A stretch of 40,189 nucleotides of DNA from positions 1 through 40,189 of the forward strand of contig MFPR01000038.1 in NCBI GenBank assembly GCA_001784175.1. Reading direction: 5' to 3'. This stretch comes from Candidatus Lindowbacteria bacterium RIFCSPLOWO2_12_FULL_62_27. Lineage in GTDB: Bacteria; Lindowbacteria; 2-12-FULL-62-27. Each line of letters begins with the position of its first letter. Within the stretch, counting starts at the first letter, position 1. The notes under the pieces are model-generated. The model searched no databases. It had not been told where the DNA came from and was given only the letters and a program-made list of their open reading frames with translations. Below are positions 1 to 40,189 of the stretch, one piece after another. Made by a program: the position numbers and the translations under genes.

Positions 1-3000
1 ATCGTCCACGCCGCCCAGCCAGAAATGCACCTTGCCGCTTCGCGTCACCGACCCCAACGGCAGCGTCGCTTCGATCGGCCACGTCCCGTTGCCTGCGTTC
101 TTCTCGCTCATCGCGGCGCTGCCCGTGATCGGGCCGTTCCAGTACAGCGTCACGGTGCCGCTGCCGTCGATGCCTGCGCCCGAGTCGAACAAATACCCGA
201 ATACCCGCGTGTCCGCCGGGTCCACCAGCCATCCGCTCTGCGCCGACGTGTCCCCCAGCGCCGACAGCCTCGGATGCGTCGTGTCGTACCGGACGGTGAT
301 CGTGTCCTCGGCGCGCGAGTAGTAGCCGCCGAGAACAAAAAGCCGGGCCACGACCGACTCGCCGCCCACGTCCTGCAGGCTGACGCCGGTCGCGCTCCAG
401 ACGCCCGCGCCCGAATGGGTCGCCGTCAACGAGTCGGCGCCGTTCACCGTCACGAGCACCGTGTCGCTCGCCGAGCCGGACGACGTGCCGCGCAGGGTGA
501 AACTCGCCGCCGTCGTCTCGTGGTCGTCCGCCGGAAGCGAAATCGCGATCGTTTCGCCCGCAACCACGGTGACGGTGGCCGAATCGGTCTTCGACAAATA
601 CGGCGACAGCGCGCTGCTCAGGCTGTCGTTGTTCACGTCGTCCCGGGCGCCGATCCAGAAGTGGACTTTGCCGGTCTTGGCGACCGCCGACAACGGCACG
701 GTTTCCTCCACCCGCCACGCGCCGCCGCTGGAGTCGTACTCGCTCATCAGCGCGGAACCGGCCACGGCGCCGTTGTAGTAGAGCGTCACGGTGCCGCCTC
801 CGTCAAAGCCGGAACCGGTGTCCGTCAGGAGCAAAAATACCCGCGTGTCCGCGGCGTTCACCACATGGCCATGCCGAAGCGACGTCTCGCCGTACTCGGA
901 GATTCTCGGATGCGTCGTGTCATACACAATGTTCGTCAGCGTGTCGCTCGTCCGAAGCGTTCCCAGAATGAAAAGGCGGGACACCAGCACTTGGGCGCCC
1001 TTGTCCCGCAGCGGGATGCCGGACACGGACCACAAGCCGGCGCTCGTGTGCGTGTTGGTCGCCGTGTCACCGCCGTCGATCCAGATCTGGACCGTGTCGG
1101 CCGCGCCGCCGTTGGAGTTTCCGGTCACGGTGATCGTGGCCACGCGGGTCTCGTGATTTTCAGCGGGAATGACAATGACGATGCTGTCGGTGACGTCGAC
1201 CTGGAGGGTGGCCGAATCCTCAAACGTCACGTACGGGGACAGGCTGCTGCTGTAACTGTCGTTGTTGACGTCGTCCGTGATCCCGAACCAGAAATGCGCC
1301 TTGCCGGAGTCCGACACCGACCCCAGGGGCAGCGTGGCCTCGAACGTCCACGTGCCCGACGCGTTGTCTTTCTTGCTCATGAGAACGCTGCCGGTCAATA
1401 CGCCGTTGTAGTACAGCGTCGCTGTCCCGGTGCCGTCAAAGCCCACGCCGGTGTCGTAGACGTAAATGAAAACTCGCGCGTCGACGTTCCCCCGCGTGTC
1501 GCCGTGCTGCACCGACGTGTCCGCGAATTTCGTCAGGCGCGGATTCACGGTGTCGACGACGAACGCCCCGAGGGCGGCGTAGGGGCCGCCGTTGCCCAGA
1601 TCATCGATCGCGCGAATGCGCCAGTAGAAGGAATCGCTCGAAAGGCCGGTCAGCGTGTCCGTCGTCTGCGAGCCGTCGATCGTGTCGGTGAATACCGGGC
1701 CCGTGAACGCGGCGGTTCGCGCAACTTCGACGGCGTAGGAATCCACGCCCACGCTGTCCGTTACGGCGCTCCACGTCGCCACCACGCGGCCGACGTTCGT
1801 CTCGTGGTTGGCCACGGGCGTGCTCAACTGAACCTGGTTGACGATCGTGTCGGTAATAAATCCGCGCGTCGACGAAAAGACCCCTCCATTGCCCAGATCG
1901 TCCAAAGCCCGGACGCGCCAATAGTACGTATCGTTATAGAGCCCCGTGGCCGTGTCGTTCGTCCACGTGCCCTCCACGGTGTCGGTGAAGGCGAACGACG
2001 TAAACGCCGTGGTCTTCGAGATCTCCACTGCGTAGGAATCCACGCCCACGCTGTCCGCGGTCGCCGCCCAGCTCACCACCACGTTGTTGGCCGTCGTCTC
2101 GTGGCCGTCCGCCGGCTGGCTCAGGACCGTCTGGTTCACGATCGTGTCGGTCACGAATCCCCGCGTGTCGGAATACGGGCCGCCGTTGCCCAGATCGTCC
2201 ACCGCCCGCACCCGCCAAAAGTACGTGTCGTTGTACAGCCCCGTCACGGTGTCGCTCGCCTGGCCGCCGTCGATTGTGTCGGTGAAGGCGATCGCCGTGA
2301 ACGCGGTCGTTTTCGACACCTCCACCGCGTACGAATCCACGCCGACGCTGTCGATCACCGCCGTCCAGCTCACGAGAATGTCGATCGCCGTTGTCTCGTG
2401 GCCGGTCGCCGGCTGCGACAGCGACGACTGGTTTACGATCGTGTCCGTCACAAACCCTCGCGTCGCCGAATACGCGCCGCCGTTCGCCAGATCATCCACC
2501 GCCCGCACCCGCCAGTAGTACGTGTCGTTGTACAACCCCGTCACCGTGTCGCTCGTCTGCGTGCCTTCGATCGTGTCGGCGAAGGCCATTGACGTGAACG
2601 CCGTGAGCTTCGAGACCTCCACCGCGTAGGAATCCACGCCCACGCTGTCGGCATTGGCGGTCCAGCTCACGAGAATGTTGATCACGCTCGTCTCGTGGCC
2701 GTCCGACGGCTGGCTCAAACTCACCTGGTTGACGATCGTGTCGGTGATGAACCCACGCGTGTCCGAGTACGGGCCGCCGTTGCCCAGATCGTCAATGGCG
2801 CGCACGCGCCAGTAGTACGTGTCGTTGTAAAGGCCCGTCGCGGTGTCGCTCGTCCGCGTGCCCTCCACGGTGTCCGTGAACGCCAGCGCCGTGAACCCCG
2901 TATTCTTCGACACCTCCACCGCGTAGGAATCCACGCCGACGCTGTCGCTGACCGCCGCCCAGCTCGCTACCACATTGTTGACGGTCGTTTCGTGCGCGTC

Positions 3001-6000
3001 CGCCGGCTGGCTCAGACTCACCTGGTTGACGATCGTGTCCGTCACAAATCCGCGCGTGTCGGAATACGGGCCGCCGTTGCCCAGATCGTCGATCACGCGG
3101 AGGCGCCAGTAGTACGTGTCGTTGTACAGGCCCGTCACCGTGTCGCTCGCCTGGCCGCCGTCGATGGTGTCGGTGAAGGCCATGGCCGTGAACGCGGTTG
3201 TCTTCGATACCTCCACCGCGTATGAATCCACGCCCACGCTGTCGCTGACGGCCGTCCAGCTCACCAGGAAATCGATCACGCTCGTCTCGTGGCCGGCCGC
3301 AGGCTGCGACAGCGCCGCCTGGTTCACAATCGTGTCCGTCACGAACCCCCGCGTCGCCGAATACGGCCCGCCGTTCGCCAGGTCGTCGACCGCGCGCACG
3401 CGCCAGTAGTACGTGTCGTTGTACAGGCTCGTCGCCGTGTCGTTCGTCCGCGTGCCGTCCACAGTGTCGGTGAAGGCCATCGACGTGAAGCCCGTATTTT
3501 TGGAAACCTCCAACGCGTAGCTGTCCACGCCCACGCTGTCCGCGTTCGGCGTCCAGCCCAGCACAATGCCGGTGGCGGTCGTCTCGTGCCCGTCCGCGGG
3601 CAGCGACTGCGTCACCTGGTTCACGATCGTGTCCGTCACAAACCCTCGCGTCGCCGAATAGGCGCCGTAATTCGCCAGGTCATCGATCGCGCGCACGCGC
3701 CAGTAATACGTGTCGTTGTACAGCCCCGTGATCGTGTCGCTCGTCCGCGTGCCATCCACAGTATCGGTGAACGCCATCGCCGTGAACGCCGTGTTCTTCG
3801 AGACCTCCAACGCGTATGAATCCACGCCCACGCTGTCGACCACCGCCGTCCAGCTCGCCACGATATCGATCACGCTCGTCTCGTGGCCGTTCGCGGGCTG
3901 CGACAGGCTCACCTGGTTGACGACGGTGTCGTAGACGAGACCCTTGATGGCCATCGTCTCGTATTTGTTGTAGGTCGGATACTGGTTCGCCGCGCGCGCG
4001 ATGACCCGCCAGTAGTAGGTGTCCGGATCGGGCAGGTTCTTCTTCAGCGTCGCGACCTTCGTGTCAACCGCGCTGTCCACGATCGTCGTGAAGGCGGCGG
4101 TCTTCGAAAGCTGCCACGTGAACGTGTCCGCGCCCGAGGCCTTCCACGTGAACGTCATCTGCCTCGACGTCGTTTCGAACCCGTCCGACGGCGACACTGC
4201 CTTGACCACCAGCGGCGCGGCGGTCCAGCGCGACATCTTCAGGTAGGATATGGTCAGCGTTTCGCCCAAAGCGTCGGTCGAAAACGTCACGCTGACGGTC
4301 TTGGTGCCGTTGTCGGAAATGTTGTAGATCATCGAGTCCGGCGAAGTCGTGATCCCGTTCGTCAGGCTCAGGACGATCGTCTCCCCAAGATCGCCGAAAT
4401 CGGCCACCAGATAGCCGTTCGGGTCCCGCACCGCTACCGTCACGCTCGCCGTGTCCAGTCGCGCCCCCGTGTCCGGGCCGGTCGAATTGAAGATGAACTC
4501 CATCGCGCTGTTCGTCGGGCCCGTGTCCACATCGCCCGTACGGTTCGTGTTGCCGGGCGTTGGCCACGCGAACATGTCGTCCCCCGTGCGCAGGTTCGGC
4601 GTCGGCCAGCCGTCCAGAAGACGCGCCCAGCTCCGGTTCGCGCCCGAGTCGTCCTCCGACCGGTTGTAATCCTGAAACACGATCACCTGGCTGTTCTTGT
4701 TCAATATCCGTACCCGGTCCTCCTCCAGGGTCTGGTTCCCGCCCTCCGAATTGTCGAGCGCCGACCACGTCCCGCTCATCGTGAACGTGTCCCGGACCGT
4801 GCCGTCCACGTTGTACCGGTAGGCCGCCAGGCTCTGGTACACGGTCACGATCATCCGCGGACCGAGCGTCGTCCCGATCGGAAAGGAACAGCCGACGCCC
4901 GCGGCGCCGCCGTCGTCGTCGATCATCCACTGCGAGATGTCCACGGTGTCCGATTCGTAGGCGTTGATCAGCTCGACAAACTGGTCGTTGCCGCCCGCGT
5001 TGCCGTCGTTGTTCCAGTCGGTCGTGCCGTCGTTGATGAGAAACTCGTTGATCGTGACCGTGTTCACGAAAACCGTGATGACGGCCGGGTCACTCGTGAG
5101 ATACGTGGGTGAGAGCGCGCTCGTCAGGCTGCCGTTGCCGTTGTCGTCCTGCGCGATTACCCAGAACGTGACCTGGCCGGTCGTCGTCAGCGTGCCCAGC
5201 GGAAGAATCCCCTCGGCCGCCCACGTGTCCGTGCCCACCTTCGAAAGCGTCATGTTCGCCTCGCTGCTGAAGGCGCCGCTCCACTTCAGGACCGCCGTGC
5301 CCGTGCCGTCAAAGCCGGAACCGGTGTCGTATAAATAAATGAGGACGTACGTGTCCTCGTTCACCACCGACTGGCCGTTCGACAGGGACGAGTCGGCGAT
5401 CTTCGTGATTCTCGGCGAAAGGATGTCCAGAACGATCGTCCGCGAGGCCGAGTTGGCGCCGATGTTGCCCAGGTTGTCGATCCCCCGCACCCGCCAGGCG
5501 TAGGAGTCGCTCGACAGGCCCGTCACCGTGTCGTTCGTCCGCGTGCTGTTGACGGTGTCGGCGAAGACCGTCGTCGAAAAGAACGTCGATCTCGCCAGCT
5601 CCAGCACGTACGAGTCCACGCCGCTTGAGTCCGGGACCGCCGTCCATTCGAGGACCGGGCTCATGTTCGTCGTCTCGTGAAGGTCGGCCGGGGCCGAGAG
5701 CGTCACCTGATTGACGTCCGTGTCGATCAGGAACCCCCACGTGTCGGACGAGGCGCCGAAATTGCCCAGATAGTCGATCGCGCGGACTCGCCAGTAATAC
5801 GTGTCGTTGTACAGGCCGCTCAGCGTGTCGCTCGTCTGGCCGCCGTCGATGGTGTCGGCGAAAATGATCGACGAAAACCCCGTCGTCTTGGAAACCTCCA
5901 CCGCGTACGAGTCGACCTGCGGGCTGTCGTCGTCCGGACGCCACCGGACCAACAGCGTCACGTTTGTGGTTTCGTGGCCGTCCCGCGGCTGCGCCGGATT

Positions 6001-9000
6001 GCTCAGCGCGACGAACTTGATCAGCGCGGTGTCGACGTTCGTGTCCGACGCGGAACTCTGGTCCGTGTAGGTCACGTGCAACGTGTCGTGCTTGCGGACT
6101 TCCAATAGACCGTTCAGGGGCGTCGGCGAGATGAACGTGTCCGTAAAATTCAGCGCCACGCTCCGGAACACGCCCGAGGCGGCGCCGCTTTCCGTCAGCA
6201 CCCGCGTCTCCGTGTCACGCACGAGGCCCGACGTGTCGGACACGTAGATCGTGACGGTCACGGTGTCCAGCGCGCGCGGGTCCTTGTTCTCGTCTGTGTC
6301 GATCACCTGGATGTACACCGAATCCGACCGCGCCATGAACGTGTCCGTGAGGTCCACGCCCGAGTCCTTGTCGAACAGGCCGATCTCCGCGCCGATCGAC
6401 GTGTCTCCGATGCTCGCCGAATCCTCGGCCACGTCCGGGGCGTCGTATACGTCGATGTACCGCACCACGACCGAGTCGTTGATGCCCGTCAAAAGCGTCC
6501 GGTTGTTCGCGCCGTTGCCCAGATAGTTCGAGGTCGGCAGCGAGTCCGACCGGAACACGATCGAGACGTCGCCGGTGGCGGTCAGGACCAGCGTTTCGGT
6601 GTCGCCGACGCCGTAGTTGTACACCGTGACCGTCACGGTCTCGACGAAATTCGTCGGGCGGCGGTTGGCGTTGGCGTCTGAGACTTCGATGTAGAGACTG
6701 TCGAACAGCGTGTAGACCGACACGTCGGCGCCAGCGCTCGTGATGAACCGCGTCACGCCCGATTCCCAGATGACGGGCGTCGTGTCGAAGCCTGAGTCCG
6801 TCGGGTCGTCCGGATCGTAGTAGAAGGCGCGCAGCGTGTCGCCCTTCGTGACCCACAACGCGCCGTTGCCCACGGCCTGGCCGAAGGCCGTGTCCGTCGT
6901 CACCCACAGAGTCGCGTCGAAAATGCCGGCGGTCGCGCTGATCTCCGTCACGAGAAACGTCTCCGAGTCGCCCCCCAGCGCGCTCTCCACATGGATCGAC
7001 AACGTGTCGGCGTAGGTGTCGGCCTTGTTCTGGTCCAGGTCCTGCACCCGGATGTACAGATATTGCCGGCCGGCCGGAAAGGTGTCGAGCGTCGTGCTGT
7101 CCGGCGCCACCATCGTGATCTGGCCGTCGTCGATCAGAGAAATGTTGGCGCTGTCCTGGCTGTTGAGGGTCGAGGTGAAGGGGTCGGTGTAGTAGACGGT
7201 GATGATGTCGTTGGCCGCGACGAACAGCTTGCCGCTGTTGCCCGTCGAGTCGTTCGTGTTCGTGCTGCTCGGCAGAGGATTGATGTTCGTGCGGAAAATC
7301 AGGCTGCTGTCCGTCGTCTCCGTCAGCTCCCATCGCTCCGTGTCCTTGCGCTGGTAGCCGTACACGATCACCGACACCGTGTCCCGACGGCGGAAATCGA
7401 CGTTCGCGCTCATGTGCTCCACCTGCAGATAAATCGACGCGCCCGTCGTGTAGGTGTCGGTGTTGTCGAAGGCCGCGCTCTTGAAGAGAACCACCGGAGT
7501 CGTGTCGTGAATGTGCAGCGTGTCCTGCACGGTGGTCTGCCCGCCGGAGCCGGGGAAGGAATCGCCGTAGAAGACCGTCAGCGAGTCGCCCCACGTGCCC
7601 TGGATATGGTAATTGCCCGCCACCGGGCCCGTGTTGCCCTTCGTCAGCAGGACCGGCAGGCCCCGCCCGATGAAGATGCCCGCGGTCTCGCCCTCCTCCG
7701 TCAGCGTGAAGACCTCGCTGTCCTGCGTCTGCACGTTCAGCACACGCACCGCCACCGTGTCCAGACGGTTCGGATGAAGGTTCGCGTCCGTGTCGATCAC
7801 CTCGATCCACACGCCGCCGCTGTCGCCCAGCCATACGCTGTCCGCGTCCTCGCGGCCCGACAGGTCCCGCACCCACCGCGCGCTGCCGGTCGTCGGCAGG
7901 CGGTTGCCCAGCGCCGTGTCGGACGCTACGTCCGACGGCGCGTTGTGGTCCTGATACGACACGCGGATCACGTCCGTGCCGCCCACGGTCAGCGTTCCGT
8001 CCGCAAGCGCCGCCACGATCCGGTCCGAAAGCGGGAGTCCGGCGCTCCGGAAAATGCCCGTCGTCTCGCCGCTCTCCGTCAGAATCACCGTCTCCGTGTC
8101 GAACTCCAGCGTGCCCTGATCGTCCACGGCCGCCACGGTCACCGAGATCGTGTCCTTCGACTGCGGGTTCCAGTTCTCGTCCGTGTCGCTCACTTCGATG
8201 TAGGCGCTGTCCGAACGCGTGTAGTACGTGTCGGTCACGCCGGTGTAATCGGACTCCCAGTAAAACCGCACCGTGCCGCCCGTCGTGATCTCCACCGCCA
8301 CCGCCGTGTCGATCGACGTGTCGGTCGAGTTCGGGTCCACGTCGTCGTAGCGCACAAACAGCGTGTCCGTCCGGCCCCAGCTCAGGCGGCCGTCGCCGAC
8401 CGAGGGATACTCGGTGTCCGTCAGCGTGATCGCGACGCTCCGAAACTCCCCGCTCGTGTCCGTCGACTCCGTCAGCGTGTAGCTCTCCGTGTCCAGCACC
8501 AACCCTTGCGCTCCGCCGCCCAGGGGAACGTTGCCGGTTCGGACGACGACCACCATCGTGTCTTTCTGGAACGGATCGCGGTTTTCGTCCGTGTCAAAGA
8601 CCGCAATGTACATGAGATCGCGCGTCTGAAAGGTGTCGACGTCGTCGATGAACGAGGCGTCCTCGTACAAAACTACCCCGGACGCCTCCTGACGGTTATA
8701 GACCGTCGCCGAGTCCTGCGACGTGTCACTGCCGTCGCCGCCGATGTTGTCCCACAGATCGTTGTAGATCACCGTGATTGAGTCCTTGTGGCCCACGAGC
8801 AATATCCGGTCGGCGAAACTCGACGGAATGGGACCCGTGTTCGAAAAAACGATCGGCAGGCCCGGCGCCGTGAAAATGCCCGAGGCGGCGGCGTTTTCCG
8901 TCAGCACGTACGTCAGGCTGTCGCCTGTTTCGGCGTTGCGCACCGTTACGCGGATCGTGTCGGCCGCGGAAAAATCGACGTTCGCGTCGGGATCGGTCAC

Positions 9001-10623
9001 CTGAAGATGCCCGGAATCGATGACGGTCGTGTACGTGTCCGCATTCGCCGTGGCCGCGCCGTTTCGCCACTGAACGTCCGACGAAGGGAAATGCACGATC
9101 ATGCTGTCGCTCCATACCGTGTCGCCGTACGGGTCGGTCGCGTCCACGTACTGGAAGAAAACGCTGTCGCCCTCCTTGACGTACAAAAGCCCGTTGTTCT
9201 CCCCGCCCCCGATCGCTTCGCTGGCCGTCAGCGGAAGGCCCGTTCCGGTGTCACGGAACGGGATCGAAAACCCGGTCAGGCCCGTCGCGATCTCCGTCAG
9301 CGTCCACGTCTCCGTGTCGCCGCCCAGCTTCGAGTAGACCGTCACCGTCACATTGTCCTGCGTGCCCGCGGCGGCGTTCTGGTCCGTGTCGTGCACCTGC
9401 AAATACAGGCGCGTGCCGGCGTAAACGGTCGTCGTGTCGCCGCCCGACACCGAGATCACGCGGGCCTTGGCGTGCGTCTGAATATATAGGTAGGCGTAGC
9501 CCGTACAAAATGCGTCCTTGTACTGGATCACGTGCTGCGAACTGTCCGTGACCGCGTACGTCCATGTGTCCCCCAGGGCGGACTGCGTGTACAGCCCGAT
9601 CACCGACGAGCAAACGCCGCCGACGAAGAATGCCTCGGACCGCCGCGACCCCCGAGACCCGCTCGTGTCCCGCAGGTCGCCGCTCTGGTAGAAGAAGGAG
9701 TTCGTGTCGTTCAAAAGTACATTTGAAAACGCAAAGGGGCCGAACGTGTCGGCCGAATAATCCTGGACGACCGTGTCGAACCCCTCCCACGGGTCGAAAA
9801 ACCACAGGTCCTGCTCCGACGACACCACATACCGGCCCACCGCCGTCACCGCCACCGTGAAGGTGTCGTTCATGTACACGGTTTTGACGAGGGGCGCCAC
9901 GTGAAAGATCATCCGCTCATGCGGCGAAGACGTCGTGTGCGGCCGGCTGTCGCTCACGGCGCCGCCGGTGTCGATCTCGAAATTGCCGGCGTCCGTGTCC
10001 GCATTGATGCCCGCGCCCGCGCGCCAGGTCGTACTCCGCCGGCGGCCCGGCAAACGGATCACGACGCTCCGAGACGACAGCGCTTGCCGCAGAATACCCG
10101 TGCCGTACGTGCTCTGGATCGCGATCTCGTCCATGTCAATCGTGACGTCGTTCACCCACTCAAGCTGCAGGCGCTGGGAGGTGCCGATCGCGTTGTTGAT
10201 CAACAACTCGTCGGCCGCATCGAAAACGCCGTCCCGGGTGGCGGCCAAGTCCCCGTCGCCGCCGGTGATGCCGGTGGTCTTGCCGTATTCGTTTGTTTGC
10301 ACTGTGTTCGCGTCCGCCACATCGCTGTCATGCACCAAATACCAGCCAAACGGTGGAATCACGTCAACACCGCCGGCGTCCAAGTCCGGATCCTCGCCGA
10401 CGCCCACCTGGCCCCCGGTGCCGTTCACTTCCAACTGCATCCCAGTCAAATCCACCGTGTCCTTCGTCGGATTGTAGATCTCAATATATTGCCCGTCCGC
10501 GTCCACCGTCGTCGGCGGCTGCGCATACAACCGGCTCATCACCAGCGTGTCCGACATGAGAAGCGCCCAAGCCCGTTCCGGACACCCGGCCACCGCCCAG
10601 ACAGACAGGAGTCCCGCCACCAT
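1..10623 (-). CDS. Giant secreted surface protein with lamin-tail domains and Ig/FN3-like repeats (3' end outside window)
   Basis: The frame is open from ATG 10623 to the left edge (3541 codons), and no stop is seen in the frame. A short hydrophobic N terminus (MVAGLLSVWAVAG) resembles a signal peptide, although it lacks basic residues. A lamin-tail domain follows (about 10510-10060; YIEIYNPTKDTVDLTG, then VIPPFGWYLVHD). Next come nine Asp-rich beta-domains (about 9480-6000), two Ig-like units, and a second lamin-tail domain (about 5055-4560; VTINEFLIN, QFVELINAYESDTVDISQW). From about 4250 to the edge it is mainly Ig/FN3-like repeats carrying the signature YYWRVRAIDDLGN. It is very rich in Asp and Thr. 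Lamin-tail domains in bacteria are known from secreted or surface proteins; adhesion or matrix structure is inferred. The start has only a weak AGG just upstream; a purine-rich tract lies farther away. The C terminus, and hence any sorting domain, is not visible. Confidence 0.9.
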   Translation of the reverse strand, partial: MVAGLLSVWAVAGCPERAWALLMSDTLVMSRLYAQPPTTVDADGQYIEIYNPTKDTVDLTGMQLEVNGTGGQVGVGEDPDLDAGGVDVIPPFGWYLVHDSDVADANTVQTNEYGKTTGITGGDGDLAATRDGVFDAADELLINNAIGTSQRLQLEWVNDVTIDMDEIAIQSTYGTGILRQALSSRSVVIRLPGRRRSTTWRAGAGINADTDAGNFEIDTGGAVSDSRPHTTSSPHERMIFHVAPLVKTVYMNDTFTVAVTAVGRYVVSSEQDLWFFDPWEGFDTVVQDYSADTFGPFAFSNVLLNDTNSFFYQSGDLRDTSGSRGSRRSEAFFVGGVCSSVIGLYTQSALGDTWTYAVTDSSQHVIQYKDAFCTGYAYLYIQTHAKARVISVSGGDTTTVYAGTRLYLQVHDTDQNAAAGTQDNVTVTVYSKLGGDTETWTLTEIATGLTGFSIPFRDTGTGLPLTASEAIGGGENNGLLYVKEGDSVFFQYVDATDPYGDTVWSDSMIVHFPSSDVQWRNGAATANADTYTTVIDSGHLQVTDPDANVDFSAADTIRVTVRNAETGDSLTYVLTENAAASGIFTAPGLPIVFSNTGPIPSSFADRILLVGHKDSITVIYNDLWDNIGGDGSDTSQDSATVYNRQEASGVVLYEDASFIDDVDTFQTRDLMYIAVFDTDENRDPFQKDTMVVVVRTGNVPLGGGAQGLVLDTESYTLTESTDTSGEFRSVAITLTDTEYPSVGDGRLSWGRTDTLFVRYDDVDPNSTDTSIDTAVAVEITTGGTVRFYWESDYTGVTDTYYTRSDSAYIEVSDTDENWNPQSKDTISVTVAAVDDQGTLEFDTETVILTESGETTGIFRSAGLPLSDRIVAALADGTLTVGGTDVIRVSYQDHNAPSDVASDTALGNRLPTTGSARWVRDLSGREDADSVWLGDSGGVWIEVIDTDANLHPNRLDTVAVRVLNVQTQDSEVFTLTEEGETAGIFIGRGLPVLLTKGNTGPVAGNYHIQGTWGDSLTVFYGDSFPGSGGQTTVQDTLHIHDTTPVVLFKSAAFDNTDTYTTGASIYLQVEHMSANVDFRRRDTVSVIVYGYQRKDTERWELTETTDSSLIFRTNINPLPSSTNTNDSTGNSGKLFVAANDIITVYYTDPFTSTLNSQDSANISLIDDGQITMVAPDSTTLDTFPAGRQYLYIRVQDLDQNKADTYADTLSIHVESALGGDSETFLVTEISATAGIFDATLWVTTDTAFGQAVGNGALWVTKGDTLRAFYYDPDDPTDSGFDTTPVIWESGVTRFITSAGADVSVYTLFDSLYIEVSDANANRRPTNFVETVTVTVYNYGVGDTETLVLTATGDVSIVFRSDSLPTSNYLGNGANNRTLLTGINDSVVVRYIDVYDAPDVAEDSASIGDTSIGAEIGLFDKDSGVDLTDTFMARSDSVYIQVIDTDENKDPRALDTVTVTIYVSDTSGLVRDTETRVLTESGAASGVFRSVALNFTDTFISPTPLNGLLEVRKHDTLHVTYTDQSSASDTNVDTALIKFVALSNPAQPRDGHETTNVTLLVRWRPDDDSPQVDSYAVEVSKTTGFSSIIFADTIDGGQTSDTLSGLYNDTYYWRVRAIDYLGNFGASSDTWGFLIDTDVNQVTLSAPADLHETTNMSPVLEWTAVPDSSGVDSYVLELARSTFFSTTVFADTVNSTRTNDTVTGLSSDSYAWRVRGIDNLGNIGANSASRTIVLDILSPRITKIADSSLSNGQSVVNEDTYVLIYLYDTGSGFDGTGTAVLKWSGAFSSEANMTLSKVGTDTWAAEGILPLGTLTTTGQVTFWVIAQDDNGNGSLTSALSPTYLTSDPAVITVFVNTVTINEFLINDGTTDWNNDGNAGGNDQFVELINAYESDTVDISQWMIDDDGGAAGVGCSFPIGTTLGPRMIVTVYQSLAAYRYNVDGTVRDTFTMSGTWSALDNSEGGNQTLEEDRVRILNKNSQVIVFQDYNRSEDDSGANRSWARLLDGWPTPNLRTGDDMFAWPTPGNTNRTGDVDTGPTNSAMEFIFNSTGPDTGARLDTASVTVAVRDPNGYLVADFGDLGETIVLSLTNGITTSPDSMIYNISDNGTKTVSVTFSTDALGETLTISYLKMSRWTAAPLVVKAVSPSDGFETTSRQMTFTWKASGADTFTWQLSKTAAFTTIVDSAVDTKVATLKKNLPDPDTYYWRVIARAANQYPTYNKYETMAIKGLVYDTVVNQVSLSQPANGHETSVIDIVASWTAVVDSVGVDSYALEVSKNTAFTAMAFTDTVDGTRTSDTITGLYNDTYYWRVRAIDDLANYGAYSATRGFVTDTIVNQVTQSLPADGHETTATGIVLGWTPNADSVGVDSYALEVSKNTGFTSMAFTDTVDGTRTNDTATSLYNDTYYWRVRAVDDLANGGPYSATRGFVTDTIVNQAALSQPAAGHETSVIDFLVSWTAVSDSVGVDSYAVEVSKTTAFTAMAFTDTIDGGQASDTVTGLYNDTYYWRLRVIDDLGNGGPYSDTRGFVTDTIVNQVSLSQPADAHETTVNNVVASWAAVSDSVGVDSYAVEVSKNTGFTALAFTDTVEGTRTSDTATGLYNDTYYWRVRAIDDLGNGGPYSDTRGFITDTIVNQVSLSQPSDGHETSVINILVSWTANADSVGVDSYAVEVSKLTAFTSMAFADTIEGTQTSDTVTGLYNDTYYWRVRAVDDLANGGAYSATRGFVTDTIVNQSSLSQPATGHETTAIDILVSWTAVIDSVGVDSYAVEVSKTTAFTAIAFTDTIDGGQASDTVTGLYNDTYFWRVRAVDDLGNGGPYSDTRGFVTDTIVNQTVLSQPADGHETTANNVVVSWAATADSVGVDSYAVEISKTTAFTSFAFTDTVEGTWTNDTATGLYNDTYYWRVRALDDLGNGGVFSSTRGFITDTIVNQVQLSTPVANHETNVGRVVATWSAVTDSVGVDSYAVEVARTAAFTGPVFTDTIDGSQTTDTLTGLSSDSFYWRIRAIDDLGNGGPYAALGAFVVDTVNPRLTKFADTSVQHGDTRGNVDARVFIYVYDTGVGFDGTGTATLYYNGVLTGSVLMSKKDNASGTWTFEATLPLGSVSDSGKAHFWFGITDDVNNDSYSSSLSPYVTFEDSATLQVDVTDSIVIVIPAENHETRVATITVTGNSNGGAADTVQIWIDGGDTATNTHTSAGLWSVSGIPLRDKGAQVLVSRLFILGTLRTSDTLTNIVYDTTHPRISEYGETSLRHGHVVNAADTRVFLLLTDTGSGFDGGGTVTLYYNGAVAGSALMSEYDSSGGAWRVEETVPLSAVAKTGKVHFWIGARDDVNNDSLSSALSPYLSKTDSATVTVVAGETIAISLPADDHETTAASFTLRGTSSGSASDTVLVTVNGADSLTATHSGAGVWSATGVSLQDVGGESVVARLFVLGGYYSRAEDTITVRYDTTHPRLSALGDTSAQSGWLVDPADTRVFGYLFDSGAGIDGSGTVTLYWNGPITGSAAMSEKNAGNGTWPIEATLPLGSVTRSGKVHFWLGGVDD
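1627..4002 (-). repeat. Tandem array of exact 297-bp coding repeats
   Basis: The conserved codons for YYWRVRA recur at 1627, 1924, 2221, 2518, 2815, 3112, 3409 and 3706, every interval being exactly 297 bp (99 residues). Units three apart resemble each other most: the GGQASDTVTGLYNDTY version occurs in the units at 2221 and 3112, and the VDDLAN version in those at 2518 and 3409. This points to an 891-bp higher-order unit. The next unit toward the N terminus is 309 bp away and more divergent. Each unit reads as one Ig/FN3-like beta-sandwich ending in DTRGFVTDTIVNQ followed by HETT. Confidence 0.9.
6000..9480 (-). repeat. Nine diverged copies of an Asp-rich beta-domain (DxDxN ... LTE ... GxF)
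   Basis: Nine segments of roughly 100-130 residues share one pattern: a strand ending in V-x-D-T-D-x-N, a strand like DTVTVTV, a D-x-E-x-x-x-LTE motif, then GIFRS, and finally a GDTLxVxYxDP strand. Clear examples start with QVHDTDQN, QVTDPDAN, AVFDTDEN, EVSDTDEN, EVIDTDAN and QVIDTDEN. Three further copies (QVEHMSAN, RVQDLDQN, EVSDANAN) have lost part of the acidic motif. The clustered Asp and Asn suggest calcium binding, but that is inference. I do not recognise a named family with certainty. Confidence 0.75.
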
Positions 10624-10638
10624 CGGCCTATAGTATTT

Positions 10639-10677
10639 CCTCTCCCCTCCTCGCGGGGTAAGAAAGTGAATAGCTGC
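10639..10677 (-). repeat. Decayed half of a CCTCTCCC palindromic element next to the giant gene start
   Basis: The sequence CCTCTCCCC, a GC-rich centre and the tail GTGAATAGCTGC match the right half of the intact element at 30250-30290 (CCTCTCCCCCC, then GTGAATAGTTGC). The right arm has lost its complementarity. On the coding strand its left arm provides the purine-rich tract GAGGAGGGGAGAGG upstream of ATG 10623, though at more than the usual Shine-Dalgarno distance. Confidence 0.55.
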
Positions 10678-10728
10678 AAGAAACGCATTTAGTAATATAC
10701 GGTTATTTATATACATATAATAATAGGG

Positions 10729-10748
10729 TTTGCAAAAACTGTACCTGT
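10729..10748 (-). promoter_or_regulatory. Candidate sigma-54 promoter of the giant gene
   Basis: The minus strand reads CAGGTACAGTTTTTGCAA, with GG and GC separated by exactly 10 bases as required for -24/-12 promoters. Compared with TGGCAC-N5-TTGC it keeps GG, AC and TTGC. Transcription would start near 10720, giving a leader of about 97 nt. A sigma-54 activator gene lies just upstream on the same strand. An overlapping sigma-70 reading is also possible (TTGCAA at 10730-10735, 18 bp, TATAAA at 10706-10711). Confidence 0.5.
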
Positions 10749-10787
10749 ATTAGGACTGTGGTTTAATTAGTTGATAATGAAGATATT

Positions 10788-10944
10788 AGATGCCATCATG
10801 GTCTGCATGGTTCATTTCTGGCATCTGAAGTGAAGCCTGGTTGATAAATATTTCTCTATTCAGAAAGTTGTCGTGGATTTTCCCCTATGAAAAGTTCAGA
10901 AACAAGCATGCAGGCATCGAACAGCATAATCTGATCACGGCATC
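10788..10944. promoter_or_regulatory. Possible upstream activator sites (GATGCC/GGCATC)
   Basis: A perfect 8-bp inverted repeat, AGATGCCA (10788-10795) and TGGCATCT (10819-10826), has half-site centres 31 bp apart, about three helical turns. The core GGCATC recurs at 10913-10918 and 10939-10944. The inverted repeat sits roughly 70-105 bp upstream of the inferred sigma-54 transcription start, the usual range for activator binding. Binding by the neighbouring activator is inferred from position only. Confidence 0.35.
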
Positions 10945-11148
10945 CGAATCGAAGGGCAAATCGCCATTGCGGCGGAGGAATAGGAATATTCTATTATTAT
11001 TAGATGTTGTGTCTATTACGACACAGCCAAAAAATCCGGTTGCAAAAATCGATGGCATGAGGGCGGCGTTGTGAGAAATAATTCTCTATACATGCGCCGA
11101 ACTTATCATGAGCGCCGGACAGTTGATGTCACGGAACGGATGCGGAAA

Positions 11149-11229
11149 GATTATTTGTTATTGGTCATTTGTTGTTTTCTATTTGTTATTTGGAAATATC
11201 CAATAACCAATAACAAATGACAAATAATC
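11149..11229. repeat. 81-nt interrupted inverted repeat of TATTTGT/CCAATAA heptamers
   Basis: The ends are perfect inverted copies (GATTATTTGT and ACAAATAATC). The interior consists of diverged TATTTGT, TATTGG and CATTTGT units that are partly complementary around AAATAT. It resembles short tandem heptamer repeats dispersed in many bacterial genomes. There is no coding potential. Confidence 0.7.
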
Positions 11230-11260
11230 ATTCATGCTTATAGGGTTGCAACATAGGGCC

Positions 11261-11306
11261 GAGTCTAGGCGAGTCTAGGTGCCGGACATAGACTTATAGA
11301 CTTATT
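11261..11306. repeat. AGTCTA short tandem repeats
   Basis: GAGTCTAGGC is followed directly by GAGTCTAGGT, and a few bases later ATAGACTTATAGACTTA repeats the same core on the other strand. The block abuts the stop codon of the sigma-54 activator gene, which itself carries one more AGTCTAT. Confidence 0.65.
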
Positions 11307-12453
11307 TCATCAGTCTATGCCGTTTCATTCTGAACCGCAGCGTGTCCCGCCGGATGCCCAGTATTCTCGCCGCCTCCGATTGGTTTCCCTCCGCCAGCTT
11401 CAGCGCCGCCTTGATCCGGTCCTTCTCGAATCGCGCCACCTGACGGTCCAGGTGCTTCAGGTCCGCCCGCGTCAGGGGGTCACGTCCGTCACCCGAATCC
11501 TCGGCCGGCGTCGGAGACGCCGGCACTTGGGGCGCCGGAGGCGCTGACCCGGCCGGCGGCGCGGGCGCCGCGGGCGCGCCGGGCAAAACGGCAGGGGCGG
11601 AAGGAGCCGGGGACTGGAGGAGGACCGGGGGTTCCTCCTGTATTTTTGCAGTCCCCCGGGGGATATAAATTTCAGGGTCCGCGGTCGGAAGGCGCTCGAC
11701 GCCGGTGATGACTTCCAGCGGCATTTCCTCTGGCCGGATCCGGCCCTCGCTTCGCAGGATCATCACGCGCTCGATGGTGTTCCGAAGCTCCCGGACGTTG
11801 CCGGGCCAGGGGTAGTTCAGCAGAATCTGCTGCGTCTCCTCCGTCACGCCCTCCACCCGCTTGGCCATCTCCCGGTTGAAATGCTCGATGTAGTGCGCCG
11901 CCAGACTCACAACATCCTCCGGACGGCGGCGAAGCGGCGGAATTTCGATCGGGAACACACTGATCCGGTAGAACAAGTCCTCGCGGAACTTCTTGTCCTC
12001 CACCAGCTTCTTCAAGTCCTGGTGCGTTGAGGCGATCAGACGCACGTCCACCTCGATCTCGGCCTCGCCCCCCACCCGCCGGAATCGCCTCTCCTGAATT
12101 ACCCTCAGAAACTTCGCCTGCAAGCCCAAATCCAGCTCCGCCACCTCGTCCAGAAAAAGCGTTCCCCGATGCGCCTGCTCAAAAAGTCCCCGGTGCCGGC
12201 GCTGCGCGCCCGTGAAGGCGCCCGGCTCATAGCCGAACAGCTCCACTTCCAGAAGCGACCCCGGAAAGGCGGCGCAGTTGACGGCCACAAACGGACTCCT
12301 GCGCCGCCCGCTCTGCTCGTGGATCAGCCGCGCCGCCACCTCCTTGCCGCTCCCCGACTCCCCCGTGACCAAAACGGTCGAATCGGTCGGCGCCACCTGC
12401 CGTATCTTCGACTGGACTGCCTTCATGGCGGGACTGGCAAAAATGTATTTCAT
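11302..12453 (-). CDS. Sigma-54-dependent transcriptional activator (AAA+ plus Fis-type HTH, no receiver domain)
   Basis: The 383-residue protein begins directly with the AAA+ domain. It has Walker A GESGSGKE (31-38), the sigma-54 contact loop GAFTGA (78-83), Walker B GTLFLDE (97-103), and the WPGNVRELRN signature of NtrC-type activators. The last about 45 residues form a Fis-type helix-turn-helix (NQSEAARILGIRRDTLRFRMKRH). Known members drive open-complex formation by sigma-54 RNA polymerase with ATP. There is no N-terminal sensor, so control must come through its amount or a partner. A Pro/Ala-rich linker (about 250-330) contains the 46-bp double-hairpin element in frame. It lies upstream of the giant gene on the same strand, and a candidate promoter precedes it. 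Confidence 0.93.
   Translation of the reverse strand: MKYIFASPAMKAVQSKIRQVAPTDSTVLVTGESGSGKEVAARLIHEQSGRRRSPFVAVNCAAFPGSLLEVELFGYEPGAFTGAQRRHRGLFEQAHRGTLFLDEVAELDLGLQAKFLRVIQERRFRRVGGEAEIEVDVRLIASTHQDLKKLVEDKKFREDLFYRISVFPIEIPPLRRRPEDVVSLAAHYIEHFNREMAKRVEGVTEETQQILLNYPWPGNVRELRNTIERVMILRSEGRIRPEEMPLEVITGVERLPTADPEIYIPRGTAKIQEEPPVLLQSPAPSAPAVLPGAPAAPAPPAGSAPPAPQVPASPTPAEDSGDGRDPLTRADLKHLDRQVARFEKDRIKAALKLAEGNQSEAARILGIRRDTLRFRMKRHRLMK
11503..11548 (-). repeat. 46-bp double-hairpin element, copy A (in the sigma-54 activator linker)
   Basis: On the minus strand it reads GTCAGCGCCTCCGGCGCC, then CCAAGT, then GCCGGCGTCTCCGACGCC and GGCC. It contains one short hairpin (GCGCC-TCC-GGCGC) and one perfect 9-bp hairpin (GCCGGCGTC-TCC-GACGCCGGC). 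It is identical over 46 nt to copy C at 26161-26206. Here it is translated as SAPPAPQVPASPTPA. Confidence 0.9.
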
Positions 12454-12497
12454 GCGTAATCCGCCGCGTCACAACGTGAGAATTTTTTCACAGTCCA

Positions 12498-12526
12498 TTT
12501 ATACCACGCCGGCCCGACGGAATCAA
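12498..12526 (-). promoter_or_regulatory. Candidate sigma-70 promoter of the sigma-54 activator gene
   Basis: The minus strand carries TTGATT (12526-12521), a 17-bp spacer and TATAAA (12503-12498). Transcription would begin near 12490, about 37 nt before ATG 12453. The spacing is ideal and both hexamers are close to consensus. Confidence 0.5.
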
Positions 12527-12530
12527 ATCC

Positions 12531-12542
12531 GCCCACGTGGGC
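12531..12542. promoter_or_regulatory. 12-bp perfect palindrome upstream of the phospholipase D-like gene
   Basis: GCCCACGTGGGC is a perfect palindrome six bases before ATG 12549 and just upstream of the divergent activator promoter. It could be an operator, but a chance GC-rich palindrome is also possible. Confidence 0.3.
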
Positions 12543-12548
12543 TTGCAT

Positions 12549-13643
12549 ATGCGCGTGAAAAAATCTACCCTCGACCGCGTTCCCATGCGTGACAACGTTC
12601 TATGGATCGCTCTGTCTTTCTGCGCCCTCTTCGCCGCACTGTCCCGGCCGGCCGCGGCCGGGTCAGCGCCTCCGGCGCCGGCCGACTCCGCCGTGGCCGT
12701 TCTGAACCGGGAGTATCTGCCGGCGGTGCTTGACATGATCGGCGACGCCCGGCGGAGCGTCCGGATCATCCAGTACGAGTATGTGTCGTATGGTGCCGTC
12801 CGGGAAATCGAAAAGGCGATTCTGGCCGCCGCCCGCAGAGGCGTGTCCGTCCGGATGCTCGTCGACGACTCGGTCCGCGCCAGCCGGAAAAACGTTGAGT
12901 GGCTGGCCAAAAAAGGCATCGACGTCAAACTGGACGAGACGCGCGAGTACCGGGAGCCCGGCGACAGGACAACGCATGCCAAGATGATTCTGGTCGACCA
13001 TCAACGCGTGATGGTCGGGTCGACCAATTTCAGCGACAAGTCGATCTCCGACAATAATGAGGCCAATGTGCGGCTCGACCATCCGGCAGCGGCGAAGGCG
13101 GCGGGCGCCTACTTCGACGAGCTGTGGAACGATGCATCGAAAGAGCCGGCCGTTTCGCCGTTTCGATCGGCGGACGTCGACCTGATATTCAACCGGCAGT
13201 ACTTGCCGGCCGTCACGCAACTCTTTCAAACCGCGAAACGGCGGGTATACGTTGTTCTCTACGGCGCCAATGTCGGCCGCCCAGGGTCATCGGTCCGGGA
13301 ATTGATCGACGCGCTGGCGAGTGCCGTGCGGCGGGACGTGGATGTGAGAGTGATTCTGGACAAATCCGGCGGATCTTTCGCCGAAAAGACGCTGAAGTTC
13401 AGTCAGGAGGCGGCCGGCGCGATGGAGAAGGCCGGAGTCGCCGTGAAATTCGATTCCGAAGAGGTGATCACCCACGCCAAGGTGCTGGTGGTGGACGACG
13501 CGGTCGTGGTGGGCGGAACCAACTGGGGATACGGGCCATTGCATGAGTACAATGACATCAACGTGATCGTCCGCCGGCCGGATGTCGTCGGGCGTTTCGC
13601 GGAACGGTTTCTGGCGATGTGGAAGGGAGATCAGCGGTTTTAA
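12549..13643 (+). CDS. Secreted phospholipase D-like protein with two HKD motifs
   Basis: The protein has 364 residues from ATG 12549, or 352 from ATG 12585, which places a signal peptide (MRDNVLWIALSFCALFAALS) at the very N terminus; neither start has a clear ribosome binding site. Two HxKxxxxD motifs are present, THAKMILVDHQ (His about 143) and THAKVLVVDDA (His about 309), each followed by GSTN or GGTN. This is the usual arrangement of phospholipase D superfamily enzymes, in which both His form one active site for phosphodiester transfer or hydrolysis. The substrate (phospholipid or nucleic acid) cannot be told. A shortened copy of the 46-bp element encodes the Ala/Pro stretch after the signal peptide. 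The gene is convergent with the GYF_2-like gene, with only 7 nt between the stop codons. Confidence 0.88.
   Translation: MRVKKSTLDRVPMRDNVLWIALSFCALFAALSRPAAAGSAPPAPADSAVAVLNREYLPAVLDMIGDARRSVRIIQYEYVSYGAVREIEKAILAAARRGVSVRMLVDDSVRASRKNVEWLAKKGIDVKLDETREYREPGDRTTHAKMILVDHQRVMVGSTNFSDKSISDNNEANVRLDHPAAAKAAGAYFDELWNDASKEPAVSPFRSADVDLIFNRQYLPAVTQLFQTAKRRVYVVLYGANVGRPGSSVRELIDALASAVRRDVDVRVILDKSGGSFAEKTLKFSQEAAGAMEKAGVAVKFDSEEVITHAKVLVVDDAVVVGGTNWGYGPLHEYNDINVIVRRPDVVGRFAERFLAMWKGDQRF
12662..12683 (+). repeat. Double-hairpin element, copy D with 24-nt internal deletion
   Basis: The 22 bases GTCAGCGCCTCCGGCGCC plus GGCC equal the full 46-nt element minus exactly 24 nt, the CCAAGT spacer and most of the second hairpin. 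The loss keeps the reading frame. It is translated as SAPPAPA, the same phase as copy A. Confidence 0.75.
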
Positions 13644-13650
13644 CGTTCGC

Positions 13651-14193
13651 TCAGAAGGGTTTCTTGATGAGCCCCCGCCGAAGCAATTCCTCTTTCATGA
13701 TCTTTCGCTCGCGCCGCGCGTATTGCTTGTAATTCTCGCCATGTTCCTTCAATAGTTCCTGGTCTGACATCTCCCGGATGACCTTCATGAATCCCTCCGG
13801 GCTGGGCAGGTCCACCGGCGGGATGGCCGATGGATGGGGAGGTTCCACGAGTTTGGTCCTGCTCACCGGCTCCCACTCGTCCCAGTCCGTATGTTTCACC
13901 ATATCCTCGCCGCTCACCTCGCCGGATTGGATCATCTCCGCAAGCGCGCCCCTCGCAAACGGCCCGAGGATGGCCCCCGAACCCTCCAGCCGCACCATCC
14001 AGCCGACGCTCGGCGGAAGCTCCACGGGAACGCCACTCCACAAAAAGGAGAGCTCCGGGAAATCCTGGGCGCCACGCCATTCCTCCGTGCCCTCCCGGCA
14101 CAACCTCGTCTCCGGCCGGATGAACTCGGACAACTGCTCCGGAAGATACGGGCCGTAGAGTTTGTCGTCCACCCACGCGTACCATCGGTTCAT
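13651..14193 (-). CDS. Tandem GYF_2-like (DUF4339-type) domain protein
   Basis: The 180-residue soluble protein has two related segments. Residues 3-52 read RWYAWVDDKLYGPYLPEQL and end in EEWRGAQDFPEL. Residues about 64-113 read GWMVRLEGSGAILGPFARG and end in WDEWEPVS. The pattern of an aromatic start, GP, an amphipathic helix and a closing W fits GYF_2-type modules, which are thought to bind peptides. The remainder is charged and helical (YKQYARRERKIMKEELLRRG). No signal peptide or membrane segment is seen. It lies 37 nt downstream of the transferase gene and is probably co-transcribed with it. Its function is unknown. Confidence 0.7.
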   Translation of the reverse strand: MNRWYAWVDDKLYGPYLPEQLSEFIRPETRLCREGTEEWRGAQDFPELSFLWSGVPVELPPSVGWMVRLEGSGAILGPFARGALAEMIQSGEVSGEDMVKHTDWDEWEPVSRTKLVEPPHPSAIPPVDLPSPEGFMKVIREMSDQELLKEHGENYKQYARRERKIMKEELLRRGLIKKPF

Positions 14194-14230
14194 CTTTGTT
14201 TCGCCAGCCTACGCCGAAATGCCGGCGCTG

Positions 14231-14911
14231 TCAACAAAATCCCGCGCGCCGCAGGTCCTTCAAGGTGTCGATGTCATACCATGGATCCAGGATCGCCGCG
14301 CGAATCCGCCGCCGGATCGCGCGTTCGAGGGTCATTCGAAACACGGTGGGACCGCCCCAGCGGATCCGATAAAACAGGTCCCGGCCGGCCTTCCGAAATC
14401 CTGCGCGCGTCAGCCCGATCAGATAATATCCGCCGTCCTCCGCGGGCCCCAGCACGAGGTCGTGGTCGCGGAGCCGCGCCGCCGCTCGCCGGATGAATCC
14501 CGCCGGCAACGTGGGACTATCGCTGCCGATCAGAATCACGGACGGCGATTCGGCCAGCATCTCAGCGAACGCCCAACGCATCCGCGCGCCCAGCGTCCGG
14601 CCCCTCTGGCGGGACATGACGCCACGAATCCCAAACCGCAACCGCAGCCGCCGCTCCGCGCCGGCCGGATCAGCGCCTCCGGCGCCCCAAGTGCCGGCGT
14701 CTCCGACGCCGGCCGGCGTGTAAAACACGCGCCACGCCAGCCCCGCGCGCCCGGCCAGCCGCAGCGTTGCGTGGACGAACCCCTCATACAGATCGCACGC
14801 GCGCCCCTCGCCGACCTCCCGGGCCAGCCGCCGCTTGACCCGGCCGGGCACGGGCTCCCGCACGAACACGCCAAGCGCGACGCCCCCCACGCCCGCGGGC
14901 GCGCGGGGCAT
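14231..14911 (-). CDS. TIGR04282/DUF2064-type glycosyltransferase-like protein
   Basis: The 226-residue protein matches the family often found near radical-SAM/selenodomain genes. It has an N-terminal LGVFVREPVPGRVKRRLA, a central LIGSDSPTLPAGF, and DLVLGPAEDGGYYLIGL, corresponding to the nucleotide-sugar transferase fold with its acidic metal site. I chose ATG 14911; upstream in-frame ATG codons lie inside a CACGAAC repeat. The 46-bp element is inserted antisense in a surface loop (about residues 66-81, giving GVGDAGTWGAGGADP). The substrate is unknown. The gene follows a repeat-filled 282-bp gap after uvrC and precedes the GYF_2-like gene. Confidence 0.82.
   Translation of the reverse strand: MPRAPAGVGGVALGVFVREPVPGRVKRRLAREVGEGRACDLYEGFVHATLRLAGRAGLAWRVFYTPAGVGDAGTWGAGGADPAGAERRLRLRFGIRGVMSRQRGRTLGARMRWAFAEMLAESPSVILIGSDSPTLPAGFIRRAAARLRDHDLVLGPAEDGGYYLIGLTRAGFRKAGRDLFYRIRWGGPTVFRMTLERAIRRRIRAAILDPWYDIDTLKDLRRAGFC
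14669..14714 (+). repeat. 46-bp double-hairpin element, copy B (in the transferase gene)
   Basis: It is identical to copies A and C except for its first base (A instead of G). It lies on the strand opposite to the gene, so the gene reads its complement, which gives GVGDAGTWGAGGAD. The left flank CCGGCCGG also resembles the flanks of copies A and D. Confidence 0.88.
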
Positions 14912-14929
14912 TACAAGACGGCGGGAAAA

Positions 14930-14984
14930 CATTGGCCACGAACGAACACGAACGAACACGAACTTGCACGAACAAAAACGTTTT
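14930..14984. repeat. CACGAACGAA short tandem repeat, copy 1
   Basis: After ATTGGCCACGAACG the unit ACACGAACGA repeats with small variations. The opening matches the second locus at 23143-23190 (GGGAAA-C-CATTGGCCACGAACG). It lies just upstream of the transferase start and fills part of the 14912-15193 gap. Confidence 0.75.
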
Positions 14985-15021
14985 CCCAGGGGGATGAAAT
15001 ATCAGAAGACATCGTCTGATC

Positions 15022-15121
15022 CCCTCTCCCCCGAAGGGGGAGAGGGTCAGGGTGAGGGGGTTCTTCGGCGCCAGAATGGCCACCCTCACCCCGGCCCTCT
15101 CCCGCCAAAGGCGGGAGAGGG
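15022..15121. repeat. Bipartite CCCTCTCCC palindromic element (intergenic copy)
   Basis: Two strong hairpins, CCCTCTCCCCC-GAA-GGGGGAGAGGG (15022-15046) and CCCTCTCCCGCC-AAA-GGCGGGAGAGGG (15095-15121), are separated by GGGTGAGGG and CACCCTCACC, which are themselves complementary. The whole 100-bp unit can fold into a cruciform-like structure. The same architecture occurs inside a gene at 30169-30274. Confidence 0.85.
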
Positions 15122-15156
15122 GGGAAATCCAGGAGACGGCGCATCAAATTTCCAGT

Positions 15157-15196
15157 CTGTGCGCTTCAGCGCACAGTGATTGAACACCGCTGTTCA
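15157..15196 (-). terminator. Two hairpins at the 3' end of uvrC, possible weak terminator
   Basis: An 8-bp stem (CTGTGCGC, loop of 4, GCGCACAG; 15157-15176) follows a 6-bp stem that overlaps the stop codon (TGAACA-CCGC-TGTTCA; 15181-15196). No good U-run follows on the minus strand, so this could be a processing or stabilising structure rather than a terminator. Confidence 0.35.
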
Positions 15197-16963
15197 CCGA
15201 ATTTCTCGAGGAGCGGGTCCGGGCGCGGGCCGGCCCGGCTCGGCCCGGGCCAGCATTTTTCGGCAGGCCCGGGTGGAGAGCAGGCGGCGGCTGAAGCGGT
15301 GGGCCTCGTCGCGGATCCGCTGGAGGAGCTGAAGCGCGGGGTCCGTTTTTCGGAGCCGAACGACCCCCCCATCCTCGAGGACGATCAGCTCCTCCTCCTT
15401 GGCCAAGCCTACGATTTCGAATCGGAGATTTTGGATTTTCGATTTTAGATTTTGGATTGTGGAGCCAGAGTTCCTGAGGGGTGAAGACGGCGGAGAAGCA
15501 GGAGCACACGGCAGCGCCAGGGCTTTGCGGGCGGCGCGGACGTGGCCCAGGCCGCCGTCGACGAGGATCAAGTCGGGCGCCGCCGGCGATTCCTCCTCGA
15601 GGGCGCGCCGGATCGAGCGCCGGACCAGTTCCTCCATCGCCGCGTAGTCGTCCTTGATTTCCAGGGTCTGCAGGCCGAAGGAGCGGTACAGCGATTTGTC
15701 CGGCTTGCCGCGCCGGAACACCACCCGGGCGCCGGTGACGATGGCCGGGCCGAGGTTGGCGACGTCATAGCCGTGAATGCACTCGGGCCGGCGCGCGAGC
15801 TGCAATTTTTCACGCACGCGGTCCAGTACCTCCTCCGCCTGCGGGTCGGCGCGCTCGTAGAGTCTGGCCCGCGCGTTTTTCTCCGCCAGATCCAGAAGAT
15901 CATGCGCGTATCCCCGGCCCGGGGACCACAGCCGCACGGGATGGCCGGACCGTTCGGCCAGCCACCGCTTCAGGCTCGACATGTCCGGCGGTTCGGCCTT
16001 GATCGCGATTTCCCGGGGCACGCCGCCCGGCAGTTTGTAGTATTCCATCAGAAACTGGCCCAGCGCCTCCGGCTCGGATCCGCCGCCGGCCGGAAAGACA
16101 AATCCGGAGCTTCCGGTGATGTGACCCTTTCGGACTTTGAACACGCAAAAACAGATTCGGGCGCGGTTCGGATCGGACACGAACGACACGGCGTCCATGT
16201 CGCGGGCGCGCGCGGTCGCCGCGCGCTGTTTCTCCGACAGTTCCCGGAGGGCCGCGATCCGGTCGCGGCAGAGCGCCGCGAGCTCGTAGGATTTCGACGC
16301 CGAGGCGGCGCGCATGCGCGATTGTTGGTCCCTCAGAAGCGCCTCGTAGTCTCCGCGCAAAAAGCGTTCCGCCTGCGCGGCCTGCACGGCATACTCGGCC
16401 TTGGACACCAAACACTCGCACGGGCCGTCACAGCGCTTGATGAAATACTGGAGGCACAGGGGCGGACTTTTCCTTCCTTCCACGAGCTTTCGCTTGCACG
16501 TGCGGATCTTGAAGAACCGGTGGACCATGTCGAGGATCCGGCGCACGTTGAATCCCGACACGTACGGCCCGAAATACCGGGCGCCGCGCGCCGTGTCGTC
16601 CTCGATCCGGCGCGTGAGAACGATCCGCGGGAAGTCGCCCGCCGTGATTTTGATGTAGGGATAGCGCTTGTCGTCGCGAAAGACGATATTGAACGGCGGC
16701 CGGTGTTCCTTGATGAGCGTGTACTCGAGCATGAGGGCCTCGTACTCGGACGCGCAGATCAGCGTTTCGAGCCGCGCGGCCCGGGCCAGGAAGTAGCGTG
16801 TCTTGTCCGGCGCCTGCGCGGAAAAATAATTGGCCAGCCGGTCGCGCAACCGGGCGGCCTTGCCCACATACAGGACCCGGCCCGCCGCGTCCTTGAACCA
16901 ATAGACGCCGGGCAGACGGGGCGCCGACCGGGCGATGTCCTGAAGAGGCGTGGTGGGTTTGAT
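15194..16963 (-). CDS. uvrC: UvrC excinuclease subunit, C-terminally truncated, no standard start codon
   Basis: UvrC makes both incisions in nucleotide excision repair. The GIY-YIG nuclease (LPGVYWFKDAAGRVLYVGKA), the UVR domain (about 195-250) and the RNase H-like C-terminal nuclease (YDVANLGP, LILVDGGLGH, IRDEAHRF) are recognisable, with both Asp and the His of the second active site. From the last in-frame stop (the gcvPB TAA) to the GIY motif there is no ATG, GTG or TTG; the first codon after that stop is ATC (16963), used here. The first standard start, GTG 16867, would delete the GIY half. The helix-hairpin-helix domain after DEAHRF is missing, replaced by a short Ala/Pro/Arg tail. About 30 extra residues containing a repeat lie before the VGLAKEEE strand. 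It may be active but atypical, or decaying. Confidence 0.8.
   Translation of the reverse strand: MKPTTPLQDIARSAPRLPGVYWFKDAAGRVLYVGKAARLRDRLANYFSAQAPDKTRYFLARAARLETLICASEYEALMLEYTLIKEHRPPFNIVFRDDKRYPYIKITAGDFPRIVLTRRIEDDTARGARYFGPYVSGFNVRRILDMVHRFFKIRTCKRKLVEGRKSPPLCLQYFIKRCDGPCECLVSKAEYAVQAAQAERFLRGDYEALLRDQQSRMRAASASKSYELAALCRDRIAALRELSEKQRAATARARDMDAVSFVSDPNRARICFCVFKVRKGHITGSSGFVFPAGGGSEPEALGQFLMEYYKLPGGVPREIAIKAEPPDMSSLKRWLAERSGHPVRLWSPGRGYAHDLLDLAEKNARARLYERADPQAEEVLDRVREKLQLARRPECIHGYDVANLGPAIVTGARVVFRRGKPDKSLYRSFGLQTLEIKDDYAAMEELVRRSIRRALEEESPAAPDLILVDGGLGHVRAARKALALPCAPASPPSSPLRNSGSTIQNLKSKIQNLRFEIVGLAKEEELIVLEDGGVVRLRKTDPALQLLQRIRDEAHRFSRRLLSTRACRKMLARAEPGRPAPGPAPREIR
15427..15458. 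repeat. GATTTTGGATTTTC short repeat inside uvrC
   Basis: GATTTTGGATTTTCGATTTT and its continuation form a tandem of 7-8 base units. On the coding strand it gives IQNLKSKIQNLR, a peptide typical of this repeat type in other bacteria. It sits in a loop of UvrC between the DGG strand region and VGLAKEEE and is AT-rich against the surrounding GC-rich gene. Confidence 0.75.
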
Positions 16964-18358
16964 TTATTTCAATATCGGATGACGGGCGGCGCGGACATCG
17001 TCCACGCGCCGGACCGGCGTGCGAATCGGCGCGTCATGGAGGCGCTGCGGGTTGGTTTCGGCCTCGCGCAGGATGGTCTGCATCAGTTCCACGAAACGGT
17101 CGAGGGTTTCGCGGCGCTCGGTCTCCGTCGGCTCGATCATCAGCGCCTCCCGCACCAGCAGGGGGAAATAGACGGTGGGGGCATAGAGTCCCTCGTCGAG
17201 AATGCGTTTGGCGACGTCCATGGCCGACACGCCGAATTTGTCCTTGAGCGCGATCGCCGAGGCGACGAACTCGTGCATGCACCGGCCGTGGCCGTAGGGG
17301 ATGGGGAACATCGGCCGGAGTTTTTCCTGAAGATAATTGGCGTTCAGGACGGCGCCGAGGCTCACGCGCCGAATGCCTTCATCCCCGAGGAGACGCAAGT
17401 AGACCCAGGCTTTCAGGAGATTCAAAAAATTCCCGAACGCGCCGTGATACCGCCCGATCGACCGGCGGTCCGCCTCGGCCCATCCCCATGCGCCCTCCTC
17501 CCGTTTCAAAAAGGGGCCCGGCAAATACGGCGCCAAATGCGACTTGACCCCGATCGGGCCCGCGCCCGGGCCGCCGCCACCGTGCGGGATGGAGAAGGTC
17601 TTGTGAAGATTGACGTGGACCATGTCGAAGCCCATGTCGCCGGGCCGGACGCGTCCGAGGATCGCATTCAAGTTGGCGCCGTCGTAGTAGAGGAGGCCGC
17701 CGGCGTCATGCACCGCACGGGCGACATCCTCAATACATGTTTCGAACAGGCCGAGCGTATTGGGATTCGTCAACATGAGAACGGCCGTGCGGTTGGAGAC
17801 TTTCTGCCGCAGGTCCGCGAGATCCACGCGGCCGGTCGCATCCATCTTCACGACGACGACGGTGAGCCCCGACATCGCGGCGGAGGCCGGGTTGGTGCCG
17901 TGCGCGTTTTCCGGAACGAGGACTTCCGTGCGGTCCGTGTCGCCGCGCAGCCGGAAATACTGCCGGGCGGTTTTGAGCGCGCAAAGTTCCCCGTGCGCGC
18001 CGGCGGCCGGATAGAGACAGACGGCCTCCATGCCGGTCACCGCCGCGAGGTCCTGCTGAAGTTCCCCGAGCGCCTGCAGAACGCCTTGGACCTCGGAGTC
18101 CGGCTGCCAGGGATGGGCCTGGAGGAATCCGGGTTCGGACGCGACCGCCTCTCCAGCCTTCGGGCTGTATTTCATCGTGCAGGACCCGAGCGGGTAAAAA
18201 CTCGAATCGACACAGAGATTCTTGCGGGAGAGATTGACATGATGACGGACCAGGTCATTTTCGGGCAGCGCGTCCAACGCGAGCGGCGCGGCCCGGCGCG
18301 CATGGGCGGGCAAGGCGGGGATGCCGGAAGAAACAGCGGTATCAAACAGCCGGCTCAT
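16964..18358 (-). CDS. gcvPB: Glycine dehydrogenase (decarboxylating) subunit 2
   Basis: The 464-residue protein is the C-terminal half of the split P-protein, which decarboxylates glycine with pyridoxal phosphate and passes the aminomethyl group to GcvH. Visible motifs are SSFYPLGSCTMKYSP near the N terminus, ENAHGTNPASAAM, and HVNLHKTFSIPHGGGGPG, where Lys253 is the expected cofactor-binding lysine. The gene overlaps gcvPA by 4 nt (ATGA) and ends in TAA directly followed, in the same reading frame, by the uvrC coding sequence. Confidence 0.96.
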   Translation of the reverse strand: MSRLFDTAVSSGIPALPAHARRAAPLALDALPENDLVRHHVNLSRKNLCVDSSFYPLGSCTMKYSPKAGEAVASEPGFLQAHPWQPDSEVQGVLQALGELQQDLAAVTGMEAVCLYPAAGAHGELCALKTARQYFRLRGDTDRTEVLVPENAHGTNPASAAMSGLTVVVVKMDATGRVDLADLRQKVSNRTAVLMLTNPNTLGLFETCIEDVARAVHDAGGLLYYDGANLNAILGRVRPGDMGFDMVHVNLHKTFSIPHGGGGPGAGPIGVKSHLAPYLPGPFLKREEGAWGWAEADRRSIGRYHGAFGNFLNLLKAWVYLRLLGDEGIRRVSLGAVLNANYLQEKLRPMFPIPYGHGRCMHEFVASAIALKDKFGVSAMDVAKRILDEGLYAPTVYFPLLVREALMIEPTETERRETLDRFVELMQTILREAETNPQRLHDAPIRTPVRRVDDVRAARHPILK

Positions 18359-19707
18359 CTATTTCCGCTTTTCTCAATTTCTGAAAGCAGCCACTCGACG
18401 TCGGACTCGGTTCTCCGTTCAGTGAACGATACCAGGTAGGTATGCGGCAGGTCGGAATAATACTTGTGCAGATCCAGAACCGGCAGATGATCGAGTTTGC
18501 ATTTCGCGCGGATGGCCACTTCGAAGAGCGACGCCGAGCCGAAGGCCGGGCCGGCCACCCGATCGAGCCGCCGCAGTCCGTCCAGAAACTGCTCCATCCG
18601 CGCCGCCGACGTTTCCGCCACCGCGCGCAGGCCGGCGGCGCCCAGAAGCCGCACGTACGCGCCGGCGTAGATCGCGCAGAGCGTGTGGTTGGTGCAAATG
18701 TTGGACGTCGCCTTTTCGCGCCGGATGTGCTGTTCGCGCGTCTGGAGCGTGAGGCAGTACGCCTCCTGGCCCAGCGCGTCCAGCGTCTTGCCGACGAGCC
18801 GGCCGGGCAGGCGGCGCAGATATTTTTCGCGCGCGGCGAACACGCCCAGCGCAAGCCCACCATAGACCATGGGCAGGCCCAGGGACTGCCCCTCGGCGAC
18901 GGCGATGTCCGCGCCGACTTCGCCGGGCGCCGCGAGGACCGAGAGCGACGCCGGCTCGAAGATATGGACAAACCCCGCGCCGATTGTGTGCGCGGCCGCG
19001 GCGAGCGACCTCATGTCTTCGATCACGCCGAACAGGTTCGGATTCTGGGCGATGACGGCGATCACCGGCGACCGATCATCCGGCCGGAACATCTCCGGGT
19101 TCGTCCGGCCTTCCCCTGAAACAAACGGAATTTCGACCAGGCGCAGCGGCAGGTCCGAAAGATAGGTTCGAAGCACCGCGCGGTAATGCGGATGGACCGC
19201 GGTTGAAGCGTACACCGTGCCCGATTTATGTTCCGACGCGCCGAACAGACACAGCACGGCCTCGGCCAGCGCGGTGGCGCCGTCATAGAGCGACGCGTTG
19301 GCGACGTCGAGCCCGGTCAGCGCGCAGATGGCCCGCTGGTATTCGAAAAGCCCCTGCAGAATTCCCTGGGACGCCTCCGCCTGATAGGGCGTGTACGCCG
19401 AGTAATAATCGGTCCGGCGCAGAATCGTCTCCACCAGCGCCGGCGGTACCATGCGATCGTAGAACCCGGCGCCCAAAAAGGTCGGGCGATCCAGCCGCGT
19501 TTTCCGCGCGAGCGCCGAGCCTTCCGCCAAAATTCCGTTCTGCGATCTGGCGCTCCGGCCGAGGAGCGGACGGGAACATAGAAGATGTTTGGGAATTTCA
19601 GCGAAGACGTCCTCCGGTTGGGACAGGCCGATGGACCTGGCCATCGACTCCATTTCGGAATCCGTATGCGGGACGAACCCCACGCCTTGCGCGCCTTGGT
19701 CAGCCAT
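18355..19707 (-). CDS. gcvPA: Glycine dehydrogenase (decarboxylating) subunit 1
   Basis: The 450-residue protein is the N-terminal half of the split P-protein. The opening FVPHTDSEMESMARSIG, then FLGAGFYDRMVP, YTPYQAEASQGILQ and NASLYDGATALAEA are typical of GcvPA. It works with GcvPB as a heterotetramer to release CO2 from glycine. ATG 19707 gives about eight residues before the usual start of the family. It lies 25 nt after gcvH and overlaps gcvPB. Confidence 0.96.
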   Translation of the reverse strand: MADQGAQGVGFVPHTDSEMESMARSIGLSQPEDVFAEIPKHLLCSRPLLGRSARSQNGILAEGSALARKTRLDRPTFLGAGFYDRMVPPALVETILRRTDYYSAYTPYQAEASQGILQGLFEYQRAICALTGLDVANASLYDGATALAEAVLCLFGASEHKSGTVYASTAVHPHYRAVLRTYLSDLPLRLVEIPFVSGEGRTNPEMFRPDDRSPVIAVIAQNPNLFGVIEDMRSLAAAAHTIGAGFVHIFEPASLSVLAAPGEVGADIAVAEGQSLGLPMVYGGLALGVFAAREKYLRRLPGRLVGKTLDALGQEAYCLTLQTREQHIRREKATSNICTNHTLCAIYAGAYVRLLGAAGLRAVAETSAARMEQFLDGLRRLDRVAGPAFGSASLFEVAIRAKCKLDHLPVLDLHKYYSDLPHTYLVSFTERRTESDVEWLLSEIEKSGNR

Positions 19708-19732
19708 CGCGGTCAGCCGCTCCGGGCCTGCC

Positions 19733-20119
19733 TCACTTGCCGCTGTTGATGTGTTTTTCGTACTCTTGCGGCGAAAGGAGAGACGACGCGTCGGAGGGAC
19801 TCTTGACTTCGATCTCCATCATCCAGCCCCGGCCGTAGGGGTCCGAATTGACCAGTTCCGGCGTCGCCGCAAGGTCCGCGTTCACGCGGGTGACTTTGCC
19901 GGACACCGGCGCGTAAATGTCGGAAACGGCCTTGACCGATTCGATCGACGCCAGTACGTCCGACTGTTTGGCCTCTTTGCCCGGCGCCGGAAGGTCCACA
20001 TAGACGACGTCGCCGAGCTGGTCGGCGGCAAACTGCGTGATGCCGACGACGCCGACGCTGCCGGTCAGCCGCAGCCACTCATGCTCCTTGGTGAATTTCA
20101 AATCCGCGGGCGCACCCAT
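19733..20119 (-). CDS. gcvH: Glycine cleavage system H protein
   Basis: The 128-residue lipoyl carrier shuttles the aminomethyl group between P- and T-proteins. The N terminus FTKEHEWL and the lipoylation site ESVKAVSD (Lys63) are canonical, followed by APVSGKVTRVN and a C-terminal WMMEIEV. A good ribosome binding site, GGGAGG, lies 8 nt before ATG 20119. The gene follows gcvT by 16 nt. Confidence 0.97.
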   Translation of the reverse strand: MGAPADLKFTKEHEWLRLTGSVGVVGITQFAADQLGDVVYVDLPAPGKEAKQSDVLASIESVKAVSDIYAPVSGKVTRVNADLAATPELVNSDPYGRGWMMEIEVKSPSDASSLLSPQEYEKHINSGK

Positions 20120-20135
20120 GGATGCATCCTCCCTT

Positions 20136-21242
20136 TCACGCCGGATGCCCTTTCACCCGGCCTTTGACGAATCTCCGTGATACCTGCCGCACCGGAATTT
20201 CCTTCCCGCGGCCTTTCACGGCCAGCGCCGCGTCCGGCGGAACGGCGACATCGACCGATCCGAATCCGATGCTGCGGCCCAGGGTCTTTGAGAATACGCC
20301 GCTCGTCACCTGCCCGACCTCGCGGCCGTCCAGGACGATCACGTGGCCGTGGCGGATCAGCGCCGATGGATCGGTCCCCGCGTCCAATCCTGTGAGCCGG
20401 CGGCGAGGGGCGCGGGTCTTGAGCGCCTCGGCGCCCCAGTACCCGCCGGCGGGCGACACGGCGAATTTCAGTCCGCACTCGAATGGACTGACGGTCTCAT
20501 CCATGTCCGAGCCATAGAGACTGTAGCCGGCTTCGACGCGCAATACGTCGCGCGCGCCCAATCCACAGGGAGCGACACTACCAGCTTTTAAAAGCCATTG
20601 CCACATTTTTTCGGCCTGGGCGTTCGGCGCCACCAGTTCAAATCCGTCCTCGCCCGTGTAGCCGGTCCGGGAAATCCACACGGGTCCGAGGCCTGTCCAT
20701 TCCATGTCGGCGCCGCCGAAATACGGGATCGCGGCCACGGTCGAATACGGCGATCCCGTAGCCGGCGGCCGAACGACGGCCGACAGGATCGACTCGGCCT
20801 TCGGCCCCTGCACCGCGATCATGACGGTGGCGTCGGACCGGTCGCGGGCGCGGCCTCCGCGCGCCTCGATCCATCGGAGGATTTTGTCGCGGTTGGAGGC
20901 GTTGACCACCAATAGAAAATCTCCGGAGACTTTCCGGTACAGGATCACATCATCGAGAATTCCGCCCGACTCGTTGAGGACCAGCCCGTATCGGCCGAGC
21001 GCGGGCCGGATGTCTGAAACGCGGCAGGTCAGCAGGCGCGAGAGAAACGGCTCGGCCTCCGCCGGAAACTCCAGACGGCCCATGTGGGAGACGTCGAACA
21101 TGCCGCAGGCGGTTCGAACCGCGGCGGTCTCGTCATAGATTCCGCGATAGAAAATCGGCATGTCGTATCCGGCGAATCCCGCACGACGGGCCTGCAGGGC
21201 GGCGTGCTGGTCGAAGAGGGGGGTGTGGCGCAGGTCGTCCAT
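20136..21242 (-). CDS. gcvT: Glycine cleavage system T protein (aminomethyltransferase)
   Basis: The 368-residue protein transfers the methylene group from aminomethyl-GcvH to tetrahydrofolate and releases ammonia. The sequence has TPLFDQHAALQARRAGFAGYDMP, MFDVSHMGR, NESGGILDDVI with the catalytic-region Asp, and YTGEDGFEL. Its ATG overlaps the stop of the upstream fusion gene as TGATG, so translation is probably coupled. Confidence 0.96.
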   Translation of the reverse strand: MDDLRHTPLFDQHAALQARRAGFAGYDMPIFYRGIYDETAAVRTACGMFDVSHMGRLEFPAEAEPFLSRLLTCRVSDIRPALGRYGLVLNESGGILDDVILYRKVSGDFLLVVNASNRDKILRWIEARGGRARDRSDATVMIAVQGPKAESILSAVVRPPATGSPYSTVAAIPYFGGADMEWTGLGPVWISRTGYTGEDGFELVAPNAQAEKMWQWLLKAGSVAPCGLGARDVLRVEAGYSLYGSDMDETVSPFECGLKFAVSPAGGYWGAEALKTRAPRRRLTGLDAGTDPSALIRHGHVIVLDGREVGQVTSGVFSKTLGRSIGFGSVDVAVPPDAALAVKGRGKEIPVRQVSRRFVKGRVKGHPA

Positions 21243-22315
21243 CAGGTGAAACTACCGAGGAGCCGCCGGAGGGCCTTGCGAACGAGAATACGGATTTCTT
21301 CGCGGCACCGGCGATACGTTTCGAGATCGCCGCCGATGGGATCGTGCACGTCGGGGCCGGGCTTGCGCGTGGCGTACTCCCTCAGCGTGAAGATCCGGTC
21401 GCGCCGCGCGGGGAAGAGCGCAAGGAGCAGCATGCGCTGGCTGTGTTCCATCGTGAGGATCAAATCGGCCCGGGCGACGTCTTCGGCCATGAGGGGCGCG
21501 CTCAGATGGGCTTGGAGGCTGACCTGGATTTCGTCGCAGACGGCGCTCGCCCCCTCGCTGGCCGTCCCACCGGCGCGCGCCATGAGACCCCGGGAGAACA
21601 CCTGGGCCATGTCCGCGAGCGGCTCGAGTTCGCCGCGCGTGATCGCCTCCGCCATCGGACTTCGGCACGTATTTCCGGCGCAGACGTAAAGGACGCGAAG
21701 CGGATCCGGAAGAACGTCGGGCGGGATCGCGCCCTGACGAATCACGTGCACTTCGTCCCCCTCGACGGCGACCACGGTCGAGGCGACCTTGCAGGAATGC
21801 CGGTCGTCCCGGATGGCCACCTCGACGCCTTCGAATATTCTGGGGTCGATGTCATCAAAGCGCCCTACGGCGCCCCGGCCGGACCGGTTGGCGCTGGTGG
21901 AAACGATGGGACCGATCTGGTTGAGAAGGTCGCGCAGTTGCCGGTGGGCCGGGATCCGCACGGCGATGGTGCCGTCGTCGGCGCAGAGGCTCCGGCTGAG
22001 TTCTTTTTTCGCCGGCAGCGCGACGGTGAGGGCGCCGGGCCAGAAGCGCGCCATGAGGATGCGTGCGCGCTGGGGGATTTCGGATGCGAGTTTTTCGATT
22101 TGCATGCGGGACCCGGCAAGGATCGGAAATTTCTTGTCCGGGCTTCGGCCTTTGAGGTCCATCATCTCCTTGACGATTTCGTCCCGGATCATCCCGCCGA
22201 TGCCGTAGACGGTGTCGGTCGGAAACAGGATCAGCTTCTTTTTGCGGATGGCGGAAACGATCGGTTTCGGACCCGGCGGATCATCGGCTTCCCAGTCCAA
22301 TATCTGCGGCGACAT
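21242..22315 (-). CDS. Fusion of threonylcarbamoyl-AMP synthase (TsaC/Sua5 family) and low-molecular-weight protein tyrosine phosphatase
   Basis: Residues about 15-200 form a YrdC/Sua5 domain (LILFPTDTVYGIGG, KGRSPDKKFPIL, ARFWPGALTVALP, STSANRSG), which makes the threonylcarbamoyl-AMP used for t6A37 of tRNA. Residues about 205-357 form a low-molecular-weight phosphatase with the CX5R loop VCAGNTCRSPMAEA and the acid loop DVHDPIGG. The total of 357 residues is the sum of two full domains with a short linker. It starts six bases after the rsmI stop and overlaps gcvT. Which phosphoprotein or small substrate the phosphatase acts on is unknown. A Sua5-specific C-terminal domain is absent. Confidence 0.92.
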   Translation of the reverse strand: MSPQILDWEADDPPGPKPIVSAIRKKKLILFPTDTVYGIGGMIRDEIVKEMMDLKGRSPDKKFPILAGSRMQIEKLASEIPQRARILMARFWPGALTVALPAKKELSRSLCADDGTIAVRIPAHRQLRDLLNQIGPIVSTSANRSGRGAVGRFDDIDPRIFEGVEVAIRDDRHSCKVASTVVAVEGDEVHVIRQGAIPPDVLPDPLRVLYVCAGNTCRSPMAEAITRGELEPLADMAQVFSRGLMARAGGTASEGASAVCDEIQVSLQAHLSAPLMAEDVARADLILTMEHSQRMLLLALFPARRDRIFTLREYATRKPGPDVHDPIGGDLETYRRCREEIRILVRKALRRLLGSFT

Positions 22316-22321
22316 GCGCGA

Positions 22322-23032
22322 TCAGGCCCGATCCGCCGTGTACTTGGAGACATGCCGCCGGGGCGACGGCGGGGCCGGCTCCGCGACGACGACGACCTCG
22401 CCCTTGACGGTCCGCGCGGCGAACGCGCCCGCCGCGTCGGCCGCGGTGCCGGACCAGACTTCCTCAAATTGTTTCGTCAGCTCCCGGCCGATGACCAAGC
22501 GCGCGCCGGGCGCGGCTTCCGAAACTTGCGCGATCGTTCGCGCGAGCCGGCCCGGATGTTCGAAGAACACGGCGGCGGACCCGCTGTGAAGAATCTCGAG
22601 GAGGTCCAGCGCCGGATTTTTCCTGGACAGAAAGCCGACGAACGTCACGCGCCCGGCAAAGACGCCGGCGATGGACAAGGCCGCCGTGAGGGCGGAGGGG
22701 CCGGGAATGGGGACGACCCGCACGGCGGATTCGAGGCAGCGGCGGACCAGAAGCGCGCCGGGATCGGACACGGCGGGCGTGCCGGATTCGGTCACGAGCG
22801 CCGCCTCCAGCCCGGCCTGCAATCTCGGCAGAAGCTGTTCGACGCGCGCCGATTCGTTTCCTTGATACAGGGAATACACGGGCTTCGGCGGCAGGCTGTG
22901 CCGCAGAGACAGCTTCCGGAACGTCCGCGTGTCCTCGGCGATGACGGCCTCGACCTCTTTCAGGATTTTCAGGGCGCGCAGAGTGATATCTTCGAGATTC
23001 CCGACAGGCGTCGCCACAACGTACAGCGCCAG
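22322..23032 (-). CDS. rsmI: 16S rRNA (cytidine-2'-O)-methyltransferase RsmI, probable CTG start
   Basis: The 236-residue protein matches the tetrapyrrole-methylase-fold RsmI that methylates C1402 of 16S rRNA. It has LYVVATPVGNLEDITLRA at the N terminus, EDTRTFRKL, VTESGTPAVSDPG, IPGPSALTAALSIAG and FVGFLSRK. The family normally starts within a few residues of LYVVATP. Here no ATG, GTG or TTG fits. A strong ribosome binding site AAGGGGG (23046-23040) lies 7 nt before CTG 23032, which I chose. ATT 23038 is an alternative. A longer frame back to ATG 23164 would translate repeat DNA and is unlikely. Two further minus-strand genes follow closely. Confidence 0.85.
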   Translation of the reverse strand: MALYVVATPVGNLEDITLRALKILKEVEAVIAEDTRTFRKLSLRHSLPPKPVYSLYQGNESARVEQLLPRLQAGLEAALVTESGTPAVSDPGALLVRRCLESAVRVVPIPGPSALTAALSIAGVFAGRVTFVGFLSRKNPALDLLEILHSGSAAVFFEHPGRLARTIAQVSEAAPGARLVIGRELTKQFEEVWSGTAADAAGAFAARTVKGEVVVVAEPAPPSPRRHVSKYTADRA

Positions 23033-23039
23033 ACAAATT

Positions 23040-23046
23040 CCCCCTT
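23040..23046 (-). promoter_or_regulatory. rsmI: Ribosome binding site that decides the rsmI start
   Basis: AAGGGGG is the best Shine-Dalgarno match in the region. The 7-nt spacer AATTTGT places initiation at CTG 23032, just before the conserved ALYVVATP. Confidence 0.55.
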
Positions 23047-23151
23047 GCGATCGTTTACCTGCTCCATGTTCCTGATACCTGCGCCGGGTGAGAGCGTCAA
23101 GGGAGAAATTCGTCAGAGAGAAATGGGGCCGGTAAACAGGGAAACCATTGG

Positions 23152-23253
23152 CCACGAACGACACGAACGATCACGAACAGACACGAATTAAACATTCTTC
23201 TCATGTAAAAATGTTCGTGTTCGTTCGTGTTCCAGGTTCGTGTTCGTTCGTGG
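23152..23253. repeat. CACGAACGA inverted repeat pair, copy 2
   Basis: The left arm (23152-23190; GCCACGAACGACACGAACGA and on) and the right arm (23210-23253; AATGTTCGTGTTCGTTCGTG and on) are imperfect inverted copies around an AT-rich loop with AACATT and AATGTT at its ends. It lies between the divergent rsmI and PEGA genes. The left end matches the locus at 14930. Confidence 0.75.
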
Positions 23254-23275
23254 AGGATGTTTATCATTGACCTGA

Positions 23276-23304
23276 TTGACGGCGCATTTTTCCGATGCTA
23301 ATGA
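23276..23304 (+). promoter_or_regulatory. Candidate sigma-70 promoter of the PEGA-RsbU cluster
   Basis: TTGACG (23276-23281), a 17-bp spacer and TAATGA (23299-23304) fit a sigma-70 promoter. Transcription would start around 23311, which favours ATG 23316 with a very short leader over ATG 23295. If ATG 23295 is used, this promoter cannot be right. Confidence 0.35.
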
Positions 23305-23315
23305 CTGGATTCAAG

Positions 23316-23681
23316 ATGAAGCGTTTCTCAGTCTGGTTCATGCTCATGGTCGCGTTCGCATCGGTCGGATGCACGGCCCGACGGGGGGCGTCCAAAGAGG
23401 AGCAGTTTATCCCCCTTGAGCGCGGAATGGCTGTGATCCAGTCCACGCCGCCGGACGCCTCCGTTTACATCAACGGCGCGCTGGTCGGCAAAACCCCGCA
23501 GAAAAAACTATTCTTAATTCCTGGGACTTACGACCTTGAAATACGAAAAGAGGGGTTTGGCCCCTGGAAGGAAAAAATATTGATTCTTGAAAATACCGTC
23601 CACGAAATCCAGGCCAAACTGCCGGGGTTTAGCCCCACCGACACGCCCGTGCTCAAACGGCCCGCCGAGAGGCTGTATTAA
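23316..23681 (+). CDS. Small PEGA-domain lipoprotein
   Basis: The 121-residue protein starts with a lipoprotein-type signal (MKRFSVWFMLMVAFASVGC), with Cys19 as the likely lipidated residue; the lipobox SVGC is imperfect. A PEGA domain follows (AVIQSTPPDASVYINGALVG, KTPQKKLFLIPGTYDLEIRKEGF), a beta-rich module common in surface proteins and membrane-bound regulators. An in-frame ATG at 23295 would add seven residues before the signal. It is 33 nt upstream of the phosphatase gene across an AT-rich spacer. A role in envelope sensing is inferred from the neighbours only. Confidence 0.8.
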   Translation: MKRFSVWFMLMVAFASVGCTARRGASKEEQFIPLERGMAVIQSTPPDASVYINGALVGKTPQKKLFLIPGTYDLEIRKEGFGPWKEKILILENTVHEIQAKLPGFSPTDTPVLKRPAERLY

Positions 23682-23714
23682 TATACTGTATATATATAAG
23701 GGGAACCCAGCCGG

Positions 23715-25265
23715 ATGCAGGTGAGTTTGAGGGCCAAGTTTGCGGGCGTGGTGCTCGGGCTGATCCTGGTGCTGATCTGCGCCATCTGGGCGCTGATGAT
23801 GCGCCAGCAGGCGGAGATGGAGAAGCGCATTTCGGAGCATCAGCGTGGGGTCATGCTGGCGGAACTCAAGAAACGGACCAGCAGCATTTTTGCGTTTCTG
23901 ACGGCCAACAGCGAGGCCCTGTCGATCGAGGACTACCTGACGGTGGACGCATTTGTCCGGGAGATGTCGCGGTCCTCCGACATCCGGTACATTCACATCG
24001 TCGTCGATGGCCGGCTCGTCGTCCCGATGGTGAAAAATCCTCCGATGTACGAGCTTCCCCGAGGCGTCGCGCCGGCGGGGACCGACGTGCGTTTTGACGA
24101 AACGACCGGGCCGGACGGCGAGCCGCTGGTGCTGGTCAGCGGGCCGATCGTGGACAAGACCATCCGCCTGACGGTGGGGTCGGCGTACGTGGCCGTGTCG
24201 AAGCAGCCCATTCTGGAGGCGATCGAGCAGGCCGCGCTGGAAGTCAGCCGCGTCGCGCAGTCGGTCCGGAGGCGGGTGACGCTGATCACGCTGATTTTCG
24301 TCGCGCTCGGCGTCGCCTGCTCGGTCGTGCTGGTCAGCATGATCGTGCGGCCCATCCGGGAACTGGCGGCGGGCGCGCGGGTGATCGGGAGCGGCAATCT
24401 GGACCATCAGGTGGAAGTGCGGTCGAGGGACGAGGTGGGGGACCTCGCGCGGACCTTCAATGAGATGACGCAGGACCTCAAGGCGGCGCAGCGGAGATTG
24501 ATCGAGACGGAAAAATTCGACCAGGAGCTGAAAATCGCGACGGAGATCCAGCAGGCGCTTTTGCCCAAAAGTCTTCCGAAGGTCCTCGGCCTGGATCTTG
24601 GAGCGTATTACAAGTCGGCGAAGGACGTCGGCGGCGACTATTACGATTACATCCCGGTCCAGAGGGACAGCCGCGGAAAAATCGCGGTCGTGGTCGCGGA
24701 CGTGGCCGGCAAGGGCCTTCCGGGGGCGGTGGTCATGTCGATGACGCGGAGCATTCTGCGGTCGCAGGTGACGCTGGCGCTGTCGACGGCCGACACGCTG
24801 CGCCGGACGAACGCGGTGCTGCAGCCGGACATCAAGGCGGGGATTTTCGTCAGCATGTTCTACGGCCTGGTGGACAGCGGCACCGGCGAGACCGAATTCA
24901 GCAGCGCCGGGCACAACACGACGCTGATTTACCGCGCAAAGACCCGAGAGGTGGAGAAGATCGACTGCGGCGGGATGGCGCTGGGCGTGGTGAGTCCCGA
25001 GCGGTTCGACGGGATGATCGAGACGAAGAAGACGGTCTTGTTGACCGGAGACATTTTGATCCAGTATACTGACGGGGTCGATGAGGCGATGAATCCGGAC
25101 CACGAGCAATTCGGGATGGACCGGCTGTACGAGGCGATCCGGAAGTGCGGAACGCGCGGCGCGCAGGAGATGCTGGAAGAAATCCAGGAGCGGATCACCA
25201 CCTTCGTGTCCGGCAACCCGCCTTCGGATGACATCACGATGGTCGCCGTGAAACGGGTGGCCTGA
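23715..25265 (+). CDS. Membrane RsbU/SpoIIE-type PP2C serine phosphatase with HAMP domain
   Basis: The 516-residue protein has a transmembrane helix (about 9-29), an extracytoplasmic sensor region (about 30-188), a second helix (about 190-212), a HAMP linker (IVRPIRELAAGARVIGSG, then EVGDLARTFNEMT) and a SpoIIE/RsbU phosphatase domain (about 275-515). Metal-binding motifs are DVGGDYYDY (about 303), VADVAGKG (about 327) and PSDDITMV (about 503). Known relatives dephosphorylate an anti-anti-sigma (STAS) protein. No STAS gene lies in the window. A GGGGA ribosome binding site is 10 nt upstream. The kinase gene follows after 14 nt. Confidence 0.93.
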   Translation: MQVSLRAKFAGVVLGLILVLICAIWALMMRQQAEMEKRISEHQRGVMLAELKKRTSSIFAFLTANSEALSIEDYLTVDAFVREMSRSSDIRYIHIVVDGRLVVPMVKNPPMYELPRGVAPAGTDVRFDETTGPDGEPLVLVSGPIVDKTIRLTVGSAYVAVSKQPILEAIEQAALEVSRVAQSVRRRVTLITLIFVALGVACSVVLVSMIVRPIRELAAGARVIGSGNLDHQVEVRSRDEVGDLARTFNEMTQDLKAAQRRLIETEKFDQELKIATEIQQALLPKSLPKVLGLDLGAYYKSAKDVGGDYYDYIPVQRDSRGKIAVVVADVAGKGLPGAVVMSMTRSILRSQVTLALSTADTLRRTNAVLQPDIKAGIFVSMFYGLVDSGTGETEFSSAGHNTTLIYRAKTREVEKIDCGGMALGVVSPERFDGMIETKKTVLLTGDILIQYTDGVDEAMNPDHEQFGMDRLYEAIRKCGTRGAQEMLEEIQERITTFVSGNPPSDDITMVAVKRVA

Positions 25266-25279
25266 GGAGCGACGCGGGC

Positions 25280-25750
25280 ATGGCGAAAACACAGGAACGG
25301 AAAAAATCGGCGGGACCCAGACTTAGGAAGACGGTATTGCGGCTGGCCGCGCAGCCGGATGCGCTCAAGGTTGTCCGGAACACCATCCTGAAGGAAGCCG
25401 GAGCGCTGCGGATCCATCCTGAAGAACTCTACTCCATGGTGCTTGCGGTGGACGAGGCCTGCGCCAACGTCATCCGGCACGCCTACAAGGACGGCCCGGC
25501 GAGGCCGATGATCATCGAGATTGAAATTACCAGCCGCCAGATGAGCATCGTGATCCGCGATTCGGGTCAGGCGTTCGATTTCGGCGAGTATCCGCGCATT
25601 CCGGTCCGGGAGGCCATCGCACAGCGGGCCGAGCGGGGATACGGGATTCAGATCATCAAGTCCGTGGTGGACCGCTGGGAACACACGCGCACAAAATCCG
25701 GCGAGAACCGGCTCCGGTTGATCAAGTACTTCCATCCGGCCGGATCCTGA
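25280..25750 (+). CDS. RsbW-like anti-sigma factor serine kinase (GHKL ATPase)
   Basis: The 156-residue single-domain ATPase has an N-box VDEACANVIRHAY (57-69), a G1 box DSGQAFDF and a G2 box RGYGIQIIKSVVD. This size and order fit RsbW/SpoIIAB-type kinases, which phosphorylate STAS proteins and hold a sigma factor. A GAGGAG ribosome binding site precedes the ATG. With the RsbU-type gene before it, it should form the phosphatase/kinase pair of a partner-switching module; the STAS partner and target must be encoded elsewhere. Confidence 0.92.
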   Translation: MAKTQERKKSAGPRLRKTVLRLAAQPDALKVVRNTILKEAGALRIHPEELYSMVLAVDEACANVIRHAYKDGPARPMIIEIEITSRQMSIVIRDSGQAFDFGEYPRIPVREAIAQRAERGYGIQIIKSVVDRWEHTRTKSGENRLRLIKYFHPAGS

Positions 25751-25758
25751 GCGGCCGG

Positions 25759-27663
25759 ATGCGAGACCTGCGTGTGCGTGGGCTGCCGGCCGCCATCCTT
25801 GCGATCCTGACGCTGGCCGGCGCCGACCCCGGCCGCGCGGACGACGTGCGGCCGCAGATTGCGGCGAGCGACCGGATTCGGATTCTGCTACGGTCGGAGG
25901 GCCTGGCCGCCCCCGAGGAGGACCATCTCGCGAAACTCCTGGAGGAAGCGCTGGACCGGCTTGACCTCGTCGACGTCAGCCGCGAAATCCGGCGCGGCCC
26001 CGTTTCGTCGGAGGAACTGCGCAAACGCGCGAAGGCCGAGGCCGTCCACGCGTTTTTGATCGTCGACGCCGGACTCGCGGGCGCCGCGGATGCGCGGCGC
26101 CTGACGTTGGACGGAAAATTAATTTTCCCCGAAATTTACGATCCGGTCTGGACGGCGCGGGTCAGCGCCTCCGGCGCCCCAAGTGCCGGCGTCTCCGACG
26201 CCGGCCGGATCCGTACAGGCGGCGCGACCGATACCTCGAAGCCGGCGCGGAATCCCGTCACGACGGAACAGATGCTCGAAGACGGCGCGCGGAGCCTGAC
26301 GGGAGAGTTCAGCCGCGACTGGATGACGCAGGTCGCAAAAAACAAGAGTGAGCAGGCGATGGTAGGACTGCGCGAAAAGCGCAGGGAGTTGGAGAGCCTG
26401 GAGCCCGCGGAGGCCGCGCGCGAGGCGGCACAGCTCGCGCGGGGATTCGAGCGGAGCGCCGAAAAATCTTTTGCATCAGGCGCGCACACCGAAGCGATCG
26501 AATACGCCCGGATTGCGCAGGGCCACTATGAACGGGCCATCGGCACCGCGCGCGGGGAGAGAGAAAAGCAAACGTACCGCCGGGAGCGGCTGAATCTCCT
26601 GCTCGAAGCCATCCGGAACCGGATCGACAGCGTTCCGGTCGAGCTATTGTCCGAGGATCAGCGCCGGGACCTGATCGATCTTCAGGCGGCGCACCGCGCC
26701 GTTCGTTCCATGCAGTCGCCCGACATCGAGCTGGCCATGGCAAAGGTGGAATCGATCGACACACGACTCGCCGCACTTGCGCGGGCCGCGCGCCAAACGT
26801 TTCAGGCCAGGGTCCGGGAGATTGAAATTGCGCTCGTGTCGCTCCGGGAATGGGACGCGCCGCGGATGGATGGAAAGACCTATCAGGAGATCCTCAAGGG
26901 GTTTGACGAGGCGCTCGCCGGCTACGAGCGCGGCGCCTGGCAGCAGGCGCTGATCCACCTGCGGCAGGCGGAACGGGGTGCGCAGATGACGCTCGATTTT
27001 CTGACGCGCCATGCCCGCGAACACGCCGAAGAGGAATACCTTCAAACGGTGGAACGCATGGGGCGGCTCATCAAAAAACTTTATACGGTCGCCGGCGACC
27101 GCAAAGATCTTCTTGAAACGGCGGACGCGGCCTTCAAGAGATTTCAGACCGTCAAGGGCGAGTACACGCGCGAGAAGGCGACGCGAGCGGCGCGGCAGGC
27201 GACCGATCTGTTCCGGGAGTGCGTGCAACTTTTGCAGCAGTTTCAGGAAAAACAGACCGAGCGCGCGGCGGAACTGAAGCGGCGGAAGGAGCAGATGGGA
27301 CAGAGCCTGTCGGGACTGGGTCAGCGGGGCGCGAAGCTGATGTTTCCGGACCGGTGGGTCGATCTCCAAGGGCTCTGGCGCGCCGTCGAGCCGCTGGAGG
27401 GGGAGCGTCTCATCGAACAGGATTCGACCCTCCTGCATCTCAACCGGCTCATCGATCAGATGGACCAGAGCATTTCCTCCATGATCGAACAGCCGATGAG
27501 CGAGTTTTCGCGGGCCATCGTAAAGCGCCGGGAAAACGGGAAGCCGTGGGAGGCGCTGGAGCGCAAGCGCCGCCTGGCGGAGGTCTACCTCCGGGAGGGC
27601 CTCGTCCCGGACGCGCTGGTAATCTTCAAGGAGTTGGAGACGGAGATCGCGGCGGGGCAGTGA
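25759..27663 (+). CDS. Secreted coiled-coil protein of unknown function
   Basis: The 634-residue protein has a signal peptide (LPAAILAILTLAGADPGRA). Next comes a short alpha/beta region (DRIRILLRSEGLAAPEEDH, then AEAVHAFLIVDAG) resembling the start of curli/CsgG-like or TolB-like secretory proteins, without a firm match. The rest, from about 180, is a long series of charged amphipathic helices and coiled coils (EKRRELESLEPAEAAREAA, QLLQQFQEKQTERAAELKRR) with TPR-like pieces at the end. A copy of the 46-bp element is translated in frame as VSASGAPSAGVSDAG at residues 135-150. It follows the kinase gene by 8 nt and converges with the propeller gene, 6 nt apart. I do not recognise a family. Confidence 0.8.
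   Translation: MRDLRVRGLPAAILAILTLAGADPGRADDVRPQIAASDRIRILLRSEGLAAPEEDHLAKLLEEALDRLDLVDVSREIRRGPVSSEELRKRAKAEAVHAFLIVDAGLAGAADARRLTLDGKLIFPEIYDPVWTARVSASGAPSAGVSDAGRIRTGGATDTSKPARNPVTTEQMLEDGARSLTGEFSRDWMTQVAKNKSEQAMVGLREKRRELESLEPAEAAREAAQLARGFERSAEKSFASGAHTEAIEYARIAQGHYERAIGTARGEREKQTYRRERLNLLLEAIRNRIDSVPVELLSEDQRRDLIDLQAAHRAVRSMQSPDIELAMAKVESIDTRLAALARAARQTFQARVREIEIALVSLREWDAPRMDGKTYQEILKGFDEALAGYERGAWQQALIHLRQAERGAQMTLDFLTRHAREHAEEEYLQTVERMGRLIKKLYTVAGDRKDLLETADAAFKRFQTVKGEYTREKATRAARQATDLFRECVQLLQQFQEKQTERAAELKRRKEQMGQSLSGLGQRGAKLMFPDRWVDLQGLWRAVEPLEGERLIEQDSTLLHLNRLIDQMDQSISSMIEQPMSEFSRAIVKRRENGKPWEALERKRRLAEVYLREGLVPDALVIFKELETEIAAGQ
26161..26206 (+). repeat. 46-bp double-hairpin element, copy C (in the coiled-coil protein gene)
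   Basis: It is identical over 46 nt to copy A at 11503-11548 and sense to the gene, but read one phase away from copies A and D, giving VSASGAPSAGVSDAG. It sits between the alpha/beta N-terminal region and the coiled coil. Confidence 0.9.
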
Positions 27664-27669
27664 CCCCCC

Positions 27670-30345
27670 TCAGCGTCGCCTTTTCCCGCGCTCCGGTTTG
27701 ACCGGCGCGGCCGGCGGAGGCAATCTCGCCTGAAGCTCCGAAAGGAGCGCGCCGGCGTCCTGCCAGTTGCCCAGGCTCAGGGCGCGCTCGGCCAGCCGGT
27801 GGAGCGTGCGGAGATGGGCGGGAAATCCCGAGTCGGTGACGCGGCCGGCGAGGGAGGAGAGGGTTTCCCTGAAAGATTCCTGACAATACGCCTGAACAAG
27901 GATCGTATAATGATTGAGGAGCCTTAAGGCTCGGATGGCCGTCAGCGTGTCTCCTTCCACGTAACTGTTCATGGCCGATTCGTAGAGTTGCTCGAGCCGG
28001 CGGTCCATGCCGGCCGGCGGATTCTGGTGCGCCGGCAACGGCAGATGGGACTTCAGCCATTTTCGGGCCGTTGCGAGGGAGAGTTCGAGCGGCGTGACGA
28101 GAAGCGGCGTATCGGATTTGAGCGAAAGCTCGCGCACGTCGGTCAACTGAAACTGGTCGACCGGCGCGGGCAGGATTTGGGGAGAGGACGGAAAGACGAG
28201 AAGGGGGACCACCAGCCGGCTTCCGGCCTTCACCGGGACGGCGGGATCGAGCCGGTTGATCTGCGCGAGGAAATTCTGAAGGCGCGCGTCCTTGTAAAAG
28301 AGGAGGGCCAGGCGGGACAGCTTATCGGGCTTCGCCGCCACGGTTTCGATGTAAAGATCGAGCGGCTGGGGCCGCCGCTCTTCCCGGCCCAGACGTTCGT
28401 ACGAGGAGAGAATCGAGCGGATCACCATGTCGCCTCCGACCACGGCGCCGGGAACCGCGATGCGGGCGCCATCAAACAGTCCGGGGACGGGCGCATAATG
28501 AACGTCCAGCCGCTGCCGGACCGTCGCCCCGGCAAGATCCCTGGCGGTGACGATGATGGCGTTCGGTCCCTCTCTTAGAAGGAAATCCGCCGAAAATGAA
28601 TCGGCGCCGCCCTGCACCAAGACAGGAAGCGGGTCGAACAGAACCGTGTCCGGAAACCGGTCGATCACACGGCCGGTCACGCGCAGAGCTGGATCGGAGG
28701 TTCTGGCCGGGGTGGAATCCAACGCGAGACGCGGCGGCGCGGAATCCCACACAAGGGTTTCGCGGAATTCGTCCGTGTTGAAGAAACGGTCTTCGGCCGT
28801 GAGGACCATCATCTGCGTTTCGGCGGACAGCGTGGTCTCGATCTCGAATTTTCCGGTCGTCGGATCGAAACGGCGGAGCGCGCCGGCCGGCGACACCGTC
28901 AGCTTGGCCAAGGCGTCGTCCTCCAACTGGCCCTTGATCGAAACGGCCGGCGTTCTGGAAAATCCCGGCCGGTCGAGCCGGACGAGCCGGGGGGGTTCAT
29001 GGTCGACCGGCAGTCTCAACTGGCTTTCATTTCGGTCTGTCCTGATTTTCATCACCGCGACACCGCCCAAACTCTGCCGGCTGTCCAGCCAGACGCTCCG
29101 GCCTTCCACGCGAACGGGGCCGCTGTCCCAACGGTCGGCGCCCGGAAGGCGCACTGCGGCGAGGCGGGTCCGTTCGGTCGTCAACACATCGACCCTGATC
29201 TGGCCCGGAGAAAATATTTCGATGTCGGGCTCAAACTGGATCAGAGGCCGGACGAAGGGCCGCAGGACGAGTCCCAGAGATTCCGTTCCGATCAGCCATC
29301 CCTTTTCAGTGACCAGGATCCGGTTGATCGACTCGGACCGGGAACGGTCCGGAAAGAGATATATTTTTTCCCAGGTTTTCGTTTCCGCGTCGTAGCGGCT
29401 GATTCCGTCGACGGTGGAAACCAGCCGTTCCAGGCCGTTGGCCGCGATGTGCCGGGCCTCGTCGTCCGTCAGTCCCTGCAGCGTCGTGTAGTGCTCCCAG
29501 CGGGTTTCGTCGATATGATACCGGAACACGCCGCGCTCGGCCGAGCCCAGCCAGAGTTCCTGCCCTGCAAGGACGGCCGAGGTGAAGGCCGGCATGGCGT
29601 AGCCTTCCATGAAAGGGATGGATTCCCATTCATCGGAACGCGGTAGATAGCGCCGGACGTCCGCGCGCGTTGCGACAAACAAGTCGGCGGGGCCGGGGGC
29701 AAACGCGGTGATGTCATTCGATTCGCGGCCCTTCCCGAACACGGCGTAATCCAGATCGCCGGTCGACAGGTTCATCCGCGTGATACCCCAGCCCCGCGTG
29801 CCCATCCACAGGTTGCCGCGCCAGGCCGCCAGCGCCGTGAGAAAATTTCCGGAAAGACCATGTTGCTTCTGCAAAACTTTTTTCACCGCGCCGGACCGGT
29901 CGAGACCGGCCAGTCCGCCATCCGTGGCGGCCCACACGGTCCCCCCGTGCGCCAGGAGGCCGGACACGTATCGGCCCGGCAATCCGTGCTCGGGGCCGAT
30001 GCGGCCCACCTGCTCCATACCGGCCGCCGTGTCAACCAGCCGGACCCGCACGATCCCGTCGGTCGTGCCCGCCCAGAATTCCGGGCCGACCTGCGCGATG
30101 GACTTGATTTGCAAGCCCGCCCCAAACGACGCGTCGGACATGGCCCAATTCTTGCCCGGAGCAATCCCCCCTCTCCCGCCTACGGCGGGAGAGGGTAGGG
30201 GTGAGGGTGGCAGGGTTCGATCGCCGCCCTCCGCCCCCCTCACCTCAATCCTCTCCCCCCTGCGGGGGGAGAGGAGGTGAATAGTTGCGTCTGGGGCGAG
30301 CACGATCAGTACGGCGAGGACGCCTGTCATGCGAAAAATTCTCAT
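27670..30345 (-). CDS. Secreted beta-propeller / Ig-like / LysM-type protein
   Basis: The 891-residue protein has a signal peptide (MRIFRMTGVLAVLIVLAPDA). Residues about 65-360 carry repeats like FWAGTTDGIVRVRL, VWAATDGGLAGLDR and LWMGTRGWGITRMNL, as in two-component-regulator-type propellers. Two or three Ig-like segments follow (about 400-650; PPRLVRLDRPGFSRTP, PPRLALDSTPARTSDP). A LysM/tail-X-like motif lies at about 660-715 (KLSRLALLFYKDARLQNFL, INRLDPAV). The C terminus is helical and TPR-like. LysM suggests peptidoglycan contact; this is inference. The ATG overlaps the stop of the TPR gene (ATGA). A palindromic element encodes about 37 residues straight after the signal peptide. It ends 6 nt from the convergent coiled-coil gene. 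Confidence 0.85.
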   Translation of the reverse strand: MRIFRMTGVLAVLIVLAPDATIHLLSPRRGERIEVRGAEGGDRTLPPSPLPSPAVGGRGGIAPGKNWAMSDASFGAGLQIKSIAQVGPEFWAGTTDGIVRVRLVDTAAGMEQVGRIGPEHGLPGRYVSGLLAHGGTVWAATDGGLAGLDRSGAVKKVLQKQHGLSGNFLTALAAWRGNLWMGTRGWGITRMNLSTGDLDYAVFGKGRESNDITAFAPGPADLFVATRADVRRYLPRSDEWESIPFMEGYAMPAFTSAVLAGQELWLGSAERGVFRYHIDETRWEHYTTLQGLTDDEARHIAANGLERLVSTVDGISRYDAETKTWEKIYLFPDRSRSESINRILVTEKGWLIGTESLGLVLRPFVRPLIQFEPDIEIFSPGQIRVDVLTTERTRLAAVRLPGADRWDSGPVRVEGRSVWLDSRQSLGGVAVMKIRTDRNESQLRLPVDHEPPRLVRLDRPGFSRTPAVSIKGQLEDDALAKLTVSPAGALRRFDPTTGKFEIETTLSAETQMMVLTAEDRFFNTDEFRETLVWDSAPPRLALDSTPARTSDPALRVTGRVIDRFPDTVLFDPLPVLVQGGADSFSADFLLREGPNAIIVTARDLAGATVRQRLDVHYAPVPGLFDGARIAVPGAVVGGDMVIRSILSSYERLGREERRPQPLDLYIETVAAKPDKLSRLALLFYKDARLQNFLAQINRLDPAVPVKAGSRLVVPLLVFPSSPQILPAPVDQFQLTDVRELSLKSDTPLLVTPLELSLATARKWLKSHLPLPAHQNPPAGMDRRLEQLYESAMNSYVEGDTLTAIRALRLLNHYTILVQAYCQESFRETLSSLAGRVTDSGFPAHLRTLHRLAERALSLGNWQDAGALLSELQARLPPPAAPVKPERGKRRR
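30169..30274. repeat. Bipartite CCCTCTCCC palindromic element inside the propeller gene
   Basis: Two hairpins, CCCTCTCCCGCC-TAC-GGCGGGAGAGGG (30169-30195) and CCTCTCCCCCC-TGC-GGGGGGAGAGG (30250-30274), flank GGGGTGAGGG and CCCCCTCACC. The layout equals the intergenic copy at 15022-15121. It is read without a stop as about residues 24-60 of the propeller protein, rich in Pro, Gly and Arg. Confidence 0.85.
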
Positions 30346-33300
30346 TCGGTTTCGTTCCGTTTCAGTTTCTCAATCTTCTTCCGGGCGCGTTCGATGTAAT
30401 CCCGGGCCTTCACGTTGTCCGAATCGATCGCCAGGACCCGGTTCCAGTCGGCGACCGCTTCGTTCAGGCGGCCCTCCTGGTAGTGGCCGAGACCCGAGAA
30501 GATATACTGGCTGATCGCGCCCGACTTCTCTGTTTTCCATCGTTGCTGCAATTCTTCAAGCCTCCGGGCCCATTCCGTCTCGCCGGACCGCGCCGCCGCA
30601 TGGCGCGCGTCCAGCGTGAGGATCTGGCGGTAGAGAGACAGCACATGCCGGGCACGCTGCATCGCGAGGTCCGTCCGGTTCTGATCCACCGCGAGCTGGA
30701 CTTTCTGACGGTAGCGGTCCGCTTCCTGCAACCATCCGGCGATGTGTTCGGCCGAGCGGTCCACGACGGGCGCGCCCTCGATCGCGATGGCGCGCTCCGC
30801 CTCGGCGCGCGCCATGCTCAAGCGGTCGATCTCGTTCAAGCCGGTCCGGGCACCCGCGTTCTCGGGATCGACGCGCAAGACAGCCCGGAACGCGGCGCGG
30901 GCCGATTCGTACTGGCCGGCGTCGACCGCCGCCCGGCCCTGGTCCATCCACTGGGCCAACTGTGTAGCGAGGCCGCTGCGTGCGTCCGCCAGACGCGTGC
31001 GAACTTCCGGATGGTCGGCATGCAATTTTTCCGCGGCCTGATAGGATTCGACGGCCTTCAAAAGATTTCCCTGCTCGCGCAGCCGGTCGCCCTCCCGCAG
31101 GTGCCACGCGATCTGATCGTCCAGGGACTGCCGGGCGCTCGCGAGATAATTGTTGACGAGCTTGCGCTGCGGATCCGCCTTCCGGACTTCCTCCCAGACC
31201 TCGATGGCCTTCATGAAATTCCCCTGCTCGTACAGGTTGACGCCGGTGACGAATTTCTCCTCAAGGTCTTTTTCGCGCACCGCCTGATCGATGCGGCCCC
31301 GCGCTTCCTCGATCAGCGAGCGGGCGCCGGCCAGGCTCGAATACTCGGACAGCGCCATCTCCCAGACCGCGATGGCTTGCTCGAAATGGAGGTTGCGATA
31401 ATGCGTGAGGCCCGCGTTGAACAACTGCTGGGCCCGCGCCAGATCCGTCTTTTCCTTGTTCCTCCGCTCCGCGTCCGCGCGGAGCTGCCTTGCGCGAACG
31501 TCGTCGGGGTCGACCGAGATGATCCAGTCCAGCGTCGCGATGGCGGGCTCGTATTCTTCCTTCGAGAACCGCCCCAGGGCGTCGGCGTATTCTCTCTCGA
31601 TGCGCGGCAGGAGGAGACTTCGGATCTCTCCGCGGCCTTTTGCCGCGGCCTCGTTGTAGGGATCGACCGCGAGCGCCCGATTGTAGAATTTCAGCGCCTG
31701 CTCCGGATCGCCGCCCGCTTGGAGACGCGACGACTCCGACACCATCGACCGGACGAACGACAGGAACCGTCCGGCGTGGGCCTCAATGCGCTTGCGGACT
31801 TCCGGATGATCGATCTCGCGCGCCAGGATCTCCTGCCAGGCCTTGAGCGCGACATCGACATTGCCCTGGTTCATGGCGGCGTCGCCGAGCTTCAGTTTCT
31901 CCGATATCTCCTCCGCCCGGCGGATCTGCACCTCCTGCAGGATGGCGCGGGCCGGAGCGTAGTCCGGGTCGAGGGCGAGACTGTGAGAGGCGAGCAACTC
32001 GGCCGCGTCGATCTGGCCCTTCAGAAACTCCGCCTGCGCCAGAAGCTCGAACCGCGCCGCCTCCTGCTTGCGCTCGTCCGGTTCCAGTTGCGCCTGGCGG
32101 AACTGCGCGAGCTGTTCGAGCACGGCGGCGGCCTTCGGATGGCCGTCGGCGCGGCGGACGAGAAGCTGGAGCCGGCTCTCGGCCTCGTCCCACCGGCCCC
32201 TCCGATATTCCTCAAGGCCTTTCCGGTACAGCTCGTAGCGGTCCCGGAACTGTTCGCGCTCGATCAGCCGCGTCTTGGCCGCCTCCAGATATCGCCGGGC
32301 GGCCGAGTGGGCCGGCTGGAAGTAGAGGACGCGTTCCATCTCCCGCGCGGCGTCGCTCAGATTGCCGATCAGATATTCGGTCAGGCCCCTCACGAAATGC
32401 TGTTCCACGAATGTGTCGCGCGTCGATTCGATGTGCGCCTTCGCGGTCAGCGCCTTGTCGAACGCCGGGTCGTGCTCGAGGATCGACCGCACGATCCGGT
32501 CGGCCTCCACGAGGTCGCCGGCGGCCAGACGCCGCTCCGCCTCCGACCACGGGGCGAGGACGTTCTGGTCGTAATCCTTGCGCGTTTCCGCCATGTACCG
32601 GCGGGGCATGGGGTTGGACGGCTGGAGTTTCTGCGCCTCCTCCCATTCCTGCATCGCCTTCGGATATTCCTTCTTCGCCCGGTGCGTCAGCCCGCGCTGC
32701 AGCCGCTCGCTCGCGACGGTGCCCTGGGACTTGCCGAACTCGTACGACAGCGACAGCCGCTGGAAGTTGTCGAAGAGGCTCGACGGGAGGATCGCGTAGT
32801 CGAACTTGAGGTCGCTGAACCGGAACCCGAACCCGAAGGTCGGATCGCCGTTGTCGAGGCCGGTGCGGACCGCCAGCCAGGACTTGGGCAGCCACTCGAG
32901 GCCGAAGTGGATGCGGTGGACGTCCACCGTTGTGAGGTCGAGATCGAGCGCGAACTGCAGCCAGTCGAACATGCGGTAGGAGGCGCCGAGCTTGGCGGCC
33001 ATCGGCAGTTTTTCGGCGACCGTCTTGAGCTTGATCTGCGGCTCGATGAAGTTCTGGACGTTGAGGCCGAGCGACAGCTTGTCGGTGATCCCGTCCGACT
33101 GCGCATGGCGGATGACGCCCTCGAAGAACGGAATGGCCTCCCGCAGCTTGCCGGCGTCGTACAGCTCGACGCCGCGGTTGAACCACGCGGACAGCGTCGC
33201 CTCCCGCAAGGACATCGGCGGGTTGGCGCGGAGGAACTCGACCATCGCGCGATGGCCGTTGGTGATCGCCCGCGCCTGGAACTGATAGCCCTTGCGCCGG

Positions 33301-34055
33301 CCGGCGTCGATGGTCCGGTCGCGCAGCTTGCGGGCTTCCTTGTAGTCGCGATCCAGCTCGAGCGCCTTCTCGAGCATCGCGAAGGCCCTCGGCAAATCGC
33401 CGTTCTGGAAGGCCTGCGCGCCCTGGTCGTAGAAGCCCTCGGCCTGGCTGCGAATCTGCGCCTTCGCCAGCGTCAGGTACGCGCGGCTGAACTCGACGTA
33501 GGCGTGGGTGAACCGGTAGAGCGCGCCGACGTCGAGGCCGAATCCGGTGCCGGAGAATTCCGCGATCTGCTCGCGGAGCACGTGCAGGGTGCTGCCGACG
33601 TACAGCGAGTTGGTGATCTGCTTGCCGTAGCCGAGCATGAAATTCATCTTGCTGATGTCGAAGGTCCCGATGTTCCCGCCCGCCGTGTTGCGGCGCGTCA
33701 GGTCGCCCCAGCCCTCCAGCACCATGCCGCCGCCGATCGTGCCGAACCGGCCGACCGGATGCTTGTAGGCGAACATGTTGTACCAGGTCTTGTCGAAGTA
33801 CGTCTTCGAGTACTGCCCGAAGAGTTCGTACCGGCGGTCGAGGTCGAGCGCGGCCGGATTCCAGAAGACGGCGGTCGCGTCGTCCGCCATCGCCATGTAG
33901 GCGTTGCCCATGCCGGCCGGCCGAGCGCCGAATCCGAGTTTCTTGCTCGGCTCCACCACGCCGCCCTTCTGGGCTTCGGCGAACGTCGCGGCCGTCCAGA
34001 CCAGGAGGAACGCCGCGGTGATCAGCACCCGGAACATGCGGTTAACGGTGGTCAT
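30342..34055 (-). CDS. PorV/UPF0164-like outer-membrane barrel with inserted and C-terminal TPRs
   Basis: The 1237-residue protein has a signal peptide (MFRVLITAAFLLVWTAATFA). It then shows the PorV/PorQ hallmark GARPAGMGNAYMAMADDATA followed by VFWNPAAL, which opens an outer-membrane barrel (about 37-190). Two or three TPR-like helices (about 200-317; NGDLPRAFAMLEKALELDRD) interrupt it. The barrel then resumes (about 317-446; KLSLGLNVQNFIEPQIKLK, FGFGFRFSDLKFDYAI, LSLSYEFG). About 790 residues of TPR repeats end the protein. PorV-type proteins act in type 9 secretion and surface attachment in Bacteroidetes. ATG 34055 overlaps the upstream TGA (TGATG); GTG 34058 directly before it is an alternative. 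The stop overlaps the propeller gene start. Confidence 0.88.
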   Translation of the reverse strand: MTTVNRMFRVLITAAFLLVWTAATFAEAQKGGVVEPSKKLGFGARPAGMGNAYMAMADDATAVFWNPAALDLDRRYELFGQYSKTYFDKTWYNMFAYKHPVGRFGTIGGGMVLEGWGDLTRRNTAGGNIGTFDISKMNFMLGYGKQITNSLYVGSTLHVLREQIAEFSGTGFGLDVGALYRFTHAYVEFSRAYLTLAKAQIRSQAEGFYDQGAQAFQNGDLPRAFAMLEKALELDRDYKEARKLRDRTIDAGRRKGYQFQARAITNGHRAMVEFLRANPPMSLREATLSAWFNRGVELYDAGKLREAIPFFEGVIRHAQSDGITDKLSLGLNVQNFIEPQIKLKTVAEKLPMAAKLGASYRMFDWLQFALDLDLTTVDVHRIHFGLEWLPKSWLAVRTGLDNGDPTFGFGFRFSDLKFDYAILPSSLFDNFQRLSLSYEFGKSQGTVASERLQRGLTHRAKKEYPKAMQEWEEAQKLQPSNPMPRRYMAETRKDYDQNVLAPWSEAERRLAAGDLVEADRIVRSILEHDPAFDKALTAKAHIESTRDTFVEQHFVRGLTEYLIGNLSDAAREMERVLYFQPAHSAARRYLEAAKTRLIEREQFRDRYELYRKGLEEYRRGRWDEAESRLQLLVRRADGHPKAAAVLEQLAQFRQAQLEPDERKQEAARFELLAQAEFLKGQIDAAELLASHSLALDPDYAPARAILQEVQIRRAEEISEKLKLGDAAMNQGNVDVALKAWQEILAREIDHPEVRKRIEAHAGRFLSFVRSMVSESSRLQAGGDPEQALKFYNRALAVDPYNEAAAKGRGEIRSLLLPRIEREYADALGRFSKEEYEPAIATLDWIISVDPDDVRARQLRADAERRNKEKTDLARAQQLFNAGLTHYRNLHFEQAIAVWEMALSEYSSLAGARSLIEEARGRIDQAVREKDLEEKFVTGVNLYEQGNFMKAIEVWEEVRKADPQRKLVNNYLASARQSLDDQIAWHLREGDRLREQGNLLKAVESYQAAEKLHADHPEVRTRLADARSGLATQLAQWMDQGRAAVDAGQYESARAAFRAVLRVDPENAGARTGLNEIDRLSMARAEAERAIAIEGAPVVDRSAEHIAGWLQEADRYRQKVQLAVDQNRTDLAMQRARHVLSLYRQILTLDARHAAARSGETEWARRLEELQQRWKTEKSGAISQYIFSGLGHYQEGRLNEAVADWNRVLAIDSDNVKARDYIERARKKIEKLKRNETE

Positions 34056-37000
34056 CACTTGGCCACCGCGATTCTGTCCGTGGCGACTTCGGACGAGCCG
34101 TCGGTGTACTCGACGGTCAGACGGACGAAATACCCGCCATTCAGGACGACGCGGCCCTGGCCGTTGCGTCCATCCCAGGTCGGCGCCTGGACGAGCGTGT
34201 TGAAGAGGTTCACACCGGCGCCGTAGGTGACCGGGCCGATCACCCGCACCAGTTCCCCGGTGAAGTCATAAATCCGGATCGTCGCGGAACCCGCCTTGGT
34301 CATGTTCCACGCGAACTTGAATCCGCTCCAGGTCGTTCCCTGCTCCGTGTAGCTCTCAAACGGGCTGGCCGGGTTCGGGAATCCCCGGAAGGTCTCCTGG
34401 GCGGACTGGCCGGCGGCGAATTCGAAGACGACGGCGTACATCGAGAAGTTCTTGGACGAGCCTTTGATGGTGGCCGTCTCCCCGTATAGATTCAGCGACG
34501 CGTCGGACACCGACTCCCACAGGCGCGTGGTTTCGTTGTAATGCGAGAGCGTCAGCATGTGGGCCGTCAGCGGCGTGCCGTCGGCCTCGTAGAAGGCCGT
34601 GGGTTGCGTCACGTCGAGTTCGATGCCGAGCGGCTCGGCGAAATCGTCCGGCACGAGCGGGGTCAGGACCGTCGGATTGGCGAGGTTGATCTTCGCGATC
34701 GTGAAGTCGTAGATGGACTGGCCAAGCTCGGCCGGCAGAAGCTCCATGAACGGCATGTTCTTCGCGGTCTCTTTCGACTCCTCGAGCACCACCTTGTTGG
34801 TCGAGTCGGGATCGGTCACCGCCATCCAGACGGGCCCGAGACCCGGCTTGAAGAGGCCCGGCTTCAGCTTCAGCCGCGCCTTGCCGTCCGGCGACGCCGC
34901 CGAATCGATCGAGGCGAGCTGCTCGGCCGAGATGAGCGTGTTGAAGACGGTCGTCGTGGTCGCCTGTTTGTAGTCCGCCGGCTCGTCCTGGTCGCGGACG
35001 CTGGTGTCGACGCGCAGGTAGAACCGCCGGAGCGCCGGCCAGGCCGTGTCCGCATAGACCGCCTGGATCTGCACCGTCCGGCTGTCCAAGACCGTCACGG
35101 ACTGGGTGACGCTCACGCCGGCCGCGTCGACCAGCGCGACGGAGGTCTCGGTGACCGTCGACGAGTCGACCGGGATGTTGAAGGTGACGATCAGCGGCAG
35201 GAGCCGGTTGTCGGTGTCAAACGGCGGCGGCAGGAGATACGTGCCGTCCGTCGGATGCGTCGTGTCGACGGCCGGGTATCGCGTGCGGACCGTGTAGGTG
35301 TCGGACCGCACGGGCGCGCCGAGGACGTTCAGATCATCGAGCGAATCGATCCCGCGGACCTTGACGTCCGAGTTCGACGCGATCTCGACGTAGAACATGG
35401 AGTTGATCGTAAGATTCGCGGCCGTGACATACGCGACGAGCACCGGAACCGTTTCGGCGGCCTGAACCGTGAACGGCGTCCCGCTTAGCGTGGCCGAGGA
35501 ACCGGAGAAGGTTCCGGACCAGAGGAACGTGTCGCGCGTGCCGAGGGATCCGATCGTGTCGGCGTCCATGTAGAGCCGGACCTGCGTGACGGCGGACGCC
35601 GGCATCGACCCGGTGTGGGTCACCTTGACCTGCGAGACCGACACCGCCTCCTGGCGGTCGGCGGCGAAGTTGAAGACGGCGACGGCGTTCGTGTCGCTCT
35701 CCTGGACGGTGAACCGCTTGGGCTGCGTGTCGGACCGGGTCAGGAAGAGCCGGCCGGGCCGGGCCTTGAGCGAGATCGACCGGACGGGCGCGCCGGTGAT
35801 GCGGATCGTGTCGCCGGTCACCACGCCGACCGCATAAACGTCCGCGTTCGCGGCCAACACCAGAGCGTAGGTGTCGCCCGCGACAAGGGTCGTGTCCATG
35901 TTCGCAACCACGAGGACCGAGATGCGGCCCAGGGACGGCACGCGGACGGTGTCGCCGATGTTGCTGAAGGTCGCGATCGAGCCGGCCAGCGCGGCGCGCT
36001 GGACGAACGTGTCGGTCGGGGACGCGTCAAGAACTCCGTCGGAATCGCCGTCGAGGTACAGATCGACAAACTCGATCTCGGTGTCCGGACCGAGGGAGCC
36101 TGTGTCATAGCGGAAGACCATGGTGTCGATCCGGACGGGTTCCGGCGCGCCGGCGGCCGTCAGCGCGAGCTGCAGCCATTCGACGTTCGAGGAATCGTCG
36201 TCGACCTCGGTGTCGACGGGAGGATGGGCGCCCTGGCCCAGCGCGAGGCTGGCCTCGAAGAGGACGCGGATCGTGTCCTGGCTGAAGTTCGACAGCCGGT
36301 CGTGTCCGAAGACGCGGAGGACGTAGATGCCGGCGGTGTTGAGGCTGACGTCCACGGCCCAGCGCGAGTCCGCGCTCAGGATCGCGACGCTGTCCACGAT
36401 CACGCCGTTGACTTCGATGCTGACCGAATCCATGCCCACCAGCGTGTCCCGGGCCGTGCCGAAGAACCGGATCGTCGACTCGATCGTGTCGACGCCGTCC
36501 TCCGGCCCGTCGATCGTGAGGATCGGCGGCGCGGTGTCCACTGTGAACTTGCGGGTCACGGTCGTGTCGAAGTTGCCCGCCGTGTCGATCGCCAGGACGC
36601 GCCAGTAGTAGAAGCTGTCGGCGAGGGTCGCCGGAACGAACGTGGTGTCAAGCACGATCGTCGAGGCCTGGAGGACCGACGCGAAGGTCGTGTCGCCCGC
36701 GATCTGGAGGACGAAGGTCTCGCCGCCGTCGTTGCTTGTCCACGTGAACCGCGGCTGACGGTTGATCGTATCGTGGTTGTCCGCCGGCGTGAGGAGCGTC
36801 ACGATGAGGCTCGTGTCGATGACCAGTGCCCTCGAATCGGAGGCGCGGGTCGGCACGCCCGCCGTGTCGACCGCCACCACGCGCCAGCGGTATGTGCCTT
36901 CCGTCAGGAACGGCGTCACATCCCATTCCGTGTCGTACTGGGTGTCGGACCGGATGGGCGCGGTGAAGCTCGTGTCGTCGAGCGCGGCGACCTGGACGAC

Positions 37001-40000
37001 GTAGAAGTTCAGGCCGGTGACGGTGTCGCGCGACGCTTGCCACGCCATGGTTGGCGTCGTGTCGTTCCGCGTGTAGCCCTCGGCCGGAGACGCCAGGGAG
37101 ACCTCGACCGGGGCGCCGGTATCGACGTAGAGCCGCCGGATCACGGACGTGTCGTAATTGACGGCGCGGTCCTCGGCCAGGATTCTCCAGTAATAGACGC
37201 TGTCGGTCAGGCCCGGCGTCCGGTAGGACGGCACGCCGACCACCTGCGTCGTCTCGGCCACGCGCGTGAAGGCCGAGTCGAAGGCGATCAGGATCACGAA
37301 GGTTTCGCCGTCGCTCGACCAGACGAAGGTCGGCCGCGTGTCGGTCGTGAACGTGTCGTCCGCAGGGGCGGTCAGGACGACCCTCACGCCGGTGTCGAGC
37401 CGGAAGTCGAACGAATCCGAGTAGGGGCCGCGGTTGCCCAGATCGTCGATGCCCTGGACGCGCCAGTAATAGGTGTCCTCCACCAGGATCGTCAGCGTGT
37501 CGCTCGTGACGGCGGCGTCGACCGTGTCGGCGTAGGACACGAACGCGAAGGACGGGCTGGGTGTGACTTCCAGCGAGTAGCTGTCGACGCCGACGCTGTC
37601 CGCGGCGATCGCCTGCCACGTGAAGGTCGGCGTCGTGTCCTTCGTCACGAGGCTGTCCACCGGCGAAAGCAGCAGCACCCGGGCGACGTCGGTGTCGAGG
37701 AGGAACCCGCGCGTGTCGGAGTAGGCGCCGATGTTCGCGAGTTCGTCGATCGCGCGGACGCGCCAGAAGTACGTGTCGTTGTACAGGCCGGTGACCGTGT
37801 CGGCCGTCCGGGTCCCGTCGATCGTGTCGACGAAGTCGGCGGCGGCGAACGTCAGGAGTTTCGAGAGTTCGACCACGTACGAATCGATGCCGACGCTGTC
37901 GGCCACCGACTGCCACGTCACCACGGGCATGGCGTTCGTCGTCTCGTGGGCGTCGGCCGGCTGGATCGCGGAGACCTGCGCGACGAACGTGTCGAGGAGA
38001 ATGATGCGGAAAGTCGTCGTGTCGTAATTGCCCGCCGCGTCCTGGCCGATCACGCGCCAGTAGAACGTGTCCTGCTCCGGCAGGCGCCGCAGGGCCTGCA
38101 GCGCGGCGGTGTCGACGACGGAATCGAGGGTCGTCGAGAAGGCCGGGCTCTTGGAGAGCTGCCACGTGAACGTTTCCGCGTCGGTCGTGCTCCAGATGAA
38201 CATGACGTTGACGTTGGTCGTCTCGTGGCCGTCGGCCGGCGCCACCAGCGAGACGGTCAGGCTCGTGTCGATCACGAGCCGGAACGTGTCCGGCGCAAGA
38301 TCGGTGCGGTTGCCGAGATCATCGATCGCGTGCACGCGCCAGTAATAGGTGTCCTCCGTCAGGAACGGGCCGATCGTGTAGCTGGTGACGGCCATGTCGA
38401 CGGTATCGGCGCGGGCGATCACGGCGAAGCTCGCGCCGGCCGAGACCTCGATGGCGTAACTGTCGATGCCGACGCTGTCGGTCGTGATCGCCTGCCACGT
38501 CAGGGTCGGCGTCGTGTCGTTGGTGCGCGTGCCCTGCGAAGGCGACAGGAGGACAACCTTCTCGACGGCCGTGTCGACGATGAAGCCGAACGTATCGGAA
38601 TAGGCGCCGACATGACCCAGATGGTCGATCGCCCGGACGCGCCAGAAGTAGGTGTCGTTGTAGAGGCCGGTGATCGTGTCGGACGCCGACGTGCCGTCTA
38701 CCGTGTCGATGAGGACCGCCGCCGTGAACGCCGCCGACTTCGATACTTCGACGATGTAGGAGTCCACGCCCACGCTGTCGGACAGCGTCTGCCACGAAAC
38801 GACGGGCGTCGCGTTCGTTGTCTCGTGCGCGTTCGCCGGGCTTGCGGCCACGACCGCGTCGATGTCCGTGTCGACCACAAAACCGCGGGTGTCGGAGAAC
38901 ATGCTGATGTTGCCGAGGTCGTCCACCGCGCGCACGCGCCAGTAGTACGTGTCGTTATAGAGTCCCGTGATCGTGTCGCCGGCGGCCACCGCATCCAGGG
39001 TGTCGGCAAAGATCGCGACCGAGAACGACAGGAAGTTGGAGGCTTCGACGACGTAGGAATCGACGCCCACGCTGTCCGACACCGCCTGCCACGTCACGAC
39101 CGGCGTTGCGTTCGTCGTCTCATGCCCGGCGGCAGGCTGAACGAGGGCGACTTTCTCGACCGCCGTGTCGATGATGAATCCGCGCGTGTCGCTAGTCGGG
39201 CCCACGTTGCCCAGATCGTCGATCGCGCGCACGCGCCAGAAGTACGTGTCGTTGTAGAGACCCAGGACCGTGTCGGCCGTGAAGGCGCCGTCGGCGGTGT
39301 CGACGAAGACGGTCGAGGTGAAGGCCAGAGTCTTTGAAACCTCGACCACGTACGAGTCGATGCCGACGCTGTCGGACACCGCCTGCCAGGAGACGATCGG
39401 CGCCGCGGTCGTCGTCTCGTGGCTGTTGGCCGGCGCGGCGAGCGCCACCGGATAGACCGACGTGTCCAGGACAAGGGTCCGGGCGGCGGCGGTATCGAAA
39501 TTGCCGGCGGCGTCGGACCCAATGACCCGCCAGAAGTACGTGTCCTGGTCCGGCAGGTCGCTTCGGACCTGGATGGCGGAGGTGTCAACGGCGGAGTCGA
39601 TGATCGTCGTGAACGCGGCGCTCTTCGAGAGCTGCCAGGTGTACGTTTCGGCGTCGAGCGAGGACCACAGGAACGTCACGCGTGCGTTGGTCGTTTCATG
39701 GCCGGCGGCCGGGCTGACCAGCGACACCGCCATGCTCGTGTCGACGATGAACCGGAACGAATCGGGGGCAACATCCAGGCGGTTGCCCAGCTCGTCGATC
39801 GCCAGGACGCGCCAGTAGTACGTGTCCTCCACCAGGAAGTTCTGGGCGCTGTCGCTGGTCCGGGATACGTCGAGGGTGTCCGCCAGGATCAGGGACGTGA
39901 AGTTGACATTTCTCGAAAGTTCGATGGCGTAACTGTCGATCCCCACGCTGTCCGCCAGTGCCGCCCAAGTAAAGAGCGGCGTCGAGTCGTTGGTCCGGAG

Positions 40001-40189
40001 GCCATGGACGGGCGCGAGAAGCGTGACGTTCCGAACGGATGTGTCAAGGAGGAACCCGCGGGTGTCGGCGTAGGCGCCGATGTTGCCGAGATCGTCGATG
40101 GCCCGCACGCGCCAGTAGTACGTGTCGTTGTACAAACCCGTCACCGTGTCGCTCAGCCGCAGCCCGTCCACCGTGTCCACAAACTGCGG
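34055..40189 (-). CDS. Giant Ig/FN3-repeat surface protein with FlgD-like C-terminal sorting domain (5' end outside window)
   Basis: The frame is open from the right edge to TGA 34055-34057 (2044 residues visible). At least a dozen Ig/FN3-like units (about 40189-36540) share SVGIDSYVVEVSK and DTYYWRVRAIDDLGN with the left giant protein. Next come an Ig-like unit (ILTIDGPEDGVDTIESTIRF), two beta-rich modules (VDLYLDGDSDGVLDASPTD; VRLYMDADTIGS), and a Big_5-type Ig domain (about 35270-34930; PLIVTFNIPVDSSTV). The end (about 34380-34058) is a FlgD-like/T9SS-type tail: FRGFPNPASPF, ATIRIYDFTGELVRVIG, TWDGRNGQGRVVLNGGYFV, IAVAK. Such tails direct export and surface anchoring. It is translationally coupled to the PorV-like gene. 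Confidence 0.92.
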   Translation of the reverse strand, partial: PQFVDTVDGLRLSDTVTGLYNDTYYWRVRAIDDLGNIGAYADTRGFLLDTSVRNVTLLAPVHGLRTNDSTPLFTWAALADSVGIDSYAIELSRNVNFTSLILADTLDVSRTSDSAQNFLVEDTYYWRVLAIDELGNRLDVAPDSFRFIVDTSMAVSLVSPAAGHETTNARVTFLWSSLDAETYTWQLSKSAAFTTIIDSAVDTSAIQVRSDLPDQDTYFWRVIGSDAAGNFDTAAARTLVLDTSVYPVALAAPANSHETTTAAPIVSWQAVSDSVGIDSYVVEVSKTLAFTSTVFVDTADGAFTADTVLGLYNDTYFWRVRAIDDLGNVGPTSDTRGFIIDTAVEKVALVQPAAGHETTNATPVVTWQAVSDSVGVDSYVVEASNFLSFSVAIFADTLDAVAAGDTITGLYNDTYYWRVRAVDDLGNISMFSDTRGFVVDTDIDAVVAASPANAHETTNATPVVSWQTLSDSVGVDSYIVEVSKSAAFTAAVLIDTVDGTSASDTITGLYNDTYFWRVRAIDHLGHVGAYSDTFGFIVDTAVEKVVLLSPSQGTRTNDTTPTLTWQAITTDSVGIDSYAIEVSAGASFAVIARADTVDMAVTSYTIGPFLTEDTYYWRVHAIDDLGNRTDLAPDTFRLVIDTSLTVSLVAPADGHETTNVNVMFIWSTTDAETFTWQLSKSPAFSTTLDSVVDTAALQALRRLPEQDTFYWRVIGQDAAGNYDTTTFRIILLDTFVAQVSAIQPADAHETTNAMPVVTWQSVADSVGIDSYVVELSKLLTFAAADFVDTIDGTRTADTVTGLYNDTYFWRVRAIDELANIGAYSDTRGFLLDTDVARVLLLSPVDSLVTKDTTPTFTWQAIAADSVGVDSYSLEVTPSPSFAFVSYADTVDAAVTSDTLTILVEDTYYWRVQGIDDLGNRGPYSDSFDFRLDTGVRVVLTAPADDTFTTDTRPTFVWSSDGETFVILIAFDSAFTRVAETTQVVGVPSYRTPGLTDSVYYWRILAEDRAVNYDTSVIRRLYVDTGAPVEVSLASPAEGYTRNDTTPTMAWQASRDTVTGLNFYVVQVAALDDTSFTAPIRSDTQYDTEWDVTPFLTEGTYRWRVVAVDTAGVPTRASDSRALVIDTSLIVTLLTPADNHDTINRQPRFTWTSNDGGETFVLQIAGDTTFASVLQASTIVLDTTFVPATLADSFYYWRVLAIDTAGNFDTTVTRKFTVDTAPPILTIDGPEDGVDTIESTIRFFGTARDTLVGMDSVSIEVNGVIVDSVAILSADSRWAVDVSLNTAGIYVLRVFGHDRLSNFSQDTIRVLFEASLALGQGAHPPVDTEVDDDSSNVEWLQLALTAAGAPEPVRIDTMVFRYDTGSLGPDTEIEFVDLYLDGDSDGVLDASPTDTFVQRAALAGSIATFSNIGDTVRVPSLGRISVLVVANMDTTLVAGDTYALVLAANADVYAVGVVTGDTIRITGAPVRSISLKARPGRLFLTRSDTQPKRFTVQESDTNAVAVFNFAADRQEAVSVSQVKVTHTGSMPASAVTQVRLYMDADTIGSLGTRDTFLWSGTFSGSSATLSGTPFTVQAAETVPVLVAYVTAANLTINSMFYVEIASNSDVKVRGIDSLDDLNVLGAPVRSDTYTVRTRYPAVDTTHPTDGTYLLPPPFDTDNRLLPLIVTFNIPVDSSTVTETSVALVDAAGVSVTQSVTVLDSRTVQIQAVYADTAWPALRRFYLRVDTSVRDQDEPADYKQATTTTVFNTLISAEQLASIDSAASPDGKARLKLKPGLFKPGLGPVWMAVTDPDSTNKVVLEESKETAKNMPFMELLPAELGQSIYDFTIAKINLANPTVLTPLVPDDFAEPLGIELDVTQPTAFYEADGTPLTAHMLTLSHYNETTRLWESVSDASLNLYGETATIKGSSKNFSMYAVVFEFAAGQSAQETFRGFPNPASPFESYTEQGTTWSGFKFAWNMTKAGSATIRIYDFTGELVRVIGPVTYGAGVNLFNTLVQAPTWDGRNGQGRVVLNGGYFVRLTVEYTDGSSEVATDRIAVAK
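36540..40189 (-). repeat. Ig/FN3 repeat array with a 1473-bp higher-order unit
   Basis: The YYWRV-type codons recur at 40118, 39818, 39536, 39242, 38945, 38648, 38345, 38063, 37769 and 37469. The spacings are 300, 282, 294, 297, 297, 303, 282, 294 and 300. The pattern 282-294 returns after 1473 bp, and the domain types return in the same order: first the RTNDxTP type, then the AETYTWQLSKS type, then the SVGIDSYVVE type. Five domains (491 residues) therefore seem to have been duplicated as a block. The units nearer the C terminus are more diverged. Confidence 0.8.

Follow-up and report, generated by a model that had tools for sequence, protein, structure and literature searches.

A 48-nt double-hairpin element lying in frame within protein genes of a Lindowbacteria family

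The question raised by this locus is how one short double-hairpin sequence comes to lie in frame within several unrelated protein genes. The window, which is the whole stretch of 40,189 nucleotides analyzed here, is contig C38 of a 4.39 Mb genome assembled in 44 contigs (G000). A first-pass annotation described four copies of a 46-nt element in this window, with copies A and C identical over 46 nt, copy B differing at one base and copy D lacking 24 nt. All four copies are present as described, and the host types that it named are supported by Pfam for copies A, B and D, with the host of copy C remaining unmatched. Specifically, copy A (positions 11504 to 11551, minus strand, 48 nt) is in frame (phase +0, read as AGSAPPAPQVPASPTPA) in the linker that leads from the AAA+ lid to HTH_8 in a sigma-54-dependent activator (11302 to 12453, minus strand; Pfam Sigma54_activat, AAA_lid_14 and HTH_8). 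Copy B (14666 to 14713, plus strand, 48 nt, with R = A) is antisense to a gene coding for a DUF2064 protein by Pfam (14231 to 14959, minus strand) and is read as AGVGDAGTWGAGGADP. The orthologue of this host in G002 which, together with G001, is one of two other genomes of the same family, is exactly 16 codons shorter, with FYTP followed directly by AGS. Copy C (26158 to 26205, plus strand, 48 nt) is in frame (phase +2, RVSASGAPSAGVSDAG) in a secreted protein without a Pfam match (25759 to 27663, plus strand). Finally, copy D (12659 to 12682, plus strand) is a single-hairpin 24-nt derivative that corresponds to the element minus 24 nt, or 8 codons, one repeat having been lost between the two similar hairpins. 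It directly follows the signal peptide in a PLD-like protein (12537 to 13643, plus strand; Pfam PLDc_2 in two stretches). No signal peptide adjoins copy C, unlike copy D, and many copies elsewhere are found within folded domains (TrmD, GltX, PIN) and not solely at domain borders.

The element and its hairpins

An alignment of 59 copies gives the unit as CGGRTCA-GCGCC-TCC-GGCGC-CCCAAGT-GCCGGCGTC-TCC-GACGCCGGC. The CGGRTCA at the left end is nearly invariant and sets the length of the unit at 48 nt, beginning at the CGG before GTCAG, so that the original figure of 46 nt has to be corrected. The unit is built from two modules, one comprised of the CGGRTCA leader with a 5-bp stem and the other of the CCCAAGT leader with a 9-bp stem, with a TCC loop in both. 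The two hairpins are direct, as the TCC loop is on the same strand in each. In copy C they occupy 26165 to 26177 (GCGCC-TCC-GGCGC) and 26185 to 26205 (GCCGGCGTC-TCC-GACGCCGGC), and in copy B 14673 to 14685 and 14693 to 14713, all on the plus strand. Because its length is exactly 16 codons the element adds 16 amino acids and leaves the frame unbroken, and shortened copies (24 or 15 nt shorter) likewise keep a multiple of three. Comparison of the window with Rfam gave no match.

What is conserved in this element is the hairpins and not their letters. Compensatory double changes are observed in 8 of the 14 pairs, and 99.1% of cells are paired versus 86.2% in shuffles, with none of 500 shuffles reaching the main measures. 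Slid structures fail the same covariation test. The single-strand DNA fold has an energy of -19.3 kcal/mol (z about -4.2 to -4.3). We infer that hairpin-templated mutation or correction could yield part of this covariation without selection.

Spread across genomes and insertion into protein genes

The element is not confined to the four genes first reported. The strict core, a 29-nt pattern, has 38 exact matches in G000 and none for the reversed-pattern control, and when stems were left free and up to 3 mismatches were allowed in linkers and loops there were 71, 34 and 1 copies in G000, G002 and G001, respectively, again with reversed controls of 0. A first search of 57 other genomes found no element. 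A covariance model run over 192 genomes scored nearly all copies in G000, G001 and G002 at 65-80 bits, and in the remaining genomes gave only five single hits of 29 bits or less, which is about chance level. In an exact scan of ~85,000 species, the only match outside of G000 was the MAG NC_groundwater_1274_Ag_S-0.2um_61_68. The independently assembled MAG JACQOF01 has its own element subfamily, and subfamilies exist with other stems (GCCGC/GCGGC, which predominates in G002, GCCTC/GAGGC and GCGTC/GACGC) that keep the loops and leaders. The element has spread within this bacterial family. A phage or plasmid origin was rejected, as phages and plasmids gave only weak partial hits and the viral contigs scanned contained 0 elements.

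Insertion into genes was analyzed in two rounds, on 29 and on 28 host genes, by searching G000, G001 and G002 with the flanking peptides after in silico excision of the insert, followed by alignment of the orthologues. In 22 of the 31 hosts with usable orthologues the net insertion is exactly 16 codons, with phases +0, +1, +2, -1 and -2 all represented, and the other 9 hosts have other net lengths where the orthologues have diverged or the loop is variable. The pattern is reciprocal, with genes filled in G000 and empty in G002 and vice versa, and no insertion at the same place was found among the orthologues compared. The boundaries rest on protein alignments and codon comparison, without a DNA-level empty site from a close strain. 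Such an alignment had been proposed in the first-pass annotation, and it did define boundaries but did not reveal a fixed target-site duplication. Neither of the outcomes that would have refuted an inserted element was obtained. The orthologues lack the peptide, rather than having the same peptide coded for by unrelated DNA, and the identity among copies is one of DNA and not of codon usage because one and the same DNA sequence is used in several phases and from either strand.

Hosts identified by comparison with Pfam, NCBIfam and PDB include TrmD, glutamate-tRNA ligase (GltX), LepA (at its N-terminus), PurQ, the carbamoyl-phosphate synthase small subunit, pseudaminic acid synthase, a hexokinase, a GH116 enzyme, a xanthine-dehydrogenase-type FAD subunit, a PIN-domain protein, an AhpC/TSA protein and a CHASE histidine kinase. 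Essential enzymes are among these hosts, with insertions at conserved places. For example, the conserved CGRYEGID segment of TrmD directly follows the insert. PDB alignments indicate that TrmD, GltX and LepA are otherwise intact. An automated codon-model rule classified 58 of 91 units as intragenic, and this rule is conservative, having been trained on one window and leaving many copies near gene ends unclassified. Judging the unclassified remainder by eye, without scoring, suggested that about 80% are intragenic.

Reading phase and target site

Five reading phases are in use instead of the three first noted, with counts of 27 (+2), 13 (-2), 12 (+0), 3 (-1), 3 (+1) and 0 (-0). The main readings are +2 (ISASGAPSAGVSDAG type), +0 (SAPPAPQVPASPTPA) and -2 (AGVGDAGTWGAGGAD), while the Arg-rich +1 reading and the -1 reading are rare and phase -0, which contains TGA, is never used. 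These counts depart from the expectation set by target sites (Monte Carlo p = 3e-5, or p = 0.003 when the stop phase is left out), and GGCCGG, the commonest target core, is present in all six phases of coding sequence. Because the automated phase rule excludes the stop phase by construction, we also used a second, flank-only test in which the element is not assumed to be open, and this test placed none of 50 insertions in the stop phase (p = 7e-5). Given that stop-phase insertions are absent and Arg-rich ones depleted, the insert is most likely translated, with no expression or proteomic data at hand. We infer that insertion is blind to phase and that selection acts afterwards.

Among the 59 aligned copies the left host flank shows a preference for CGCCGGC, with CGGC in 75-80%, and the right flank for (C)GG (GG in 86/73%) followed weakly by RTC. 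This target resembles the junction that would form between the element's own end and start, where CGCCGGC runs into CGGRTC. In addition, in 30 of 37 cases the A/G at the R position is the same as the base that follows CGG in the host (Fisher p = 2e-4). We reject a fixed target-site duplication: the left end hardly varies, while the right flank shows only a partial match and the run of identity across the junction can be anything from 0 to 22 bp long. What is inserted is a 48-nt unit, entering at CGG sites without a fixed target duplication. By inference, this fits a choice of target through matching with the element junction, as expected of a joined-ends form.

Mode of spread and relation to known elements

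We regard it as highly probable that these copies belong to a mobile element that is non-autonomous, exactly 48 nt long and frame-neutral in genes, with two same-orientation leader-plus-hairpin modules. We infer that the insertion step takes no account of genes, and that copies landing in surface loops persist as translated linkers of 16 residues, essential enzymes included, since the length is divisible by three and only one of the six readings is closed. With regard to movement, we tentatively favor, at somewhat less than even confidence, a single-strand transposase of the HUH/Y1 type that works on the hairpins in trans, probably with an excised joined-ends form that pairs with a matching target. 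Y1_Tnp (PF01797) genes number 8, 6 and 10 in G000, G001 and G002 (24 in total), and the six proteins tested match NCBIfam REP_Tyr_transpos, one above the cut-off and five below. The anticipated RAYT-like genes are present, but no element was found within 1.5 kb at any of the 20 loci examined out of the 24 genes in the three genomes, and no larger autonomous element with the same ends was found among the single-hairpin hits examined. A more speculative version, which we think rather unlikely, is that a minimal element moves as a joined-ends 48-nt molecule, with junction pairing guiding it to the target and with the help of an enzyme that has so far not been connected with elements of this sort. 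If that were true, the 16-codon length and the five open readings would be adaptations to life inside proteins, and loops of essential enzymes would keep being rewritten in an uncultured lineage.

It is possible, but in our view doubtful, that this is an ordinary REP or REPIN mobilized by a genome-encoded RAYT (REP-associated tyrosine transposase). RAYT-like proteins are encoded in all three genomes and the hairpins are REP-like, with conserved unpaired leaders and compensatory changes. However, RAYT genes are described as always flanked by their REPs in inverted orientation (PMC2817692), which does not fit the 20 Y1 loci lacking the element, and there is no GTAG/GGAG or CGTC head. Classifiable copies are also mostly intragenic. 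A REPIN consists of an inverted pair (PMC3116915), unlike the direct hairpins seen here, and dimers arranged head-to-tail are uncommon (PMC3733652). In the absence of experimental data, mobilization of the element in trans by a RAYT remains possible. Spread could also need no dedicated enzyme, if template switching driven by microhomology took place at GC-rich hairpins as the DNA is replicated. This would accommodate the variable target/junction identity of 0 to 22 bp without a fixed duplication, the existence of slippage derivatives (24 and 15 nt) and the failure to find a linked transposase, but it predicts ragged ends and co-copied donor flank and not the exact 48-nt unit with a nearly invariant CGGRTCA end in 59 copies, nor an identical net length in 22 hosts, and we thus consider it improbable.

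Two further explanations would remove the need for protein insertions or for an element altogether. The 48 nt might be removed or skipped at the RNA level, yielding proteins without the 16 residues, as in the translational bypassing of phage T4 gene 60 and of the mitochondrion of Magnusiomyces capitatus (PMC5009743). Indeed, the hairpins and flanking CGG...CGG repeats look like take-off and landing sites, and insertions are found at conserved places of essential enzymes. A bypass element was nevertheless rejected. The empty stop phase (0 of 50, p = 7e-5) and the depleted Arg-rich phases are expected only if the insert is translated, and net lengths are divisible by three, which leaves this explanation very little room. 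Least credible, to the point of being practically dismissed, is the idea that Pro/Ala-rich linkers converged by chance or codon bias, or that the copies arose in assembly. A high-GC genome and low-complexity peptides could suggest it, but there are 38 exact 29-nt matches in 4.4 Mb against 0 in the reversed control, the same DNA is read in five phases and on both strands, orthologues are empty and an independently assembled MAG (JACQOF01) has a subfamily of its own. The zero reversed controls and the identical DNA across phases and strands rule out chance or codon bias.

Most known palindromic inserts in reading frame come from Rickettsia, apart from scattered intragenic REPs in other organisms, and how they move is not known. 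The mobile element that we favor offers an independent and cleaner case: its unit is fixed, empty orthologues are found in both directions, covariation supports its hairpins and its targets follow a rule. Two questions become directly testable, namely which enzyme moves such elements and how repeated 16-residue loop insertions are tolerated, even in tRNA synthetases and TrmD. The insertions also amount to a natural survey of permissive sites, and they caution annotators that proteins of this lineage contain lineage-specific peptides.

Miniature elements derived from IS200/IS605 have hairpin-marked ends on the same strand and insert beside a short motif without target duplication. The present element is like them in its same-strand hairpins at the ends, its short-motif insertion and its lack of target duplication. 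It differs in that no autonomous partner with its ends was found and in that its match to the target extends to either side of the junction instead of being a fixed left tetranucleotide. A MITE of a DDE-type IS was rejected, since the ends (CGGRTCA and GCCGGC) are not terminal inverted repeats and a fixed duplication is absent. REPIN/RAYT systems share with the element a two-hairpin miniature mobile DNA, compensatory evolution and RAYT-like genes in the genomes. REPINs, however, are inverted REP pairs that adjoin their RAYT and are extragenic (PMC3116915, PMC2817692), and the element is not a REPIN given its direct hairpins and 58 of 91 units being intragenic by the automated rule.

The intragenic GTAG/CGTC REPs, for example of Opitutus terrae, Thauera and R. 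conorii, are likewise small hairpin repeats, some of them in frame in genes, and CGTC REPs also have no linked transposase (PMC3733652). These REPs have an unpaired GTAG or CGTC head, are mostly intergenic and form dimers that are mainly head-to-head, whereas here the leaders are CGGRTCA and CCCAAGT, the hairpins run head-to-tail and most classifiable copies are intragenic. The element does not have the features of a GTAG-type REP with a RAYT, as the GTAG/GGAG head is absent and no copy lies within 1.5 kb of the 20 Y1_Tnp loci examined. Nor does it have those of a CGTC-type REP, in which an unpaired CGTC end goes with a stem of 8-9 bp and a loop of 4-5 nt: here CGTC is found within stem 2, not unpaired, and the loops are 3 nt.

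The parallel first drawn with Rickettsia palindromic elements (RPEs), as an in-frame palindromic element of unrelated sequence, is supported by the genome-wide copies, the insert-free orthologues and the boundaries. RPEs are ~150 bp (RPE-4/6 being shorter) and about half are intragenic (PMC10969869). Common to both are short palindromic repeats in frame in unrelated protein genes, metabolic ones included, host proteins that apparently still work and a transposase that is not known (PMC10969869, PMC3733652). Unlike RPEs, the element is fixed at 48 nt with two direct hairpins, TCC triloops and five phases, and it comes from an unrelated uncultured lineage with an unrelated sequence and without an unpaired CGTC end. 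Membership in the RPEs was thus rejected, as the element shares their in-frame location but not their length, their CGTC-tagged families or their occurrence in Rickettsia. In-frame intragenic REPs and RPEs are a class already described (PMC3733652, PMC10969869); the present family, which we did not find in those two reports, is new, and its palindromic elements are protein-coding and frame-neutral.

Insertion sites in AhpC/TSA genes

The AhpC/TSA orthologues of the Lindowbacteria genome (G000) and of G002, another genome of the same family, both carry the 48-nt element at differing sites (contig C33:18726 in G000 and contig C141:47370 in G002), and each of these sites is empty in the orthologue of the other genome.

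Nested copies and candidate transposases

At three places in G000 the element is nested within hairpin 2, the 9-bp-stem hairpin, of another copy. These are locus L148 (contig C4:404377-404409 and C4:404325-404372), L132 (C33:71423-71507) and L249 (C4:477967-478051), and in all three the insertion point is the hairpin 2 loop, between GTCN and CCGACG (or similar). The nested copies suggest either that the hairpin loop is a hotspot or that a compound element has been copied.

Y1 (REP-associated type) transposase genes, considered as candidates for moving the element, number 8 in G000 (loci L121-L128), 6 in G001, also of this family, and 10 in G002 (L276-L287 for the latter two genomes). No flanking hairpin repeats common to these genes were found in the three genomes.

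Other repeats in the window

A second dispersed palindromic repeat, of the form CCCTCTCCCGCC...GGCGGGAGAGGG, is present at 15079-15125 and 30165-30211, the latter copy lying in frame in the N-terminus of ORF 27670-30345, where it is read LSPRRGERIEVRG...PSPLPSPAVGGRGG. A third short repeat, of the GTTCGTGTTCGTTCGTG type, is located close to gene ends (14927-14953 and 23213-23262). Large secreted-type proteins contain long tandem arrays (1-6000 and 36500-40183) with units of ~297 nt (99 aa) that are 60-80% identical to one another.

Follow-up and report, generated by a model that had tools for sequence, protein, structure and literature searches.

When a giant repeat protein with a putative export tail is encoded directly in front of an outer-membrane barrel of the PorV family, it may be asked whether the barrel is dedicated to that one protein and whether the gene behind the barrel belongs to the same system. 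The preliminary description of this locus proposed both. The window analysed here, 40,189 nucleotides, is the whole of contig C38 of the source genome (G000; 4.39 Mb in 44 contigs, 94% complete), whose lineage probably lies outside Bacteroidota. G001 and G002 denote relatives from the same family, and Cn denotes contig number.

A giant repeat protein, a PorV-TPR protein and a propeller protein are encoded in overlapping order

The three minus-strand ORFs were found where the preliminary description placed them, at 40189..34055, 34058/34055..30342 (the ATG start lies at 34055) and 30345..27670, and the overlaps that it reported, TGATG at 34057..34053 and ATGA at 30345..30342, were borne out (Table 1). 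The range that it gave for the trio, 30342-40189, omits the third gene (27670..30345). The products are referred to here as P0001 (the giant repeat protein), P0002 (the PorV-TPR protein) and P0003 (the product of the third gene).

Table 1. Features of the three-gene locus, in window coordinates.
Feature	Positions	Strand	Basis
P0001, giant repeat protein (candidate cargo), C-terminal 2044 aa	34055..40189	-	ORF and Pfam
Type-A-like/FlgD-like export tail of P0001	34058..34396	-	Tail profile
TGATG stop/start overlap of cargo gene and barrel gene	34053..34057	-	ORF reading
P0002, barrel protein of the PorV/PorQ family with inserted and C-terminal TPRs, 1238 aa	30342..34055	-	ATG start
P0002 barrel, first half (profile 9-162)	33504..33938	-	Profile search
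P0002 TPR-like insertion that separates profile positions 162 and 166	33093..33503	-	Pfam/profile; topology inferred
P0002 barrel, second half (profile 166-326)	32736..33092	-	Profile search
P0002 C-terminal TPR array, predicted periplasmic	30345..32735	-	TPR_2, 1.2e-38
ATGA overlap of barrel gene and third gene	30342..30345	-	ORF reading
P0003, Reg_prop-type beta-propeller, Glucodextran_B, weak TPR-like C-terminus, 891 aa	27670..30345	-	ORF and searches

P0001 is incomplete in the window, its 5' end being cut off by the contig end. The part that is present carries fn3/Ig-like repeats (Pfam: Ig_Rha78A_N, 6.5e-26; Big_13, 2.1e-14; fn3, 3.7e-12). A second giant ORF (3572 aa, minus strand, 1-10716), with fn3 and lamin-tail domains, runs off the start of the contig.

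The PorV-like identity of P0002 proved sound, as it scores 116.2 bits against the PorV_fam model NF033709 (cut-off 90). It lies below the cut-offs of both equivalog models, with 26.9 of 250 bits for PorV (NF033710) and 72.7 of 220 bits for PorQ (NF033711), and is by these NCBIfam scores the closer to PorQ. The fusion of a long TPR region to the barrel was also confirmed, with TPR models matching down to 1e-38. In addition to the C-terminal array, approximately 137 residues of TPR-like sequence split the barrel profile into positions 9-162 and 166-326. Counting strands by eye, this insertion would sit where strand 6 turns into strand 7, on the predicted periplasmic side for a barrel whose two ends lie in the periplasm; the topology is that of the manual count because the structure models were unusable (single-sequence model of residues 2-500, mean pLDDT 38.8). 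The PorE model matches P0002 with an E-value of 0.05 (11.8 of 600 bits), and Pfam searches detected neither OmpA_C nor a LysM wall-binding domain in P0002 or P0003. A contig scan with P0002 gave one TPR match only, in a Deltaproteobacteria MAG.

For P0003, the propeller assignment is supported by a phmmer match to a solved Reg_prop-type sensor (3v9f, 7e-7). The protein also carries an Ig-like Glucodextran_B domain (Pfam) and a weak TPR signal at its C-terminus; a single-sequence structure model of residues 63-891 has a mean pLDDT of 34.8. A LysM domain had been proposed here, and was rejected since no Pfam family matches that stretch even at E<=10, which leaves the suggested link to the wall through LysM without support. 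An interspersed double-hairpin repeat of approximately 110 bases occurs in the window at 30167-30277 and 15021-15125 and about 20 times elsewhere in the genome. The first of these copies lies in frame within the third gene, at its 5' end, and adds about 40 residues between the signal-like start of P0003 and the propeller.

The giant/barrel pair is kept at other PorV-TPR loci

Genes for PorV-TPR proteins were found at four loci, namely the window, C13 and C9 of G000, and C105 of G002. At all four, the gene in front of the PorV-TPR gene encodes a repeat protein whose tail is similar, and an in-frame start of the PorV-TPR gene overlaps the cargo stop. The genes that follow differ, being a HAMP-SpoIIE-type phosphatase at C13 and in G002 and an unrelated gene at C9. 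A full-length homologue of P0003 was not found in any of the 41 genomes searched. Thus, of the three-gene layout in the preliminary description, the pair of giant and PorV-TPR protein is conserved and the third gene is not. Judged by these comparisons, P0003 is locus-specific and no fixed part of the giant/barrel pair.

It can be asked whether the giant, the TPR barrel and a LysM-propeller protein might nevertheless form one fixed wall-anchoring machine. The ATGA overlap of genes 2 and 3 would fit such an arrangement, as would the region C44:56538-64488, where genes for a cargo, a PorV protein and a WD40-propeller/TPR protein follow each other in overlapping order. Against this, searches did not detect gene 3 at the other three PorV-TPR loci and LysM is missing from the Pfam results, and we regard the fixed trio as very improbable.

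The window also contains genes for PEGA, HAMP-SpoIIE phosphatase and HATPase_c_2 proteins (23295-25750, plus strand). The SpoIIE-type protein directly behind PorV-TPR at C13 (L064) is 52% identical to that of the window and 59% identical to that of G002 (L067); the C13 and G002 proteins were assigned through these identities, the window protein by its Pfam matches. This likeness hints at a possible partner-switching control of the cargo pairs.

As a set, the tails resemble the C-terminal domains of PorZ and PorU

The tail of P0001 had been called FlgD-like/T9SS-type. Searched alone against public models it gives no match over the cut-off, with values of 8e-4 for FlgD_ig, 0.0052 for the PorU model and 0.081 for PF18962. 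An HMM built from 12 other G000 tails, with the four PorV-TPR tails excluded, recognises it at 40.6 bits (E=1.1e-11), and together with the FlgD_ig match this result supports a FlgD-like tail; the score of 83.5 bits against the full tail profile includes the P0001 tail itself in the training set.

To place the tails as a group, 16 aligned tails were compared with family models. In Pfam, FlgD_ig matched 15/16, CHU_C 14/16 and Por_Secre_tail 8/16. In NCBIfam, the type A sorting model TIGR04183 and the PorU model each matched 15/16, FlgD 13/16 and PorZ 12/16, and the type B model TIGR04131 matched 2/16 (best 0.0051). The tie between FlgD_ig and TIGR04183 counts against a type IX reading of the tails. 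When the tail profile was searched against solved structures, the C-terminal domains (CTDs) of PorZ (5m11, 1.2e-9) and PorU (6za2, 2.4e-8) ranked above FlgD (6e-6), and the cleaved CTDs of gingipains gave values of 0.07-0.8. FlgD proper was rejected as the identity of the tails on this ranking, although its models match 13 of the 16.

PorU is described as sitting on PorV, and PorZ on PorQ, at about 1:1 (PMC5562754), and the CTDs of PorU and PorZ are reported not to be removed (PMC11285876). The insertion hairpin of these two CTDs was considered as a mark of an uncleaved tail and was discarded, since section 2.4 of PMC11285876 reports that the hairpin distinguishing uncleaved CTDs is no determinant of cleavage in P. 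gingivalis.

Barrel genes mostly adjoin tail genes in the source genome and often do so in other genomes

The PorV family is found at 18 places in G000, 17 of them beyond fragment size (C30:10424 is a fragment). At 15 of the 17 the PorV-family gene lies directly behind a tail gene on the same strand, and at C26 the order is reversed, the barrel gene immediately preceding the gene for a tailed giant. If 1% of genes had tails (an assumed rate), 15 tail neighbours among 17 would arise with a probability of 1e-28. The start of the barrel gene lies in frame over the cargo stop in 13 of the 15 pairs, the exceptions being C18 and C30. The sole PorV gene in G000 without a tail neighbour, at C21:940, may encode a housekeeping barrel, because a similar neighbour precedes PorV in G001:C35: the C21 gene (G000:C21:910-3980, L074) follows a gene for a 707-aa outer-membrane-like protein, and likewise that of G001 (L183).

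Some of the proteins at these loci have further features. The PorV protein at C40 (L079:7965-9410) has an internal CBM30 match, and behind the C21 PorV gene (L074:13192-15786) lies a gene whose 864-aa product has six AMPK1_CBM/CBM48 stretches. The largest cargo frame, at C2 (G000:C2:43824-110685, L219-L222), ends in a PorV-paired tail and would encode a very large bacterial protein. It runs for 22,286 codons before the contig ends and is reliable for at least approximately 22,100 of them, because its first part includes an 18-N gap and about 150 residues that look non-coding.

The analysis was extended to 65 of at least 66 PorV genes over the cut-off in 13 other genomes (G008:C233, at a contig edge, was excluded), with tails sought by an HMM trained on G000 tails only. 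A tail gene lies directly upstream of 36 of the 65 PorV genes, spread over 12 of the 13 genomes, and the same HMM matches 8 of 101 other ORFs from these loci (Fisher 2e-11). At least two of these eight control matches (L152, L156), which were left as counted, are probably misses of the distance rule, since a C25 gene precedes a PorV match that begins late in the profile. By this rule 29 of the 65 PorV genes have no upstream tail gene; 56 of the 65 have any upstream ORF of at least 100 aa within it. In four of the 36 pairs (G003:C51, G009:C38, G027:C166 and G031:C29) the upstream protein contains a C25 domain, judged by position, and these resemble canonical porU-porV pairs. The earlier proposal of a barrel dedicated to one giant cargo thus gains support both from the four PorV-TPR loci and from the genome-wide pairing.

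Divergent tails mostly have a barrel neighbour and the common tail mostly does not

The tail profile recognises 47 places in G000, of which 36 are C-terminal tails (at least 59 bits) and 11 lie within the giants of C2 and C40 as internal repeats; remoter tails may escape the profile because it was trained on paired tails. A barrel gene adjoins 16 of the 36 tails and is lacking next to the other 20. Eighteen of the 20 unpaired tails form a single class, for which the nearest paired tail is always that of C30. Members of this common class share a mean identity of 66% (calculated over 16 of them), whereas the paired tails average 30% among themselves. A barrel neighbour is seen for 1 of 19 common tails versus 15 of 17 divergent tails (Fisher 5e-7), the two divergent tails that have no adjoining barrel being C23:20243 and C31:1820. 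The canonical tail model PF18962 detects 17 of the 20 unpaired tails but 3 of the 16 paired ones.

We compared tail distances with barrel distances. The correlation was r=0.50 (p=2e-4) for 16 pairs and r=0.40 (p=0.002) for 15. With one PorV-TPR copy retained it was r=0.26 (p=0.11, 13 pairs) and with none r=0.28 (p=0.12, 12 pairs). The co-divergence of tails and barrels thus owes its significance to the inclusion of all three PorV-TPR copies.

The lack of significance beyond recent copies would be compatible with the alternative that the barrels are FadL-like channels or unrelated outer-membrane proteins, with adjacency due to block co-duplication and no common function, and UPF0164/FadL models do match some family members. 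However, the adjacency recurs in 12 of the 13 other genomes over divergent barrels and tails, stops and starts overlap in nearly all of the G000 pairs, and it is the divergent tails, rather than the common ones, that have a barrel neighbour. We consider this explanation unlikely. We infer that tail and barrel would bind one another.

Other components of type IX secretion

G000 encodes a SprA-like protein of 1825 residues (C20:84304-89781), and one is present in G001 also. The check for SprA suggested earlier was partly successful: there is a match (C20:87598-88548, 6e-20), confined to one segment and, at 69 of 200 bits, below the family cut-off. The companion check for PorU was negative. No C25 protease was found in G000 (94% complete) or G002, although the model matches 15 of the 41 genomes; the match is weak in G001 and there are strong matches in many other genomes. 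The GldM/PorM model matched 0 of 41 genomes, and the controls were equally silent.

These results bear on whether PorV-TPR acts as an ordinary type IX shuttle, taking up any CTD cargo for tail removal at the attachment complex, in which case the gene linkage would reflect operon convenience. P0002 belongs to the PorV family, the type A sorting model recognises 15 of the 16 aligned tails, and the porU-porV pairs of other genomes have the same gene order. Conversely, where one or two PorV genes would be usual G000 has about 17, these are distributed by tail type, and a C25 protease was not found there. Delivery to an attachment complex on the Bacteroidetes pattern, as put forward in the preliminary description, is doubtful in G000 because no C25/PorU was found with a model that detects it elsewhere, and overall a general shuttle seems to us an improbable account, if a somewhat less improbable one than co-duplicated channels.

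Discussion

We lean, by a narrow measure of confidence, towards the view that the giant and PorV-TPR are a cargo and its private anchor in a type-IX-like secretion system. The cargo would be exported through the SprA-like translocon; its own barrel would then take the tail and retain it at the cell surface without cleavage, in the way that PorQ holds PorZ, PorV holds PorU and SprF holds SprB. Since searches revealed no PorU-type sortase, this barrel would be a final anchor and not a shuttle. The TPRs in the predicted periplasmic turn, together with the C-terminal array, could serve as an arm in the periplasm to which other envelope proteins dock, and at the window locus the co-translated propeller/Ig protein P0003 is a candidate partner of this arm. 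The number of barrels, roughly 17, would be explained if each tail type had one.

A wider and more tentative proposal, possible in our estimation and short of probable, is that each tail type is a label for its own PorV/PorQ-type barrel, which would receive that tail from a single shared SprA-like pore and serve as its permanent anchor without a sortase. The 18 cargos with the common tail would share the C30 barrel, divergent tails, including that of the C2 giant with its minimum of approximately 22,100 residues, would bring their own, and the PorV-TPR form would be tied to periplasmic proteins through the TPRs set into a barrel turn.

The preliminary description knew of no described system with this layout, and in this it overlooked SprB-SprF (PMC9143113) and PorZ-PorQ (PMC5562754). 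SprB of Flavobacterium johnsoniae is a giant repetitive CTD protein with a cognate 14-strand barrel encoded alongside; such pairs of a type B CTD and a PorP-like barrel occur several per genome, and the barrel is required for secretion and surface hold (PMC9143113 and PMC10202324). The pairs in G000 are alike in combining an often giant protein that has a CTD-like tail with a neighbouring, putatively cognate barrel and in occurring several per genome. They differ in that SprB-SprF has a type B tail and a PorP/SprF barrel, whereas the G000 tails are type-A-, PorU- and PorZ-like and the barrels are of the PorV/PorQ family. PorZ-PorQ and PorU-PorV of Porphyromonas gingivalis share with the G000 pairs an Ig-like CTD and a PorV/PorQ-family barrel, and possibly the uncleaved hold, and the C25 (porU-like) gene in front of PorV in other genomes has the same order as cargo and barrel. 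In P. gingivalis, however, the two pairs serve other cargo via the sortase, whereas G000 has some 16 pairs, often with giant cargo, and no C25 was found in it.

A third likeness is to PorP-PorE. PorE is composed of TPR, propeller, CRD and OmpA_C modules (domain description in PMC7192894), and TPR and propeller modules stand beside a putative CTD-binding barrel at C44 and in the third gene of the window also. The arm proposed for PorV-TPR recalls the TPR/propeller part of PorE beside PorP (PMC7192894 and PMC9143113). In G000, by contrast, the TPRs are fused into and behind the barrel, and OmpA_C and LysM were not detected.

Searches of open-access papers for PorV paralogues, for cognate barrels of the PorV type and for PorV beyond the Bacteroidota yielded no description of PorV-type tail-barrel pairs. 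A 2023 review does suggest that CTDs are protected by cognate PorV-like barrels (PMC10202324). The specificity of tail for barrel is directly testable in this organism, because it offers approximately 16 natural pairs, a non-cognate control set and apparently no cleaving enzyme, with comparable pairs in 12 other genomes. The pairs bear on how type IX cargo finds its barrel and on why some CTDs stay uncleaved, and they suggest how giant proteins could be anchored on a bacterial surface; they also include a barrel with TPR modules inside a predicted periplasmic turn.
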